This document shows, piece by piece, positions 1 to 62,239 of a stretch of DNA of 62,239 nt. The DNA is taken from positions 1 to 62,239 of the forward strand of contig CAMCFJ010000014.1 of assembly GCA_945874105.1 (NCBI GenBank). Direction: 5' to 3'. The DNA comes from Candidatus Nitrotoga sp. CP45. GTDB lineage: Bacteria > Pseudomonadota > Gammaproteobacteria > Burkholderiales > Gallionellaceae. The stretch's first letter is position 1. Each line of letters starts with the position of its first letter. The notes below the pieces were generated by a model. It was given only the letters and a program-made list of their open reading frames with translations. It had not been told where the DNA came from and searched no databases. The translations under genes and the position numbers were made by a program.

Positions 1-1
1 G

Positions 2-1108
2 GAACAAGATGTGCTGCACGGCGACCTGATCCTGAAGGGTTACGGCGATCCCAAATTGACGCTTGAAAAATTATGGCTATGGCTACATGAGTTGCGTAGT
101 CGCGGTCTGCGTGAGATCCGCGGAGATCTGGTGCTGGACCGCAGTGTATTCCAGCTCGCCCAGCACAATCCCGCGGAATTCGATAATGAGCCGATGCGTC
201 CTTACAATACGGGACCGGACGCGTTGCTGCTTAATTTCAACTCGATACGCCTGCGCTTTATTCCAGAGGGCGAAAAAGTCAAGATTATCAGCATGCCTGA
301 ACTAGCGGGTATCAGGCTGGACAACCGCGTTACGGTAGCGATCACACAAGGAAATTGCAACGACTGGAATGATGCGCTGTCCATGCAATTGCAGGGCGAT
401 ACGCTGCTTGTGCAAGGCGTCTTCCCAGCCCAGTGCGGTGAGCGTGAGCGACATGTCAGCCTGCTGCCCCACTCAAGCTATCTGAATGCCGTATTTCGTG
501 CATTGTGGCAGGAGATGGGTGGTCTGCTACAGGGTACTTTGCGTGAGGGTACCGTTCCAGGGAACGCAACGCTGTTTGCCACGCACCATTCCGCGCCATT
601 GGCCGAACTGATCCGCGACATTAACAAATTCAGCAACAATGTCATGGCGCGCCAACTTTTTCTAAGTCTGGGCGGGACTGCTGATGCGCCCGCCAATTTC
701 GCACACAGCGAACTGGCTATACGTAATTGGCTGACACAAAAAAAATTGCATTTCCCTGAGCTGATACTAGAAAACGGTGCCGGACTTTCGCGTCGGGAAC
801 GGATCAGTCCGCGCAGTCTGGCATTGCTGTTGCGTAGCGCGCAGCGCAGTCCGTTATCAACGGAATTCGAGGCTTCCCTACCCATCGTCGGAGTTGATGG
901 TACCTTTAAAAAACGCCTCACGGGCAGCGAAGCTACCAACCATGCCCATCTAAAAACCGGCTCGCTGGAAGGAGTGCAAGCCATTGCCGGTTATGTGCAA
1001 TCCCATAGCGGAAAACAATATATTTTGGTTTTTTTAATCAACCACCCCAATGCCGCAGCAGGGCAGCAGGCACAAAACGCGCTAATCGAGTGGATACAAC
1101 GACGATAA
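2..1108 (+). CDS. dacB: D-alanyl-D-alanine carboxypeptidase/endopeptidase, PBP4 (DacB) family, 5' end missing
   Basis: The reading frame is open from the first bases of the window, so the gene starts upstream and only the C-terminal ~368 residues are present. PBP4-type enzymes are periplasmic class C penicillin-binding proteins that cleave the terminal D-Ala or the peptide cross-links of peptidoglycan. The fragment begins inside the family's conserved stretch (HGDLILKGYGDPKL). It carries the second active-site motif as SNN (INKFSNNVMARQ) and the third as KTG (HLKTGSLEGVQAIAGYV). The SxxK motif with the nucleophilic serine would lie in the missing part. No downstream partner is co-oriented in an obvious operon, because the next gene has its own promoter-like sequence. 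The family assignment is firm; the specific activity is inferred. Confidence 0.9.
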   Translation, partial: EQDVLHGDLILKGYGDPKLTLEKLWLWLHELRSRGLREIRGDLVLDRSVFQLAQHNPAEFDNEPMRPYNTGPDALLLNFNSIRLRFIPEGEKVKIISMPELAGIRLDNRVTVAITQGNCNDWNDALSMQLQGDTLLVQGVFPAQCGERERHVSLLPHSSYLNAVFRALWQEMGGLLQGTLREGTVPGNATLFATHHSAPLAELIRDINKFSNNVMARQLFLSLGGTADAPANFAHSELAIRNWLTQKKLHFPELILENGAGLSRRERISPRSLALLLRSAQRSPLSTEFEASLPIVGVDGTFKKRLTGSEATNHAHLKTGSLEGVQAIAGYVQSHSGKQYILVFLINHPNAAAGQQAQNALIEWIQRR

Positions 1109-1211
1109 TGAAAAACCCCCGATGTAATATTTATTTGCTGACTTGAACGCCTATTAATATTTGAGGCTTTGTGATGGTTACATCAGGAGGGGCAGAGATG
1201 GCTACGTCAAA

Positions 1212-1236
1212 TTGACACAACTCTGGCTGCTATAAT
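1212..1236 (+). promoter_or_regulatory. Candidate extended -10 promoter for the PfkB-family kinase gene
   Basis: A perfect TATAAT at 1231-1236 is preceded by TGC, giving an extended -10 element. A TTGACA lies at 1212-1217, but with a spacer of only 13 bases, so the upstream hexamer is probably not used at normal spacing. Transcription would start near 1243 and leave a leader of about 27 bases before the ATG at 1270. Confidence 0.5.
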
Positions 1237-1269
1237 CCGTTTCCCCATTATTCAACTCACGCGATCAAT

Positions 1270-2208
1270 ATGCATACGCTCATCTGTGGCTCCTTAGCTT
1301 ACGACGTTATCATGGTGTTTAACGACCAGTTCAAAAACCACATCTTGCCTGAACAGATACACATCCTGAATGTCTCCTTTCTGGTGCCGGAGATGCGTCG
1401 CGAGTATGGCGGCTGCGCAGGTAACATTGCCTATAATTTGAAACTGCTCGGTGGGAATCCGCTGATCATGGCGACGGTAGGAGATGATTTCGGCCCCTAC
1501 GCCTCCCGACTGGAGAAGCTAGGCATATCTCAACAATACATTCGCCATGTGCCGGACAGTTTCACTGGCCAAGCTTTTATCACAACCGATCGGGACGATA
1601 ATCAGATTACTGCCTTCCATCCTGGTGCGATGGGCTTCTCTGAACAGAACCATGTATTTGATGCAAAGGGTGTCACGCTCGGCATCGTGTCACCAGATGG
1701 GCGCGCAGGTATGTTGCAGCACGCGCAGGAATTCCATACGGCGGGGATTCCCTTCGTGTTCGATCCGGGTCAAGGTATGCCGATGTTTAACAGCGATGAA
1801 TTATTGAGCTTCGTCAAGCAGGCGGATTATGTGACGGTAAATGACTACGAAGCCAAGCTATTGCAGGATAAAACCGGCAAAAAGATTGAAGAACTCAGCA
1901 AACTGACACGTGCTTTCATCGTTACCCTCGGTGCACAAGGGTCACTCATTTATGCGGATGGCAAGGAAGTGCGCATCCCAACGCCCATGGCTGAGACATT
2001 ACTCGATCCCACTGGCTGCGGAGATGCTTATCGTGCAGGTTTGCTGCACGGCATTCAGCAGGGCTGGGATTGGGATACCACCGGCCGCCTTGCCTCTTTG
2101 CTAGGTTCGCTGAAAATCGGCAGTCGTGGCGGACAGAATCACAAGCCGACGCGCGACGAACTCACCACGCTGTTTCAGAAATACTTTGGCTATTCCATTA
2201 ACCTGTAA
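1270..2208 (+). CDS. PfkB/ribokinase-family carbohydrate or nucleoside kinase
   Basis: A 312-residue cytoplasmic sugar or nucleoside kinase of the PfkB superfamily. The N-terminal signature GGCAGNIAYNLKLLGG (about residues 47-62) and the C-terminal signature DPTGCGDAYRAGLLHG (about 246-261) are both intact. The second holds the catalytic aspartate (GCGDA) and the anion hole that binds the ATP phosphates. The length suits the family. Bacterial relatives are often annotated as adenosine kinase-like, but substrate choice cannot be read from the sequence. The gene stands alone between a candidate promoter and a hairpin, and converges on yggX. No good Shine-Dalgarno precedes the ATG. Confidence 0.85.
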   Translation: MHTLICGSLAYDVIMVFNDQFKNHILPEQIHILNVSFLVPEMRREYGGCAGNIAYNLKLLGGNPLIMATVGDDFGPYASRLEKLGISQQYIRHVPDSFTGQAFITTDRDDNQITAFHPGAMGFSEQNHVFDAKGVTLGIVSPDGRAGMLQHAQEFHTAGIPFVFDPGQGMPMFNSDELLSFVKQADYVTVNDYEAKLLQDKTGKKIEELSKLTRAFIVTLGAQGSLIYADGKEVRIPTPMAETLLDPTGCGDAYRAGLLHGIQQGWDWDTTGRLASLLGSLKIGSRGGQNHKPTRDELTTLFQKYFGYSINL

Positions 2209-2226
2209 TTTCGCGCTCAGCTCGAG

Positions 2227-2255
2227 CTTGCTCTTCCCGCAAGCGGAAGAGCAAG
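2227..2255. terminator. Strong hairpin between convergent genes, possible bidirectional terminator
   Basis: A perfect 11-bp inverted repeat (CTTGCTCTTCC and its complement) with a 7-base loop lies 19 bases after the kinase stop and between two convergent genes. No run of T follows on either strand, so factor-independent termination is uncertain. It may act instead as a 3' mRNA stabiliser. Confidence 0.45.
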
Positions 2256-2323
2256 GGCTAAGGTCGGCTAGGCGATGTGAGTTTTTTAAGCAGGCGGCCG
2301 CGTCAATAATACATAGATAGTTT

Positions 2324-2596
2324 TTATCTGCCTGGCGGTATATAGCCGGAAGGCATTTCCGCGCCATCGCCAAAGAAATGATTTTCCATTTGTTGGGCTA
2401 AATACTTGCGAGCATGAGCCTCTGCGAGATTTAAGCGGTTTTCGTTAACTAGCATGGTCTGGTGTTTGAGCCAAGCGGCCCAGGCATCTTTCGAAACCTG
2501 CTCGAAAATGCGTTGCCCCAACTCGCCAGGATATGGCGCGCGCTCCAGTCCTTCTGCCTCGTGGCCCAATTTGATGCAGTGCACCATTCTTGTCAT
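2324..2596 (-). CDS. yggX: Probable Fe(2+)-trafficking protein YggX
   Basis: A 90-residue cytoplasmic protein of the YggX family, which protects Fe-S proteins from oxidative damage and is linked to iron handling. The family hallmarks are present: an N-terminal [15 protein letters not shown] with the conserved cysteine, the [10 protein letters not shown] segment, and the [15 protein letters not shown] helix. The length matches the E. coli protein (91 aa). A GGAG Shine-Dalgarno sits about 8 bases before the ATG. It lies downstream of argA on the same strand with a gap of about 95 bases and could be co-transcribed with it. A role in an iron-rich lifestyle is tempting, but the gene is widespread in proteobacteria. 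Confidence 0.93.
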
Positions 2597-2690
2597 TATT
2601 ATGTTCTCCGATTATTTGGTTTGAAATTTTAATTCTGTCATCAATCACGAACACCCGCAAAGGCTCAACCCCATTCCATATAGGATTTGA

Positions 2691-4052
2691 TCATAGGTTT
2701 TTCAGAAATACTTTGGAGCGGCGCTGATAGTTGTAAAGCATTTTTTTCTGCGTGGGCAATTGCCCGACATCCGTTTCTTTGAAGCCCCGTTCAATAAACC
2801 AGTGAGCAGTGCGCGTGGTCAACACGAATACTTTGTGCAGGCCTTGTGCTTGAGCCTCGGCAAGGATGTACTTAAGCAGAGCGTCGCCATAACCTTGTTT
2901 GCGGTAGTTGGTTTGCACGGCGAGGCAGGCAAGCTCGGCGGCGCGCTCTTCGACAAATGGATACAATGCGGCGCAGCCGATAATGCGGTGGTCATGCTCC
3001 AGCACCACGAAGCGCCCAATTTCCCGCTCTAGTCGCTCGCGGCCACGTCGTACCAGTATGCCTTCAGCTTCCAATGGTTGCAGCAGTTGCAAAATGCCGC
3101 CTACATCATTAATTGTGGCTTCACGCAAAGTGTTGAGCGTGCTTTCCACAACCATGCTGCCGATACCAACATCACTGAACAGTTCTTGTAAAATGGCACC
3201 GTCGATATGGCGGCTGATTAGATGCGTGCGTGCTACGCCAGCCTCGCAGGCGTGCACTGCGCAGGGCAGGAACAGCGACACATCTTCCGGCAACTTGCTT
3301 TTTTTGGACAAGATGATAGTGGCATCGGCAACGGTTAATTCACGCAGTAAATTGCCGTGCTTATCCTGAACGCCGTCCATTTCCATCAGAAAAATCAGTT
3401 TATCTGCGTCGAGCGCGATAGCAGTGCGCGTTGCCACTTCTTCCAGGGTAAGGTTGAAAACCTCGCCGGTAGGCGAATAACCAAGCGGTGAAAGTAAAAC
3501 AACTTCATTGTGCTCAAGCCGGTTTTTAATCGCTACAACGTCTACTTTACGCACACTGCCAGTATGTAGTAAATCCACGCCATGAATTACGCCCATCGGC
3601 TGAGCGGTGATGAAGTTGCCGCCTGCGACGCGGATATCAGCGTTAGCCATGGGTGAGTTCGCCAAGCCCATCGACAGAAGCGCCTCGATTTCTACCCGCA
3701 CGCGCCCCACCGCTTCTTTTACACATTGCATGGTTTCTGAATTGGTTAGGCGGATACCATGGTGATAGTGATCTTCAAGATTGTTGCGCGATAAGTGCCG
3801 TTCGATTTGTGGACGAGCGCCATGTACTAATACGAGGCGTACCCCCAAGCTGGAAAGAAGATTAAGGTCGTGGGTCAGCTCGATGAACTTACCATCTGCC
3901 ACTACTTCACCGCCGAACGCGACCACGAAAGTGCGGCCACGGAAGGCGTTGATGTAAGGCGCAACCGAACGAAACCAGGCAACGAATTCGGAGGGAGAAA
4001 CGGGACGGTGTGGCATGCTTTGTCTAGTTGCTAGCGGATTGAGAAATGGCAT
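2691..4052 (-). CDS. argA: Amino-acid N-acetyltransferase (N-acetylglutamate synthase)
   Basis: A 453-residue protein that acetylates glutamate with acetyl-CoA, the first step of arginine synthesis. The N-terminal half is an amino-acid-kinase-like domain (FVVAFGGEVVADG, VLVHGARPQIE) of the kind that binds arginine for feedback control. The C-terminal ~140 residues form a GNAT acetyltransferase domain, with the acetyl-CoA loop seen at NYRKQGYGDALLKYILAEA. Length and domain order match the classical two-domain ArgA. The start is uncertain: the first ATG (4052) and an ATG 11 codons later (4019, MPHRPVSP) both lack a clear Shine-Dalgarno, and the second fits the family better. A tRNA gene lies upstream on the same strand. 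Confidence 0.93.
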   Translation of the reverse strand: MPFLNPLATRQSMPHRPVSPSEFVAWFRSVAPYINAFRGRTFVVAFGGEVVADGKFIELTHDLNLLSSLGVRLVLVHGARPQIERHLSRNNLEDHYHHGIRLTNSETMQCVKEAVGRVRVEIEALLSMGLANSPMANADIRVAGGNFITAQPMGVIHGVDLLHTGSVRKVDVVAIKNRLEHNEVVLLSPLGYSPTGEVFNLTLEEVATRTAIALDADKLIFLMEMDGVQDKHGNLLRELTVADATIILSKKSKLPEDVSLFLPCAVHACEAGVARTHLISRHIDGAILQELFSDVGIGSMVVESTLNTLREATINDVGGILQLLQPLEAEGILVRRGRERLEREIGRFVVLEHDHRIIGCAALYPFVEERAAELACLAVQTNYRKQGYGDALLKYILAEAQAQGLHKVFVLTTRTAHWFIERGFKETDVGQLPTQKKMLYNYQRRSKVFLKNL

Positions 4053-4258
4053 GGATCAGACGTTTGGTGAATGATGTCATGAACTCAAGGTCGATTGGAT
4101 ATGCTATGACTTTATTCATAGATATATTTGTGCCTGGTTGTTCATAACATTGCGGATGTACCCTAGTTCAAGATTTCCGTGCATGTCAAACTTAAAAACT
4201 ATAAAAGCGTAATGGAAAGAAGATGTAATGGTAAAGAACCAGTCATAATCTTAACTTC

Positions 4259-4335
4259 TGGTGCGCCCGGCGGGAGTCGAACCCACGACCCTTGGCTTCG
4301 GAAACCAATACTCTATCCAGCTGAGCTACGGGCGC
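4259..4335 (-). tRNA. tRNA-Arg (anticodon CCG)
   Basis: Read on the minus strand, this folds as a full cloverleaf. It has a 7-bp acceptor stem GCGCCCG/CGGGCGC, a D arm, and an anticodon stem TTGGT/GCCAA enclosing the loop TTCCGAA, which gives anticodon CCG for the arginine codon CGG. The T arm carries GGTTCGA, the discriminator base is A, and CCA is encoded in the DNA (4259-4261). The stems pair without mismatches in the acceptor and anticodon arms. Confidence 0.96.
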
Positions 4336-4680
4336 TTTTCAAGCCTAGCAGTATAACGTACCCATGGTTACCATGCACACTGTAACAACTGCCAATGTTA
4401 TAATTAAGCCAGAAGAAATGATGTGTTTTTTTCTGAAGCGATCCTAAAAATCAAAATTACGCACTAAATTATAATATCCGGTGTTTGCAAAGGTTTAATA
4501 GAGCCGTCCCTTAGCATAGCGAGCTGTTCACGCAATACGGCTTGCTATAGACCTAAAATTAAATCTAGATTTCCATAGTTATTTAATGCGAACGTGTGTG
4601 ATGTTAGTCGCATAAGCGGACGTTTGAATTAGATTTCAAGAGGCTGGAGCTTAATTGCTTCTTCGGACGGCCAAAAAAGC
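4336..4680. other. Intergenic stretch without a recognised gene
   Basis: About 345 AT-rich bases separate the tRNA-Arg gene from the start of the respiratory region. No convincing reading frame, RNA gene or strong hairpin was seen. A tRNA-Arg promoter probably lies just after 4336 on the minus strand but could not be assigned confidently. Confidence 0.5.
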
Positions 4681-4710
4681 TTGCGTAATTTAAATGGGCA
4701 GTGATAAAAT
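4681..4710 (+). promoter_or_regulatory. Candidate sigma-70 promoter before the first respiratory small protein
   Basis: TTGCGT at 4681-4686 and TAAAAT at 4705-4710 are separated by 18 bases. This would give a leader of about 65 bases before the ATG at 4781. Both hexamers are imperfect, and no FNR-type box was seen nearby. Confidence 0.35.
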
Positions 4711-4780
4711 TCGCAAGTCTAGAGAGATCGTAAGCACAATTAGTTTTTTAACCAAGCAGTATTGGAAAGGAGGAGACGTT

Positions 4781-4882
4781 ATGTTTGAGAATGTGACTAC
4801 CGGCCAAGTTCTTTTGATGTACGTATGTATTTTTGGGTTTATTTTTGGTATGGCCGCAATCTTATTTAAAAAGAATTCTTAA
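4781..4882 (+). CDS. Tiny single-helix membrane protein (33 aa) at the head of the respiratory region
   Basis: The ATG at 4781 is preceded by a strong AGGAGG Shine-Dalgarno about 7 bases upstream, so this start is preferred over a longer in-frame one at 4694 that has no such signal. The product has a short polar N-terminus, one hydrophobic helix (VLLMYVCIFGFIFGMAAILF) and a KKNS tail. I do not recognise a family. Its size and context recall the small one-helix subunits (CcoQ/CcoM-like) of cbb3 oxidases. Two further tiny proteins of this kind occur at 14393 and 23677. Confidence 0.7.
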   Translation: MFENVTTGQVLLMYVCIFGFIFGMAAILFKKNS

Positions 4883-5015
4883 AAAACAAGGCTAAATAAT
4901 ACTGCGAGTAGCGGAAATATTGTTTTTGGATGCCTTCCGAAAGCATGGTGTGTCTTTCACCTAAAGTTGTTAGGGGAGGATTAAATTGAAGAATTTCAAG
5001 AAATAAGGGGGGGAA

Positions 5016-5795
5016 ATGCGCAAATCTATATCCATGTTGTCGTCATGGCTTACAATAATAGCTATCACTGTATTGGTATCGGGAACGGCCGCTTCTGCGG
5101 AAGCTGGAAAAGTTAGTGCGAATCCCGCTAACGGCAAGGTCATATTTACCCAGGGAAAAGGGGATGTTCCTGCTTGTCTATCCTGTCATGGAGAAAATGC
5201 ATTAGGTAATGATGCCATGGGCGCGCCCCGCCTAGCCAATGTTGGTTACGTTTATCTCGTTAAACAACTCACTAATTTTGCTGCGGACAAGAGAGTTCCC
5301 TCTGGGCTGGGCGCGGTAATGAACGGATTTGCCAAGGCGTTGAGCGAGCAAGATCGCCGTGATGTGGCTGCATTTGTAGATAGTTTGCCCAGAAAGTTTG
5401 AGCCGTCTGATTTGAAAGCTCTTAAAGCAGAGGGGCAGCAAGTCGGTAAGTCGCATTTGGGGAAGCTTCTGGTTCATAGTGGGGTAAAGGGTAAGGTAGC
5501 CTCTTGTTACTCATGCCATGGGTTTAACGGGCGCGGTGCTGATCCTATCTTTCCAGCAATTGGTAATCAGAAATATGTATATTTGGTTAACCAATTGAAA
5601 AGTTGGCGTGATGGCACAAGAAATAATGATCCGGTAGTTGGTGGGGTTCCAATGATGCAAGCGGTGGCGAAAACGCTTACAGATGACGACATTTATAATG
5701 TTGCTGCATATTTGACTTCTGCTCCGCCAGTTAATGTACGGGACGGCCTTCTTATTGATAATCAAACCGTTTTGAAGGAAATTGTAGTTAGATAG
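5016..5795 (+). CDS. Periplasmic dihaem cytochrome c, c4-like
   Basis: A 259-residue exported protein with a signal peptide (hydrophobic about 9-25, cleavage near ASA-EA). It has two class I cytochrome c domains with haem motifs CLSCH (54-58) and CYSCH (164-168). The candidate axial methionines are in GAVMNGFAK and GVPMMQAVA. Two tandem cytochrome c domains of about 100 residues are typical of cytochrome c4, which carries electrons between quinol-oxidising complexes and C-family oxidases. An AAGGGGGG ribosome site precedes the ATG. A strong terminator follows at once, so this gene and the preceding tiny protein form their own transcription unit. Confidence 0.88.
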   Translation: MRKSISMLSSWLTIIAITVLVSGTAASAEAGKVSANPANGKVIFTQGKGDVPACLSCHGENALGNDAMGAPRLANVGYVYLVKQLTNFAADKRVPSGLGAVMNGFAKALSEQDRRDVAAFVDSLPRKFEPSDLKALKAEGQQVGKSHLGKLLVHSGVKGKVASCYSCHGFNGRGADPIFPAIGNQKYVYLVNQLKSWRDGTRNNDPVVGGVPMMQAVAKTLTDDDIYNVAAYLTSAPPVNVRDGLLIDNQTVLKEIVVR

Positions 5796-5830
5796 GAATT
5801 CTTGGTTATTGAATTTTAGATTTTGTTTGT

Positions 5831-5869
5831 AAAATCCCCGCGTCGAGTTGTTCCGGACGCGGGGATTTT
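5831..5869 (+). terminator. Rho-independent terminator after the dihaem cytochrome gene
   Basis: A perfect 14-bp stem (5831-5844 with 5856-5869) encloses an 11-base loop. The stem core is GC-rich (ATCCCCGCGTC) and the 3' arm runs directly into TTTTA. The A-tract/T-tract symmetry means it could also work on the minus strand. Confidence 0.88.
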
Positions 5870-5911
5870 ACTTATTGGAAATGCACATTAAGTAGTTGGG
5901 AGTAATTCGGC

Positions 5912-6508
5912 ATGGCAATTAGCAATATGAAGCTTGGAGAAAAATTGCTATTTGGGGGTTTTGCACTGATTGGTATTATGGCTTTTGCCAGTTGGCTGGT
6001 GCTAGAAGTTGTCAGGTCACGTTTAGATAAGCCGATGTACCCAGTGCTCCAGTATAATTTTTCCACAGAAGGCTTGCGCGGGTCAGAAATATTTCGTACA
6101 GCGGGATGCACTATTTGCCACCGCGCAATGCGCAACGGTACAAATATGGGGCTGGTTCTCGACGGGATCGGTTCCAAGCGCACTCTAGAATACCTTAATA
6201 AATTTTTAATTGATCCAGAATCGACGTATCCAGGAACGACGATGGATCATGGCCCTTCTAAAGGAGCTGCTTTCGTAGCAAAATTGCCGCAAGCGGATTT
6301 GCAAGCGATTGCTGTGTTTCTTTCAGAGTTACGAGCGAACCCAGGATCTAATGCGTCTCGACTTCCACCAGTGGGTGGGGAATCAAAGTTTATTGATGAG
6401 ATGGTCAGGATGTGGGCGCCAGACAGTTGGAAATCGGAGTATAAGGATGTGCGTGAAGAAGTGAAATCAAAAGCGAAAGAGAATAAGCATGATACAGGAA
6501 CCAAATGA
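5912..6508 (+). CDS. Membrane-anchored monohaem cytochrome c, oxidase-cluster component
   Basis: A 198-residue protein with one N-terminal membrane helix (about 12-33) and a periplasmic cytochrome c domain with one haem site, CTICH (66-70). The helix-then-haem layout, with a conserved GLVLDGIGSKRT stretch after the haem site, resembles CcoO-type or CcoP-half cytochromes rather than soluble carriers. The charged C-terminus (EEVKSKAKENKHD) is long and lysine-rich. The gene overlaps the next one by 20 bases, which argues for translational coupling and a shared complex. No family name more specific than membrane cytochrome c is justified. Confidence 0.82.
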   Translation: MAISNMKLGEKLLFGGFALIGIMAFASWLVLEVVRSRLDKPMYPVLQYNFSTEGLRGSEIFRTAGCTICHRAMRNGTNMGLVLDGIGSKRTLEYLNKFLIDPESTYPGTTMDHGPSKGAAFVAKLPQADLQAIAVFLSELRANPGSNASRLPPVGGESKFIDEMVRMWAPDSWKSEYKDVREEVKSKAKENKHDTGTK

Positions 6509-7001
6509 GCCTTGGGCTCAGGATAAAGAATATACTAAATATACATTGTGGTTTATCTACGCATGCATCATTTACAGCATAATTGGTTTTTCCTGGGGGG
6601 CGTTAATGGGCGGGGTTCCCACCTTTAGACATTTTGTTAATAGCGGGATACCCGGACACAGGCTCGTTTTAGGGCATACCCATATTAATTTGCTGGGGTG
6701 GGTGGAAATGGCTATTTTCGGCGCAGTATATTATCTTATTCCACGATTAGTGCGACGTTCCATCTATAGTCTACGCTTGGTCAAGATTCATTTTTGGATG
6801 CATAATTTGGGCTTGCTGGGTGTCGTAGTTTTCTTCAGCGCTGCGGGGCTGATAGGTACTTTTATTGATGATGACGGAGAGTTGGCGGCATCACGTTTTA
6901 TGTCACTCTCAGGAATTTTCGGTAGTGTGGTTTTATTGGCTAACATTATCTGGGGATATAACATATATCGAACTTGTAATGGATGGAATCGACCCAAGTG
7001 A
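6489..7001 (+). CDS. Half-length CcoN-like haem-copper oxidase subunit I relative (170 aa)
   Basis: A four-helix membrane protein that resembles only the C-terminal third of cbb3 oxidase subunit I. The segment GHTHINLLGWVEMAIFG followed by YYLIPRL and YSLRLVKIHFW parallels the CcoN helix bearing the H-x-H pair, where the two histidines bind haems b3 and b. The CuB histidines, the cross-linked tyrosine and the first haem b histidine are absent, so it cannot be a complete oxidase. It may bind one haem b, or act as an electron-transfer or assembly subunit. It overlaps both neighbours, by 20 and 19 bases. A relative lies at 23038-23556 on the other strand. Confidence 0.8.
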   Translation: MIQEPNEPWAQDKEYTKYTLWFIYACIIYSIIGFSWGALMGGVPTFRHFVNSGIPGHRLVLGHTHINLLGWVEMAIFGAVYYLIPRLVRRSIYSLRLVKIHFWMHNLGLLGVVVFFSAAGLIGTFIDDDGELAASRFMSLSGIFGSVVLLANIIWGYNIYRTCNGWNRPK

Positions 7002-7537
7002 GCACAAGAATATTATGGCTGTTCGTCGCCTCATGCCTACTTAGTGGCTGTGGCGAACAGTTTTCTACATGGAGCATCGGGGGGGCTTCAATGGGAGTGT
7101 TGCAGAAGGGTATGCTCGCGCCTAGTTTGCCCACCAAAACATTGGCGGATGTCGGCGGAGACATGAGCAAAATGACGACATATCGTCAGCCAGATGCCCG
7201 CATGTACCAATACTCATTGGATAAGGCGTTGGCGCTCGGCAAGCCTATCGTCCTGGAGTTTGCCACACCTGGCCATTGCACTGTATGCGATGGCCAGTTG
7301 CAAATAATGAAAGCACTATTGGAAAAATATCAAACTCAGGTACTTTTTTTGCATATGGATCAATACCAAAATCCGCAAGCATTTAAGGCATATCGCGTGA
7401 TGGGTGATCCTTGGACCTTCTTTATAAATGATAAAGGTGTTGTTAGCGGCGTTCAGCCAGGACGCATGTTGCATGGTGAAATGGAAGCGGGAATTACCAA
7501 GATTCTCAAGGCTGGAACAGAAAGACACGCGGGTTAA
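6983..7537 (+). CDS. Thioredoxin-like lipoprotein
   Basis: A 184-residue protein with a lipoprotein signal ending in LLSGC (Cys23), followed by a thioredoxin-fold domain. The redox motif is C99-T-V-C102 in FATPGHCTVCDG, and a later WTFFINDKGVVSG segment fits the cis-proline and C-terminal part of the fold. Such proteins in oxidase clusters usually reduce cytochrome thiols or help deliver copper (TlpA/ScoI-like roles); which one applies here is not visible. The gene overlaps the half-CcoN gene by 19 bases and is followed 6 bases later by another membrane protein gene. Confidence 0.8.
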   Translation: MESTQVSTRILWLFVASCLLSGCGEQFSTWSIGGASMGVLQKGMLAPSLPTKTLADVGGDMSKMTTYRQPDARMYQYSLDKALALGKPIVLEFATPGHCTVCDGQLQIMKALLEKYQTQVLFLHMDQYQNPQAFKAYRVMGDPWTFFINDKGVVSGVQPGRMLHGEMEAGITKILKAGTERHAG

Positions 7538-7543
7538 TATAAG

Positions 7544-7993
7544 ATGAGCGATACGCGCTTCGTTTTAGTGCAAGACCACAAAGGCATGATGTGGGATGTG
7601 CTGTTGTATGTCCCCACAGTGATAGCTTTACTGTCGATGGTAGTCAAATTCTGGTATAGCGGAGATGTCAGTTTGGCATATTTGTTCTCGTTTTTGGCCT
7701 GTTTCTTTTTTATCGCGGGTGCCAACCGAATATTGAAAACCAGGTTAATGTTACTGCCTACCGCGCCTATCGCAATTGAAATAGGTAAGCAGGTAATACA
7801 AATTATTATGCGCAACGGAGAGCAAGTGGAGTTGGTGAAAGATTTGCGAGTTTACGCGGATTATTCAGGCCGTACGTTTGGTCTGGCAGGTCTGGATAAA
7901 TTAGGCCAGCGCATGCAATTTGTATTTCATAAAGGACAGTTTTCCAGCATAAAAGATTACCAAGCAATTCAGGAAATGCTTAAAACTAGCTAG
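7544..7993 (+). CDS. Unknown two-helix membrane protein
   Basis: A 149-residue protein with two adjacent membrane helices (about 17-36 and 43-61) and a cytoplasmic C-terminal domain of about 80 residues. That domain contains alternating hydrophobic residues (IAIEIGKQVIQIIMRNGEQV, TFGLAGLDKLGQRMQFVF), reminiscent of a small beta-rich PH-like or DUF domain. I do not recognise the family. It is the last gene of the 5912-7993 unit, placed 6 bases after the thioredoxin-like gene and followed by a strong terminator, so a role with the same respiratory module is likely. Confidence 0.65.
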   Translation: MSDTRFVLVQDHKGMMWDVLLYVPTVIALLSMVVKFWYSGDVSLAYLFSFLACFFFIAGANRILKTRLMLLPTAPIAIEIGKQVIQIIMRNGEQVELVKDLRVYADYSGRTFGLAGLDKLGQRMQFVFHKGQFSSIKDYQAIQEMLKTS

Positions 7994-8004
7994 GCATCTA
8001 TATT

Positions 8005-8054
8005 AAAAAACAGGGGAATTTCTAATGATTTCATTAGAAATTCCCCTGTTTTTT
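8005..8054 (+). terminator. Very strong rho-independent terminator
   Basis: An almost perfect 24-bp inverted repeat (8005-8028 with 8031-8054) starts with AAAAAACAGGGGAATTTC and ends with its complement, running into six Ts. It closes the 5912-7993 unit and by symmetry could also stop transcription from the right. Confidence 0.9.
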
Positions 8055-8193
8055 AATACGGTGCTGCACTTATGGATAGTCAGGGTTAAAAATAGACCAA
8101 AGTGAAGTGAATAAATGGTTACGGAGTATCTAGTAGATATGGCCGTCCAGAAGAGCTAATGGAGAATGTAAATAAGGTGCGTGGACAGAAAAT

Positions 8194-8580
8194 ATGCTAA
8201 CAGCTGGCACAGTGTGGACCGCATTGGTGACCTATGCGTTAATGTTGACAGCGTTTCGATACGCTAATCAACGCACGTTTCACGTGCTGGTAATGATTTC
8301 AGTAATCTTGTTTGATTTAGGGATGCCGGTTTATCTATATCTTTATAAGGGCTGGTATCGGCGTTTGATAGTGGAAAGCGAATTGACTTCATTTCTAGTA
8401 TGGATACATTTCATGATGCTTGTGATGATGTATGCGTTATATGTAATGCAAGTTAAGACCGCTCTGCGGATGCTGCGTTGTGATAACAGCGTGCGCATTG
8501 ATCACCGTGCGCAAGGTAAGGCGGTGTTGCTGGTACGAGCCTTGGTCATTTTTACAGGCGCCCTACTTGTAGAGCCCTAG
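8194..8580 (+). CDS. Small four-helix membrane protein, DUF420-like appearance
   Basis: A 128-residue integral membrane protein with about four hydrophobic segments. Histidines sit in or near them (QRTFHVLVMISV, LVWIHFMMLVMMYAL, RIDHRAQGKAVL). The pattern recalls the DUF420 and related small haem-copper-oxidase-associated membrane proteins, but the resemblance is weak. No strong Shine-Dalgarno precedes the ATG. The gene stands alone between a terminator on the left and a convergent small gene on the right. Confidence 0.5.
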   Translation: MLTAGTVWTALVTYALMLTAFRYANQRTFHVLVMISVILFDLGMPVYLYLYKGWYRRLIVESELTSFLVWIHFMMLVMMYALYVMQVKTALRMLRCDNSVRIDHRAQGKAVLLVRALVIFTGALLVEP

Positions 8581-8606
8581 AAATTTTAAAGCGGTGTGGG
8601 AGGTCG

Positions 8607-8816
8607 CTATTTAATGCCCTTGCGGCGTTGTGTTACATCCCAAACCATCAATCCTATAGCCACTACACCAACGATACAAGTGATTGTAATCAGCAAATTT
8701 TCAGTTTCCTTGCTAACTAAGCCACCAACTAGCATGTGCACAGCATAGCTCATGATGAACAGAGAGCTGAGAGCGACAATTAAATAAATTATAACTTCCT
8801 GTATGAGCTTGTTCAT
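8607..8816 (-). CDS. Small two-helix membrane protein (69 aa)
   Basis: A hydrophobic 69-residue protein with two predicted helices (about 9-30 and 41-60) and a basic tail ending RRKGIK. No family was recognised. It lies downstream of the large membrane protein at 8929-10425 on the same strand and converges with 8194-8580. Confidence 0.5.
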   Translation of the reverse strand: MNKLIQEVIIYLIVALSSLFIMSYAVHMLVGGLVSKETENLLITITCIVGVVAIGLMVWDVTQRRKGIK

Positions 8817-8928
8817 ATCATTAAAGCAAATCTCTCACCAATTGGGGCATGAGCCGACTAAATCCGGCCATCTTTAACTTACAAGATAGTAGGATCGTCA
8901 AAAAATATTCACGCAATTCACACATAAC

Positions 8929-10425
8929 TTATTTACCATTCTTTAGATTAGTTGGTGTATTTGCGTTTTTGAAATGTAAAAGTACCCCGCTGGGCTGTAA
9001 TGCGATAGTTTCAACGACCCCTCCACCAAGAATAGATAGGTTCCGTGCTAGCGCTATATTGTTGGCTTGCCGTGGGTTAAATAATAAGTGGGTAATGCTG
9101 TGCAGCATAGTAAGCTGAGCCTGTGGATCTTTTGCTGCAGGGGGTAACGGTAAAGTATCGCATTTACACGCGATCATTGTACGGCTTGGCCATTGACTGG
9201 CTACACGTAAAGGAACAGGATTTCCTCCGCCTTTGTCTTCTTCAGCAATTTTCCGGGCATTGTCAGCTTCCTCAACAAGAAAGCGAATTAATTGATCCTC
9301 TTCAGATAGAAAGCCAGACTGCCGAATTTCGTAATGACTTTTATCCGCCCGCATAAATACTGAGGAAAGAATGATAATAAATAGCATCATCAGCCCCCGT
9401 TGCTGCACAAACCCCTTGCCTGAGCGGTCCTGATGCAACTGTAATAACAACGGAATTCCAAAATACAAAATAATGCTTAACGCAATTATGCCCCACGCCG
9501 AATCACTGGTTGTAACTCCCAGTGTCAAGCTAATAAGAAAGGTGCGTCCGGTAAAATCTGACCAGAGGTTGCGGTATTGTTTGATCACGACGATTACAAG
9601 CCCCACGAGCATACACCCTCCAACTATCCAGCAGACAGTAGATATTTCACCGCCCAAAGATGATCCGAGTATAGTAATTGCGAGACTTTTAACAGGGTTT
9701 TGGAACCATTCGACGTAATTCCAACCTCTTAACATGAGTAAAGTAAAGAGAGAAATAAAACTTACACCGATAAAAAAATATTTTTGCTGCTTTTGATCCA
9801 GCGGATCTTTGTACCATGACCAAAGTAACGCTAACGGATAAGCAAGGCCAATGGGATGCAAGCTTACGCTGAAGGCAATGACGAGTAATTGAGAAAAATA
9901 CCAACCTCCACCCGGGCGAGGATTTGCACGAAACTCCACATTCAACCATGCGCCTAATGCAAATGCCGGCAACAAGTAAATGCCGGGAGAAAGTGTATCA
10001 ATTTGTTCCAGTATTAACGGAGAAACAATCAGTAATCCACTGGCAATTAACGCACTTTCAGCGTTGACGTTGCGTCGGTTCCATAAATAAAGTAACCAGA
10101 TAGCAAAGGCAAGCAAAAGCGTAGTAAATACTTTAGCTGCAAAAACATTGCCCGTCCAAAGAAATGCCACAGGTAAAAACAACAATGCGCGCAAATCGGG
10201 TGCACCAAAAGTTACAACTGAAGCTGCCACCTGATCAGCTATTGACCATACCAGTAAAAGGGATTTTGCAGAACCCTCATCTAAATTGTAAAGGTCTGGG
10301 CGCAACAAAAAAAGGATAGAACCACCCCATAATGACAACGAAAGGTATCCCCAATAGCGAAGAGGGATACGCGACAGAAAGGTATTAATGTTCATAATCA
10401 ATATAATTGTTTGGTTAAAGTGCAC
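8929..10425 (-). CDS. Large polytopic membrane protein, possible GT-C-type glycosyltransferase
   Basis: A 498-residue protein with roughly ten hydrophobic helices and a C-terminal soluble domain of about 110 residues. The early acidic loop (LRPDLYNLDEGS) followed by many helices, and the overall shape, recall GT-C membrane glycosyltransferases (PMT/ArnT-like), but no diagnostic motif is certain. Two starts are possible: a GTG at 10425 with CAAGG just upstream, or an ATG ten codons later at 10395. The gene runs against the flanking oxidase genes and separates two of their transcription units, so it may be unrelated to respiration. Confidence 0.6.
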   Translation of the reverse strand: MHFNQTIILIMNINTFLSRIPLRYWGYLSLSLWGGSILFLLRPDLYNLDEGSAKSLLLVWSIADQVAASVVTFGAPDLRALLFLPVAFLWTGNVFAAKVFTTLLLAFAIWLLYLWNRRNVNAESALIASGLLIVSPLILEQIDTLSPGIYLLPAFALGAWLNVEFRANPRPGGGWYFSQLLVIAFSVSLHPIGLAYPLALLWSWYKDPLDQKQQKYFFIGVSFISLFTLLMLRGWNYVEWFQNPVKSLAITILGSSLGGEISTVCWIVGGCMLVGLVIVVIKQYRNLWSDFTGRTFLISLTLGVTTSDSAWGIIALSIILYFGIPLLLQLHQDRSGKGFVQQRGLMMLFIIILSSVFMRADKSHYEIRQSGFLSEEDQLIRFLVEEADNARKIAEEDKGGGNPVPLRVASQWPSRTMIACKCDTLPLPPAAKDPQAQLTMLHSITHLLFNPRQANNIALARNLSILGGGVVETIALQPSGVLLHFKNANTPTNLKNGK

Positions 10426-10553
10426 TTTGCCTTGACAAGGTTAAGCGTAGGGTTTTATTATATCACTGCATTTTTATATCACTGAATTTTAGTAGTTGCT
10501 GGTATCGAACAGTACCATTTGCCAGAAGGAATTCGGTTGCAGGGTAAATTTGC

Positions 10554-10581
10554 TTGAAAACATCCGAGTTCCGCTTAAAAT
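10554..10581 (+). promoter_or_regulatory. Candidate promoter of the CcoN-like oxidase operon
   Basis: TTGAAA (10554-10559) and TAAAAT (10576-10581) are separated by 16 bases and lie about 50 bases before the first gene at 10634. No inverted-repeat activator site of the FNR type was found around it. Confidence 0.4.
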
Positions 10582-10633
10582 GAGTAAAAAAATCTAAATA
10601 TTTTTAGATAAAAACCGGGGGAGGGAATGAAAA

Positions 10634-10915
10634 ATGCAAAGACAGTCAATACCATCTAGGTCTTTTTGGATTATTATTGTTGCGGGATTTGTAACAGGCA
10701 TGGGTAATGGTAGCGTGTTCGGAGCCGCCCTCATGTGTTGGATGGGGCGTGCGGGCATTGAAGATTGGGGTGGAGTGGGCTCTGGTTCATATATCCCTAC
10801 AACGTTTAATGGTCTTATGACTTTTTGGATGCTTGCGTTTGGCTTTGCGTTTACTCTAATGCTGGCACTCGCGCTAAAGCGACATGATACGATTGAAAAT
10901 GGACGTCATGCTTAA
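10634..10915 (+). CDS. Unknown two-helix membrane protein, first gene of the main oxidase operon
   Basis: A 93-residue protein with two hydrophobic helices (about 10-36 and 63-82), joined by a loop rich in glycine and tryptophan (CWMGRAGIEDWGGVGSGS). A purine-rich GGGGAGGGAATG stretch lies 8-20 bases before the ATG. No family was recognised. Its place 77 bases upstream of another small membrane protein and then the CcoN-like gene suggests it belongs to the same complex or its assembly. Confidence 0.65.
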   Translation: MQRQSIPSRSFWIIIVAGFVTGMGNGSVFGAALMCWMGRAGIEDWGGVGSGSYIPTTFNGLMTFWMLAFGFAFTLMLALALKRHDTIENGRHA

Positions 10916-10992
10916 ATCACCCATGCTTAAATCATGGGTACGCCTGTGTTAAAGCTTTAAAATCTGACGACCTTAAATAAAGGAGGGGAAAC

Positions 10993-11196
10993 ATGCTTGT
11001 AATATTTGCGGGTACATTCTGTATGCTCTTGGCGTTTTCTAGTATGTGGTTATCGTGGTATGTATTAATGCCGCACGCAAAAATTCATTTGCCGGATGGT
11101 ACAGATGCATTAGGTGGGACAATCGGCGGTACGGTAGGCGACATAATTAAAGAAGAACTATCTTCGGCCGCACCGCATAAAACGTCAACAAAATAA
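10993..11196 (+). CDS. Small single-helix protein with a glycine-rich tail
   Basis: A 67-residue protein with one N-terminal membrane helix (about 3-26) and a hydrophilic tail containing DGTDALGGTIGGTVGDIIKEE. A very good AAAGGAGGGG ribosome site lies a few bases upstream. No family was recognised. Position directly before the CcoN-like gene makes it a candidate small subunit of the oxidase. Confidence 0.65.
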   Translation: MLVIFAGTFCMLLAFSSMWLSWYVLMPHAKIHLPDGTDALGGTIGGTVGDIIKEELSSAAPHKTSTK

Positions 11197-11275
11197 TAAC
11201 TTAAAATTATAGTGGGATAAACGCTAGTTGCGGCAGCCAATAAGTCTGCCTAGAGCTAAAACAAGGAGATGCAGC

Positions 11276-12685
11276 ATGATTCTTAAGTATTTATTCGGTA
11301 AAAATGAGGCTATCCCGGTCGGTTCGGCGGCGATTTTCTTTGGTTTTTCTTCCATAATGTGGTTCGTGATCGGAACTGGGTTGGGGTCATTCAACGCGGC
11401 TAAGCTTGCTTTCCCTGATTTTGTAACGGGGACGGAAATGTTTGCCTTCGGCCACATGCGCCAGGTGCATGTATTGGCGGTAATTTTCGGCTGGATTTCG
11501 ATGGCGTTCGCAATGGCCATGATGTACATCACTCCGATACTGGGGAACACCAGGCTGTGGTCAGAGAAGCTTGGTTTGTGGAATTGCATGATGTGGAATA
11601 TTTCTCTACTTTTGGGTCTGTCCCTGTTGTGGATGGGGGTGACCTCCGGGCGTGAATATTCTGACTTCCCTTGGCCGCTGGATCTTGCTGTTGCTGCATT
11701 TATAACCATTCCATTGGCAGTTAACGTATGGATGACCATAATAAAGCGCCGTACTCAAGGTATTTATACGACCAACTGGTTTTTTGCAGCCGCAACTTTT
11801 ATGTTGATCATCGTATTTTTGGTGGGAAATCTGCCAGAGTACTTCCACCTTACTGGTCTGACAGAAGCTTACATGACTTGGTGGTTTGCGCATAACGTTC
11901 TTGGACTGTGGATTACTCCGGTAGCTGCAGCAATCGCCTACTACGTTATCCCAAAGGTGACAGGTAATCCTTTGTATTCCCACCGAATAGGCCACTTGCA
12001 TTTTTGGTCAATCGTCGTGTTTTATTCCACTCCAGCTGCGCACCATTTGATGTCGGCTCCTTTGCCTGAGTGGCTAAAGTCTTTTGCTTCAGTGGAAGGT
12101 GTGTTGATTCTGGTCCCGGCGATTGCATTCGTGTCGAACATACTTTTGACCATGCAGGGTAAGTGGAATATGTTTGTCGAAAACCTTGAAGTGCGCTTTA
12201 CCGTAGTTGGTGTATTGCTGGCGATCCCGCTCAACATGCAGGGTGGTTTCCAGCAAACACGCTCGATCAACTGGTACATTCATGGTACAGGTTGGATGGT
12301 GGCGCATGCGCATCTCGCGTTGCTGGGGTTCTCGACGTTTCTCGAGGCAGCTGCCGTATACTTGGGATTGCAAACATTGATGAAGCGCAAGCTGTACTCT
12401 CTGACTTTAGGAAATCTGCATTTCTGGTTGTTGTTGATTGGATTCAGTACCTATTGGATATCAATGACGATTGCCGGATTGATTCAGGGTGCCGGTAAAA
12501 TATATGAAGTGCCATACATTGATGTCGTTATTGCTGAGCATCCTTATATGATCGCTCGTTGGTTAGGCGGAACCATGGTGTTTTCTTCAACCCTTATTTG
12601 GTTATATAACATGTGGATGACTGCGCGTGAAGGTACTGTTATTCCGGCCGGACGTATGCCACACGAATTGGCATATGAGCGTTAA
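11276..12685 (+). CDS. CcoN-like C-family haem-copper oxygen reductase, catalytic subunit I
   Basis: A 469-residue, roughly 12-helix protein. Counting against the cbb3 structure, as remembered, gives haem b ligand His65 (RQVHVLAVIF), CuB ligands His206 (AHNVLG) and His256/His257 (AAHHLMS), Tyr250 at His206+44, exactly the place of the cross-linked tyrosine, and His344/His346 (AHAHLALLG) for haems b3 and b. The tyrosine and the lack of NorB-type glutamates around the metal site argue for oxygen rather than nitric oxide reduction. Residue Gln322 stands where CcoN normally has the conserved glutamate. The ATG at 11276 with AAGGAG upstream is chosen over a longer frame from 11228. Confidence 0.9.
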   Translation: MILKYLFGKNEAIPVGSAAIFFGFSSIMWFVIGTGLGSFNAAKLAFPDFVTGTEMFAFGHMRQVHVLAVIFGWISMAFAMAMMYITPILGNTRLWSEKLGLWNCMMWNISLLLGLSLLWMGVTSGREYSDFPWPLDLAVAAFITIPLAVNVWMTIIKRRTQGIYTTNWFFAAATFMLIIVFLVGNLPEYFHLTGLTEAYMTWWFAHNVLGLWITPVAAAIAYYVIPKVTGNPLYSHRIGHLHFWSIVVFYSTPAAHHLMSAPLPEWLKSFASVEGVLILVPAIAFVSNILLTMQGKWNMFVENLEVRFTVVGVLLAIPLNMQGGFQQTRSINWYIHGTGWMVAHAHLALLGFSTFLEAAAVYLGLQTLMKRKLYSLTLGNLHFWLLLIGFSTYWISMTIAGLIQGAGKIYEVPYIDVVIAEHPYMIARWLGGTMVFSSTLIWLYNMWMTAREGTVIPAGRMPHELAYER

Positions 12686-12721
12686 AACTAAAACACTAAG
12701 CCAGAATCTGGGGAGAAAACT

Positions 12722-13684
12722 ATGAATTTTAGAGAGTATAGAATCGGTTCAAGAATGTTTGGTGCAGCATTCGCAATATCAATGAGTATAACCCTGCTGT
12801 TTCCAAGTTTTGATCTTGCGGCGTCAGTCGTCTCAGAGGTTGGCTTGGATAAGCAGCTGACGTCAGGGTGGGATTCCGGGTGGCAGCTATCAGATCCGTT
12901 ACTGAACGGATTGAACAAGCCATTGAAAGTGTTGCTCAGGAAAGATCCGAAAAGTGGCGCGCCGATGGAGCCTGTGTATGCATATGTATATCCTGCAGGA
13001 ACGACATTGCCGAATGGCGTGAATCACACTGCCAACTTGGGTCACGGCGTTGAGGAGCTTAGTGTCAAGGAGGGCCGCATAAAAGAAGCAAGAAAAGAAG
13101 ATGGTGTTGTTTTCCTGATCAAGAAGAGTGATAAGTTGCTGAATTTTGAGGATAAGCCACTTGCTTATATGGAAAATGCGACAGCCACAAAAGGCTGGAC
13201 TCCAAGTGAAGTTTTAAAACAAGCAGCAGATTCAGACATATTGCACGCCGGATCTGGAAAAACCATGTTTGTACGAGAAGGTTGTTGGTGGTGTCATACA
13301 TTATTGCCAGAACAGACACAAGATTGGCAAGTATTTGGCGCTCCTCCTATGCTTGGTGATTTCAATGGCGAATCACCGACAGCATTTGGGTCAGATCGTA
13401 AGGGACCGGATTTGCTGCACGTTGGTTCACGCAATGCGTCTAGAGAGTGGATGATGCTGCATTTCTTTAATCCACGCTTAGTGCAACCGCATTCCATCAT
13501 GCCGCGTTTTGATTATTTATGGGGCGAGGTCGACGCTGATGGCAAAAAAATTGATTTCAAAAAATGGCGTTCTGAGTACGATGAGTATCGGGAAGGTAAA
13601 ATCACTACTCCTCCAGACGTGCCTATGTACGCTAAGGATAGCGAAATTCGGAACTTGATTGATTTTGTAATAAATCTGAAATAA
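12722..13684 (+). CDS. CcoO-like monohaem cytochrome c subunit with an extra N-terminal domain
   Basis: A 320-residue membrane-anchored cytochrome c (helix about 12-34). The C-terminal part matches CcoO: haem site C188WWCH192 preceded by MFVREG, then the SDRKGPDLLHVGSR stretch, and the axial Met260 in HSIMPRFDYLW. CcoO usually has its haem site at about residue 60-75. Here roughly 110 additional residues (about 45-160) lie between the helix and the haem, with no motif I recognise. The gene begins 36 bases after the CcoN-like gene with a GGGGAG site, so the two are the conserved oxidase core. Confidence 0.87.
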   Translation: MNFREYRIGSRMFGAAFAISMSITLLFPSFDLAASVVSEVGLDKQLTSGWDSGWQLSDPLLNGLNKPLKVLLRKDPKSGAPMEPVYAYVYPAGTTLPNGVNHTANLGHGVEELSVKEGRIKEARKEDGVVFLIKKSDKLLNFEDKPLAYMENATATKGWTPSEVLKQAADSDILHAGSGKTMFVREGCWWCHTLLPEQTQDWQVFGAPPMLGDFNGESPTAFGSDRKGPDLLHVGSRNASREWMMLHFFNPRLVQPHSIMPRFDYLWGEVDADGKKIDFKKWRSEYDEYREGKITTPPDVPMYAKDSEIRNLIDFVINLK

Positions 13685-13699
13685 TTTAAGGGGGACGAT

Positions 13700-14365
13700 A
13701 TGCCTTGGGTATTTAATGAACCGCTGGTTACTTTGACGCACGCAGAGACTGGAGAGCGAAGCAAAGCACTTTGGGAGGCCGAAGATCTGGGTGGGATGAC
13801 AGAGGATAATAACCGTTTGCCAGTTCCTGTTGTCATTCTGGTTGCGCTAACGATTGCAACAGCATTCCTGACCACAATTCCGCTCTGGGGGCAGCGTCCT
13901 ACAGCTGCGATCTACGTCGACTATATTAAAGCTATGGATACGCCTGAAATCCAGTCGATACAAGAAGCCCAGGGTGATGATGCAGCAATGAAACGTATTG
14001 TTGAAATTAATAAAGACAATCCACTCAAAGCTCAGCAGGGTCGACATCCGGTGAGTATGGACGACTTGCGTGTTCTCAAGCCGCAAATAGAGGAAATAAT
14101 GAAGCTTCCAGCTGTGGATCTTAAGGATTACACTGTTGTAGGTCCAGTGGTGAAAATTGCTAATTTTGAAGGTAATTTTCGCGCTAATGGTAAACGAGAA
14201 CGTCAACAGCCTTGGTGGGATAAAGGATTTACGATTGACCTATTTTATCTTACGATGTTTTTTGTTGGTGTAACAATTACTGTGAAGCGCTTGCCTGCAT
14301 ATCACTGGCAACCACGTCATCATGAAGCTGATCCACGCCATGGCGAAAGACGGCATAACGCTTAA
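13700..14365 (+). CDS. Two-helix protein with periplasmic loop, paralogue of 22184-22615
   Basis: A 221-residue protein with a cytoplasmic N-terminus, a helix (about 43-62) ending in PLWGQRP, a loop of about 100 residues without cysteines, then PWWDKGFTIDLFYLTMFFVG as a second helix and a histidine-rich tail (HHEADPRHGERRH). The same PFWGLRP and PWVDWGFIIALFY landmarks occur in the protein at 22184, but with almost no loop between them, so the two are probably paralogues. No known family was recognised. It follows the CcoO-like gene by 15 bases with a GGGGG ribosome site. A subunit or assembly role in the oxidase is inferred. Confidence 0.7.
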   Translation: MPWVFNEPLVTLTHAETGERSKALWEAEDLGGMTEDNNRLPVPVVILVALTIATAFLTTIPLWGQRPTAAIYVDYIKAMDTPEIQSIQEAQGDDAAMKRIVEINKDNPLKAQQGRHPVSMDDLRVLKPQIEEIMKLPAVDLKDYTVVGPVVKIANFEGNFRANGKRERQQPWWDKGFTIDLFYLTMFFVGVTITVKRLPAYHWQPRHHEADPRHGERRHNA

Positions 14366-14392
14366 TTTGAAATTAAATTTCGGAGGTATCAG

Positions 14393-14527
14393 ATGATAGA
14401 TTTGGATTATGGACCTATATGCTTTGCGGGTGTAGTTACAATAGGATTTTTCGCTCCATTTTTCTATAGTTTCTTTGTGGACAATTATGATAAGAAAAGT
14501 CCTCAAATAAGGTCGAAAAATAGCTAG
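14393..14527 (+). CDS. Tiny single-helix membrane protein (44 aa)
   Basis: The ATG at 14393 follows a good CGGAGG site by 7 bases, and a terminator closes the unit just downstream. The product has one hydrophobic helix (ICFAGVVTIGFFAPFFYSFF) followed by a short polar, basic tail. The combination of a ribosome site, spacing and membrane helix supports a real gene. It may be a small oxidase subunit comparable to CcoQ/CcoM, although no sequence family is recognised. Confidence 0.65.
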   Translation: MIDLDYGPICFAGVVTIGFFAPFFYSFFVDNYDKKSPQIRSKNS

Positions 14528-14556
14528 CATTGTTGTTGCAAGCTAAATGAACAAGG

Positions 14557-14588
14557 TATGCCGCCGAACGGGCGGCATAATCTTTTTT
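14557..14588 (+). terminator. Internal rho-independent terminator in the oxidase operon
   Basis: A 9-bp stem TATGCCGCC/GGCGGCATA with a 5-base loop is followed by ATCTTTTTT. It lies 30 bases after the tiny gene and about 20 bases before the next coding start, so it probably lowers expression of the downstream genes relative to ccoN/ccoO-like genes. Confidence 0.82.
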
Positions 14589-14609
14589 ACAGGGATTTAT
14601 TTGGAATGA

Positions 14610-14930
14610 ATGGAGATTATTATTTATTCATTTCTTGAGGGGTTAAATAAAGGCAGTGTCTTAAACGTGATAGCTAACACGGCCTATTCTCCAAAATTAG
14701 ATCTAAGCATAGAAGGGATGCGCAGCCAGCAATTTAGCACGGGTGTGTTTTTTTTCATGCTGTTGGGCGTATTGGTGTTTTCTGGCATCGTGATTATGGT
14801 GATGTTCGGAAATCATGCGCCAAAAAAAATGAGAACTGGCGAGAAAGTGATGTTTGGGATGATAATTACAGGCATTATAGTTGCAGTCATTTTTGGCGGA
14901 TTGCAAATGCTGGGCGGAAATCTTTACTAG
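14610..14930 (+). CDS. Unknown two-helix membrane protein
   Basis: A 106-residue protein with two hydrophobic helices (about 44-66 and 80-99), separated by a basic loop (HAPKKMRTGEK). The start is uncertain: an internal ATG at 14718 (MRSQQFSTG) follows AGAAGGG directly and could be used instead. No family was recognised. It comes after the internal terminator and 43 bases before the CcoS-like gene, in the part of the operon with maturation functions. Confidence 0.6.
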   Translation: MEIIIYSFLEGLNKGSVLNVIANTAYSPKLDLSIEGMRSQQFSTGVFFFMLLGVLVFSGIVIMVMFGNHAPKKMRTGEKVMFGMIITGIIVAVIFGGLQMLGGNLY

Positions 14931-14973
14931 ATTATCCACGAGGATGGTTACCTAACGACCAACGGAGAAAAAT

Positions 14974-15252
14974 ATGGAAAGCTACTTGCAATCGTTAGAT
15001 GATGGATGGTCTATTTACCTTTGGCTTGTTGTTGGAGGAATGATAATTCTTGCTGTTATTTATTGGATTAGATGGGGACTTAAAAATGAGCAATTCGATG
15101 AAGATATCAAGTATCTAGTATTTGATGAAGGCGATAGAGAAAAAATGACACCTCAAGAGTATGCCAAAAGTCGCGAGGTTAATGCCGCACAGATGCAAAG
15201 CCGGGAGCGTGTTTTAAAGCGTCAGGAAAATGAAAAGCAACAGGACAAATGA
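14974..15252 (+). CDS. CcoS-like cbb3 oxidase maturation protein
   Basis: A 92-residue one-helix membrane protein. The helix (about 15-35) is followed by RWGLKNEQFDEDIKYLVFDE, which matches the CcoS hallmark of a helix followed by (K/R)SGQFDDLE...ILFD. CcoS helps insert haem into cbb3 oxidases. Ordinary CcoS proteins are about 45-70 residues long, whereas here an extra charged tail of about 40 residues (many R, E, Q) follows. Its stop overlaps the next start as ATGA, which indicates translational coupling. A GGAG site lies upstream. Confidence 0.7.
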   Translation: MESYLQSLDDGWSIYLWLVVGGMIILAVIYWIRWGLKNEQFDEDIKYLVFDEGDREKMTPQEYAKSREVNAAQMQSRERVLKRQENEKQQDK

Positions 15253-15737
15253 AACAAGGCGAAAAAATTGTTTTTTTAGTAATTACAATTGTAGTTATAG
15301 GTTTTATGGGGCGTAATCTATGGCGCCTCAATACTATTCAGGAAGTCGATAAAGGTATTCCTTATTACAGCACCGCACCTGCTACTTTGGAACGCGCTGC
15401 TATGGATGTCTATCGCGAGCAAAATTGTAAAAGCTGCCATTCATTGTGGACGGTGCGGGATCTTATGAAAGCCGTTCCCGCTCCGATATTGGACGGCATC
15501 GGCTCCTTGCGAAGTGAAGAGTGGTTTTACCAGTATTTTTCAGCTACAAATCCTCAAGCAATATTGCCATCCCGCTTAAAGAAAGAATATCAAATGCGAT
15601 CGTATGCGCATCTGCCTGAAAGTGAACGGCGACTTCTGGCGCGCTATATGGCAAGCCTGAAGGTACAAGACTGGTATCTTGAAGAAACTCGTAAAGCCGA
15701 ACGTGAAGTACTTACTGGTCAAGAGTATCGACCATGA
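15249..15737 (+). CDS. Membrane-anchored monohaem cytochrome c
   Basis: A 162-residue protein with one N-terminal helix (about 7-20) and a periplasmic cytochrome c domain with haem site C60KSCH64. The APILDGIGSLRSEEWFYQYF stretch after it is like that in CcoO/CcoP-type domains, and a candidate axial methionine occurs in EYQMRSYAHLPE. It resembles the cytochrome at 5912-6508 in having the same DGIGS element at a similar distance. It overlaps both neighbours (ATGA at both ends). It may replace one haem domain of the missing CcoP. Confidence 0.8.
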   Translation: MKQGEKIVFLVITIVVIGFMGRNLWRLNTIQEVDKGIPYYSTAPATLERAAMDVYREQNCKSCHSLWTVRDLMKAVPAPILDGIGSLRSEEWFYQYFSATNPQAILPSRLKKEYQMRSYAHLPESERRLLARYMASLKVQDWYLEETRKAEREVLTGQEYRP

Positions 15738-16204
15738 GTAAATTGTCTCCTTTGACCAGAGCCCGATTTTTCAACGGGGTGGTGGCAGTTATCATGGGTT
15801 GTGCGCTGAATTACTTTGGTGACCGCTTACTTGGAGTAAAAATCGAGTTATTTCGCGGCATTCTTGACTTCAATGCCCTGTGGGTCATCGATATGCTAGT
15901 ACTACCTTTTTTTGTCGGTGTATTGGTTGCTGTTATTTTTGGACTTGGTGGCAAATGGCTGTGTTACTTCCCGCCACTTATAGTTAAATCGATTGGTTAC
16001 TTGGAAAGCACCTATATAAATGCAGTTCCGGAAGATACATCGCTAATTCCTTTTGGCATGTGGGCTTTATTTGTGACTGTAGTAATGACTTCGGCAGCCT
16101 TCGGCGGGGTCATGGGTGAAATCATGGTGAAAGGAACATACGGGAGAAGTCCCCGAGATATTTTATATAAGCAACGTGCCAGTAATAGAGACGGTGATAT
16201 TTAG
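15734..16204 (+). CDS. Unknown polytopic membrane protein
   Basis: A 156-residue protein with about four hydrophobic segments, among them ARFFNGVVAVIMGCALNYFG, VIDMLVLPFFVGVLVAVIFG and a C-terminal one around FGMWALFVTVVMTSAAFGG. No family was recognised. ATGA coupling to the cytochrome upstream, and an immediate TAG-ATG junction to the FGE-like gene downstream, place it in the same assembly line of genes. Confidence 0.65.
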   Translation: MSKLSPLTRARFFNGVVAVIMGCALNYFGDRLLGVKIELFRGILDFNALWVIDMLVLPFFVGVLVAVIFGLGGKWLCYFPPLIVKSIGYLESTYINAVPEDTSLIPFGMWALFVTVVMTSAAFGGVMGEIMVKGTYGRSPRDILYKQRASNRDGDI

Positions 16205-17269
16205 ATGACAGTTACTTCTGCGAACAGAAAAACTGTGCTTCCTGTTGCAGATTATGCGCGTCGCAAACGTTACTTGTCGGCTACCTTTGTAATTTGCTTT
16301 GTCTTGTTGGCAATTGGGATTACCTTGTATGTGGTGAATCAGGGGTTCGATCGTATGGGAGAAATGCGCACACGCGCAACCTACGAATTGAAAGATGAAT
16401 CATCCCATATTCGTGCTGCTGGTGAGGATTTAGTATTGCATAGTATGCATGAGACAGAGAAAAAACATACGGTAGGATATAGCGCTAAAGAAATTGAAAG
16501 CTTGCTATCCAAAGAGGAGTGGCTAGAGCTAGAGAGTATGGTGTTGATCCCTGAGGGCGCCTTTTCGATGGGTACAGATTTAGAACGTGCAGATGCACAA
16601 AATCGTCCGAAGCATACAGTTAAATTACCCGCCTACTGGATAGACAAATATCCTGTAACTAATGCGCAATATGCTAAATTTGTAGTCGCTACTTCACGTC
16701 GTCCGCCGCTGAACTGGAAAAAAGGAAAAATTCCTTCAGGCGAAGCGTTGCGCCCAGTTACTATGGTCTCTTGGTACGATGCAACAGCTTATGCTAAGTG
16801 GTCAGGCAAACGACTTCCTTCTGAAGCGGAATGGGAAAAGTCCGGGCGTGGAACTGATGGAAGGCGCTGGCCGTGGGGTAATAAGATGGAACCGGAGCGG
16901 TTGAACACTTATTACAATGTGGGATCTACAACCAATGTGAATGCTTATCCAAACGGCGTTAGCCCCTATGGAGTAATGGATATGGCGGGTAACGTAAATG
17001 AGTGGACAGCGGATGATTTTGCACCTTATCCTGGATCTGACGCGCCGTCAGATTTGTTTAAAGGAAAAATTGTGCAGGCGACAAATACAAAAGAGGTTGA
17101 GCTTGTGCCGACTGGGGGGAAATACAAGGTATTGCGTGGTGGCTCATGGAAGGGGGATCCGTTCTCCTCTTCGGTATTTCATCGAAATTTCGCTTTTGCA
17201 AACTATGCATCCGATTTTTTCGGGTTCCGCTGTGCAAGTAATCCCGGGGTGAAGGACAAAAGACGGTGA
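16205..17269 (+). CDS. Membrane-anchored FGE-sulfatase-domain protein without catalytic cysteines
   Basis: A 354-residue protein with an N-terminal membrane helix (about 24-45), a linker, and a formylglycine-generating-enzyme (SUMF1-like) domain from about residue 112. It starts MVLIPEGAFSMGTD and contains VTNAQYAKFV, RLPSEAEWEKSGRG, GVMDMAGNVNEWTADD and YKVLRGGSWKGDPF, ending in FFGFRC. True FGEs carry two copper-binding cysteines in the segment after the RGGSW motif. Here that segment reads SSSVFHRNFAF and has none, so catalysis as an FGE is unlikely. Related cysteine-free domains occur in NirV and in c-type cytochrome clusters. It may be a structural subunit or chaperone in the periplasm. 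The gene overlaps the next by GTGA. Confidence 0.88.
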   Translation: MTVTSANRKTVLPVADYARRKRYLSATFVICFVLLAIGITLYVVNQGFDRMGEMRTRATYELKDESSHIRAAGEDLVLHSMHETEKKHTVGYSAKEIESLLSKEEWLELESMVLIPEGAFSMGTDLERADAQNRPKHTVKLPAYWIDKYPVTNAQYAKFVVATSRRPPLNWKKGKIPSGEALRPVTMVSWYDATAYAKWSGKRLPSEAEWEKSGRGTDGRRWPWGNKMEPERLNTYYNVGSTTNVNAYPNGVSPYGVMDMAGNVNEWTADDFAPYPGSDAPSDLFKGKIVQATNTKEVELVPTGGKYKVLRGGSWKGDPFSSSVFHRNFAFANYASDFFGFRCASNPGVKDKRR

Positions 17270-17520
17270 GAGTGCTCAAAATTTTGTGGCAGCTGGGAAT
17301 GGTTCTTGGTCTCTCATTGTCTTCGATAAAAATGAGCTATGCAGTGGATAGCTACCGTTTCCTTCACGTGCATATTGATACGCTCTGGTATATTTTTTTA
17401 TTCCTGCTGGGTGTAATTTTTGTTCCCTTTATTCTGTTGGCAGTGTTGACATGGCACTACGCGGAAAGCAAAACCGATCCGAAAGAGCAGCAGACAATTT
17501 CAGTCGAGAGTGAGAAATGA
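17266..17520 (+). CDS. Small exported one-helix protein
   Basis: An 84-residue protein starting at a GTG that overlaps the stop of the FGE-like gene. It has a signal peptide-like N-terminus ending near SYAVDS, then a histidine-containing segment (FLHVHIDTLWY), one membrane helix (about 44-66) and a polar tail. No family was recognised. It is coupled by ATGA to the next gene. Confidence 0.65.
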   Translation: MRVLKILWQLGMVLGLSLSSIKMSYAVDSYRFLHVHIDTLWYIFLFLLGVIFVPFILLAVLTWHYAESKTDPKEQQTISVESEK

Positions 17521-17903
17521 TGGCGAGTGTAAGGGGTGGCTCCAATCCAAGTTTAATAGCGTGCTGGCTGGTTACAGCGTTGTTGTTTTTATTTTGCGCG
17601 ATACCAGCGCTAGCTGATGATAACCAACAGAAGGGCGATAGCGCTAAGGTGATGGAGGCGTTTGAACAGCAAGCTAGCAAGATTAATATAGATAAGCCCT
17701 CAACCATACAAAAAAAGCATTTGACTATGTTTTTATTGGGCGTGCCATTGTTAATCCTGCTTCTAATTACTGGGGCGCTGGGCATCGCAATGGGGATATA
17801 TGGTAAGCAAGTATTTATGCTGCATATGATTTCTGCCGGGCTAACTATCACGCTGGCTTTTGTTCACGCTATTGTGGGCGTTATTTGGTTTTATCCCTTT
17901 TAA
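17517..17903 (+). CDS. Unknown membrane protein with N-terminal signal, end of the oxidase operon
   Basis: A 128-residue protein with a signal peptide-like first helix (about 12-34, ALADD), a charged periplasmic segment, and two C-terminal helices (TMFLLGVPLLILLLITGALG and TITLAFVHAIVGVIWF) with a histidine in the last. No family was recognised. It is the last of the tightly coupled series that began at 14974. About 320 bases without a gene follow. Confidence 0.65.
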   Translation: MMASVRGGSNPSLIACWLVTALLFLFCAIPALADDNQQKGDSAKVMEAFEQQASKINIDKPSTIQKKHLTMFLLGVPLLILLLITGALGIAMGIYGKQVFMLHMISAGLTITLAFVHAIVGVIWFYPF

Positions 17904-18223
17904 TTTAGTTATAGAACGATGCAGCTTTTTATTATTGTCGACGCTTAGCCCTGCATCTGTTGCTAAATAAAAATCAATGAAGCACTTTTCATGCTTCGAT
18001 GTTTATAGTTCGTTTTAGCGCTGCGCTTGTGCGTATTGAACGATGCCTCTGTCCCGCTTCCACTGATTGTCTAGCTGGCTCTTCGATGAATTTGTTGCGA
18101 TAGTAGATTGCATTCTCGCTCGGCTTAGCCGGGTAAAGTCATTTTCTGCAGATTTGAATTACACATTCTTGCGCTATTACCGGCATTCGTTTTAATTATA
18201 TTGCTGCATATTAAGGTTCGGTC
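17904..18223. other. Intergenic stretch between two respiratory operons
   Basis: About 320 bases without a supported gene. A weak 6-bp hairpin GAAGCA/TGCTTC at about 17978-17996, followed by a few Ts, could end the upstream operon. A promoter for the gene at 18224 must lie in the right half, but no convincing pair of hexamers was found. Confidence 0.4.
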
Positions 18224-20839
18224 ATGCTGGTGAAAGAGTCACAATCATTAATTTCAAAGCGTAGTTACTGGCCGCTGGCAGTACTGTATGGATTATTCGG
18301 TCTGACTAGCGTGGCATACGAGGTATTGTGGGCGCGCATACTTTCTTTGCAATTCGGTGTGAGTATTTTTGCGGTGGTGCTGACCGTCGCCGCATTTATG
18401 GGGGGGTTGGGAGCGGGAAGTTTATTTGCGGTACGCCGGGCTTCCCAAATCAAAAGGCCTTTGTTGTTGCTGGCTGCATTGGAAGGTGGCATTGCTGTTT
18501 ACGCCCTACTCCTGCCCCTGATTCTGCAAATGACGTCGGCGGGAATGGAAGGCGCTGCGGCTCAACTCTCGCTATTTCAATGGTATGGTCTTATTGCTAG
18601 TGTTGCATTGTGTTTGCTGTTGTTCCCGGCTTTCATCATGGGGGCAGGGTTTCCGTTGATTTTAGCATCCCTGGGAAACAGGCCTGAGCAACTGGGGAAG
18701 ATTTACGGTTTAAATACGCTAGGTGCTGCTTGTGGCGCACTGTTACCACTTTGGTTGTTGCCAGCCTTGGGTTGGGTCTCAGCGGTCAGAGTGGTTGCCG
18801 CGATTGGCTGTTTGGGAGTAGTTACGCTGTTGCTACTTTCATCGCGGTACACCACAGCGCAGGTTACCGAGAAAAGCATCAGGGCAAGTCGACCGCGTTT
18901 AGCTTTTCTTTTCGCCTATGCCGGGATCGGTGCGGCAAGTCTGACGTTGCAAATAGCGTGGACGCGGTTATTCGGCATGGTGATGCTACGCACCGAGTAT
19001 GTGCTGACAGTGATTCTGGCGTCATTTCTGTTGGGCATCGGTATAGGCAGCTTGATCGCGCCACGCCAGCACAGGCAAGCGTGGTTTGTAATCTTGCCCA
19101 TTGCTGCCGGAGGATTTACCGCATTAAGTTTATGGTTGCTGCCTGCACTATCGGCATGGGTAGAGCGAGCTGAATTTGCTTCTTTATTTGAAGCATTAAG
19201 AATGCAAGGGTTATTACTCGCGCTGATAACTCTGCCAGTTACACTGGCACTTGGAGCTTGGTTGCCGTTGTTAAATAGCCGTTCGAATGGCGGCGGGGTA
19301 TGGTTATACGGAGCTAATTCACTGGGCGCCGCTCTCGGCGCGGTAGTTGCAGGGGTGGTACTGATTCCGGTTTGGGGCAGCGCTGCTACGGTGGTGGTGG
19401 CAGCTTCGGCGTTGTTGATTCTAGGTTTAACTTGGGCGCAGTCGCGTACCGCATGGCTTGCTGTACCGTTATTTTTAATGGCAGCGTGGCCAGTTGTAAA
19501 GTTACCGCCAGTCAATATGCTATTGCCGCAGGCGCAAGCAGGAAGCAGGGATTTATATTTTTACGAAGACGCCATTTCGATGACTCACGTGGTTGAGCAA
19601 CAAGACGGGCAACGTGTGTTGCTGACCGATTTGCAGAGAATGGATGCTTCAACTGATCCGACAGCGGTGTTCGTGCAATCCAATCAAGCGCGTCTTCCAT
19701 TGCTCTTGCATGAACAGCCGCGCTCGGTACTATTTCTCGGATTGGGTACCGGAATTTCCGTGGCTGGTTCTCTGGCGTTTCCTGATTTAGAGCGTAGTGC
19801 TGTTGAGTTGTCACAAGGCGCGATTAATTCTGCAGCAAGCTTATTTGCCCCATTAAATCGCGACGTTCTGCGTCAAACCAAAGTGGAACGTGACGACGTA
19901 CGGCATTTTCTAAGCGCGAGTCGGGATCAATACGACGTCATAATTGGCGACGTGTTTCATCCGGATTTGGCAGGTTCAAGTTCTTTATTATCAGTGCAGC
20001 AATTTCAGCGCGTGCGTAATCGCCTAAGCGAAAATGGACTATTTGTTCAGTGGTTGGCGCTCAATCAATTCGACAATAAATCGTTAAACGTGATTTTTAA
20101 CAGCTTTCGGCTGGCTTTTCCAGATGCGCAAATATTTCTTGATGGAATGCATTTAGCCTTGGTTGGCCCACGGCAGAAGTTTATGGGCGCGCAGGGGTTG
20201 CTGCATAATTTGCAGCGTATGCCCTTGGGGCAACAGGATGAGGCGACGGCTGGCGAGGGGGGGTGGACATGGCTGGGACGCTATTGGGGGCCAATGCCGG
20301 CTAGTCGGGAACAGGTGCAAGACGAGTGGTCACCAGTGATTGAGTTTCGTCTGCCACGCGCGCGCTATGCGGGCGAATTAGATGTGGCAAAATTATTGCA
20401 GCTTTTGCTGAAAACCAGACCGAAAATGGAAGCCGCTGCAAATTTGCTTGGCATTCGTGACAACGATAAAGATGCATTTGAACGCGCCTACGTAGCAAGC
20501 GAGCTGATGACGCGTAGTTGGCTTGCGGCTGCGCGTGGCGCAACGCAACAGGCTAATCAGTTGACCCACTTGGCGTATAAGGCTAATGCAAAAGATCGCT
20601 GGATTGCGTATGCGTTGGCTGATAATATGTTTTCATCTTTAGCGCAGGCGCGCGAGCATGGTTTGAGCGAGAAAGAGGCGTTGCAGAAAATTTTGCGCCT
20701 TAATCCATATCACGTAGAAGCGGTGCGTGCATTGTGGCGAATTGAGCGTAAAGCTGGTGATGCACACGCGGAGTTGAGCCGTATGCACTTGCTGGAGCTG
20801 AGCCCGCTCGACCGTGAAGCAAATGCAACAGGGAATTAA
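18224..20839 (+). CDS. Fused polytopic membrane protein with spermidine-synthase-like domain
   Basis: An 871-residue protein. The first ~430 residues hold about 12 membrane helices with glycine-rich pairs (GGLGAGSLFAVRR and LLGIGIGSLIAPRQ) typical of membrane spermidine-synthase fusions. From about residue 440 a soluble domain resembles the class I methyltransferase fold of spermidine synthases: SVLFLGLGTGISVAG near residue 500, ERDDVRHFL near 554 and YDVIIGDVFHPD near 570. The last ~150 residues are helical and TPR-like. Polyamine synthesis is not implied, since many such fusions have unknown substrates. It lies 7 bases before the CcoG-like gene, so it belongs to that operon. Confidence 0.85.
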   Translation: MLVKESQSLISKRSYWPLAVLYGLFGLTSVAYEVLWARILSLQFGVSIFAVVLTVAAFMGGLGAGSLFAVRRASQIKRPLLLLAALEGGIAVYALLLPLILQMTSAGMEGAAAQLSLFQWYGLIASVALCLLLFPAFIMGAGFPLILASLGNRPEQLGKIYGLNTLGAACGALLPLWLLPALGWVSAVRVVAAIGCLGVVTLLLLSSRYTTAQVTEKSIRASRPRLAFLFAYAGIGAASLTLQIAWTRLFGMVMLRTEYVLTVILASFLLGIGIGSLIAPRQHRQAWFVILPIAAGGFTALSLWLLPALSAWVERAEFASLFEALRMQGLLLALITLPVTLALGAWLPLLNSRSNGGGVWLYGANSLGAALGAVVAGVVLIPVWGSAATVVVAASALLILGLTWAQSRTAWLAVPLFLMAAWPVVKLPPVNMLLPQAQAGSRDLYFYEDAISMTHVVEQQDGQRVLLTDLQRMDASTDPTAVFVQSNQARLPLLLHEQPRSVLFLGLGTGISVAGSLAFPDLERSAVELSQGAINSAASLFAPLNRDVLRQTKVERDDVRHFLSASRDQYDVIIGDVFHPDLAGSSSLLSVQQFQRVRNRLSENGLFVQWLALNQFDNKSLNVIFNSFRLAFPDAQIFLDGMHLALVGPRQKFMGAQGLLHNLQRMPLGQQDEATAGEGGWTWLGRYWGPMPASREQVQDEWSPVIEFRLPRARYAGELDVAKLLQLLLKTRPKMEAAANLLGIRDNDKDAFERAYVASELMTRSWLAAARGATQQANQLTHLAYKANAKDRWIAYALADNMFSSLAQAREHGLSEKEALQKILRLNPYHVEAVRALWRIERKAGDAHAELSRMHLLELSPLDREANATGN

Positions 20840-20846
20840 CTAAATA

Positions 20847-22187
20847 ATGGCCAGCGGCGTCAAATATAAATCCATTTCCAGCATCCCGGTCAAGGTTATC
20901 GGCACGGCCGTAGCTTCCAAGTCAGTCCATTCCGAATTCCGTTGGAAGCGACGGTTGGTGCAGATGCTGGTCTTGATTCTTGTGGTACTCATTCCGGCTA
21001 GCGGCCTATTCCGTATTGATCCGGCAGCGGCCGCTTTTGTTGTGCTGGATAGGCAGATCTGGCTGGCTGACTTTTCCTTGGTAACCGGGGCATGGCTTTT
21101 TCTGGCGAGTAGTTTGGTGTTGCTGTACTCGACTGCAGGTACGGTGTTTTGCGGTTGGGCTTGTCCTCAGAATACTATGGCCGAGTGGGCTAATAATCTT
21201 ACGCACAAACTATTAGGTAAGCATGCCGAAGTAAGTTTAACCGGCGAAGCACCGCGCGTGGCGGGTGCCAAAAATAAGATCATGAATTGGACGCTGCTTG
21301 GGGTTGCATTTTTGGGGGCGGCTATGTTTTTTGCGCTAATCCCATTATTTTATTTCTATCCGCCAAGTGTGGTGTGGTCTTTTGTAATATTGCAGGAAAA
21401 TACCAAGTTGGCGGGATCGCTGCATTGGATTTACGCGGTATGTGTCGTTATCGTTTTCATAGACATTGCGGTAATAAGACATTTCTGGTGCCGCTATGCC
21501 TGCATTTACAGGGTTTGGATGCATTCGTTTAAAACCAAGCAGACCTTGCATATAGCATACGATGCCAGTCGCAGCGATGAATGCGCCAAGTGTAATTATT
21601 GTGTCACTTCTTGTTTTATCGATCTGGATCCGCGCAAAACCGATATTTATGACAGCTGTATCAATTGCGGCGATTGTGTGGATGCGTGTAATCGCTTGCA
21701 TAACAAACAAGGCGTCCCGGGACTATTACGTTTTAATATGCTTGAGCGCACGAATAAAAGTGCAAATAAATTTCGTGGTGTCGCAATTTCTTTGTTTGCC
21801 AGAATGGGCTGGACGACTCCATTCGTGGTATTGGGTGCGGCGATGTTTGTTTGGGGAATATGGTCATATCAACCTTATCATGTAGCAGTGGGTAATGCGG
21901 ATATTCAGCAAGGTCACACGGTTCAAGAATATCGCATTGCGCTTTCCAATAAACTGTATCACCCAGCGGATCTACAAGTGCGTGTGTTAGGTTTGCCGCC
22001 AGGTAGTTACCAGCTTAGCGCTAAGGACATTAAATTATCACCGGTCGGGCGAGAATCGCTCATGCTTTCCATCGCGCAGGATTTGCCACGAGGCTTATAT
22101 TCTGTGGTGGTGGAAGTCACCGCAGGTGATACCTGGAAGGGGCGATTCCCTGTTCAACATTTTTCCGAACAAAGGAGAAAGTTATGA
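20847..22187 (+). CDS. ccoG: CcoG/FixG-like ferredoxin-type membrane protein
   Basis: A 446-residue protein with about five membrane helices. It carries the CcoG motif FCGWACPQ (Cys102 and Cys106), CRYAC near 214, and two ferredoxin-type clusters, CAKCNYCVTSC (about 243) and CINCGDCVDAC (about 271), then a C-terminal immunoglobulin-like periplasmic domain. CcoG proteins reduce copper for CuB insertion into cbb3 oxidases. Unusually, the last cysteine of each cluster motif is not followed by proline, which most ferredoxins and CcoG proteins have. ATGA coupling joins it to the next gene. The family call is firm, but the branch is divergent. Confidence 0.9.
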   Translation: MASGVKYKSISSIPVKVIGTAVASKSVHSEFRWKRRLVQMLVLILVVLIPASGLFRIDPAAAAFVVLDRQIWLADFSLVTGAWLFLASSLVLLYSTAGTVFCGWACPQNTMAEWANNLTHKLLGKHAEVSLTGEAPRVAGAKNKIMNWTLLGVAFLGAAMFFALIPLFYFYPPSVVWSFVILQENTKLAGSLHWIYAVCVVIVFIDIAVIRHFWCRYACIYRVWMHSFKTKQTLHIAYDASRSDECAKCNYCVTSCFIDLDPRKTDIYDSCINCGDCVDACNRLHNKQGVPGLLRFNMLERTNKSANKFRGVAISLFARMGWTTPFVVLGAAMFVWGIWSYQPYHVAVGNADIQQGHTVQEYRIALSNKLYHPADLQVRVLGLPPGSYQLSAKDIKLSPVGRESLMLSIAQDLPRGLYSVVVEVTAGDTWKGRFPVQHFSEQRRKL

Positions 22188-22615
22188 TAGCCAACGATAT
22201 TGATGAAAAAGCTCAAGGTTTATCGAAAGTAGATAAGCCGCGTTGGGGCGAGAAGCCGGATGATCATTTTGGCTATGCTTCTGATGAAGAACGTATGGCC
22301 AAACGTGGACTTGAAGATTGGGAGCTGGTAGAAACCATTCCGGAATCACAAAAAAGCATACCCTATTGGTTTGTCGGGGTGACTGTTGCGGTGTTACTGG
22401 TTGCGGTGGGTTTGAGTTTCCCTTTTTGGGGTCTCCGTCCGGGTGATGAGCGCCCTTGGGTGGACTGGGGGTTTATCATAGCTTTATTTTATGTTGCCGC
22501 CGGAAGCGCTTTTGTTCGTTTCATGGTTAATTTATATGGATCGTCAATGGGCGGCACGCTGGATTCAGATAAAAATAATAAAGAACAATCCCATGAATTT
22601 AATGCAGAAAAATAA
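22184..22615 (+). CDS. Two-helix protein, short paralogue of 13700-14365
   Basis: A 143-residue protein with a charged cytoplasmic N-terminus of about 58 residues, a helix (about 60-81) ending in PFWGLRP, only a short GDER linker, and PWVDWGFIIALFYVAAG as a second helix, followed by a polar tail. The paired WGxRP and PW-D-GF-I-LFY landmarks match those of the protein at 13700, which has a large loop in between. No database family was recognised. It lies between the CcoG-like and FixH-like genes, a place often held by CcoH in other genomes. Confidence 0.68.
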   Translation: MIANDIDEKAQGLSKVDKPRWGEKPDDHFGYASDEERMAKRGLEDWELVETIPESQKSIPYWFVGVTVAVLLVAVGLSFPFWGLRPGDERPWVDWGFIIALFYVAAGSAFVRFMVNLYGSSMGGTLDSDKNNKEQSHEFNAEK

Positions 22616-23024
22616 TTTTCATACCTTGGTTCACCGACCGTTGGGGACGTATGTCAAATACATTAAGCTGTTACCCTTGGTTCTGCTAGCAGCATGTGGT
22701 GGCGGAGATCAAGTTGCTGATACGCAACCGCAAAAATGGCAGGGTGCGGAGGTACGAGTTGAATCCAGGCCCAGTCCACCGCGTCCTGGAGTAAACGAGT
22801 TTTTGGTGATAGTGACTGGTGAACGTGGACCGATCCATGACATTATGGTTTCGATTCGTACTGACGACCAAGATCAATGGATACAGGCAATACAAGATGG
22901 GGAGGTGGGTGTTTACCGCAGGGCGGCGAAAGTTGCTCCAGGCACCAGATCCGTGTTACAGGTGCAAATAAAACGCAACGGCGCTGAAGGAGTTCTGCGC
23001 TTCCCGTTGAACTTATCGCCTTAG
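22593..23024 (+). CDS. FixH/YtkA-like lipoprotein
   Basis: The start at 22593 overlaps the upstream stop, and another ATG lies at 22602; the longer frame to 22491 lacks support. The 143-residue product has a lipoprotein signal (LLPLVLLAACGGG, the modified cysteine being in LAAC) and a single beta-rich domain (GVNEFLVIVTGERGPIHDI, GVYRRAAKVAPGTRSVLQVQ) typical of the YtkA/FixH fold. FixH/CcoH-type proteins act in cbb3 oxidase copper handling and assembly. The canonical FixH has a membrane helix instead of a lipid anchor. It is the last gene of the 18224-23024 operon and converges with the half-CcoN gene. Confidence 0.72.
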   Translation: MNLMQKNNFHTLVHRPLGTYVKYIKLLPLVLLAACGGGDQVADTQPQKWQGAEVRVESRPSPPRPGVNEFLVIVTGERGPIHDIMVSIRTDDQDQWIQAIQDGEVGVYRRAAKVAPGTRSVLQVQIKRNGAEGVLRFPLNLSP

Positions 23025-23037
23025 CAATAAACAGTTC

Positions 23038-23556
23038 TTAAGGATTCCGGTCTTTATTTTTAAGTGTGAATAAGACGTTAGCAAGATAGATGCAAAAACC
23101 CGTCGCCATGGTCATACCTGCGCCGGCTACGATGGGTCCATAGTAGCGGTGCACTTGTGCCATTGCTTGCAGGTTATTGTCCAGTAATAAATTTCCTTCC
23201 ACGATACCAAATACCACTTGCGTAGTATAAAAATAAAACACCCCAACAGTTGTCCACCAAAACGAATGGTTTATCAAGCGCAAAGAGTAAATTGCTTTTC
23301 CGCTAATGATGGGCAGCAAATAATACATGGTTCCCATTGCCAATATTACTAGCCCGCCGATTAAGTTTATGTGTGCATGTGCCAAGGGATCTATCATGTG
23401 TCCAGGGCCACCGTAAGGGCTGCCGATAGAATCCAGCCAGGTTCGTATGGATGGAATCACCTGCAACATGCCATGCATTGCACCGAAAAAAAAAGAAATT
23501 GTGGAAACCACCAAGAACTTAATTAAGTGGGGGTATTCAGTGTTGTTTAAATGCAT
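23038..23556 (-). CDS. Second half-length CcoN-like subunit relative (172 aa)
   Basis: A four-helix protein resembling the C-terminal part of CcoN: AHAHINLIGGLVILAMGTMY with the H-x-H pair, then YYLLPI and YSLRLINHSFWW. It lacks the CuB ligands and the catalytic tyrosine. It shares this architecture with the protein at 6489-7001 and has an extra N-terminal segment with histidines (GPGHMIDPLAHAH). It could bind haem b or be an assembly or regulatory subunit. It lies on the opposite strand from the main operons, downstream of a tiny one-helix gene, with a perfect palindrome between the two. Confidence 0.8.
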   Translation of the reverse strand: MHLNNTEYPHLIKFLVVSTISFFFGAMHGMLQVIPSIRTWLDSIGSPYGGPGHMIDPLAHAHINLIGGLVILAMGTMYYLLPIISGKAIYSLRLINHSFWWTTVGVFYFYTTQVVFGIVEGNLLLDNNLQAMAQVHRYYGPIVAGAGMTMATGFCIYLANVLFTLKNKDRNP

Positions 23557-23587
23557 GGGAAGTGTGGGTATGATGCTTCAATAACGA

Positions 23588-23613
23588 AAGCACGGCCATA
23601 TATGGCCGTGCTT
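23588..23613. repeat. Perfect 26-base palindrome between the tiny gene and the second half-CcoN gene
   Basis: The 13-base arm AAGCACGGCCATA is followed directly by its exact complement. It lies 32 bases upstream of the half-CcoN start (minus strand). It may form a hairpin in the RNA (attenuator or stabiliser) or bind a dimeric regulator as DNA. It is not followed by a T-run, so simple termination is less likely. Confidence 0.75.
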
Positions 23614-23676
23614 ATGCGAATAACAGGTTAACGATTTTTATCGTTTTGAGAATTTTTAATAGAAGCTGGGTAATAT

Positions 23677-23787
23677 TTATTTATTACCTTTTTCACCTTC
23701 TATAATCCGTTGAATACCTAAGCCAGCCAAGGTTGTGGAGATGATAATGCCAACGCCGAAAATCACTATGGGAACCAATACTTCCAT
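23677..23787 (-). CDS. Tiny single-helix membrane protein (36 aa)
   Basis: On the minus strand an ATG at 23787 is preceded by AGAAGGAGT with a good gap. The product is 36 residues with one hydrophobic helix (VLVPIVIFGVGIIISTTLAG) and a charged tail ending EGEKGNK. The strong ribosome site and the partnership with the half-CcoN gene support a real gene. It resembles the small helix subunits of cbb3 oxidases in type, not in a recognised family. Confidence 0.68.
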   Translation of the reverse strand: MEVLVPIVIFGVGIIISTTLAGLGIQRIIEGEKGNK

Positions 23788-24052
23788 GGTATTACTCCTT
23801 CTATCGTTATTTAAAATAACCATTGTTACTTACTCTGAAAAGTATATCTAAAAGACATTCATTGCGCAAGCTTTTCGCACAAACAGCATTGTGTGCCTGA
23901 CGTGGAGACAATATAATATCAGCCGTATTGACGATTCAATTCTGGTTAAAATATTTCACTTCTGGCGATATTTCTTAGCGGTTGCTTTCCCGGCGGGGTG
24001 TCATTCAGCTAAACATTAGAGACTAAACTATTACTTCTATCGTAGGAAAAAA

Positions 24053-24454
24053 ATGTCAAACGAAAAACCTGTAAGACCAATAGCTTCAGTTCGCACGTAC
24101 CCTACCGATGCAAGTAACGTAGTTTGTCTTGCTTTAACAGATACTAATGGCGCTGAAACTGAATTTATCATCAATCCAGAAGGATTGAATGCTCTTATAT
24201 ACCCAGTTCTTGGACTTGCATCGAAATGGGCAAGAGAACCGGATTCAAAAGTAAAATCTTGGTCTGGTCCTAAAAATGCACTTCCTGCGCAGCATGTCGA
24301 ATTAGCCATTGGCCGAACCACTACTGAGTGCGCTGTCCGGGTATTTATGGGTGAGGTTGAACTAACATTTATCGTTCCTTTAGACGATGTGCTTAAGGCT
24401 GCTGAAAAGTTTGTGCAACATCAAGGCAAAGATTCTGAAAGCTCATTGCATTGA
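24053..24454 (+). CDS. Unknown soluble protein (133 aa)
   Basis: A soluble, mixed alpha/beta protein without signal or membrane helix. An AGGA site lies a few bases upstream of the ATG. It contains two short hydrophobic beta-type segments (TNGAETEFIINPEG, VRVFMGEVELTFIVPLDDV) and a long helix at the C-terminus. I do not recognise a family. It lies alone between the half-CcoN module and the dcw cluster, with no obvious partner. Confidence 0.6.
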   Translation: MSNEKPVRPIASVRTYPTDASNVVCLALTDTNGAETEFIINPEGLNALIYPVLGLASKWAREPDSKVKSWSGPKNALPAQHVELAIGRTTTECAVRVFMGEVELTFIVPLDDVLKAAEKFVQHQGKDSESSLH

Positions 24455-24499
24455 GCGTAGTAAATGCTGATTTTACGGGTTGTTCAATGACGGCCAATC

Positions 24500-24700
24500 T
24501 TAAACAAAAATGCGCCAACCTATCAAAACATAACGTTCCAATAAAAACAGCACGACAAATACCAACAGCATGAAAATAACGAAGCGCACTATTTGCCAGG
24601 CCAGACTTAGATAGCGGCGATTGCGAGTAAGCATATACGCTCCGCCGGAAAAGACAATGAATAGGGCGGCCAGGATGAGCAGCAGACGTAAAATGAGCAA
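24500..24700 (-). CDS. Small two-helix membrane protein downstream of lpxC
   Basis: A hydrophobic 66-residue protein with two membrane helices (about 4-23 and 36-56). It follows lpxC on the same strand. Short hypothetical membrane proteins in this position are frequent in betaproteobacteria. No function is known to me. Confidence 0.6.
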   Translation of the reverse strand: MLILRLLLILAALFIVFSGGAYMLTRNRRYLSLAWQIVRFVIFMLLVFVVLFLLERYVLIGWRIFV

Positions 24701-24792
24701 AGTGTTTACCCTGACAGTTGAGTAGGTGAATTTAACTTCCCCTAATCCTTACTCCGTTTGTCGGAAATGGATAGAGGTTGCCTGATGAAGAA

Positions 24793-25704
24793 TCAGGCAG
24801 TCTGTAATTGTAAGCGCAGGAACGCAGGCGCTTCCTCGGTTTTGTTGAAAGTCACGAATTCCCACGCCTGTTCATCAGCAAGCAAGGTGCGTAGCAAGGC
24901 ATTATTCAGGGCGTGGCCGGATTTATAACCAGAGAATGCGCCGATCAGCGGATGCCCGAGCAAATATAGGTCGCCAATGGCGTCCAGTATTTTGTGCTTG
25001 ACGAACTCGTCCTCAAAGCGCAATCCGTCTGGGTTGATGATGCGGTATTCATCCATCACGATAGCATTGTCTAAATTGCCACCCAGCGCCAATCCCTGAG
25101 CTCGCATATTCTCAACGTCATGCATGAAGCCGAAGGTGCGGGCTCGGCTGACTTCCTTGATGTAAGAATGCTCCCCCAGATCTATCGTCACATGCTGCTT
25201 GGTAGAGGCAAATACAGGGTGGGAAAAATTAATAGTAAAGCTAAGTTTGTAGCCGTTGAATGGGTCGAAGCGTACCCACTTATCACCATCCTTGATCTCT
25301 ATAATTTTTTTTATACGAATGAATTTCTTTGCAGCAGACTGTTCGATGATGCCTGCAGATTGCAACAGGAAAATAAATGTTCCAGCGCTGCCGTCCATTA
25401 TCGGCACTTCTGCGCTAGTCAAGTCAACAAAGGCATTGTCCACGCCAAGCCCGGCAAAAGCAGACATCAGGTGCTCAATAGTGGCTATACGCGTGCCGTT
25501 TATTTCCAGGCAGGTGGACAGGCGGGTATCGTGCACTGCATGTGCTTCAGCGCGTATCGCCACCACCGGCACAATATCCATCCGGCGGAATACGATGCCG
25601 CTGTTTGCCGGTGCGGGAGACAAGGTAAGCGTAACCCGCTCACCAGTATGTAGCCCTACCCCGGTAGCATGCACCGAATTTTTTAATGTGCGTTGTTTAA
25701 CCAT
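24793..25704 (-). CDS. lpxC: UDP-3-O-acyl-N-acetylglucosamine deacetylase
   Basis: A 303-residue cytoplasmic zinc enzyme that commits UDP-GlcNAc precursors to lipid A synthesis. The zinc and catalytic motifs are visible: the histidine in [17 protein letters not shown] (about residue 78) and [14 protein letters not shown] (about 236-249), with both the zinc histidine and aspartate. The length equals that of the E. coli protein. It is the last gene of the dcw cluster, about 160 bases after ftsZ, the usual order in beta- and gammaproteobacteria. Confidence 0.97.
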
Positions 25705-25862
25705 GTTGCTTTAAAAAAATTCATAAATAATTCAAAATTTTAACATAAATCATTCTGGCACCGGTTTATATAGGTGTGTACAGGAACTTTTGAACAAATC
25801 GCGCGCGTATTGCTGCGTGTCTATTTCTACGTGGTTAAATCAAGCGCGCTCCCAGAGCGATA

Positions 25863-27020
25863 TTAATCTGCTTGCTTGCGCAGAAAGGACGGAATGTCCA
25901 GTGTATCTACACCGGACTGCTTCATCGCCTCGACTGCTTCGCGGTGACGGCCATTACGTATTACCGCAGGCATTTCAAGCTCTTTATAATTGCCCGCGAA
26001 AATTGGTTCGTTATGCGTGCCTGTGCGTTGCCCATAAACAAGTTCCGGCTTGGCTTGCTTGCGTTCCAGCGGCGAGCCCAAGCCAGTTGCCACTATGGTA
26101 ACTCGCAGTTCGTCACCCATGCTCTCATCGAACACAGAGCCAACTATTACGGTGGCTTCTTCAATGGCAAATTGCACACTGTCGGTAATTTCCCTGAATT
26201 CCTTCAGGGTGAGTTTGCTGCTGGAGCTGATATTTATCAGCACACCGCGCGCGCCTGCTAAATTCACATCTTCCAGCAAAGGGCTGGACATGGCGCGTTC
26301 TGCCGCAACTTTAGCGCGATCAGATCCGGAAGCAGTAGCCGATCCCATCATCGCCATACCGTTTTCAGACATAAGGGTGCGCACATCGGCAAAGTCTACA
26401 TTCATCAGGCCGGGTACATTAATTACCTCGGCAATGCCCGCCACTGCCCCTTGCAACACACTATTTGAGGCGCTGAATGCATCCAGTAAAGTAGTGTCTT
26501 CGCCCAGCACTGTCATCAGCTTTTCATTTGGCACGATGATGAGTGAGTCCACATGCTCGCACAGTGCTTCGATGCCAGTTTGTGCCAAACGCATGCGCTT
26601 GCCTTCATGAAGAAATGGTTTGGTTACTATGGCCACGGTGAGGATGTCCATTTCCTTGGCTATCTGTGCTACTACGGGTGCCGCGCCGGTGCCCGTGCCG
26701 CCACCCATTCCGGCAGTGATAAATATCATATTGGCACCCTGGATCAAAGCGGCAATGCGCTCGCGATCTTCTTCGGCAGCAGCACGTCCAACATCCGGAA
26801 TTGCCCCCGCACCCAACCCCTTGGTAATCGTGGCACCTATCTGTAACTGAGTTCGCGCTTTGTTGCGATTGAGCGCTTGGGCATCTGTATTAATGACGAT
26901 GAACTCTACACCCTGTACGCCTTTCTCAATCATATGGTCCACTGCATTGCCGCCGCAGCCGCCCACGCCGATAACCTTAATTACTGCGTCCTGAAGTTGT
27001 ACATTCTCGATTTCAAACAT
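25863..27020 (-). CDS. ftsZ: Cell division protein FtsZ
   Basis: A 385-residue tubulin-like GTPase that forms the division ring. The GTP-binding signature GGGTGTG and the early IGVGGCGGNAVDHM loop are present. The C-terminal conserved peptide DIPSFLRKQAD, which binds FtsA and ZipA-type partners, is intact. The linker between core and tail (about 315-370) is short. Upstream ftsA is separated by 80 bases, so an own promoter there is possible. Confidence 0.98.
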   Translation of the reverse strand: MFEIENVQLQDAVIKVIGVGGCGGNAVDHMIEKGVQGVEFIVINTDAQALNRNKARTQLQIGATITKGLGAGAIPDVGRAAAEEDRERIAALIQGANMIFITAGMGGGTGTGAAPVVAQIAKEMDILTVAIVTKPFLHEGKRMRLAQTGIEALCEHVDSLIIVPNEKLMTVLGEDTTLLDAFSASNSVLQGAVAGIAEVINVPGLMNVDFADVRTLMSENGMAMMGSATASGSDRAKVAAERAMSSPLLEDVNLAGARGVLINISSSSKLTLKEFREITDSVQFAIEEATVIVGSVFDESMGDELRVTIVATGLGSPLERKQAKPELVYGQRTGTHNEPIFAGNYKELEMPAVIRNGRHREAVEAMKQSGVDTLDIPSFLRKQAD

Positions 27021-27099
27021 TGTTTTCTCCTTGTTATTTACAATATAAAATCAAACATTTAATAATAAAATTGGTTGTGCTCAGCTAAAAATTGTTCCG

Positions 27100-28335
27100 C
27101 TAAAAATTCCCTTTGAACCATGCTTTCATGCTGCTCAGCACGTCGCTAAAAGTTTTCGGGCGCTTACGATCAGTCTGATTGCGCTGATGTTGTTCCAACC
27201 CATAGAGCAGCAAGCCAACACTGGTGGAATAGCGCGGTGTTTTCACCACATCAGATAGTCCTCCTATATAGCGCGGCAGCCCTAAACGCACCGGCATATG
27301 GAATATTTCCTCACCCAGTTCCACCATGCCCTGCATGGCGCTGCTGCCGCCAGTGATGACGATACCCGAGGACAGCAAATTTTCGAATCCACTGCGGCGC
27401 AACTCAGCCTGCACCAGCATATAAAGCTCCTCCACGCGTGGCTCAATGACCTCTGCCAAGGTTTGCCGCGACAACATCCGTATACCTCGTTCACCAACTC
27501 CAGGGACGCTGATCGGGCCATCGTCAGCGAGTTGGCGCAGAGCGCATCCATATTTGATTTTGATGTCTTCCGCATCCGTAGTCGGGGTGCGCAAAGCCAT
27601 TGCGATATCATTTGTAATCTGGTCGCCTGCAATCGGAATTACGGCGGTATGACGAATCGCGCCACCAGTGAAAATGGCCACATCAGTAGTGCCGCCGCCG
27701 ATGTCCACCAAGCACACGCCTAAATCTCTCTCATCGTCCGACAATACTGCCTTGCTTGATGCCAGCGGTTGCAGGATCATCTCCTGCACCTCCAGCCCGC
27801 AGCGGTGCACGCACTTTATGATGTTCTGTGCCGCTGCTACCGCACCCGTAACGATATGTACCTCGACCTCAAGGCGCATACCGCTCATACCCAGCGGCTT
27901 CTTGATATTTCCTTGCCCATCGATGCTGAATTCCTGTTCCAGAATGTGCAATATTTGCTGGTCGCCAGGTAAGCTTAGCGAACTGGCAGTTTCAACTGCT
28001 CGGTCGATGTCAGCTTGCGCAACTTCGCGATCTTTAATCTTGACCATGCCATTGGCATTGGAACTTTTAATATGGCTGCCCGCGATGCCCGTGTAAACAT
28101 CACGAATCTTGCAATCGGCCATTAATTCGGCATCACCCAGCGCACGCTGGATTGCCGCCACGGTCGCATCAATATTGACGACCATACCCTTCTTCATGCC
28201 GGAGGATTCGTACATTCCTACGCCGATTATTTCCATGGCTCCGTCCGATTTGGCCTCGGCGACGATAGTGACAATCTTGGAAGTGCCGATGTCCAGCCCT
28301 ATGATCAAATTCTTGTTTTCCCTGCTATTACTCAT
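27100..28335 (-). CDS. ftsA: Cell division protein FtsA
   Basis: A 411-residue actin-like ATPase that ties FtsZ filaments to the membrane. It starts with the phosphate loop LIIGLDIGTSKIVTIVAEA and contains VDIGGGTTDVAIF as the second phosphate loop. The C-terminal membrane-targeting amphipathic helix is the segment MKAWFKGNF. It lies between ftsQ and ftsZ. Confidence 0.97.
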   Translation of the reverse strand: MSNSRENKNLIIGLDIGTSKIVTIVAEAKSDGAMEIIGVGMYESSGMKKGMVVNIDATVAAIQRALGDAELMADCKIRDVYTGIAGSHIKSSNANGMVKIKDREVAQADIDRAVETASSLSLPGDQQILHILEQEFSIDGQGNIKKPLGMSGMRLEVEVHIVTGAVAAAQNIIKCVHRCGLEVQEMILQPLASSKAVLSDDERDLGVCLVDIGGGTTDVAIFTGGAIRHTAVIPIAGDQITNDIAMALRTPTTDAEDIKIKYGCALRQLADDGPISVPGVGERGIRMLSRQTLAEVIEPRVEELYMLVQAELRRSGFENLLSSGIVITGGSSAMQGMVELGEEIFHMPVRLGLPRYIGGLSDVVKTPRYSTSVGLLLYGLEQHQRNQTDRKRPKTFSDVLSSMKAWFKGNF

Positions 28336-28441
28336 TGCATTTCTCCACTGCCTAAACTTTTCTGCGTTGTATGGACGATGCGCTCACTAAAATATGTGTT
28401 CCATCATGAAATAAATTTTCTATGGAATTTTTGGCTTCGCC

Positions 28442-29233
28442 CTACATTGCTTTTTTCCCGACTATGCCAAGACCGTTTGCTGTATCCGACAGGTAAGCGG
28501 CGAAGCCATTGCTATAACGCAGATCCACATACTCTACCCTGCGTTGCAGCCCATTTTGATGCGGTGCTTTTCCTGCATGAAAAAATTCTTTATTTTGTTG
28601 CATGGGCATCAGGCTGTAGGGGTATACCGCTACAAAGCGCGCCAAGCGCTGCGTTGACTGCTCACGCCCCAATTCCAGCAACATGCCGTTGTTCAGGCGC
28701 AGCCGCCAGGAACGGCGGGGAGACAAGCTGATTTCTGTAATTTCCTGCTTAAGCGGTGCAAGCTGCGTAGTCAATGCGGCAAACATCTGGGTCACTTCGG
28801 CTGCGTCATCGGGCTGCCCGATGAATTTCGGCAATAGCTTGTCCGTCTCAGCCGAGAACACTTCGCCGTGGGTACTCACCAGCCCTGCGTTGTTCCAATG
28901 CGCCAGCGCTACATGCTCTTCCAAGCCTATCTCCAGCCGCCAAGGGAAATGGCGCCGTATGCTTACTTTACGTACCCAGGGGATGCTCTCAAAAGCCCGC
29001 CGCGTCCGTTCCAGATCGACAGTGAAAAAATTACTACCGCGTAATTCATTGCGCACCATAGCCGCAATCTGAGCAGGAACCACTTGGCGCGGCGCATTAC
29101 TAACAGAGACGACGCGTAGCGCAAACACTGGCAAGTGCAACGCATAGTGCAACGCGCCATATAAAACCAGTACGAAGCAAATGCCGAACAGTGCGCTGGA
29201 AATCATGTGTAACGACTCTGGCTTATCCCACAT
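28442..29233 (-). CDS. ftsQ: Cell division protein FtsQ
   Basis: A 263-residue bitopic membrane protein with a short cytoplasmic N-terminus, one helix (about 11-31), and a POTRA domain ([12 protein letters not shown] to [17 protein letters not shown]), followed by the beta domain that binds FtsB/FtsL. It overlaps the end of ddlB by 11 bases. The order ddlB-ftsQ-ftsA-ftsZ is canonical. Confidence 0.95.
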
Positions 29234-30170
29234 GGGTCAACTCCAGTATGGTTAGCACCAGTTGTTCGAAACTTATTCCGGCCTGACGTGCCGCCATCGG
29301 CACCAGGCTGTGGTCGGTCATGCCGGGTACGGTATTGATCTCCAGTAAATAAGGTTGTCCAGCCTCATCCATCAAAAAATCCACACGTCCCCAGCTGGCG
29401 CCTCCAATCAGTGCAAAGCTTTGTAGTGCCAGCCGTTGCATCTCGGCTTCTTTTTCTTGCGACAAACCAGAGGGACACAGATAGCGTGTATCGTTGCGCA
29501 AATACTTTGCTTCATAGTCGTAAAATTCATTGGCTGGTTCTATCTTGATTACTGGCAGTGCCTGTTCACCAAGGATGGCAACCGTGTATTCCCCCCCGCC
29601 AATGAATGCCTCCGCAATTACCAATTTGTCGTGTTTCGCCGCTTCCGCATAGGCCGCTCGCATTTCACTGGCCTTTTTCACTTTACTGATGCCCACACTG
29701 GAACCTTCGTTGGCTGGCTTGATAAATAGCGGCAACCCCAGCCGTGCCAATGTCGCGGCAAAATCGCTGGCTGCATCGAGCATCTCATAAGCCGGAACAG
29801 GCAGTCCGGCAGCCTGCCACACGAGTTTGCTGCGCCACTTGTCCATGGCTAACGCCGAAGCCAACACCCCGCTACCGGTGTAGGGTATGTTCATCAATTC
29901 GAGTGCGCCTTGCATCGTGCCGTCTTCGCCAAAGCGTCCGTGCAGCGCAATGAAGGCGCGCTTGAATCCACTCTCCGGCAGCTTATATAAATCCTGTTCG
30001 GCAGGATCAAATGGCTGGGCATCAACCCCACTTTTCAGTAGCGCGGCCAGGACTGCTGTTCCGCTCTTGAGCGAGATTTCGCGCTCGGCGGAGCGCCCGC
30101 CATACAAGACCGCAACTTTTCCATGTTGTGCAGGAGGCAAGGAGTGTGGGGAAAGGTATTGCTTATTCAT
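29223..30170 (-). CDS. ddlB: D-alanine--D-alanine ligase B
   Basis: A 315-residue cytoplasmic ATP-grasp enzyme that makes the D-Ala-D-Ala dipeptide for peptidoglycan. Signatures include [17 protein letters not shown] (N-terminal), [14 protein letters not shown], and [15 protein letters not shown] near the C-terminus. The ATG at 30170 overlaps the murB stop (ATGAATAA), so I prefer it to an upstream frame from 30239. Confidence 0.96.
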
Positions 30171-31146
30171 GAGTGTTTGCGTACTCGCCAATAATTCGCA
30201 CTTCCTGATGCAGGCAAATGCCGGTCTTGTGTTGCACACTTGCCTGCACTTCGTTAATCAGATTTTCAATGTCTGCCGCCGTGGCTCCGCCCACATTCAC
30301 GATAAAGTTGGCGTGCTGTTCCGACACGCGCGCACCGCCAATTTGCAAGCCTTTCAACCCGCACTGCTCGATCAGACGCGCCGCATAATCATTTGGCGGA
30401 TTGCGGAACACCGAGCCGGCATTCGGCAGGTTCAAGGGCTGGGAGGCAATGCGTTTGGAGAGCAGTGCCTTAATCTCGCGGCGAGCGACTTCGCCGTCAC
30501 CAGTTGGCAAGCGCAATCTTGCGCCGACGAAAAATTCCTCTTGGTGCAAAGGCAAGGAATCAGGGATGCGGGCGTCGTCGTGCTCAAGATTTGCATCCGT
30601 TTTTCGCAACACAACATGCCGATAGCTAATTTCATAATCATCCGGCGCACGTTCCAATAGTTTCCCGCTACGCATGAGCGTTTGCGCATTTGCCACGACA
30701 TTCCAAGTTTCACTACCGTAGCAGCCAGCGTTCATTGCCAACATTCCGCCCAGTGTGCCGGGTATTCCGGCGAAGAATTCCGCACCCCTCAAATTATGCT
30801 TGGCAGCAAACCGGGCCAGCTTGGCACCGGTTACACCAGCCTGCACATAGATTGATCCATCCGCTTCAATACGCATTTCGGTGAGCGCCGCATGCAAAAG
30901 CAGCACCGTGCTGTGTAGACCGCCATCACGCACCATCAGGTTGCTGCCCAATCCCACCGCGACTACCGGCTCATCTGCCGGCAAGGTACGCAGGAAAACA
31001 ATTAAGTCGGCCAGATCAGCGGGTTGATAGACTCTCTCGGCATAGCCACCCGCACGCCAACTGGTGTGCTGGGACATAGCGACGTTGCTGCGTAGCGTTC
31101 CGCGCAACTCTTCGGTCATAAATTGGGCGGGTTCGAGCATGTTCAT
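30163..31146 (-). CDS. murB: UDP-N-acetylenolpyruvoylglucosamine reductase
   Basis: A 327-residue FAD enzyme that reduces the enolpyruvyl group to make UDP-MurNAc. The FAD-binding features [14 protein letters not shown] and [15 protein letters not shown] and the C-terminal [20 protein letters not shown] are present. The lack of a large insertion suggests the shorter class. The start overlaps murC as ATGA. Confidence 0.96.
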
Positions 31147-32561
31147 TTTGGAGATGCGCCAGGATTGGCGGCTATATTTTTCAGCATGCCCGCTACACCA
31201 CCGATCGAGCCCGCGCCCATGGTTACGATCACATCACCGGCTTGCGCCATATTCAGAATGGCCTGCGGCATATCCTGGATTTGTTCCACGAACAGCACCT
31301 TGTTTTGCCCGGCCACACGTAGCGCGTGGGTCAGTGCACGCCCGTCTGCTGCTACGATGGGCGCCTCGCCAGCGGCATATACTTCGGCCAGCAATAGCAC
31401 ATCCACCCCGCTTAATACCTTGACGAAATCTTCAAATAAATCACGCGTACGCGTGTAGCGATGGGGCTGAAACGCCAGCACTAATCGCCGCCCCGGAAAT
31501 GCCCCGCGCACAGCATTGACTGTTGCCAGTATTTCGATGGGATGGTGGCCGTAATCATCGACCAGAGTAAAGGTGCCACTACCCGCCAGTGGAATTTCGC
31601 CATAGCGCTGAAAACGCCGACCAACGCCCTCGAATTCACCCAGCGCGCTAACGATGGCATCATCTGCTACGCCGATTTCCAGCCCCACGGCGATGGCTGC
31701 CAGCGCATTCTGTACGTTATGCTGCCCGGGCAGATTGAGTGTGATATCCAGATCGCGTGGCTGTCCGTTTGGTCGGCATAGTGCGGTGAATCGCATCTTG
31801 CCATCTTGATGGCGCACATTCACCGCACGGATTTGCGCGTCTTCGGCAAAACCGTAAGTGGTAACTGGCTTGCTGATACTGGGCAGAATGTCGCGTATGT
31901 TGGCATCATCCGCGCACACCATGACCATGCCATAGAATGGCAAGTGTTCGACGAAATCCACGAATGCCTGCTTCAGCTTCGAGAAATCATGCCCGTATGT
32001 TTCCATGTGATCGGCATCTATGTTGGTAATCACAGCCAGGATGGGTTGCAGGTACAAAAATGAAGCATCCGACTCATCGGCTTCCACTACGATAAATTCG
32101 CCCGTTCCCAGCTTGGCGTTGGTGCCGCTACTGTTAAGCTTCCCGCCAATGACAAAGGTAGGATCAAAACCACCTTTGGCCAACACGCTCGCGATCAGGC
32201 TGGTGGTGGTGGTCTTGCCATGTGTGCCGGCCACGGCGATTCCCTGACGTAAACGCATCAGTTCTGCCAGCATCATTGCGCGCGGTACTATTGGAATATT
32301 GCGCGCGCGCGCAGCTACTATCTCCGGGTTGTCTGAATGCACTGCGGAAGACACGACCACTGCATTGGCATTCGCTGAATGACTGCCGTCATGCCCCAAA
32401 TACACCGTCGCGCCGAGTTGTTTCATACGCTGTGTGACCGCATTGTCAGCTATGTCAGAACCGCTCACCTGATAGCCTAAATTGAGCAATACTTCAGCTA
32501 TTCCGCTCATGCCGGAGCCGCCTATGCCAACGAAGTGGATGTGTTTGACTTTATGTTTCAT
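31143..32561 (-). CDS. murC: UDP-N-acetylmuramate--L-alanine ligase
   Basis: A 472-residue Mur ligase that adds L-Ala to UDP-MurNAc. Motifs are [19 protein letters not shown] at the N-terminus and the ATP loop [14 protein letters not shown]. The start at 32561 overlaps the murG stop as ATGA. An 11-codon longer frame has no signal. Confidence 0.96.
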
Positions 32562-33619
32562 CCGGCCAGCTCCATGCATGCTTGTGCAACACACCGTGTC
32601 GCTTCCGGCTTGGCCAGTTTGCGCGCACTTTGCGCCATGTTCAGCGCGCGTTCCCTGGAGATTCCCTGTAATAAATTTGCCAAAGGCTGCGGTTTCAATT
32701 CGGTCTGCGGTAGCAGGGCGGCCGCGCCGTGCTCGCTGAGAAAGCGCGCATTACCGGTCTGGTGATCATCCACCGCGAACGGAAATGGCACCAGTATGCT
32801 GGCCACGCCAGCCGCTGCCAGTTCGGCGATAGTCAAGGCTCCGGCACGACAAATTACGACATCTGCCCAGGCATAGTGCCGCGCCATATCATCCAGAAAT
32901 GGCTGAGACTCGGCGTTTACTGCCGCCTGCCGGTAAGCGGTGCGCACCGCTTCTAAATGCTGCTTGCCGGTTTGGTGTAACACATTGTGGCGCGTAGTCT
33001 GTGGCAATAATGCCAATGCCTGCGGCACACATTCGTTGATTGCCTGCGCACCCAAACTGCCACCCAGCACTAACAGGTTAAGCACTCCGCTACGTGCGGC
33101 GTAGCGTAGCTGCGGCTCGGGTAGCATGGTGATGCTGTCGCGTACTGGATTGCCACACCATTCAGCTGCTGGAAGTACGTGCGGAAAACCGCTTAGCACT
33201 CTTGCGGCCAATCGCGCCAGAACTTTGTTGCTCAGTCCGGCAATGGAATTTTGTTCGTGAATTAACAAGGGACGGCGCATCAATGCAGCCATGATTCCGC
33301 CAGGGATGGTGATATAACCGCCCATGCCCAGCACCACGTCGGGACGATGACGCAACAATGCAGCACAGCTCTGCCCCAATGCCAGCAGCAGATTTAGTGG
33401 CAGCATCAATTTGCGCAACAGCCCCTTTCCGCGCAAACCGGAGAATCGCACACTAGCCATTTCATAGCCATGTTGGGGAACCAACTCTGCTTCCATACTT
33501 CTGGGCGCGCCCAGCCAAATGACGCGCCAGCCTTTCAAGCGCAGGGTGTCAGCCACAGCCAAAGCCGGGAAGATATGGCCACCCGTTCCGCCTGCCATGA
33601 TCAGGATCTTACGAGTCAT
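32558..33619 (-). CDS. murG: UDP-N-acetylglucosamine--N-acetylmuramyl-(pentapeptide) pyrophosphoryl-undecaprenol GlcNAc transferase
   Basis: A 353-residue peripheral GT-B glycosyltransferase that turns lipid I into lipid II. The first glycine loop is [17 protein letters not shown] and the second is [21 protein letters not shown] overlaps exist with ftsW before and murC after. The start at 33619 is chosen over a much longer upstream frame that would run through the ftsW gene. Confidence 0.96.
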
Positions 33620-34779
33620 GTTGGCAGACCTCTCAATATGCGTCTGTTTTCCCAATCGATACGGAGTAGCAGCGCTGCCGCAATGCAACTCACTACCACG
33701 CTGCTGCCGCCAAAACTGAGAAGGGGCAGGGTTAATCCTTTGGTGGGCAATACTCCCGTGTTTACGCCAATATTTATCATCGCTTGCACGCCCAGCCACA
33801 CGGCAATACCCTGTGCCACCAGCGCGGCAAACTGGCGATCGAGATTGGCGGCTTGACGGCCGATGGCGAAGGCGCGAATGATCAGCCCGGCAAATAACAG
33901 GATAACCATGCATACACCAACGAAGCCAAGCTCTTCAGCAATTACCGCGAGTAGAAAATCTGTATGTGCTTCCGGCAAGTAGAATAATTTTTGCAAACTG
34001 CCGCCCAGTCCCACGCCAAACCACTCGCCGCGACCAAATGCGATCAGTGCATGACTTAACTGGTATCCCTTGCCATAAGGGTCAGACCATGGATCCATGA
34101 AGCCGACTACGCGCTGCATGCGATAGGGTGATGAGAAAATAAGAGCTGCAAATGCGATAGGCAGGGCAATCACCAATGCGACGAACACCTTGATATTGAA
34201 ACCGCCAAGAAACAGGATGCATCCCGCGACTATACAAATCACCACGAAAGATCCCATATCCGGCTCTAGCAATAGCAACCATCCGACCAACGACATCACC
34301 GCGAACATCGGCAAAAATGCTCGGCCCCAGTGATAGTTGAGCAAACCTTTGCGCACGGTGTAATCGGCGGCATACAGCACGGCAAATAATTTTATGAGTT
34401 CAGATGGCTGGAGATTAATGACGAACAGTGAAAGCCAGCGGCGGCTGCCATTCACTTCGCGCCCGATGCCGGGGATAAGCACTAGAATGAGTAGTGCCAC
34501 GCCAAGCAGAAACAGGTAGGGTGCCAGCCTCTGCCAGTTATCCAGCGATATTTGGAACGCCATGACACCGGCCACGATACCGACGAAAATATACAGGCCA
34601 TGCCGCACCAAATAATACGCAGGCTGAAAGCCGGTGGCCTTGCTGGCTTCGGCAGTGGCGATAGAAGCCGAATACACCATGACCAGTCCGAATGCCAGCA
34701 ACGCGATGGTTATCCACGACAGTATCTCGTCGTATTCCACCAGGGCATGGCGGTGGCTGGTCAGGCTTGCGGCGAGCAT
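33616..34779 (-). CDS. ftsW: Lipid II polymerase FtsW (SEDS family)
   Basis: A 387-residue, ten-helix SEDS glycosyltransferase that polymerises septal peptidoglycan with FtsI. Hallmarks are the first helix with GLVMVYSAS, the ...[10 protein letters not shown]... loop, the [18 protein letters not shown] region, and the C-terminal [23 protein letters not shown] site precedes the ATG. It overlaps murD by 19 bases. Confidence 0.96.
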
Positions 34780-36161
34780 GCCACCTCCTCTTGTAACGCA
34801 TGCACCGCAGCGGTAAATACTTCAGCACGATGGCTGTAATTACGGAACATATCAAAGCTGGCGCAGGCCGGTGATAACAGCACTGCGTCACCCGGCTGTG
34901 CCAGAGAGGCGCTCTGACGCACTGCATCGACCATATCCTGTGCATGAACCACAGGCACACCGCAATTCTGCAACACTGCTGCAATCTTGTCAGCATCGCG
35001 TCCGATGAGCACTATAGCGCGCGCAAACTGCATCACTACCGGATAGAGCGGCGCAAAATCCTGCCCTTTGCCCTCTCCGCCCGCGATCAAAACGGCGGGC
35101 CGTCCTAAACCCTGTAGCGCCGCTATGGTAGCGCCGACATTAGTTCCTTTGGAGTCGTCGTAATAAATAATGCCGTTGATTTCCGCGATTGGTTGCACGC
35201 GATGCGGCAAACTCTCGAAAGCGCGTAACGCATTCAGTAACGGGGTCAGCGGCAAGCCCACGGCATGGCACAAGGCAAGGGCAGCCAATGCATTGGCCAC
35301 ATTATGTAGCCCCGCCACTCGCAGCTCATTGGCATTCATCACGCGCCGCTGGCCATGCATTAGCCATACATCCTCGCCGCTGCTATCGATGCCCCAGTCA
35401 CTATCGGTGGGAGGTGGGGTATTCAATCCGAATGTATTGAGTATGCGTCCTGATAACGCCATGCCAGCACTGAATTCATCATCGCGATTGAGCACTTGCA
35501 CGCTGCCCTGACCACTGTTACGGAAGATGCGCGCCTTGGCGGCTATATATTCGTTTATGTCGGAATAACGATCGAGATGATCCTCGCTGATGTTGAGTAC
35601 CGTTGCTGCATCCGCTCCGAGCGAGGATGTGGTTTCCAACTGAAAGCTGGAAAGCTCAAGCACCCAAACATCCGGCTGCTGTCCTTGGCGCTGCAATAGC
35701 ACATCCAGCACTGCGGGCGAAATATTGCCAGCCACTGCTGTGTCCAAACCTGCTGCACGGCACATCGCACCGACCATGCTGGTTACCGTGGACTTACCAT
35801 TGGCACCGGTGATGGCAATAATTTTCGGGCGCCGGTCTTGCGGTAATGATCGCGCAAATAATTCAATATCTCCCATTATTGGAATGCCACGTGCCGCCGC
35901 CTGCACGACGAATGGGTTGCTCAATGGTATGCCGGGACTGATTGCGATCAAGTCGAGATCATTGAGCAATTCGCTGCGAAACACACCGCAGTGCAATTCC
36001 GTCTCGGGAAACTGCGTGCGCAATTCATCCATGGAGGGAGGGAGATCACGACTGTCCGCAGCACGCACCCGCGCACCCTGCGCACTAAGCCAACGCACGA
36101 GCGACAGCCCGGTCTCGCCGAGACCCAGCACCAGCACCAATTTGTTTGACAATTTCATCAT
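34761..36161 (-). CDS. murD: UDP-N-acetylmuramoylalanine--D-glutamate ligase
   Basis: A 466-residue Mur ligase. The N-terminal [17 protein letters not shown] loop binds the substrate and [15 protein letters not shown] is the ATP loop, with the lysine and serine/threonine in place. The start at 36161 overlaps mraY as ATGATG. Confidence 0.96.
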
Positions 36162-37243
36162 CGCAATTTCAGCGTCGTCAATCCGACTAATACCAACATC
36201 ATCGAAATAATCCAAAACCGAACAACTACTTGATTCTCTTTCCAGCCCTTCAATTCATAATGATGATGGAGTGGTGCCATGCGAAAGATGCGCTTGCCAG
36301 TCAGCTTGAAAGAAGCCACCTGGATGATCACTGACAGCGTTTCCAGCACGAACACCCCACCCATGATGAGCAACACGATTTCCTGGCGCACGATTACCGC
36401 TACCGTGCCGAGTGCAGCGCCCAGCGCCAGCGCACCTACGTCGCCCATGAACACTTCTGCCGGATAAGCGTTAAACCACAAGAAAGCCAACCCCGCGCCC
36501 GCAATTGCGCCGCAGAACACCGCCAATTCGCTCGCGCCAGGAACATGTGGCATGCCAAGATACTTGGCGAACACGGCATGACCCGCAACATAAGCGAAGA
36601 TCGCCAGCGCGCTGCTGATCATCACCGTGGGCATGATCGCCAAGCCGTCCAGACCATCGGTCAAATTGACTGCGTTACTGGTGCCAACGATAACCAGGTA
36701 GGCCAGCAGAATGAAAGTGAATGCTGCCAGCGGAAAAACCAGATGCTTGAAGAAGGGCACGATAAGTTCGGTATGCGCAGGCAGGCTGGCGTGCTGCCAC
36801 AGGTACGCCGCTACGATCACTGCAATGATGGATTGCCAGAATATTTTGGTTTTGGCAGATAGCCCCTTGGGGTTGCGATGAACCACTTTGCGGTAGTCGT
36901 CGACCCAGCCGATCGCGCCGAAACTCAATGTGGTGAGCAACACCACCCATACATATGTATTGCTCAGATCGGCCCACAATAATGTGGTGATGGCGATCGA
37001 GGTGAGAATTAACGCCCCCCCCATGGTTGGCGTGCCAGCTTTTATCAGATGTGTCTGCGGACCGTCATCCCGTACCGCTTGGCCAATTTTATAGGCGGTC
37101 AGCTTGCGTATCATCATCGGTCCGACCAGGAAGGAAATGGATAACGCAGTCATCGCAGCCAGCACGGCACGCAGCGTGATGTAATTGAATACGCTGAAAC
37201 CACTGACATATTGCGATAACCATTGCGCCAATTTAAGTAACAT
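36158..37243 (-). CDS. mraY: Phospho-N-acetylmuramoyl-pentapeptide transferase
   Basis: A 361-residue, ten-helix membrane enzyme that makes lipid I on undecaprenyl phosphate. Motifs are [20 protein letters not shown] (catalytic aspartates), [14 protein letters not shown] and the C-terminal [15 protein letters not shown] histidine-rich loop. It overlaps murF by 11 bases. Confidence 0.97.
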
Positions 37244-38693
37244 TTTTGTTTCTTTCGGCTGGTCGGTTAAGGGGATTGGAAATCTGGTGAAGATTGTGCA
37301 TGGGCGCTTCTTTGCTTTTTTCCTCCCGCACCTTATTTGTTCCAGTGCAGTGCTGCACTACCCGCTCCATGCGCATGAAGCGCGAGCCCTTCACCAGTAC
37401 CGTGCTATCAGCATCCAAATTTTTGTCCAGCACGGCGAATAAATCCTCAATGCGTTCAAAGTGGCGAGCGCCTGAGCCGAACTCATGTACCGCATGAAGT
37501 GTCAATGTGCCCAGTGCCAATAGCTGGTTCACCCCCAAACGGAGGGCTTCTGCGCCAATTTCGCGATGGAGGCGTACGGCATCCTCTCCTAGTTCTCCCA
37601 TGTCGCCCAGTACCAGGATCTTTTTACCGGCGCTCTGCGCCAATACCTCGAGCGCGGCGTGCAGTGAGGCCGGATTGGCGTTGTAGCTGTCATCTATCAG
37701 CATCGCACCATGCAGTGCAGTTTTACGCTGCAAACGAGCGGCCACGCCAGAAAAATTTTCCAGCCCCGCTACAATCGCTGGCAAGGGTACGTGCAAGGCC
37801 AACGCTGCGGCAGTAGCGGCCAGCGCGTTGCGGACGTTGTGCTCCCCCGGTACTTGCAACTGTGTACTGAAGCTACCCTGCGGCATGCTCATTTCGATAT
37901 ATGCGCCATAGCCCTTTACCTGCCATTGCGCATGTACCGCGCCATTCTTTCCCAGACCGAATTCAATAATCGCATGGCCGTCTGCCAACTCGCGCCATAG
38001 CGGTGCATAAGCGTCATCGGCATTAATGACCGCAGTGCCTTGCGGCGACAACCCTGTGAAAACTTCGCCTTTAGCGCGTGCCACCGCGTCCACCGAACCC
38101 AGTCCGGACAGATGTGCGCTGCCCGCGTTGTTGACGATGGCGACATCCGGCCGTGCCAGCCGGGTCAGGTATTCAATTTCTCCCGTATGGTTCATGCCCA
38201 TCTCGATTACCGCATAGCGATGCACGGCTCTCAGCTTGAGCAAGGTAAGTGGCATACCAATGTCATTGTTGAGATTTCCAATTGTTGCCAACACAGTGCC
38301 ATCATCAGCTGTTGCCGCGCGCAATATGCTGGCCAACATTTCCTTTACCGTGGTCTTGCCATTGCTGCCGGTCACGGCGATCACGGGGATGTTGAACTGC
38401 GCCCGCCAATGAGCTGCCAGACGACCTAATGCCAGGCGCGTGTCTTCGACCAGCAGCAATGGGCAAGGTGACTCAACGCCCCGATAACTTGTGGTTTTTA
38501 CCAATGCTGCGATTGCACCGCTTTGAGTGGCGCTGGCAACAAATGCAGCGCCGTCGTAATTTTCTCCTTGCAACGCTACAAATAGATCGCCTGCATTAAT
38601 CGTTCGACTATCACTGGACACGGAGGTAAACAATACATCGTGGCCGACAAGCTCGCAGCCCAACACCTGCGCGGCCTGCGATAGCAGCATCAT
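37233..38693 (-). CDS. murF: UDP-N-acetylmuramoyl-tripeptide--D-alanyl-D-alanine ligase
   Basis: A 486-residue Mur ligase that adds D-Ala-D-Ala. The ATP loop [16 protein letters not shown] and the [18 protein letters not shown] motif are characteristic. Compared with E. coli MurF (452 aa), the C-terminus has about 25-30 extra residues (after MERVVQ) of low complexity. ATGA overlap with murE. Confidence 0.96.
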
Positions 38694-40237
38694 GCCCGCC
38701 CCTCATCGCGCCAAGCCAACAACGCGCGCTGTGCGACCTCGGCGTCGCTGAATGGATATTTCACACCTTTGATTTCCTGGTACGTCTCGTGCCCTTTACC
38801 GGCAATCAATACGATATCCGCCGCATGCGCGCTGAGCACTGCTTGTGCGATGGCCGAGGCGCGATCTTCGATGATTTGGTATGTGCCGTTCGATTTCCTT
38901 TTTCCAGAGGTAATGCCGGAGACAATGGCTGCGATAATGTCGAGTGGCGCTTCGCTGCGCGGGTTGTCGCTGGTAATAATAGAGATGTCTGCCAATTTGG
39001 CCGCGATAGCCCCCATCATCGGGCGTTTGCCTCGGTCGCGGTCGCCGCCACAACCGAACACACAAATCAGTTTGCCGCCGCAAGCCCCGACTGGTTCACG
39101 TCCGACCAGTTCACTTCCGACCACTTCACGCACGGCCTGCAACACTTTTTCCAGTGCATCCGGGGTATGTGCATAGTCCACCACCACAGTGGGGCGGTCG
39201 CCGCCATCGCCAAAAGTCTGCATACGTCCGGGCACCGCGCTGATACGCGACAATTCGTGCAGCGCATTGCTTAACGTCACGCCGCTCACCAGCAATACCG
39301 CCAGAACGCCTAACAGATTGGCAACATTGAAGCGCCCGATTAGTGTGTTATGTAGCTCACCACCGCCCCAGCTGGAGTGTATTTGCAGGCTGAACCCATG
39401 CACATTCATGTGTAATGCACCACCGTAAACCATGCGTACACCGAGGCGCTCGGCCAAGGCCAAAGCGGCATCGGTTAGACCGTAGCCCACCACTTCCACG
39501 CCTTTGTCCTGCAGTTGTTCAGCAAGCTCGACACCAAATGCATCGTCCAGGTTGAGTACAATGTATTTAAGCGTTTGCCAATCGAATAAGCGCCGCTTGG
39601 CCGCCGCATAGCTTTGCATGTCACCGTGATAATCGAGATGGTCTCGGCTGAGATTGGTAAGCAGCGCGACATCGAATTGCAACCCATTCACGCGTCCCTG
39701 TTCCAAAGCATGAGAGGACACTTCCATTGCGACAGCCTGCGCGTCATGTGCGAGATAATCGGCTAACAATTCGTGCAGGCGGATGGCATCGGGTGTGGTG
39801 TTCAGAGTGGGCTGCAAAGCAGATTGGAATCCGTTACCCAAGGTTCCGATCAGCGCAGTTTTTTTGCCCAGTGCGCAAAACGATTGTGCAATCCAGTGGC
39901 AGCAAGATGTCTTGCCATTGGTGCCGGTGATACCAACCATCCACAATTTTTGCGAAGGGCTGCCATATACATGGTCAGCAATCTCTCCGGCATGATGGCG
40001 CAGATCGGCAACTGCCAAATTGGGGAGCTGCCATGCTTCATTCCAGCTAAAACCGTGCGCTTCCCAGATCACCGCATTGGCACCATTTGCGATAGCTTGC
40101 TTGATGAATTGACGTCCGTCTGCCTTGCTGCCGGGGTAGGCGATGAAGGTATCGCCTGGTGCAACCGCGCGGCTATCCGTCACTAGCCGTGTGATCTTTA
40201 CGCCGAGGGAGGTAATGAGGTCGGAATGGAAGCTCAC
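38690..40237 (-). CDS. murE: UDP-N-acetylmuramoylalanyl-D-glutamate--meso-diaminopimelate ligase
   Basis: A 515-residue Mur ligase. The ATP loop is GITGTNGKTSCCHWIAQS. The motif SDNPRSEAP marks meso-diaminopimelate rather than lysine specificity, which fits a Gram-negative wall. ATGA overlap with ftsI. Confidence 0.97.
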   Translation of the reverse strand: MSFHSDLITSLGVKITRLVTDSRAVAPGDTFIAYPGSKADGRQFIKQAIANGANAVIWEAHGFSWNEAWQLPNLAVADLRHHAGEIADHVYGSPSQKLWMVGITGTNGKTSCCHWIAQSFCALGKKTALIGTLGNGFQSALQPTLNTTPDAIRLHELLADYLAHDAQAVAMEVSSHALEQGRVNGLQFDVALLTNLSRDHLDYHGDMQSYAAAKRRLFDWQTLKYIVLNLDDAFGVELAEQLQDKGVEVVGYGLTDAALALAERLGVRMVYGGALHMNVHGFSLQIHSSWGGGELHNTLIGRFNVANLLGVLAVLLVSGVTLSNALHELSRISAVPGRMQTFGDGGDRPTVVVDYAHTPDALEKVLQAVREVVGSELVGREPVGACGGKLICVFGCGGDRDRGKRPMMGAIAAKLADISIITSDNPRSEAPLDIIAAIVSGITSGKRKSNGTYQIIEDRASAIAQAVLSAHAADIVLIAGKGHETYQEIKGVKYPFSDAEVAQRALLAWRDEGRA

Positions 40238-41967
40238 ACTTCCTCCTTCACGATATCGGCAGATGGCGGCGTTAATACATTTCCGAGCTGTGTATCGTTA
40301 GGCACGTTGAGCAGGCGTAGCGACGCCCCCATCACATTACTGAATACCGGTGCTGCGACCAAGCCACCGTAATACTGGCCTTTATTCGGCTCGTTGATCA
40401 TCACTGCCACGATTAGTTGTGGGCTGGACGCGGGCGCCAATCCGACAAAAGAAGAAATATAACGATTGATGTAGCGCCCCCCCTCCAGCTTGTGCGCAGT
40501 ACCAGTTTTGCCCGCTACGCGGTAGCCATTGATCTGTGCCAACGGCGCGGTGCCACCTGGCAGAGTCGCCAGTTCCAGCATCTTGAGTATTTCGCGCGCG
40601 GTGGCATCCGAATATACTTTCTTGCCGCCCACAGGTGCGTCCAGCTTAAGCCATGACACTGGTTTCAATTCACCATGGTTGGCAAATATGGTATAGGCGC
40701 GCGCCAGCTGCAACAGGCTGACGGAAATGCCGTGGCCATAGGAAAGGGTGGCCTGCTCAATGGGCCGCCACCTCTTGTAATCGCGTAATTTACCGACCGC
40801 TTCACCGGGGAAACCGCTGCCGGCCTGCGTACCAAAGCCGCTGTCGTTCAGGCTTTGCCAGAGTGCTTCTGGCGGCAACGATAGTGCAATCTTGGCCGCG
40901 CCGACATTACTGGATTTCTGAATCACCTGCGCCACCGTGAGTGATTTTTCGGGATGGGTGTCATGAATTTTGTGACCGCCGACCAGCATTACCCCGTTCT
41001 CGGTATTAATAACGGTTTGTGGCGTCACATTACCTGCCTCCAGCGCCGCTGCCACGGTGAACGGCTTGAGCGTGGAGCCCGGTTCGAACAGGTCAGTTAC
41101 AGCATGGTTGCGTAGCAACTGAAGGTTGGGCTTGACGCGATTATTAGGGTTGTAACTTGGCCAATTGGCCAGCGCCAATACTTCGCCGCTTCTAGCATCT
41201 AGCACTACGATGGAGCCGGCTTTGGCATTATGTTGTTCGACCGCCAGCTTTATTTCCCGGTAAGCCAGATATTGGATTTTGCTGTCTATACTCAGCACCA
41301 GATTGCTGCCCGGTTTGGGCGTGCGAATGCTGGCGACGTCTTCGACAATATGGCCCTTGCGATCCTTGATTACGCGTTGACTGCCCGTTTTGCCACCGAG
41401 CTGACCCTGTAATGCCAGCTCCAGCCCTTCCTGACCGTTGTCGTCCACGTCAGTGAAACCGAGCAGATGCGCGGTTATGTCCCCGCCCGGGTAATAGCGG
41501 CGATATTCACGCCGTAGCGAAACACCGGGCATACCCAGCTTCACGATTTTTTCCGCCTGATCGGGCGGTAATTGGCGCTGGAGAGGAACAAAATCACGCG
41601 ACGTGTCGAATAAAAGACTTTTCACTTCTTCTGCATCCATGCCCAAGACCCGCGCTAACTGATGCACTTGTTGTGGTGTCGCTTCCACATCCTGCGGGTT
41701 AACCCCAATGGATTCCACAGGCGTGCTGATGGCGAGCGGCTCCCCATTGCGGTCGGCAATCATGCCGCGGTGTGCGCTAATGTCTATGACACGGCTGGAA
41801 CTTGCATTCCCTTTCTTCTGCAGGAAATTCTTTTGGATGCCTTGCAAATACACTGCGCGTACGATCAATGCACCCAGGCCAGATAGCAACAGCACAAATA
41901 ATAGTCGGGAACGCCACGGCGGTAATGTTGTAATCCTTGCGGCCTGTATATTGCTGGAGTAATTCAT
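40234..41967 (-). CDS. ftsI: Septal peptidoglycan transpeptidase FtsI (PBP3)
   Basis: A 577-residue class B penicillin-binding protein. It has one N-terminal helix (about 20-40), a pedestal domain, and a transpeptidase domain with SxxK in FEPGSTLKPFTVA, SxN in IQKSSNVGAAK and KTG in AGKTGTAHKLEGG. ATGA overlap with ftsL. It works with FtsW. Confidence 0.97.
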   Translation of the reverse strand: MNYSSNIQAARITTLPPWRSRLLFVLLLSGLGALIVRAVYLQGIQKNFLQKKGNASSSRVIDISAHRGMIADRNGEPLAISTPVESIGVNPQDVEATPQQVHQLARVLGMDAEEVKSLLFDTSRDFVPLQRQLPPDQAEKIVKLGMPGVSLRREYRRYYPGGDITAHLLGFTDVDDNGQEGLELALQGQLGGKTGSQRVIKDRKGHIVEDVASIRTPKPGSNLVLSIDSKIQYLAYREIKLAVEQHNAKAGSIVVLDARSGEVLALANWPSYNPNNRVKPNLQLLRNHAVTDLFEPGSTLKPFTVAAALEAGNVTPQTVINTENGVMLVGGHKIHDTHPEKSLTVAQVIQKSSNVGAAKIALSLPPEALWQSLNDSGFGTQAGSGFPGEAVGKLRDYKRWRPIEQATLSYGHGISVSLLQLARAYTIFANHGELKPVSWLKLDAPVGGKKVYSDATAREILKMLELATLPGGTAPLAQINGYRVAGKTGTAHKLEGGRYINRYISSFVGLAPASSPQLIVAVMINEPNKGQYYGGLVAAPVFSNVMGASLRLLNVPNDTQLGNVLTPPSADIVKEEV

Positions 41968-42254
41968 GGTTGCGTTAAGGATTTATTCAGCTTTTCAGCA
42001 CGGACAAATTGGATCTGTCGGCCTTTCGGCACCTGCATTTGCAACTTGTCGACAGCGATTTTCTCCACCCGTGCCGGCATCGCCCAGGTACTCTGCTCAA
42101 GCTGTAATTGTCCCCATTCCACTTCCATCTGCTGCGAGCGGTCCTTTTCTTTTTGTAATTCCGCAAATAATTTGCGCGCCTTGTCTTGTGAGGTCACAAC
42201 ACTCAGCGCGCAAATGATCACCATAAGCAAGAGCAATAGATGCACCCTAGTCAT
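41964..42254 (-). CDS. ftsL: Cell division protein FtsL
   Basis: A 96-residue bitopic protein with one helix (about 4-22) and a periplasmic coiled coil ([22 protein letters not shown]). The start at 42254 has GGAGAG a few bases upstream and is preferred over an ATG five codons earlier. It overlaps rsmH and links FtsI/FtsW to FtsQ/FtsB. Confidence 0.92.
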
Positions 42255-43206
42255 GTGTCTCTCCTGCACGTTCTGCTACGCGCATCACTGCACTCCGCGC
42301 CCGAGGGTTGGTTGCCACCTCCTGCGAAGTGGCATGAATTGCTTTGCCAACCAGGCGCAGCCTACCTTTTGGTATATCTGCGGCGCGAATCGGCAAATTA
42401 CGCGGCAACTTATCGCCCTGCGCCATGTCGCGCAGAAAATGTTTGACCATCCGGTCTTCAAGAGAATGGAAACTGATGACCACGATACGTCCTCCTGGCC
42501 TTAGGCAATCCACACACTGCGGGAGAATCCGCGCAATTTCTTCGAGTTCCTGGTTGAGGTAAATCCGTATAGCTTGAAAGGTACGTGTCGCCGGATTTTT
42601 CCCGGGCTCACGTGTGCGCACGGCCTGAGCAATAATTTCGCTGAGCTGACGTGTGGTGGTAATAGATTTTTCCTGGCGTGCAGCAACAAGCGCTCTTGCA
42701 ATCTGTGCAGCAAACCGTTCCTCGCCATAGTCACGTATCACCTCTCCAAGCAAGCATTCATCTACGATGGCCAGCCATTCCGCTGCGGTTTGTCCGCTGC
42801 TGGTGTCCATGCGCATGTCCAGCGGCGCGTCGAAACGGAAGCTGAAGCCGCGTTGCTCATCATCCAACTGCGGCGAAGACACCCCCAAATCGAGCAACAC
42901 GCCGTCCACTTTTTCAACCGCCAGTTCGCCCAGCAACTCGGTCAATCGCGCGAATCCGCTGTGCACCATGACAAAACGTGGATCAGTAATTGCCTGCCCC
43001 GCAGCTACTGCCTCAGGATCCTTATCCAACGCAATCAAACGACCCCTCGCGCCCAGCTTTTGCAGTATCAGCTGACTGTGTCCACCGCGCCCGAACGTGC
43101 CATCCACATAGACACCATCCGGTTTAATCTGCAATGCCTCAATGGCTTCGTGCAATAAAACTGTTTCATGCAATGGTTTGGGTGTGTGTGATAAGCAACC
43201 ACTCAC
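42247..43206 (-). CDS. rsmH: 16S rRNA (cytosine-1402-N4)-methyltransferase
   Basis: A 319-residue methyltransferase (MraW). The AdoMet site reads [18 protein letters not shown], and [16 protein letters not shown] and [14 protein letters not shown] are family blocks. The start is a GTG at 43206 that overlaps the mraZ stop (GTGA). The longer open frame to 43281 overlaps mraZ and has no family similarity in its first residues. Confidence 0.95.
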
Positions 43207-43649
43207 AACGTGAACCCCTCCAGTTCCGGAGGAAGTTCGCCATGAGCAAACGACAACGCCATTTCCTGCTGCGCTGTCCATTTCGCCTCATCCCACAATT
43301 CGAGTTTGTTGCCTTGGCCAATCAGCATCACGCGCTTATCCAGCGTCGCATAGCTGCGCAAGGCAGGAGAAATCAGTATGCGTCCCGCCGCATCCATTTC
43401 GACATCTTCGGCGTAACCAATCAGGCGGCGTTGTAACGCGCGTATGCGCGGATTAAGAGAGGATAGTTTTAGTAACTTGTCGCGTATCGGTTGCCATTCG
43501 GGCTGCGGATAACACAGCAAGCAACCATCCGCATCAGCAGTCAGTACTAACTGACTGGCGAAATGAGCAAGCAAGATGTCGCGATGCCGGGCCGGTATCG
43601 CGAGCCTACCTTTGCTATCCAGACTGAGTTGTGTAGCTCCCTGAAACAT
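43203..43649 (-). CDS. mraZ: Transcriptional regulator MraZ
   Basis: A 148-residue AbrB-fold repressor of the dcw operon. Two repeats of the fold contain [14 protein letters not shown] and [13 protein letters not shown]. The start at 43649 ([11 protein letters not shown]) matches the family, whereas the open frame to 43697 runs into the operator. MraZ probably binds the three TGGG repeats just upstream and controls the entire cluster. Confidence 0.95.
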
Positions 43650-43672
43650 TATCGGAACCCTGTACTTGCCTA

Positions 43673-43696
43673 CCCACAAAAACCCACTTTTCCCCA
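43673..43696 (-). promoter_or_regulatory. MraZ operator: three TGGG direct repeats
   Basis: On the minus strand TGGG occurs at 43696-43693, 43686-43683 and 43676-43673, exactly 10 bases apart. This is the published pattern of MraZ boxes. The repeats overlap the expected transcription start, so binding would repress the promoter. Confidence 0.9.
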
Positions 43697-43705
43697 CTAC
43701 GCTTC

Positions 43706-43734
43706 ACTATATTGAAAAAAATAGGCTGGGTCAA
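43706..43734 (-). promoter_or_regulatory. Sigma-70 promoter of the dcw cluster
   Basis: On the minus strand TTGACC (43734-43729) and TATAGT (43711-43706) are separated by exactly 17 bases. The -10 element lies about 10 bases before the first MraZ repeat. Confidence 0.78.
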
Positions 43735-44047
43735 GCAATAAAACAATATTTTTCTTTGCGCGACAAGCAGTTAGAGCTGAAAGTTGATGTTGCAGTAATT
43801 TCTTTAAAAAAGAATGGATTGCACAAAAAAGCTAAAGCTGTTTATGATATTTTTGTGGTTTGCGGGGCTGTCACGTCTGCGGAATTGGATAAGGTATCTG
43901 AGGTTGTTTTTGTTTCATTCAAATGAAAGCAAAAACTGGGTAGAAGCGATCTTTTGGCAGTGATATTTTTTATGACGGCTTGTTTTTAGAGGCGGCCTAA
44001 AGCCGTTTTCATCAAGATCATCAAATCTTGAATATTTATCGAAATCA

Positions 44048-44399
44048 AGTGAAGCCAGCCGGTAAGCCGGGTTCTGTCGTGGACAGTCATTCCTCTAGGC
44101 GTTTCGTTACCTGACGCTCAAGCGACCTACCCGCAGGCGACGCGAGCCACGTCATTACCTGCCTATTTGGTCTTGCTCCAGATGGAGTTTACCGTGCCGT
44201 CCGTGTTACCACGTCCGCGGTGGGCTCTTACCCCGCCGTTTCACCATCGCCGTTTCCTTGCGGAACTTGGGCAGACTATTCTCTGTGGCACTTGTCATCA
44301 CCTCACGGTGTCCGGCCATTAACCGGCATCTTGCTCTATGGAGCCCGGACTTTCCTCCCCGCCCATGCTTGCGGACGCGGCGACTGTCTAGCCAGCTTC
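44048..44399 (-). ncRNA. rnpB: RNase P RNA (bacterial class A)
   Basis: Read on the minus strand, it begins GAAGCTGGCTAGACAGTCGC and contains the conserved GAGGAAAGTCCGGGCTCCATAG, CGGTAAACTCCA and GACTGTCCACGACAGAACCC blocks. It ends with GGCTTACCGGCTGGCTTC, which pairs with the 5' end to close helix P1. The length of about 352 bases and the order of elements match the E. coli M1 RNA pattern. Confidence 0.96.
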
Positions 44400-44636
44400 A
44401 CAGAGAGTTTAACATGGTGTAGAAATTCATCTCGGGAAATAGATTCCAAGACTCATTCCAGGTTGGAAGAGGCTGGGGATATGAACATCTAAATATGTAG
44501 GTGAAATTACACTTGAGAGCAACTTGTGAATTAGCAATGCAGGCCATTTATTAATTGGCACGACTGTGTGGGGGAATTTTTGATGAATGCAAATAAAAAT
44601 TTAATATAAAATGCTAAAAACCTGTTAGGAGAATCC

Positions 44637-45044
44637 ATGAACTCAGAAAATTTTTATGTCGACGCTTGGTTTGCCCAAGGCATATCCTGTGACAATCTTA
44701 AACAATACGAAGAGGCAATTGAGGCGTATCGGCAAGCACTGCGTCTTAAACCAGAGTTTGCCGATGCTTGGTATAACCTGGGCATTACTTACGGCAATCT
44801 AAAAAAATACGGCCTGGCGATTCTGGCGTATGAGGAGGCGGTGCGTATTGAGCCAGAGAAGGCCAGTGCTTGGTTTAATCTGGGCGTGGCTTATTATTTC
44901 CAAGAGAAGCGGGACAAGGTGCGGGAAATTTACCAGGTTTTGCGCAAGCTTGATTTGCCTATGGCGGAAGAGTATTCAAAAGCGGTATTTACCGAATTCA
45001 AGATAAGTCCTGGTTCACACTACAGTCCAGCGCCTGACATTTGA
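44637..45044 (+). CDS. Small tetratricopeptide-repeat protein
   Basis: A 135-residue protein made of about three TPR units, each with the WxxxG...Y..A...Y..A..L.P pattern (VDAWFAQGISCDNLKQYEEA, FADAWYNLGITYGNLKKYGLA, ASAWFNLGVAYYFQEKRDKV). No signal peptide is seen, so it is probably cytoplasmic. A TTAGGAGAA site precedes the ATG. TPRs mediate protein contacts, and the partner is unknown. It lies alone and converges with livF. Confidence 0.85.
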   Translation: MNSENFYVDAWFAQGISCDNLKQYEEAIEAYRQALRLKPEFADAWYNLGITYGNLKKYGLAILAYEEAVRIEPEKASAWFNLGVAYYFQEKRDKVREIYQVLRKLDLPMAEEYSKAVFTEFKISPGSHYSPAPDI

Positions 45045-45048
45045 AAGA

Positions 45049-45774
45049 CTAACTGCCCAGATAGGCGCGGCGCACGACAGCGCTCCCCAGAAGACTGGCC
45101 GCGCTGTCGGATAATGTAATCAGACCGTTTTCCAGCACATAACCGCGATGCGCCACTTCGAGGGCAAGCTTGGCGTTTTGTTCGACCAGTAGAATTGAAA
45201 CACCCTGTGCGCAAATGTTGCGGATGGTTTCAAAAATTTTGACCACCATCATCGGTGCCAGTCCCATGCTGGGTTCATCCAGCATCAATAGTTTGGGGCG
45301 GCTCATCAACGCGCGCCCTAGTGCCATCATCTGTTGCTCGCCGCCAGACAACGTGCCGGCCAGTTGCATTTGGCGCTCGGCCAAACGCGGAAACAACTGG
45401 TAGATGTGCTGCATATCCTGCGCAATGGAGGATTTGTCGTGGCGGCAATAGGCGCCCATCAGCAAATTTTCTTTCACCGTTAGCCGCGCGAATACGCCAC
45501 GTCCTTCAGGCACTAATACTAATCCTTCTTGTATAAGTTGATGTGCGGCGTAGTGCTGCAAAGATTTGCCGCAGTAATGTATTTTGCCTGTAGATGGTAG
45601 CAAGCCAGCTAACGCCTTAAGCGTGGTGGTCTTGCCGGCCCCATTGCTGCCGATGAGTGCGACCAGTTCGCCCGGTGCTACGTCGATATCAATGCCTTTT
45701 AGTGCCTGGATGCCGCCGTAAGCTACTTTCAGATTTCGTACCTGCAACAGTGGGCTGGATTTAGAGGCAATCAT
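45049..45774 (-). CDS. livF: Branched-chain amino acid ABC transporter ATP-binding protein LivF
   Basis: A 241-residue cytoplasmic ATPase. Walker A is GSNGAGKTTTLKALAG, the signature is LSGGEQQMMALGRAL, and Walker B is KLLMLDEPSMGLAP. The start at 45774 suits the family length. The longer frame to 45951 overlaps livG and looks spurious. Substrate could be branched-chain amino acids, amides or urea. Confidence 0.93.
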   Translation of the reverse strand: MIASKSSPLLQVRNLKVAYGGIQALKGIDIDVAPGELVALIGSNGAGKTTTLKALAGLLPSTGKIHYCGKSLQHYAAHQLIQEGLVLVPEGRGVFARLTVKENLLMGAYCRHDKSSIAQDMQHIYQLFPRLAERQMQLAGTLSGGEQQMMALGRALMSRPKLLMLDEPSMGLAPMMVVKIFETIRNICAQGVSILLVEQNAKLALEVAHRGYVLENGLITLSDSAASLLGSAVVRRAYLGS

Positions 45775-45809
45775 GGTTTCGTTATGTCGGCGATATGAAG
45801 CGTCAGCTT

Positions 45810-46634
45810 TTATGATTGGATTTCTGCCTGTGCAGGAACAATGGGTTCTGTTCCCAAATAAGCCGTGATCACTGCCGGATTGCATCGAATTTTTTCTGGC
45901 ACGTCCTCGGCGATTTTTTTGCCGTAATCGAGGACTGCCACGCGGTCGCACAGACCGAGAATAAATTTTACATCGTGTTCGATGAGCAGCACTGTAATAC
46001 CGCTGGCGCGTATGGATAGTAATAATTCCTTCAGGCTTTCAGTTTCGGTAGCATTCATGCCTGCCGCTGGTTCATCCAGCGCGAGCAATTTTGGATCAGT
46101 CGCCAGTGCACGGGCGATCTCCAGCCTGCGTTGTTCGCCGTAGGACAGATTTTTGGCCAAAGTTTGGTGCGGTCGGTCTATGCCGACATAGCTCAGTAAA
46201 GTACGTGCACGCTGCACGATTGCATGTTCTTCGGCACGTGCGGTAGCGGTGCGCGCCAATGCGCCCCAGATGCCGCTGCTGGTGCGCAGGTGACGCCCGA
46301 TCATGACGTTTTCCAGGGCAGTCATATTGGCGAACAAGCGGATGTTCTGGAAGGTGCGCGCAATTCCTGCCTGTGCTAACACATGTGGTTTGCAGCGGCC
46401 GCTATACTCAGTGTTGTTAAACGTGAAACGCCCACTATCCGACTGATACAGCCCAGTCAAAATGTTGAAGAGTGTCGTTTTACCCGCACCATTTGGGCCG
46501 ATCAAGCCATAGATTTCACCACGCCGAATGTGTAGCGAAATATCGCTCAGCGCAGATAAGCCACCGAAGCGTTTGGCTACGCCGGATAGTTCGAGTAAAT
46601 TGACGTCGAATTCAGTGGGTGTTGTCATGCACAA
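45810..46634 (-). CDS. livG: Branched-chain amino acid ABC transporter ATP-binding protein LivG
   Basis: A 274-residue ATPase with Walker A GPNGAGKTTLFNILTG, the long LivG-type insertion in the helical region, signature LSYGEQRRLEIARAL and Walker B KLLALDEPAAGMN. It precedes livF by 35 bases. The true start may be the third codon (46628). Confidence 0.92.
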   Translation of the reverse strand: MCMTTPTEFDVNLLELSGVAKRFGGLSALSDISLHIRRGEIYGLIGPNGAGKTTLFNILTGLYQSDSGRFTFNNTEYSGRCKPHVLAQAGIARTFQNIRLFANMTALENVMIGRHLRTSSGIWGALARTATARAEEHAIVQRARTLLSYVGIDRPHQTLAKNLSYGEQRRLEIARALATDPKLLALDEPAAGMNATETESLKELLLSIRASGITVLLIEHDVKFILGLCDRVAVLDYGKKIAEDVPEKIRCNPAVITAYLGTEPIVPAQAEIQS

Positions 46635-46642
46635 ATATCCTG

Positions 46643-47743
46643 TTACAGATGAGCTGCATCATTTTCGGCAACCAATTCGCGTCGGCGTTGGTTAGAGGGC
46701 CACAATCCGGCAGGTCGCCATAACATGACTGTGATCAGCGCGAGTCCGAATAACAACATGCGCAAGCTTTCCGGGTCGATAAGCGTCTTGCCGAACAGTA
46801 GCTGCTGTGCCGGCCCTGAGCCGTGGCGCAAAGCTTCGGGCAATACTACCAGCAGGATGCCGCCTAACAGCACGCCGCTGATATTGCCCATGCCACCGAG
46901 TACGACCATGCATAACACTGTGATGGATTCAGTGAGACCAAAACTTTCAGGGCTGACAAAACCTTGGAAACCAGCAAACAAGCCACCCGCCAAACCGCCG
47001 AAAGTTGCCCCCATGGCAAATGCCAGAAGTTTGATATTGCGTGTATTGATACCCATCGCTTCAGCTGCCACTTCGTCTTCGCGAATTGCCATCCAGGCGC
47101 GACCGATGCGTGAATCTTCCAAGCGCAGTGAAATAAAAATCACCAGTAATGTGAAGAGAAGGAACAGGTAGTAATGCAGATGCACAGAGGGAAAAGTGAG
47201 GCCGAACAACTCGTGCGTTTTGCCTAACGAGAATTCTCCGAAACGGATGGGATCTATCATGCTGATGCCTTGCGGGCCATTGGTGATGTTAATCGGCGCG
47301 TTCAGGTTGTTGAGGAAGATGCGAATGATTTCGCCAAATCCCAGGGTGACGATGGCAAGGTAGTCGCCGCGCAGGCGCAAAGTTGGCGCTCCTAGCAGCA
47401 CGCCGAATATACAGGCCAGCAGTGCGCCCAGCGGCAGGACTATCCAAAATGGCAAATGCAAGCCTAATTGAGGCGAGCCGAGCAAGGCATAGCAATATGC
47501 GCCCACAGCAAAAAAAGCGATGTAACCAAGGTCGAGCAGGCCGGCATAACCGACTACGATATTCAACCCCAGCGCCAGCATGATGTATAGCAATGCGAAA
47601 TCCATGATGCGTACCCAACCGCGCCCGAACAGTGCATCGGTAAAAAAGGGTAACACCAGCAGCACAATGGCGAGCATGACAAACGCAATCCACGCGCCGC
47701 GCTTGTCCTTGGAGGACAGATGTTTAAGCACGTTCCGCAACAC
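46643..47743 (-). CDS. livM: Branched-chain amino acid ABC transporter permease LivM
   Basis: A 366-residue permease with about ten helices. The family stretches VGYAGLLDLGYIAFFAVGAY, LRGDYLAIVTLGFGEI and WMAIREDEVAAEAMGIN are clear. It overlaps livH by 20 bases and is 8 bases before livG. Confidence 0.93.
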   Translation of the reverse strand: MLRNVLKHLSSKDKRGAWIAFVMLAIVLLVLPFFTDALFGRGWVRIMDFALLYIMLALGLNIVVGYAGLLDLGYIAFFAVGAYCYALLGSPQLGLHLPFWIVLPLGALLACIFGVLLGAPTLRLRGDYLAIVTLGFGEIIRIFLNNLNAPINITNGPQGISMIDPIRFGEFSLGKTHELFGLTFPSVHLHYYLFLLFTLLVIFISLRLEDSRIGRAWMAIREDEVAAEAMGINTRNIKLLAFAMGATFGGLAGGLFAGFQGFVSPESFGLTESITVLCMVVLGGMGNISGVLLGGILLVVLPEALRHGSGPAQQLLFGKTLIDPESLRMLLFGLALITVMLWRPAGLWPSNQRRRELVAENDAAHL

Positions 47744-48647
47744 GCTCTCCCAACAAGCCGGATGGACGGAAGATCAGTACGGAAATCAGCACAAAGAAGG
47801 CAAATACATCTTGATAATGACTACCAAAAAAGCCACCACTGAGATCACCAATATAACCCGCTCCCAAGCTTTCAATTAACCCCAGCAGCAGACCGCCCAC
47901 CATGGCCCCGCGCATGTTGCCGATGCCGCCCAGCACAGCGGCAGTGAATGCTTTGAGCCCCAGAATGGAACCCATGTAATAGTGAACGATGCCGTAGTTA
48001 GCGCTGATCATGATACCTGCCACTGCGGCCAGCGCAGAACCCAGCATGAAAGTAATGGCAATCACACCGTTGATATTCACCCCCATTAGAACGGCAGCGG
48101 AGGGATTCTCCGCTACGGCGCGCATTGCGCGACCCAGGCGAGTGCGATGCATCAACAGCAGCAAGCCGCCCATCATTCCCAACGCTATTAATACAATAAG
48201 AATCTGCACTTCTGTAATGATTGCACCAGACAGCCTGTGCGAGTTGTTGGGCAGTAAAGACGGAAAAGCATGGTATTCGCGCCCCCAGAACATCATCGCC
48301 AGATTTTGCAGCACCATGGACACGCCAATCGCAGTGATTAACGGCGCCAGACGTGGGGCGTTGCGCAATGGACGGTAAGCGATGCGCTCGATGCCGTAAC
48401 CTAACGCCATGCATACCACCATCGAAATTATCAGGCTGATCAGTAATACCAGCAGCGGCGGCAAGCCAGAGCCGATGAGTAAATGAATCACTGACATCGC
48501 CACCATTGCCCCTACCATCACCACTTCGCCATGAGCGAAATTAATCAGACCGAGAATGCCGTACACCATGGTGTAACCCAAAGCAACCATGGCATACACG
48601 CTGCCTTGCACGAAGCCGTTGACGATTTGTTGTAGCAATGTATCCAA
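47724..48647 (-). CDS. livH: Branched-chain amino acid ABC transporter permease LivH
   Basis: A 307-residue permease with about eight helices. Hallmarks are GSVYAMVALGYTMVYGILGL, INFAHGEVVMVGAM and the cytoplasmic loop MRAVAENPSAAVLMGVN, followed by GLKAFTAAVLGGIGNMRGAM. Confidence 0.94.
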   Translation of the reverse strand: MDTLLQQIVNGFVQGSVYAMVALGYTMVYGILGLINFAHGEVVMVGAMVAMSVIHLLIGSGLPPLLVLLISLIISMVVCMALGYGIERIAYRPLRNAPRLAPLITAIGVSMVLQNLAMMFWGREYHAFPSLLPNNSHRLSGAIITEVQILIVLIALGMMGGLLLLMHRTRLGRAMRAVAENPSAAVLMGVNINGVIAITFMLGSALAAVAGIMISANYGIVHYYMGSILGLKAFTAAVLGGIGNMRGAMVGGLLLGLIESLGAGYIGDLSGGFFGSHYQDVFAFFVLISVLIFRPSGLLGERVAERA

Positions 48648-48709
48648 AGGTTACTCACAAATAAAAAACGACACGCAAAGTGTCGCTTTATTTTTCAATC
48701 CAATCTGTA

Positions 48710-49921
48710 TCAATGCGCGGATATCGAGGTTTTTCCGCCCATGGTTTGCAGCGGTTGCCACTTGCCGTGCTGTACTTGGTACAGTGTCACCGAGCTACCC
48801 TTAATGTCGCCTTTTTCGTCGAAGGAGATGTTCGCGGTCACGCCACTATGGGTAATCTTGGCGAGTTCGGGCAGGTATTTCGCCGGATCGGCTGAAGCGG
48901 CTTTTTGCATCGTGGCGATCATCACGTTAACCGCATCATAACAATAGGGCGCATACAGCTGAATAGGTTGTTTATATTTTGCTTCATAACGTTGGGAGAA
49001 GTCTTTGCCGCCTGGCATCTGTTCCAGTGGCACGCCAGGCAGTGAAGCATAAACTCCATCGGCGGCATCGCCAGCCAGATCAATAAATTTGGGCGTGTGC
49101 CCACCATCACCCATTACAAACTTAACATTTAAACCAAGTGCTTTGAGTTGTTTGGCCATTGGAACACCCTGTGGATCCACGCCGCCAAAAAATAGCAAAT
49201 CGGGGTGTTTGCCCTTGATGGAGGTCAGAACAGCAGTGAAGTCTACTGCTTTGTCAGTGGTGTATTCACGCGCTACGACCCGCGCACCATTGGCTTGTAC
49301 AGCTTTGATGAATTCGTCTGCCAGTCCTTGGCCATAGGCAGAGCGATCGTCTATAACTGCGATTTTCTTTGCATTTAAAGTGTTCACTGCGAATTCGCCC
49401 AGTGCCTTGCCTTGCTGCCCATCGTTGGTCATCACGCGAAAGGCAGTTTTAAGGCCTTGGGCGGTGTAACTTACTGCCGTTGCGGAAGGGGAAATCTGGG
49501 GGATGCCGTTATCGCTGTAGATCCTAGAAGCCGGAATAGATGTGCCGGAATTGAGATGGCCGATCACGCCATTCACTTTTGCGTCTATCAGCTTTTGTGC
49601 CACGATCGTAGCGGTTTTCGGATCCGCTTGGTCATCCTCGCTGATTAGTTCAAAACGTGCTTTACGTCCGCCAATGATGACCACCTTGATGTTGGCATCA
49701 TCTATCGCCATGCGTGCACCGTTCTCATTATCCTTGCCGAGATGTGCTTGTGGCCCGGTGAGTGGGGCGGACGCTCCGATTTTTACCACCAACTCATCGG
49801 CAGCACTGGAATTAACTGCCGGGCTTGCGGGAGAAGTGGCTGGAGTTTCTGATTTACCGCAGGCAACCAACGCGGCGGCAAACAAAATAGCTAAGGGCAG
49901 GGACAGGCGCTTATAGGACAT
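48710..49921 (-). CDS. livK: Branched-chain amino acid-type ABC transporter substrate-binding lipoprotein
   Basis: A 403-residue periplasmic binding protein of the LivJ/LivK family with a lipoprotein signal (LVAC, Cys21). The domain contains KIGASAPLTGPQAHLGKDNENG, GHLNSGTSIPASRIY and the C-terminal PYCYDAVNVMIATMQ. The start at 49921 (MSYKRLS) is preferred over the frame to 50008. E. coli LivJ/LivK have no lipid anchor; here it is anchored. It is 62 bases upstream of livH and starts the transporter unit. The substrate is not certain. Confidence 0.88.
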   Translation of the reverse strand: MSYKRLSLPLAILFAAALVACGKSETPATSPASPAVNSSAADELVVKIGASAPLTGPQAHLGKDNENGARMAIDDANIKVVIIGGRKARFELISEDDQADPKTATIVAQKLIDAKVNGVIGHLNSGTSIPASRIYSDNGIPQISPSATAVSYTAQGLKTAFRVMTNDGQQGKALGEFAVNTLNAKKIAVIDDRSAYGQGLADEFIKAVQANGARVVAREYTTDKAVDFTAVLTSIKGKHPDLLFFGGVDPQGVPMAKQLKALGLNVKFVMGDGGHTPKFIDLAGDAADGVYASLPGVPLEQMPGGKDFSQRYEAKYKQPIQLYAPYCYDAVNVMIATMQKAASADPAKYLPELAKITHSGVTANISFDEKGDIKGSSVTLYQVQHGKWQPLQTMGGKTSISAH

Positions 49922-50010
49922 AGGAAATTTGTAACAGATTAAGAATGACCGGATTATCCGTAGCCCATTCTCCCTTGTCAATTTAGCGGCTTGCTTTGTA
50001 TGGCGCAATA

Positions 50011-50364
50011 TTACTTCGCCAAACCCAACACGAATTTGACCAACTGCCGGATTTCGACCTGATTGGTGCCATTCGGGTCATTAGGAGGCATGGGTATGGA
50101 GGTCCATTTACCGGAACCACCCTTGGATACTTTCATTACCAGCCCGTCTTCCAAGTTATATTCTTTGTCGCCATAGGTATACTTGGCCGTTCTTTTGTAC
50201 TTTCTGGATACTTCCATCCATGAGGGGCCAACCACCCTTTTGTCGATGTCGTGGCAATTATCGCAACCATTCTTTTTGGCGAGTGCGGGCATCCCGCTTG
50301 CCAAGGCACTACCGCCAAGCATCAAACCCATGGCAACAAGAATATTCATCATTATTATTCTCAT
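50011..50364 (-). CDS. Small periplasmic monohaem cytochrome c
   Basis: A 117-residue protein with a signal peptide (cleavage near ALASG) and a class I cytochrome c domain with haem site CDNCH (34-38). It is followed by the VVGPSWMEVSRKYK stretch typical of c551/c552-type carriers, and a candidate axial methionine in SIPMPPN. It is a candidate soluble electron carrier between complexes. It lies downstream of another small cytochrome gene on the same strand, with a terminator between them. Confidence 0.88.
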   Translation of the reverse strand: MRIIMMNILVAMGLMLGGSALASGMPALAKKNGCDNCHDIDKRVVGPSWMEVSRKYKRTAKYTYGDKEYNLEDGLVMKVSKGGSGKWTSIPMPPNDPNGTNQVEIRQLVKFVLGLAK

Positions 50365-50390
50365 ATTAATCCCCTAACGATAGCGGCAAA

Positions 50391-50422
50391 CATAAAAAAA
50401 GGCGGACCGGAAGGCCGCCTTT
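50391..50422 (-). terminator. Rho-independent terminator after the cytochrome at 50447
   Basis: On the minus strand an 8-bp stem AAAGGCGG/CCGCCTTT with a 9-base loop is followed by seven Ts and ATG. It closes the 50447-50794 unit and separates it from the next cytochrome gene. Confidence 0.85.
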
Positions 50423-50446
50423 AACATCCACTAACACTGAAAGTGT

Positions 50447-50794
50447 TTAGATTTTACCTGCTTTAACAGCAGCAAAAAGTGCTTCTGCCGCTTCATCTTC
50501 GTGGCCCTTAATATTGGTGTTAAACATTCCTGTCATAACGGCTGCTTGACCTTTCCATTTAGCGTTGGACGCAGCTACTTTACGATCTTCCACTTTAAAG
50601 CCCGACTTGAAAACCCCTGCCAGTGTTTTCGCGTCGCCATACGCCTTTGCAACTGTAGCCCAATCAGGCCCTACTTTATCTTTGCCAACTTCATGACAAG
50701 TCTTGCATGCGGCGGTTGCGAAGCCACCAGCTATTGCGCTACCTGCGACCATCAGACCTGCTGCTACAAACATGCTAACGATGATAGATTTCAT
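50447..50794 (-). CDS. Small periplasmic monohaem cytochrome c
   Basis: A 115-residue cytochrome with a signal peptide (cleavage near AIAGG) and haem site CKTCH (30-34). The methionine-rich stretch WKGQAAVMTGMFNTN near residue 84 probably supplies the axial ligand. The start at 50794 has GGAG upstream at a usable distance; earlier in-frame ATGs lack it. It is a candidate electron carrier. Confidence 0.87.
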   Translation of the reverse strand: MKSIIVSMFVAAGLMVAGSAIAGGFATAACKTCHEVGKDKVGPDWATVAKAYGDAKTLAGVFKSGFKVEDRKVAASNAKWKGQAAVMTGMFNTNIKGHEDEAAEALFAAVKAGKI

Positions 50795-51053
50795 TTTATT
50801 AAGCTCCATTATATTAAGATTTCCTACAATTAAACTATTAGACATTGCTGCCTATGCCATTTTAACCAACTCTATCTTGTTTGCAAACTGTAAGGCACTA
50901 GACAGTGTAAACAATAACGCGTATCGCTAACTGATCGTTGACAAAGCCAGCTTCAGCGAAGCAATTTCTATTTGCTGCATGTCAGAAATTAGGTGCGAAA
51001 TTAAATCACGTATAATCACAAATCTTAAAATTATCATTAAACGCTCGCCCAGC

Positions 51054-51848
51054 ATGCTCATTCATCCCCAGTTCGACCCTGTAGCCATTCACATTGGCCC
51101 CTTTGCAGTTCACTGGTACGGATTGATGTATTTGCTTGCCTTTATGCTATTTTTAAGGCTGGGAAAATTGCGCGTTCGTACCCTCAATCGCCCTGGATGG
51201 GATGACAAATTGATGGATGATCTACTGTTTTACGGCATTTTTGGTGTTGTGCTGGGTGGGAGGCTGGGCGAGGTGCTGTTTTACAACCCCAGTTATTATT
51301 TGTCTCGACCGCTTGAAATTCTCGCGGTTTGGCAGGGCGGTATGTCATTCCATGGTGGATTTCTCGGCGTACTTGTGGCGATGGCTCTTTTTGCACGCCA
51401 GCACAAACTTGCCTGGTTGCAATTGATGGATTTTATAGCTCCCTTGGTGCCGCTGGGGCTGGGCGCAGGACGCATCGGCAACTTTATTAACGCTGAATTA
51501 TGGGGGCGGCCTACAAATGTGGCTTGGGGGATGGTATTCCCCAACGTGGATGATCTGCCGCGCCACCCCTCTCAGCTTTATGAATTTGCGCTGGAAGGCC
51601 TGGCTCTATTTGCGCTTATGTGGCTATATTCGCGCAAGCCTCGCCCAGTAGGCGCTGTATCTGGGTTGTTTCTGATCGGCTATGGCAGCTTCCGTTTCTT
51701 TGTCGAATATACACGTAACCCGGATGACGGCATATTTGGCCTAATGAGTTTTGGTATTAGCATGGGCCAATGGCTCAGTCTGCCAATGGTGATGGCGGGG
51801 GTCATGTTAATGATATGGGGACAGCGAAAATCGGCTACGCCTAAATAA
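51054..51848 (+). CDS. lgt: Prolipoprotein diacylglyceryl transferase
   Basis: A 264-residue membrane enzyme that puts diacylglycerol on the lipobox cysteine of lipoproteins. Characteristic segments are [22 protein letters not shown] and the catalytic signature [16 protein letters not shown]. About seven helices are predicted. The start at 51054 ([16 protein letters not shown]) matches the family, and the 25 codons before it do not. Lipoproteins encoded in this window (6983, 22593, 48710) are its potential substrates. Confidence 0.96.
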
Positions 51849-52120
51849 TGTCATCTGTTCTTATTTGATTCGACGTCTGCCAATTTTTTTATTAGCGTTT
51901 GACTCCAGCTTGGGAGATTGTTTTTGGGCACTTGTAAAAATTGTCCACGAATCGAAAAAAGATGGGATTTGTTTTGAGTTAGAGACGCGCATAGACAAAA
52001 GTTATTGGTTCTGCAAAAAGCTCTATAAGTAAAGCGCATAACGTTATGTTTATGCGTATTTTTATGTGCAAAAGTCAGCGCGCTGTATTTTGCTTTATGA
52101 ACTTTAGTTATTTTGTACTG
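51849..52120. other. Intergenic stretch between lgt and the act operon
   Basis: About 270 bases without a supported gene, followed by a candidate promoter and a long leader of about 165 bases. A small inverted repeat TGCGGAT/ATCCGCA at 52176-52191 lies in the leader. A minus-strand frame at 51851-52039 has no support. Confidence 0.45.
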
Positions 52121-52149
52121 TTGACTTTATTTTTCAAACTGGACATTAT
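52121..52149 (+). promoter_or_regulatory. Candidate promoter of the act operon
   Basis: TTGACT (52121-52126) and CATTAT (52144-52149) are spaced by 17 bases. The leader to actA is about 160 bases. Confidence 0.4.
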
Positions 52150-52315
52150 GCCGTCGCTTTATCGGATCTATCCCTTGCGGATTGATCCGCACCAAATAAG
52201 CATATAAATGCTTAAGCGATATTGCGTCGTTTCAAATTACCTGTTGTAAATGTGATATGCATGTCGATGTTGTCCCGGTCGGCAGTCTAATTGTTTGTTG
52301 GGGGAGCTACTTACG

Positions 52316-52921
52316 ATGTATTGTTTTTTACGTTTGTCCGTTCTGCTTGTTGGATTGATTGTTTCCGCCGGCAGCTATGCCGTTAATGCGGTGCAGCCAC
52401 TCACAACAGCTGACGACTTGGGTCCTAAAGTCGAGCAGCCAATTGAGTTTCCCCATGACCGCCACGCTGGTGACGCCGCAAAAGGCGGTATGCAGATAAA
52501 TTGCATGTACTGTCATACCTATGCGCGTCGTAGCATTGTGGCAGGCATTCCTCCGTTGCAAAAATGTATTGGTTGTCATCAAAGCATCGAGTCGGTGCGG
52601 GAAACCCCGCGTATCAAGAAATTGTTCGAATATTGGGAAGCTAAAAAAGCAGTACCTTGGAAAAAGGTGCATGACCTTCCTGATTTCGTGCGCTTTAACC
52701 ATGAGCGTCACATCCAGCGTTTTGTTTTCGCGCAGAATAAGCCGGTGCAGGAAGCTTGCGGTTATTGTCACGGCGATGTGAAAACAATGACGGTCGCGCG
52801 TCGCCAAAAGCCACTCTCCATGGGTTGGTGCGTGAGCTGCCATCAGAAAGATCATCCAGTAGATGCAACATCCACAAAGACGACTCACGGCCCGAACGAC
52901 TGCTGGCAGTGTCATAAGTAA
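52316..52921 (+). CDS. actA: Alternative complex III pentahaem cytochrome c subunit ActA
   Basis: A 201-residue exported protein with an N-terminal hydrophobic signal (about 4-25). It has five haem motifs: CMYCH (63), CIGCH (84), CGYCH (148), CVSCH (172) and CWQCH (196). Five haems match ActA of alternative complex III (ACIII), which oxidises quinol and passes electrons to cytochromes or oxidases. The ATG at 52316 follows GGGGGAG and is preferred over a TTG at 52295. No lipobox cysteine is visible. First gene of a seven-gene operon. Confidence 0.9.
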   Translation: MYCFLRLSVLLVGLIVSAGSYAVNAVQPLTTADDLGPKVEQPIEFPHDRHAGDAAKGGMQINCMYCHTYARRSIVAGIPPLQKCIGCHQSIESVRETPRIKKLFEYWEAKKAVPWKKVHDLPDFVRFNHERHIQRFVFAQNKPVQEACGYCHGDVKTMTVARRQKPLSMGWCVSCHQKDHPVDATSTKTTHGPNDCWQCHK

Positions 52922-52963
52922 TCCGCGCGTTCACAAGATAAAGATTTCCAAGAGGTATCAGCA

Positions 52964-55174
52964 ATGATTGAAAATAGTTTTAATCGGCGAGGTTTTCTGA
53001 AGGTGCTGGGGTGGGGTGGTGCGACGGTCGCGTTAAGCGGGTGTGGCAATACCTCAGTTGAGGATGGAAAGGAATTTGTAACTTCCTATGTCCAGACGGC
53101 GGACTACATCATTCCTAGTATTGGCACATACTTTAACTCGACTTGCGCGCAGTGTAATGCTGGGTGCGGCATTATGGGGCGAGTTCGAGAAGGTCGCGTG
53201 CTTAAGCTGGAAGGCAATCCAAAATCCCCCATTAATAATGGCAAAATGTGCGGTTTAGGGCAGGCCGGAGTACAGGCGCACTACAACCCAGATCGTATCC
53301 GAGAGCCGCTGTTGCGCACTGGCGATAAAGGCGAGGCGATAACATGGGAAAAAGCACTGGCGTTAATCAACGAAAAGGTTGGTGGTGTGAAAGCAGAGAA
53401 TGTTGCCTTCTTGACAGGTGGTGTTAGCGGACATGTCAAAGCATTATTGAAAAATTATTTAGATGCGCTCGGCTCTGGTCATCATTATGTTTATGAGGCA
53501 GTTGCACCGTCAATTATGCGTGCAGCTAATAAAAAGGCTTATGGCGTAGAAATGCCGCGACTACATTTGGACAAGGCCAAGGTTATCGTTTCATTCGGAG
53601 CTGACTTCCTCGGTGCGTGGATCTCACCGGTACATTTCTCCCAGCAGTATGCCCGGTTCCGCAAGGCCGATAAAGGCGAGCGCGGGGTGTTGGTGCAGGT
53701 TGAATCCAAGATGACATTAACTGGTGCGAATGCGGATCGTTGGCTGGCTATACGTCCCGGTACTGAGGGCATCCTCGCGCTGGGATTGATTAATGCACTA
53801 GCTGCTGCGGGGGTGTCTGTCCCTGGAGACGTAGTTGGTGCTGTAAAGGAGTACACCGTAGATCGTGTGAGCAAAGATACCGGTGTGTCTGCTGAACATA
53901 TAGGCAAGCTTGCCGCATTGCTAAAAGAGCGCAGCCCTAGCTTAATAATTGCTGGTAGTGCTGTTGAGGGCTATGCGCACGGTTCGCAGAATGCCACTGC
54001 TATCGCATTGTTGAATCAAGTATTGGGCAACGTCGGTAAGACGGTAGAAGCGCCATCCAGTGTTCCGTTTCCGCAAATGGCGCCAACTGCTGGCAACCGC
54101 TTTGCGTTACAGGCACTCAATGACAATATGGCGCAAGACAAGGTTAAAGTGCTCTTTAGCTATGGTGCAAACCCGGTGTTCACCGCACCTGCTTCCATGA
54201 AACTGAAAGAAAACTTGAAGAAGGTACCGTTCAAGGTGGTTTTCGCCCATTACATGGATGAAACCGCAGTAGAGGCCGATTTGGTGCTGCCGTTGAATTC
54301 AGCTCTGGAGGACTGGGCAACAGCGATGCCGGAATATATTGCCGAAGGTGCGCAGCTGAGTATTCAGCAACCGCTGATGGAAAAATTGTACCCCGGTACG
54401 CTTGGCATGGGCGACATCCTGCTTGCATTGCTCAAGCAACGCCGGCCAGAGGAATACAAAGGCTATGAAGATTTTTATTCTTACTTGCGCAGCGCAATGG
54501 TATCGATCAAGGGTGCGTTGGGTGGTGCGAATGAGGATGATGATACATTTTGGGATACCGCTCTAAGCCGTGGTGTGGTCAAGTTGGTGGGTGCACCTGT
54601 CAATATATCAAGTAATGCATCTGCCAAAGGTTTGGTGGTACCCGCCCCGTTTGTGGAAGACAGTGCGTATCCATTGCACCTGATTCCGGCAGTGAGTGCC
54701 AGCATGCGTGATGGTCGCAATGCCAATGAACCTTGGTTGCAGGAATCGCCGGATCCATTGACTACTATCGTGTGGGATAGTTGGGTAGAGATGCATCCCA
54801 AGACCGCCGCCAAGTTGGGCATTGTGGAAGGCGACATTGTCGAAGTGGCTTCAAGAAGCGGCGCTATTAAGGCGCAGGTCTATGTGTTTACCGGCATTCA
54901 TCCCGATGTAATTTCAATGCCGCTGGGCTATGGTCATGAGGCGATGGGACGTTATGCAAAGGGTGTTGGTGTTAATGCCTTCAAAATTCTTGATCCAATT
55001 TTCGACAAGGAAACCGGAGAATTGGCAATGCATGAGACGCGCGTTAAAGTCAGCAAGGCTGGGCAGCGTGTGGTCATAGTTAAAGATGAAGGCCCTGCCG
55101 GTGGCAATCAGATGGGTAGAAAAATCGCGGTCAGGATGTCATCTAGTAAAGTGAATCTTTCGGAGGAGGTGTAA
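52964..55174 (+). CDS. actB: Alternative complex III ActB, molybdopterin-oxidoreductase-like part
   Basis: A 736-residue protein with a twin-arginine signal (NRRGFLK, residues 7-13) and a lipobox-like ALSGC, then a domain of the molybdopterin oxidoreductase superfamily. Cysteines 61, 64, 68 and 96 form a CxxCxxxCx27C pattern like the [4Fe-4S] site of these enzymes. In most known ACIII operons ActB is a single fusion of this domain with a ferredoxin domain. Here the two are separate genes. The ACIII version is reported to lack molybdenum; that cannot be seen here. Confidence 0.88.
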   Translation: MIENSFNRRGFLKVLGWGGATVALSGCGNTSVEDGKEFVTSYVQTADYIIPSIGTYFNSTCAQCNAGCGIMGRVREGRVLKLEGNPKSPINNGKMCGLGQAGVQAHYNPDRIREPLLRTGDKGEAITWEKALALINEKVGGVKAENVAFLTGGVSGHVKALLKNYLDALGSGHHYVYEAVAPSIMRAANKKAYGVEMPRLHLDKAKVIVSFGADFLGAWISPVHFSQQYARFRKADKGERGVLVQVESKMTLTGANADRWLAIRPGTEGILALGLINALAAAGVSVPGDVVGAVKEYTVDRVSKDTGVSAEHIGKLAALLKERSPSLIIAGSAVEGYAHGSQNATAIALLNQVLGNVGKTVEAPSSVPFPQMAPTAGNRFALQALNDNMAQDKVKVLFSYGANPVFTAPASMKLKENLKKVPFKVVFAHYMDETAVEADLVLPLNSALEDWATAMPEYIAEGAQLSIQQPLMEKLYPGTLGMGDILLALLKQRRPEEYKGYEDFYSYLRSAMVSIKGALGGANEDDDTFWDTALSRGVVKLVGAPVNISSNASAKGLVVPAPFVEDSAYPLHLIPAVSASMRDGRNANEPWLQESPDPLTTIVWDSWVEMHPKTAAKLGIVEGDIVEVASRSGAIKAQVYVFTGIHPDVISMPLGYGHEAMGRYAKGVGVNAFKILDPIFDKETGELAMHETRVKVSKAGQRVVIVKDEGPAGGNQMGRKIAVRMSSSKVNLSEEV

Positions 55175-55177
55175 AAG

Positions 55178-56032
55178 GTGTCTATTACCAATTTATTAGA
55201 AAACTGGTCTGACTTCCGCCAACAGCATCCGTCGGAGGACAGGCCGCACCGGGAATACAAATGGGCGATGAGCATAGACTTGGATGCATGCACCGGCTGT
55301 AATGCTTGTAGCGTGGCATGTTATGCAGAAAACAATCTGCCCGTGGTTGGCAAGGAGAAATTTGCACATGGGCATTCCCACCATTGGATACGTATCGAAC
55401 GTTACTGGGATAATGATGGCCGCGAATTTGCTGATCAGGGGGCGCAGTTTCTGCCCATGTTGTGCCAGCAATGTGAGTCTGCACCGTGCGAAACGGTATG
55501 CCCTGTTGGTGCTACCAATCACACGGCGGATGGTCTGAACTCGCAGGTTTACAACCGCTGCGTCGGCTCACGTTACTGTAACGCGAACTGCCCATATAAG
55601 GCCCGGTACTTCAACTGGTATGACTATCCAACCACTGACAATGTGTGGCCGGAGCCGATGAATCAGCAGCTCAATCCAGACGTGACCGTGCGCGGCAAGG
55701 GCGTGATGGAAAAATGCACATTCTGCGTGCAGCGATTGACTGTCGCCAAGAGCAACGCGCGTAGCGAAGGACGAAGTGTACTCGATGGTGAAGTGCAGAC
55801 TGCCTGCCAACAAGTTTGTCCGACTGGAGCTATATCGTTTGGTAATCTGGTCGATCCATCGGCCAAGGTTGGTAAACAATGGAAGCAGCAACAGGTTGAC
55901 CTGAACAAGGATAAACAAGCTAAGGACGTAACAGAGTCGGCCGCCAAGCTTCGTGGCTATCGTATTTTGGAAGAGTTGCGGACTTATCCGTCGGTGATGT
56001 ATCTGGAGCAGTTGCGTGAAAGCGCTATTTAA
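55178..56032 (+). CDS. actB: Alternative complex III ActB, iron-sulfur part
   Basis: A 284-residue protein starting with GTG three bases after the previous stop. It has four cluster motifs: CTGCNACSVAC (38-48), CQQCESAPCETVC (96-108), CVGSRYCNANC (128-138, three cysteines) and CTFC...CQQVC (180-214). This suits three [4Fe-4S] clusters and one [3Fe-4S] cluster, as described for ActB. It lacks a Tat signal and must be exported with its partner. Confidence 0.9.
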   Translation: MSITNLLENWSDFRQQHPSEDRPHREYKWAMSIDLDACTGCNACSVACYAENNLPVVGKEKFAHGHSHHWIRIERYWDNDGREFADQGAQFLPMLCQQCESAPCETVCPVGATNHTADGLNSQVYNRCVGSRYCNANCPYKARYFNWYDYPTTDNVWPEPMNQQLNPDVTVRGKGVMEKCTFCVQRLTVAKSNARSEGRSVLDGEVQTACQQVCPTGAISFGNLVDPSAKVGKQWKQQQVDLNKDKQAKDVTESAAKLRGYRILEELRTYPSVMYLEQLRESAI

Positions 56033-56109
56033 GCAGCGCAATGGGGGTGTCGCGTGGGAAGCGGCATTGAAGTTACTTTCACGCAGGCACAAGGGGAGGA
56101 AATAGAATA

Positions 56110-57474
56110 ATGGGAAAAGATATACGCGAAGATATAGCTTGGGCGCAGATCAACAAAGATGTGCTTAAGAGTTTGGAGAGTCCAAGAAAGCTGTACTGGG
56201 TGATTTTATTTATTGCGCTTGCCATGATAGGTGTGGCGGTGGGATGTGAGATTTACCAGTATACGGGCGGCATGGGTGTTTCCAATAAAAACAATTCCCA
56301 TGTATGGGGTTTGTACATCGCCACCTTCATTTTTTGGATAGGCATGAGCCATTCCGGGACTTTGCTGTCGGCGATTCTGCATTTAATGCATGCTGATTGG
56401 CGTAAACCGATCTACCGTTTCGCCGAGGCAATGACAACCTTCTCGTTGATGACGGCAGGCTTGTTCGTTCTGGTGCACTTGGGCCGCTTATGGCAGGTCT
56501 ATTATGTGATGCCTTACCCTAACGAGCGCTGGGTCTGGCCAAACTTCCAGTCGCCGCTTGTATGGGATATGTTCGCGATTGCTACCTACTTAAGCTCTTC
56601 GGTCCTATTTCTTTATGTTGGTATGATTCCTGATTTGGCAATTTGCCGAGACAATATTCATGCGGGCTGGCGTAAGAAGTTGTACACAGTGATGTCACTT
56701 GGCTGGGAAGGAACGGATCGCCAGTGGCGCAACTTCCGAATCACATATCTAACGATAGCTTGCTTCCTGATTCCGCTGGCAGTTTCCGTTCATTCCATCG
56801 TGGCTTCTGACTTTGCTATGTCGAATATGCCGGGCTGGCACGTAACATCGTTCCCGCCATACTTTGTTGCGGGTGCCTTGTATTCCGGTTGTGCGGCGAT
56901 CATCACGCTTTTTATTATCCTGCGATATGTGTTCAGGTTTGAAGAGTACATGACGTTGCCAATAATGAAAAAGTTGGTACGCCTGACCTTCGCAATTGCG
57001 ATGGTGTGGACATATCTTAATCTGATCGAGTTTGCTTCAGTATGGTATGGGCATGACCAGACAGCCAAGGATCAATTAATTTTTAAAGCTACTGGCCCTT
57101 ATGCACCATTCTTCTGGGCAATGATCTTCTTCGGCTCTATTTTGCCATTAATGCTTGCCTTTAAGCGTATTCAAACTCATCTCCCGATATTGCTCGTAGT
57201 GTCGATATTGCTCAACGTGGGTATGTGGCTGGAACGCTGGATGATCATCGCGCCGAGTTTTGCGCACGGTCACTACCCCTGGACTTGGGATCATGATCAA
57301 TGGCCAAGCTTAGTGCAGTGGGGCATCGTGTTTGGTAGCTTTGGCTGGTTCACCTTATTGTTTATGGTGTTCTGCAAGGTATTCCCATCCGTTTCAATGT
57401 ATGAAGTCAAAGAAATGGTGTATCACCGCAGTCTAGCACTGAAGCACAAACCTGCTGTGAAGGGAGATTACTAA
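56110..57474 (+). CDS. actC: Alternative complex III quinol-binding membrane subunit ActC (NrfD-like)
   Basis: A 454-residue membrane protein with about ten helices, of the NrfD/PsrC family. It has a cytoplasmic N-terminus and long loops, with family stretches such as FWIGMSHSGTLLSAILHL and WERWMII (here LERWMIIAPSFAHGH). The next gene starts directly after its stop, without overlap. It probably holds a quinol site near the periplasm. Confidence 0.92.
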   Translation: MGKDIREDIAWAQINKDVLKSLESPRKLYWVILFIALAMIGVAVGCEIYQYTGGMGVSNKNNSHVWGLYIATFIFWIGMSHSGTLLSAILHLMHADWRKPIYRFAEAMTTFSLMTAGLFVLVHLGRLWQVYYVMPYPNERWVWPNFQSPLVWDMFAIATYLSSSVLFLYVGMIPDLAICRDNIHAGWRKKLYTVMSLGWEGTDRQWRNFRITYLTIACFLIPLAVSVHSIVASDFAMSNMPGWHVTSFPPYFVAGALYSGCAAIITLFIILRYVFRFEEYMTLPIMKKLVRLTFAIAMVWTYLNLIEFASVWYGHDQTAKDQLIFKATGPYAPFFWAMIFFGSILPLMLAFKRIQTHLPILLVVSILLNVGMWLERWMIIAPSFAHGHYPWTWDHDQWPSLVQWGIVFGSFGWFTLLFMVFCKVFPSVSMYEVKEMVYHRSLALKHKPAVKGDY

Positions 57475-58002
57475 ATGAGTAAACGTCATTTACTGGCACT
57501 ATTTAACGACTTTGATGAAGCCGTGGCTGCAATTGCCGAATTACGTGCGGCCAATATCAAGGGGTTTGACATGGACGACCTGATACTCAAGTCGCCCATT
57601 GAGCACCCTGAAGTTGAAAAAGTGTTGGGCGACAAGCCAGTCCATGTGCAATGGTTTACTTTGATTGGAGCCTGTATGGGTGGCCTACTGGCTTTCTTCC
57701 TTATTTCGGGCGCGCAGGCCAATTTTTTCTCACAAATTAAAGGCGGCAAACCAATTGTGCCATTGCCGCCAGATTTCGTCCTGACGTATGAAATGTTTAT
57801 TCTGGGTGGCGTATTCATCACCGTATTGGGTTTCTTGATTTGCGCAGGCTTACCGGCTAAGCGGTCTTCGTTATATAGCACTAAGGTATCGGAAGACCAA
57901 ATTGGAATTTTGGTGAAAGGGGATGAATCGGCACTAGCTGCTTTCAAGACGATTTTTACCAAGCATAAGGCACTTGAGATTCAGGAAGAGGCGGGAAAAT
58001 GA
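57475..58002 (+). CDS. actD: Alternative complex III subunit ActD (DUF3341)
   Basis: A 175-residue protein with two membrane helices (about 60-82 and 108-132) and soluble ends. The N-terminal LLALFNDFDEAVAAIAELR and the KPVHVQWFTLIGACMGG segment are typical for DUF3341 (ActD). It follows actC directly and overlaps actE by four bases (ATGA). Confidence 0.9.
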   Translation: MSKRHLLALFNDFDEAVAAIAELRAANIKGFDMDDLILKSPIEHPEVEKVLGDKPVHVQWFTLIGACMGGLLAFFLISGAQANFFSQIKGGKPIVPLPPDFVLTYEMFILGGVFITVLGFLICAGLPAKRSSLYSTKVSEDQIGILVKGDESALAAFKTIFTKHKALEIQEEAGK

Positions 58003-58538
58003 TGAGATTATCCTTGGCAATTGTATTGCTGTTAGCACCTGCGTTGGCGCAAGCTTGGCCATGGTCGAATGACATGGCGAACCAGATTAGTATTAAACCG
58101 CAGGAAAGTGTGGATTTGAAAAACCCTGGAATGAAGCCATATCCTAAACATTCAGTTCCAATTCCTGGTACTTCATCTCTGGTGAAGGACATGGGCGCGG
58201 CTGAAAAGCAGTTGAATCCAATTCCAGCCGACGAGAAGTCAGTGGCGCTTGGCGGGAAGCTTTTTCAAATTTATTGTACTCCTTGTCACGGATATTCCGG
58301 CAAGGGCGATGGATTAGTTGGAGCAAAATTAATATTAAAGCCATTTGACTTGACAGCTGAACAAACAAAAGGGCGGGCTGATGGTTTCATCTGGGGCTAC
58401 ATGACGTTCGGCGGTGCGGTTATGCCATCGTATGCTAATGATCTGTCAGTTAACGAGCGCTGGAATGTGATCAACTATGTACGCAAGGTACTGCAAAATG
58501 GGCAACCTGCCGTGGCGGTAACGCCTGTAGCCAAATAA
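57999..58538 (+). CDS. actE: Alternative complex III monohaem cytochrome c subunit ActE
   Basis: A 179-residue exported cytochrome c. Signal peptide about 1-19, haem site CTPCH (93-97) followed by GYSGKGDGL, and the axial methionine in AVMPSYAND. No lipobox cysteine is seen, although ActE is lipid-anchored in some bacteria. Confidence 0.92.
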   Translation: MMRLSLAIVLLLAPALAQAWPWSNDMANQISIKPQESVDLKNPGMKPYPKHSVPIPGTSSLVKDMGAAEKQLNPIPADEKSVALGGKLFQIYCTPCHGYSGKGDGLVGAKLILKPFDLTAEQTKGRADGFIWGYMTFGGAVMPSYANDLSVNERWNVINYVRKVLQNGQPAVAVTPVAK

Positions 58539-58551
58539 GGGAGTGCAGCAA

Positions 58552-59565
58552 ATGATTTCGTATAGCAATTGGTCAGTTTTGACAGCTAGCTTTTTAGTGG
58601 TACTTTATCTTGCGCTGGGGGGGGTGACATTGAGTGCGGTGTTGCACTTGGTGGGGGCTCAATGGCGCTACGAAATTCGCCGAATAGCGGTATCTTTGTT
58701 TGCACTTTTCCCGCTGGCATTTGTATTGCTGATAATACTATTGGTTGGTGGTGAAAACACCTTCCCATGGTTGAGCACGGCCTCCGAGCATGGGCATCAT
58801 TTGCCCGCTTGGCATAACTACACTTTTTTGGTGGCACGCCAAGTGCTCGGAATGTTGGCAGTGATGACAATTTTTTGGGTGTTTATCAAGCGTCAGGCGG
58901 TGAGTGATCGCAGCAAGGAAGATCAACAAAGCTTTCATAAAATTGCTAATTGGATCCCTTATACTTATGTGTTATACGGGACTATGGTAGCGTGGGACTT
59001 TGAGATGACACTTGTGCCATCATGGCACAGTGCGATTTATGGCATGCAGCATTTTATTAGCAATTTCAATATGTTCATGGCCTTCCTGGTGACGTGGATT
59101 TACATATTGAATACGCGCGGCAAATTGGTGCGCCCAGTTGATGATTATATTTACAACTATCTAGCACAGATGATGTTCGCATTCACTTTACTATGGGTAT
59201 ATACTTTTTTTGCACAATATTTAGTCATCTGGTATCCAAATCTTCCAAACGAAGTGGATCGCGTGATGGGGATGCAGAATGGTGACTACAGCGTACTATG
59301 GTGGTCGATGATAGTTCTAAAATTAATTATTCCATTTACTGTGCTGGCCATGAGAGCATCACGGCACTCACCGCCTATAATTTTGACAGTAGCTGCTAGT
59401 ATTATTGTCGGCACGCTTTTTGAAAGGTATATCTGGATATCTGGCGTAAACGGTACTGGCACTATGCCGTTGCTTGCCGTTCTTGTTATTACTCCGATGC
59501 TGGCCGTTACAGGTTTCCTGTTAGTGCGGCGCATGATGGCCCGTAACCATCTGATAAAAGTGTGA
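58552..59565 (+). CDS. actF: Alternative complex III membrane subunit ActF
   Basis: A 337-residue membrane protein with about ten helices, the second NrfD-like subunit of ACIII. The start is placed at the ATG at 58552 with GGGAG upstream; a GTG three codons earlier is possible. Histidine-bearing segments such as GHHLPAWHNYTFLVARQV and PSWHSAIYGMQHF are present. The operon lacks an actG or cox genes at its end. Confidence 0.88.
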   Translation: MISYSNWSVLTASFLVVLYLALGGVTLSAVLHLVGAQWRYEIRRIAVSLFALFPLAFVLLIILLVGGENTFPWLSTASEHGHHLPAWHNYTFLVARQVLGMLAVMTIFWVFIKRQAVSDRSKEDQQSFHKIANWIPYTYVLYGTMVAWDFEMTLVPSWHSAIYGMQHFISNFNMFMAFLVTWIYILNTRGKLVRPVDDYIYNYLAQMMFAFTLLWVYTFFAQYLVIWYPNLPNEVDRVMGMQNGDYSVLWWSMIVLKLIIPFTVLAMRASRHSPPIILTVAASIIVGTLFERYIWISGVNGTGTMPLLAVLVITPMLAVTGFLLVRRMMARNHLIKV

Positions 59566-59573
59566 GCCGCGCC

Positions 59574-60173
59574 ATGATGACGCTTTACTCGGGAACAACA
59601 GACCCGTTCAGTCAGCGCTGCCGTATTGTGTTATATGAAAAAGGGATGGATTTTCAGATCATTGATGTTGACGTGTTCAACAAACCCGAAGATCTCGCGA
59701 TTATGAATCCATATAATATGGTGCCAGTGCTGGTAGAGCGCGACTTGGTGCTGTGTGAGTCCAATATCATTAACGAATATATTGACGAACGATTCCCGCA
59801 TCCACAGTTGATGCCTGCTGATCCGGTAATGCGTGCTCGCGCACGCCTATTTTTACATCGCTTCGAGAGTGAGATGTTCTGTCACATTGGTGCACTGGAA
59901 AGTGGAGTGCAGAAGACTGCAGATAAGGCGCGCCTATCCGTGAGCGACAGCCTGACTCAGATTGCCCCGATTTTTGCCAAGCAAAAATTCATGCTGAATG
60001 ATGAATACTCTATGCTCGACGTGGCAATCGCCCCATTACTATGGCGATTGGATTATTATAATATTCAACTTGCCAAGGAGGCTGCGCCGTTGATGAAATA
60101 TGCTGAACGATTATTTTCGCGTCCAGCGTATATTGAAGCGATGACGGCAGCCGAAAAGGCGATGCGAAAGTGA
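59574..60173 (+). CDS. sspA: Stringent starvation protein A
   Basis: A 199-residue GST-fold protein that binds RNA polymerase. The start of the domain is MMTLYSGTTDPFSQRCRIVL, and NPYNMVPVLVERDLVLCES is the typical SspA/GST stretch. A GTG start at 59562 overlapping the actF stop (GTGA) is an alternative. In many betaproteobacteria petABC precedes this gene. Confidence 0.92.
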   Translation: MMTLYSGTTDPFSQRCRIVLYEKGMDFQIIDVDVFNKPEDLAIMNPYNMVPVLVERDLVLCESNIINEYIDERFPHPQLMPADPVMRARARLFLHRFESEMFCHIGALESGVQKTADKARLSVSDSLTQIAPIFAKQKFMLNDEYSMLDVAIAPLLWRLDYYNIQLAKEAAPLMKYAERLFSRPAYIEAMTAAEKAMRK

Positions 60174-60562
60174 GTGGATCTTCCACAAAGCCATATTTGA
60201 TACGTGCGATTTACGACTGGTGTTCTGACAGCACTTTAACTCCTTATTTGGCAGTTAAAGTGGATGAGCAAACGCGAGTGCCAAACGCGTATGTTAAAGA
60301 TGGCGAAATTGTGATTAACCTTAGCATGGATGCAGTGCGTAACCTGCATATTGGTAATGACGAAATTACCTGCGGTGGGCGCTTTGGAGGTGTGTCGCAT
60401 GGACTGGTAGTGCCGATAACTGCGGTGATTGGTATTTTCGCCAAGGAAACGGGGCAAGGACTTGTATTTCAGGGAAATGACTCCGTACCAACACTTCCAA
60501 CTGATAGTGCACCAGATAAACCCAATCTCCCTGGCAAACCTCGGCTCACAGTAGTTAAATAA
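60170..60562 (+). CDS. sspB: ClpXP protease specificity-enhancing factor SspB
   Basis: A 130-residue adaptor that delivers ssrA-tagged proteins to ClpXP. The GTG start overlaps the sspA stop. The domain (PYLIRAIYDWCSDSTLTPYL, GEIVINLSMDAVRNL, ISFxARFGG-like TCGGRFGG) and the C-terminal ClpX-binding tail with prolines (LPGKPRLTVVK) are all present. Confidence 0.94.
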   Translation: MSGSSTKPYLIRAIYDWCSDSTLTPYLAVKVDEQTRVPNAYVKDGEIVINLSMDAVRNLHIGNDEITCGGRFGGVSHGLVVPITAVIGIFAKETGQGLVFQGNDSVPTLPTDSAPDKPNLPGKPRLTVVK

Positions 60563-60627
60563 AACTCCCCTAGATGTATTCCACTTTTTATTCTTCCAAG
60601 CAATTTGATCTCTGAAGGTTTAATTAC

Positions 60628-60643
60628 CCGCCCCTTGGGGCGG
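60628..60643. terminator. Short GC-rich hairpin between convergent sspB and rpoH
   Basis: CCGCCCC/GGGGCGG with a two-base loop in the sequence (four in the RNA). No T-run follows, so a terminator role is tentative. Confidence 0.35.
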
Positions 60644-60842
60644 AGCTTGGCTGATGATGCCAGCTAATTGTTATGAGCGCAGTTGTTGCCCCACTGCTTG
60701 CGGCGAGGGTGCAGTATATTCCACTCGGTGTTTGAGAGCCTGAGAAATAATCATCTATTTTCAGCGCTACCATTAGTAGTCGGTCATTGCTGCTCATTTA
60801 TGCGGGTTATCTCCTGCTAAATGACCGTTTGCACAAAACTAA

Positions 60843-61706
60843 TCACACCCTCGTGGACAGCATTGATACTTGCATTTTCGCCATGGCTTTCTGTTCAATC
60901 TGTCGTATGCGTTCGGCTGACACACCAAACTCATGTGCGAGATCGTGTAGCGTAATAGTGTTGCCCTCGCGAAGCCAACGAGCTTCAATGATGCGACGGC
61001 TGCGTTCGTCCAAGCTCGCCAGTGCGCGTGTTAAGCCAGTGCTTTGTTGCATCTCAAGTTGTTTGTGCTCAAGGACGCAAGATGGCTCGCTATCTGCAGC
61101 AGATGCCAAGTAAGTAATAGGCGCATAGCCATTATCGTCCTCGTCGTTTGTGGCTGGCTCCAGCGCCACTTCGTGGCCATTGAAACGAGCTTCCATTTCT
61201 AATACTTCGCTTGTGCTGACATTTAGCTTTTGTCCAATTAAACCGGCTTCTTGCGGTTTGAGGGATCCCAACCCCTGCTTCATGCTACGCAAATTGAAGA
61301 ACAGCTTGCGTTGAGCTTTCGTGGTTGCAATCTTGACGAGGCGCCAGTTGCGCAGAATATATTCATGCATCTCAGCGCGTATCCAGTGCAGTGCGAACGA
61401 TACCAACCGCACACCATGATCTGGATCGTAGCGTTTGACTGCTTTCATCAGGCCGATATTGCCTTCTTGAATTAAGTCTGCTTGAGGTAAGCCATAACCT
61501 GCATAGCCACGCGCCACGCTGACTACTACGCGCAGGTGCGAGACGATAAGCTGGCGTGCCGACTCTAAGTCGTTATCGCGGCTGAAGCGGATTGCCAAGT
61601 CCAGCTCCTCATCTTGCGTGAGTAAGGGGAAACGATTTACTGATTGTATATATCGATCTAAGCTACCCACTGCCAAGGGGGTCGGCAACGTCAATGTTTG
61701 ATTCAT
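60843..61706 (-). CDS. rpoH: RNA polymerase sigma-32 factor
   Basis: A 287-residue heat-shock sigma factor. Region 2 reads GYGLPQADLIQEGNIGLMKA, the RpoH-specific box is KAQRKLFFNLRSMKQ, and region 4 ends with HEFGVSAERIRQIEQKAM. The start at 61706 has GGAGG 8 bases upstream; earlier ATGs at 61712 and 61739 are less well placed. It converges with sspB. Confidence 0.95.
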   Translation of the reverse strand: MNQTLTLPTPLAVGSLDRYIQSVNRFPLLTQDEELDLAIRFSRDNDLESARQLIVSHLRVVVSVARGYAGYGLPQADLIQEGNIGLMKAVKRYDPDHGVRLVSFALHWIRAEMHEYILRNWRLVKIATTKAQRKLFFNLRSMKQGLGSLKPQEAGLIGQKLNVSTSEVLEMEARFNGHEVALEPATNDEDDNGYAPITYLASAADSEPSCVLEHKQLEMQQSTGLTRALASLDERSRRIIEARWLREGNTITLHDLAHEFGVSAERIRQIEQKAMAKMQVSMLSTRV

Positions 61707-62239
61707 TATCATATCCTCCCAAAAATCTAATTTTAGCACTCAATGCCCCCGAGTGCCAAATCGTCTTGTGGACTAAATTGGCGAGCACATTGCCCCGTTC
61801 CTGCTCACGGCAAATTGAGAATTACATGCCTCTCAATCAGGAATACTTGTACAACGCATAGAAAGTTGCGATGGGTAATGTGTGCGTACTACATCCGATA
61901 CGCAGGGTCATGATTCGACAATGGGTTAGTGATGTTGACGAATTTACAAGTACGCACTTCTTCTGCGGAGTTTTAATAAAGTGGTGTGCGAAACTGCAAG
62001 GAGACCGTCAAGGTCTCTTGTTCGAATGATGGAAATGTGCGAATCGATCAGAAAGGCGGGTCAGATTCTGAGGTCTCCCCTCAAAGTTGAAGCACAGGAT
62101 GATCATACCGCAAGGACTCAAGAGCTTCGCGAAACTCGCGCGGCGGGAATGCAGCCATCCCATGCTGTACCAGCTGCAACGCTAGTGAAATAACAGAGAG
62201 CACTGGGCGTGACCGCCGCGTGTTGCTCTGGAATTGAAA
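61707..62239. other. Region upstream of rpoH to the window end
   Basis: About 530 bases with no supported gene. A plus-strand frame at 61981-62193 has basic, arginine-rich composition and no ribosome site. The promoter region of rpoH must lie here on the minus strand, but I could not assign it. Confidence 0.45.

Follow-up and report, generated by a model that had tools for sequence, protein, structure and literature searches.

The described system closest to the gene cluster considered here is the “distal” cbb3 oxidase. The distal subtree of Ducluzeau, Ouchane and Nitschke (2008) has been applied to Sideroxydans ES-1, Zetaproteobacteria, and Gallionellaceae (PMC8788666, PMC7029218, PMC10734462), and the two cbb3 clusters of ES-1 are said, in the available portions of these papers, to differ in subunit composition. 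A second close system is the cbb3 oxidase of Ferrovum strain JA12, which the available text, supplementary figure aside, describes as having subunits I and II and no subunit III, with co-localised c-type cytochromes as proposed substitutes (PMC4725956). More distant are the canonical (proximal) cbb3 oxidase of Pseudomonas stutzeri (3mk7/5djq) and the cytochrome c-dependent nitric oxide reductase (NorB), which belongs to the same superfamily. A His-Tyr cross-link is a feature of C-family oxygen reductases (PMC8780969, available part). Here, we describe a gene cluster from a Candidatus Nitrotoga genome (sp. CP45), a nitrite oxidiser of the Gallionellaceae. “The window” refers to the whole stretch of DNA analysed, 62,239 nt of contig CAMCFJ010000014.1.

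The cluster consists of some 25 genes (Table 1), of which 14 have products below every Pfam cut-off. Profile searches confirm, in substance, the central claim of a preliminary description of this DNA, namely that a CcoN-like and a CcoO-like gene lie amid ~19 kb of accessory genes, mostly for small membrane proteins and cytochromes. The two WGxRP proteins and three one-helix micro-proteins listed there are all present, and the 4-base overlaps it mentioned occur at five junctions (14974/15249, 15249/15734, 16205/17266, 17266/17517, and 20847/22184, each −4); other junctions include two overlaps of −20 and −19 and one spacing of 0. Some of its assignments needed revision. The CcoG, presumably a copper-related assembly factor, is there but divergent, and the CcoS-like call is weak, its FixS match falling below the cut-off. 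Two proteins described as half-CcoN both exist, but each is about one-third of CcoN, the first matching the last third of COX1. The protein called FixH-like matches no Pfam or NCBIfam family and resembles a small lipoprotein.

Table 1. Genes of the cluster. Presence is given as the number of named loci with the gene, out of 80 (the best 80 of 189 relatives found), and, where stated, out of 20 fetched loci.
Coordinates	Strand	Feature	Matches and remarks	Presence
4781..4882	+	One-helix micro-protein, 33 aa from ATG 4781; module A	One predicted helix; presence by tblastn (short query)	34/80
5016..5795	+	Exported c-type cytochrome with two hemes, cytochrome c4-like; module A	Two CxxCH, hydrophobic N-terminus; Cytochrom_C 9.1e-20	60/80
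5912..6508	+	cytc1, membrane-anchored monoheme cytochrome c; module A	One CxxCH, one helix	59/80
6489..7001	+	One-third-CcoN protein no. 1, four helices; module A	COX1 1.5e-14 over profile 303–406	50/80
6983..7537	+	Thioredoxin-like lipoprotein, CxxC, probable thiol or copper chaperone; module A	Thioredoxin_3 9.6e-6, barely over cut-off	51/80
7544..7993	+	Two-helix membrane protein; module A	No recognised family	52/80
10634..10915	+	Two-helix membrane protein, core		80/80
10993..11196	+	Small one-helix membrane protein, core		78/80
11276..12685	+	CcoN-like catalytic subunit, C-family heme-copper oxygen reductase, distal type	Ligands and tyrosine invariant, 101/101	
12722..13684	+	CcoO-like monoheme subunit, long N-terminal stretch ahead of heme domain	FixO 4.8e-18 over residues 178–269; one CxxCH	80/80
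13700..14365	+	WGxRP protein no. 1 (WGxRP-1), two helices	Orphan family	78/80
14393..14527	+	One-helix micro-protein, 44 aa		74/80
14610..14930	+	Two-helix membrane protein	Orphan	73/80
14974..15252	+	One-helix protein, weakly CcoS/FixS-like	FixS E 0.006, below cut-off	73/80
15249..15737	+	cytc2, membrane-anchored monoheme cytochrome c	One CxxCH, helix; weak FixO match	73/80
15734..16204	+	Three-helix membrane protein	Orphan	66/80
16205..17269	+	Membrane-anchored SUMF1/FGE-domain protein	PF03781 4.2e-56	67/80
17266..17520	+	Small membrane protein	Orphan	63/80
17517..17903	+	Three-helix membrane protein	Orphan	60/80
18224..20839	+	Membrane protein fused to spermidine-synthase-like domain	NF037959 6.5e-26, over cut-off	58/80
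20847..22187	+	Divergent CcoG	TIGR02745 3.4e-33, 115 of 317 bits	56/80
22184..22615	+	WGxRP protein no. 2	hhalign 89.5% to WGxRP no. 1	53/80
22605..23024	+	Small lipoprotein	No family match; expected place well inside none of the 80 loci	24/80; 15/20 fetched
23038..23556	−	One-third-CcoN protein no. 2	COX1 1.8e-10, over cut-off	10/20 fetched
23677..23823	−	One-helix micro-protein	Most named loci end sooner	4/80; 6/20 fetched

The absence of CcoP and CcoI, also claimed earlier, stands up to the searches. The best match to TIGR00782 (CcoP) in the organism's own genome reaches 32.7 bits against a cut-off of 180. Among the cluster proteins scanned there is no copper ATPase and no CuA-type domain; the one copper ATPase over cut-off in the genome lies on another contig. 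A candidate replacement for CcoP is cytc2, which is found in 71/71 loci where its place is held (among the best 80 of 189) and is related to cytc1 (profile-profile comparison, hhalign 99.3%). Against solved structures, cytc2 gives weak CcoO matches and nothing stronger, and WGxRP-1 has no relative in the PDB. A relation between the micro-proteins at 4781 and 14393 is not detectable by profile comparison. FNR-type boxes, allowing one mismatch, occur four times in the window versus 2.9 expected, and none lies within 4781–23823; PADLOC returned nothing for the three cluster proteins submitted.

By its sequence, the CcoN-like protein is a C-family oxygen reductase. Its homologues favour a start at ATG 11276 over TTG 11228. 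It aligns over nearly its full length with the solved cbb3 CcoN 3mk7 (E 1.4e-62, 215 bits), and equivalents of H60, H207, H257, H258, H345, H347, and Y251 (3mk7 numbering) are all present. The six histidines, which we take to be the ligands of heme b, heme b3, and CuB, are invariant together with the tyrosine in 101/101 distal-type sequences (the window, the 80 named loci from the best 80 of 189, and 20 fetched stretches, with genome repeats possible) and in 17/17 canonical CcoN. The tyrosine, Y250 of the window CcoN, corresponds to Y251 of 3mk7 in 101/101; C-family enzymes have their cross-link tyrosine and histidine on separate helices, and we assume that Y251 is this tyrosine. The cluster shares overall sequence, metal ligands, cross-link tyrosine, and the CcoO heme domain with canonical cbb3, but differs from it in several respects: (i) it lacks CcoP; (ii) its CcoN is only 27–31% identical to 17 canonical CcoN; (iii) the positions aligned to S240, Y317, and E323 of 3mk7, presumably part of a proton route or metal site, are Gly, Ala, and Gln in 101/101 distal-type sequences, versus S in 17/17, Y in 17/17, and E in 14/17 (D in 3/17) canonical ones. 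In the CcoN tree, the distal type forms a separate clade on a branch of ~2.5 substitutions per site; rooting is unreliable (distal-node support 0.478 after re-rooting) and the canonical set is printed as non-monophyletic, and the long branch alone is used here.

The oxidase itself very probably belongs to the type that earlier work calls “distal cbb3” and so is not new, the comparison having been made with sequences other than those of ES-1. The name “distal” is accordingly an inference. Both subunits fall far short of the equivalog cut-offs, the CcoN scoring 229 bits against 583 (TIGR00780) and the CcoO 68 against 201 (TIGR00781). Like the distal cbb3, the window type is a second CcoN type in the Gallionellaceae beside the ordinary one, and its distribution fits the available reports of distal cbb3, the 2008 reference sequences standing outside the comparison. 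Three named Ferrovum loci (L064, L068, and L071) have the same core as the window. The likeness to JA12 is one of description (PMC4725956, supplementary figure aside), and the available account does not mention small membrane proteins or one-third-CcoN proteins. Likewise, the roughly 20-gene set and the one-third-CcoN proteins are absent from the available descriptions of distal cbb3. The available literature describes the distal-type oxidase of Nitrotoga simply as cbb3.

Distal-type CcoN occurs in 46/158 genomes of the family. In the window genome, a COX1 search finds one full-length COX1, the CcoN, and a CydA search finds no CydA. Exactly one full COX1 and two one-third proteins are present in 13/19 genomes of the Nitrotoga genus, bd oxidase having been looked for in the window genome only; in three genomes of the genus, distal CcoN is absent and different COX1-family proteins are present. 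In the available part of PMC10734462, bd genes are reported in 15.4% of the family's nitrite oxidisers. The suggestion that the oxidase is tuned to iron finds no support: members of the distal clade include a nitrite oxidiser, Ferrovum, and gammaproteobacterial MAGs, and in ES-1, according to the available text, the ccoNO genes that increased on thiosulfate were the distal ones and those that increased on Fe(II)-citrate the proximal ones (PMC8788666).

Conservation of the cluster exceeds chance in tests of synteny, cluster splitting, and co-occurrence. In 72/80 named loci (best 80 of 189), whichever core genes the locus has share one strand and keep the same order, and the conserved set also occurs in a second class of the phylum. 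Orthologue sets, from which proteins of <70% of the window protein's length, or interrupted by a stop codon within the matched region, were excluded, are smaller than the presence counts; that of the first micro-protein has 9 rows, window included. Alignment A1 comprises the window and 35 of 36 listed references, and A2 the window and 36 of 40 listed, out of 48. In a sample of 398 genomes of the phylum, distal CcoN occurs in 42, WGxRP-1 in 43 (40 shared), and a strong one-third-CcoN in 45 (39 shared); WGxRP-1 and one-third-CcoN do not occur in families without distal CcoN. Since 37 of the 42 positives belong to one family, Fisher p-values overstate the association. The small genes, whose failure to stay with CcoN would have counted against the preliminary description, are kept with it.

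We think it probable that the cluster encodes a divergent, CcoP-less C-family oxygen reductase, very probably distal cbb3 and, by the COX1 and CydA searches, the only one of its genome, with most of the core orphans as extra subunits. The idea of a specialised oxidase without CcoP but with a large co-inherited accessory set had been put forward before and is supported here. Subunit status, electron route, proton route, and heme content are read from sequence. Electrons from nitrite would pass through the periplasm to the diheme cytochrome (5016), then to the membrane-anchored monoheme cytochromes cytc2 and cytc1, standing in for CcoP, and on through the CcoO heme to CcoN, whose heme b would hand them to the heme b3-CuB centre for the reduction of O2. 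Most of the core orphan membrane proteins would be extra subunits; the CcoG, the thioredoxin-like lipoprotein, and the SUMF1-domain and spermidine-synthase-like proteins are more likely assembly or modification factors.

A less probable arrangement, though one to be taken seriously, is that the oxidase consists of CcoN, CcoO, and cytc2 only, and that the remaining genes form a dedicated assembly and maturation line outside the final complex. The CcoG, the thioredoxin-like lipoprotein, the weak CcoS-like protein, and the enzyme-like SUMF1 and spermidine-synthase domains would suit such a line, as would the ability of part of the set to sit at a distant locus. In the two f102 genomes examined, G745 and G825, the cluster is split, and a run of eight genes, starting with 15734 and ending with the lipoprotein, is found ~0.7 Mb away in unchanged order. 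The preserved order of the distant half indicates that linkage is not passive synteny. Loss of the FGE-to-CcoG genes in f102 was considered and rejected, the genes being found at the second locus. Two of the ten f39/f59 loci, L147 and L161 of a single genus, lack the downstream core genes beside CcoN. Against an assembly line, the many small membrane proteins without an enzymatic domain would fit subunits better, and the 10634 protein, as constant as CcoO (both 80/80 among the best 80 of 189), would too.

The one-third-CcoN proteins may bind heme. In no. 1, H63, H65, H101, and H105 are invariant across 36 aligned sequences; its matches to 3mk7, weaker than that to COX1, fall in the first third and in the second. 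Protein no. 1 is missing from 17/59 loci with room for its gene (among the best 80 of 189), and 12/12 chosen distal-CcoN genomes carry one, even where it is not adjacent; in eight f121 genomes, it lies ~10 kb from CcoN on the opposite strand (seven) or on another contig (one). Protein no. 2 occurs in 13 further genomes of the genus besides the window's own. Module A (4781–7993) moves as a block: depending on the genome, it precedes the core in the same orientation, is inverted, sits inside the core, or lies ~10 kb away. This mobility would be expected if module A were a separate small membrane electron-transfer unit, built of the one-third-CcoN heme protein and cytc1 and coupled to the oxidase but outside it. 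We regard that as rather unlikely: a one-third-CcoN is found in 39/42 distal-CcoN genomes, and in f102 loci L154 and L158 the module A genes are interleaved with those of the core. More speculative, and doubtful on present evidence, is a giant oxidase of the C family with over a dozen subunits, in which monoheme cytochromes replace CcoP, another proton route replaces the usual one, and the two four-helix one-third-CcoN proteins are extra heme-b subunits, resembling free repeats of the 12-helix fold and hinting at its origin by triplication.

Divergent sequence and a nitrogen-cycle host could point to a nitric oxide reductase or another superfamily member that does not reduce oxygen. This is very improbable, given that the oxygen-reductase tyrosine is present in 101/101 sequences, that the window CcoN scores 27 bits against NorB (E 1.8e-5) versus 215 against CcoN, and that its host, an aerobe whose genome gave no CydA match, has no other full-length COX1. 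Least credible of all is a standard cbb3 cluster that happens to lie among unrelated genes, a reading to which the homologues of CcoN, CcoO, and CcoG might speak and which fails the synteny and split-cluster tests. The set is conserved in a second class too, and 17/17 canonical cbb3 loci have CcoO and a downstream CcoP-size ORF bearing 2–3 CxxCH, with no match to the orphan genes.

No description of the accessory set was found in the literature searched, in its available parts and with most subscription papers and supplements outside the search; as far as that search goes, the large and constant gene retinue of the distal oxidase is new. About 20 neighbouring genes, around half of them without a known family, accompany the oxidase through many bacteria, including iron oxidisers, which suggests a respiratory machine larger than the textbook one. 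If the conserved orphan genes encode subunits, the complex would be an unusually large C-family oxidase still to be described, and values of oxygen affinity, nitrite tolerance, and energy yield carried over from textbook cbb3 might not hold for it. With the free-standing one-third-CcoN proteins, hypotheses of how the heme-copper oxidase fold arose can be tested directly.

A preliminary description, which placed a CcoN-like and a CcoO-like gene among about 19 kb of small membrane-protein and cytochrome genes, was right in substance. Between 4781 and 23823, 25 genes could be assigned to the system, 23 of them on one strand. Those recognised by profile are marked in the table; none of the remaining 14 reaches the cut-off in a Pfam scan. 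The proteins described as “half-CcoN” are indeed related to CcoN, with one-third of its size rather than half. The protein called FixH-like has no family match, and the CcoS-like assignment is weak.

Features of the oxidase region. Ratios are loci with the gene over loci with its expected place inside, among the best 80 of 189 relatives.
Feature	Start or extent	Strand	Recognition	Loci
Diheme cytochrome	5016	+	profile	
Membrane-anchored monoheme cytochrome (cytc1)	5912	+	profile	
Short COX1-like protein	6489	+	profile	
Thioredoxin-like lipoprotein	6983	+	profile	
Three-helix membrane protein	8194-8580	+		
Large membrane protein	8929-10425	-	PMT_2 E 0.0017, below cut-off	
Core gene	10634			74/74
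Core gene	10993			75/77
CcoN	11276	+	profile	
CcoO	12722	+	profile	77/77
WGxRP-1	13700			74/74
Core gene	14393			73/73
Core gene	14610			73/73
Core gene	14974			72/72
Membrane-anchored monoheme cytochrome (cytc2)	15249	+	profile	71/71
Core gene	15734			64/69
SUMF1-domain protein (FGE)	16205-17269	+	profile	62/65
Core gene	17266			59/62
Core gene	17517			58/61
Fused spermidine-synthase-like protein	18224-20839	+	profile	56/59
CcoG	20847	+	profile	53/57
Short COX1-like protein	23038	opposite	profile	
Alternative complex III cluster	52295-59565	+		

The best 80 of 189 relatives (the named loci) come from Nitrotoga, Gallionella, Sideroxydans, Ferrovum, and beta- and gammaproteobacterial MAGs. In 72 of these 80 loci, the core genes present have the same order and strand as in the window; of the exceptions, four move the small lipoprotein only, L040 is rearranged, and L042, L050 and L053 have a short version. 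Median identity among these relatives is 49–64% for core accessory genes and 84% for CcoN. Module A, the upstream block, is less constant (one-third-CcoN in 42/59 loci, the cytc4-like gene in 50/56). Ten loci from families f39 and f59, of another class of the phylum, have a CcoN identity of 75–77% and much the same gene set, except that the cytc4-like gene is matched in only three; both families are taken to be Zetaproteobacteria, since distal cbb3 is reported from that group in the available text of PMC7029218. Two of the ten loci, both of f39 genus g121, are also exceptions: the core at the oxidase locus ends after 14393 in L147 and after 17517 in L161, with several kilobases of sequence beyond, possibly another split cluster. 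Overall, the distal type is in the minority (42/398 genomes in a phylum sample, 19/399 in an order sample).

Several individual proteins merit description. The large membrane protein inside the cluster, weakly mannosyltransferase-like, is matched in 40/80 named loci. The three-helix protein is matched in 7/80 (L006–L012, six of them from Nitrotoga and the seventh from Gallionellales UBA7399), and further matches come from two genus loci, L156 and L157. The spermidine-synthase-like domain is fused to a transporter-like membrane part, and lies beside the oxidase in 58/80 named loci. Formylglycine-generating enzyme requires a cysteine pair; the FGE protein, with only two cysteines, seems not to have this pair and may therefore function differently.

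The linkage was tested against passive synteny in four ways, the first two being other arrangements of the gene set. In family f102 (L154, L158), module A genes are interleaved with the core, while a block of eight genes (15734 through the lipoprotein) lies in unchanged order at a separate site, at a distance of ~0.7 Mb in G745, whose genome is a single contig, and on a different contig in G825. Module A relocates as a block. One-third-CcoN is present in 12/12 genomes selected for having distal CcoN; in the eight f121 genomes, it lies ~10 kb from CcoN on the opposite strand (seven) or on another contig (one), an arrangement resembling that of Ferrovum. In the 398-genome phylum sample, distal CcoN was found in 42 genomes and WGxRP-1 in 43 (two of them, G366 and G420, with weak hits), 40 being common to both; one-third-CcoN, counted above 260 bits, was found in 45, of which 39 have distal CcoN. 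The 11 mismatched genomes (G285, G305, G317, G333, G355, G366, G399, G411, G414, G420 and G426) are all from f39, 57 to 95% complete and in 120 to 470 contigs. Because 37 of the 42 positives belong to f39, Fisher p-values were not taken as probabilities. At all 17 canonical ccoN loci there is a CcoO as well as an ORF of 283–443 aa downstream, with two or three CxxCH motifs; its place, size and heme motifs are the grounds for considering it to be CcoP. None of the orphan genes has a match (E 0.001) in these 17 loci; CcoG is matched in 15, the cytc4-like query gives weak cytochrome matches in 13, and the spermidine-synthase-like protein has a weak match in one (L184). The refuting condition set for the earlier proposal, small genes not conserved with CcoN in related genomes, was not borne out by core counts, gene order and co-occurrence.

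Residues 22–451 of the 469 in the window CcoN align with the solved P. stutzeri CcoN (3mk7; E 1.4e-62), matching all metal ligands and the tyrosine preceding the His-His pair. None of these seven residues varies across the aligned CcoN sequences, 101 of them distal-type and 17 canonical; the window CcoN should therefore reduce O2. Identity between window and canonical CcoN is 27–31%; the lowest pairwise values are ~53% among canonical and ~72% among distal sequences. At the positions aligned to 3mk7 S240, Y317 and E323, which we take to serve the proton route and a metal site in canonical cbb3, all 101 distal-type CcoN carry Gly, Ala and Gln, suggesting that the proton route may differ.

Profile comparison relates cytc1 to cytc2 (99.3%) and the one-third proteins to each other (97.5%). 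Both one-third proteins also match the last third of CcoN (98.3% and 95.6%), and there is weaker support for a link between WGxRP-1 and WGxRP-2 (89.5%). Weak second hits to the WGxRP-1 profile also occur, including one in G345 at about WGxRP-2's distance from CcoN; a second, partial match (46.7 bits; G205:C27:10525-10848) lies on a contig other than that of the oxidase cluster. Distal and canonical CcoN score about equally against the one-third-CcoN profile, and the one-third protein is thus probably old rather than a recent copy of its neighbor. H63, H65, H101 and H105 do not vary across 36 sequences. The first two fall on the HxH heme ligands of CcoN when aligned, making heme binding plausible.

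Two cbb3 types with differing subunit composition are described for Gallionellaceae, and the window clade fits the distal type (available text of PMC10734462, PMC8788666 and PMC7029218). Window-type CcoN occurs in 46/158 family genomes (E 5e-106 or better), at least 16 of which also have canonical CcoN. In Sideroxydans lithotrophicus ES-1, distal expression is about threefold proximal expression and rises on thiosulfate (accessible parts of PMC8788666), which does not support the tuning to iron suggested earlier. The Nitrotoga fabula paper, in its available portion, terms the oxidase simply high-affinity cbb3 (PMC6050957), and no description of the accessory gene set was found in the available text of the literature searched. 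The oxidase itself is very probably a known one and its accessory retinue appears to be new; the cluster is real, conserved and under-described.

Nitrotoga belong to the Gallionellaceae and oxidise nitrite. The window assembly, of 2.5 Mb and with a listed completeness of 100%, is placed in a genus of 19 genomes, and its CcoN-like gene is 93–98% identical to those on the named Candidatus Nitrotoga contigs found. Its three COX1 matches are distal CcoN and the two one-third proteins, and a genome search found no CydA; distal CcoN is the only oxidase found by these searches. Exactly one full COX1 and two one-third proteins occur in 13 of the 19 genomes. G097 has a full gene and a single one-third protein, G104 a partial gene and both one-third proteins, and G102 (71% complete) no COX1-family protein. 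Distal CcoN has no match in G105, G106 and G112, where other COX1-family proteins occur instead; these three may differ in lifestyle from the rest of the genus.

Alternative complex III, ~30 kb from the oxidase, is a candidate electron partner; its cluster encodes a multiheme cytochrome, molybdopterin-type and FeS subunits, NrfD, ActD (PF11821), a monoheme cytochrome and one further ORF with no family match. The oxidase has a C-family catalytic site, a monoheme CcoO and co-inherited cytochromes, and no CcoP (no match above cut-off in a profile search of the window genome). The best candidate substitute for CcoP is cytc2, since every locus that covers its place in the core has it and it is weakly CcoO-like; the same kind of substitution is proposed for Ferrovum JA12 in the available text of PMC4725956. 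Electrons from nitrite would pass through a periplasmic cytochrome to cytc2/cytc1, and on to CcoO and CcoN.
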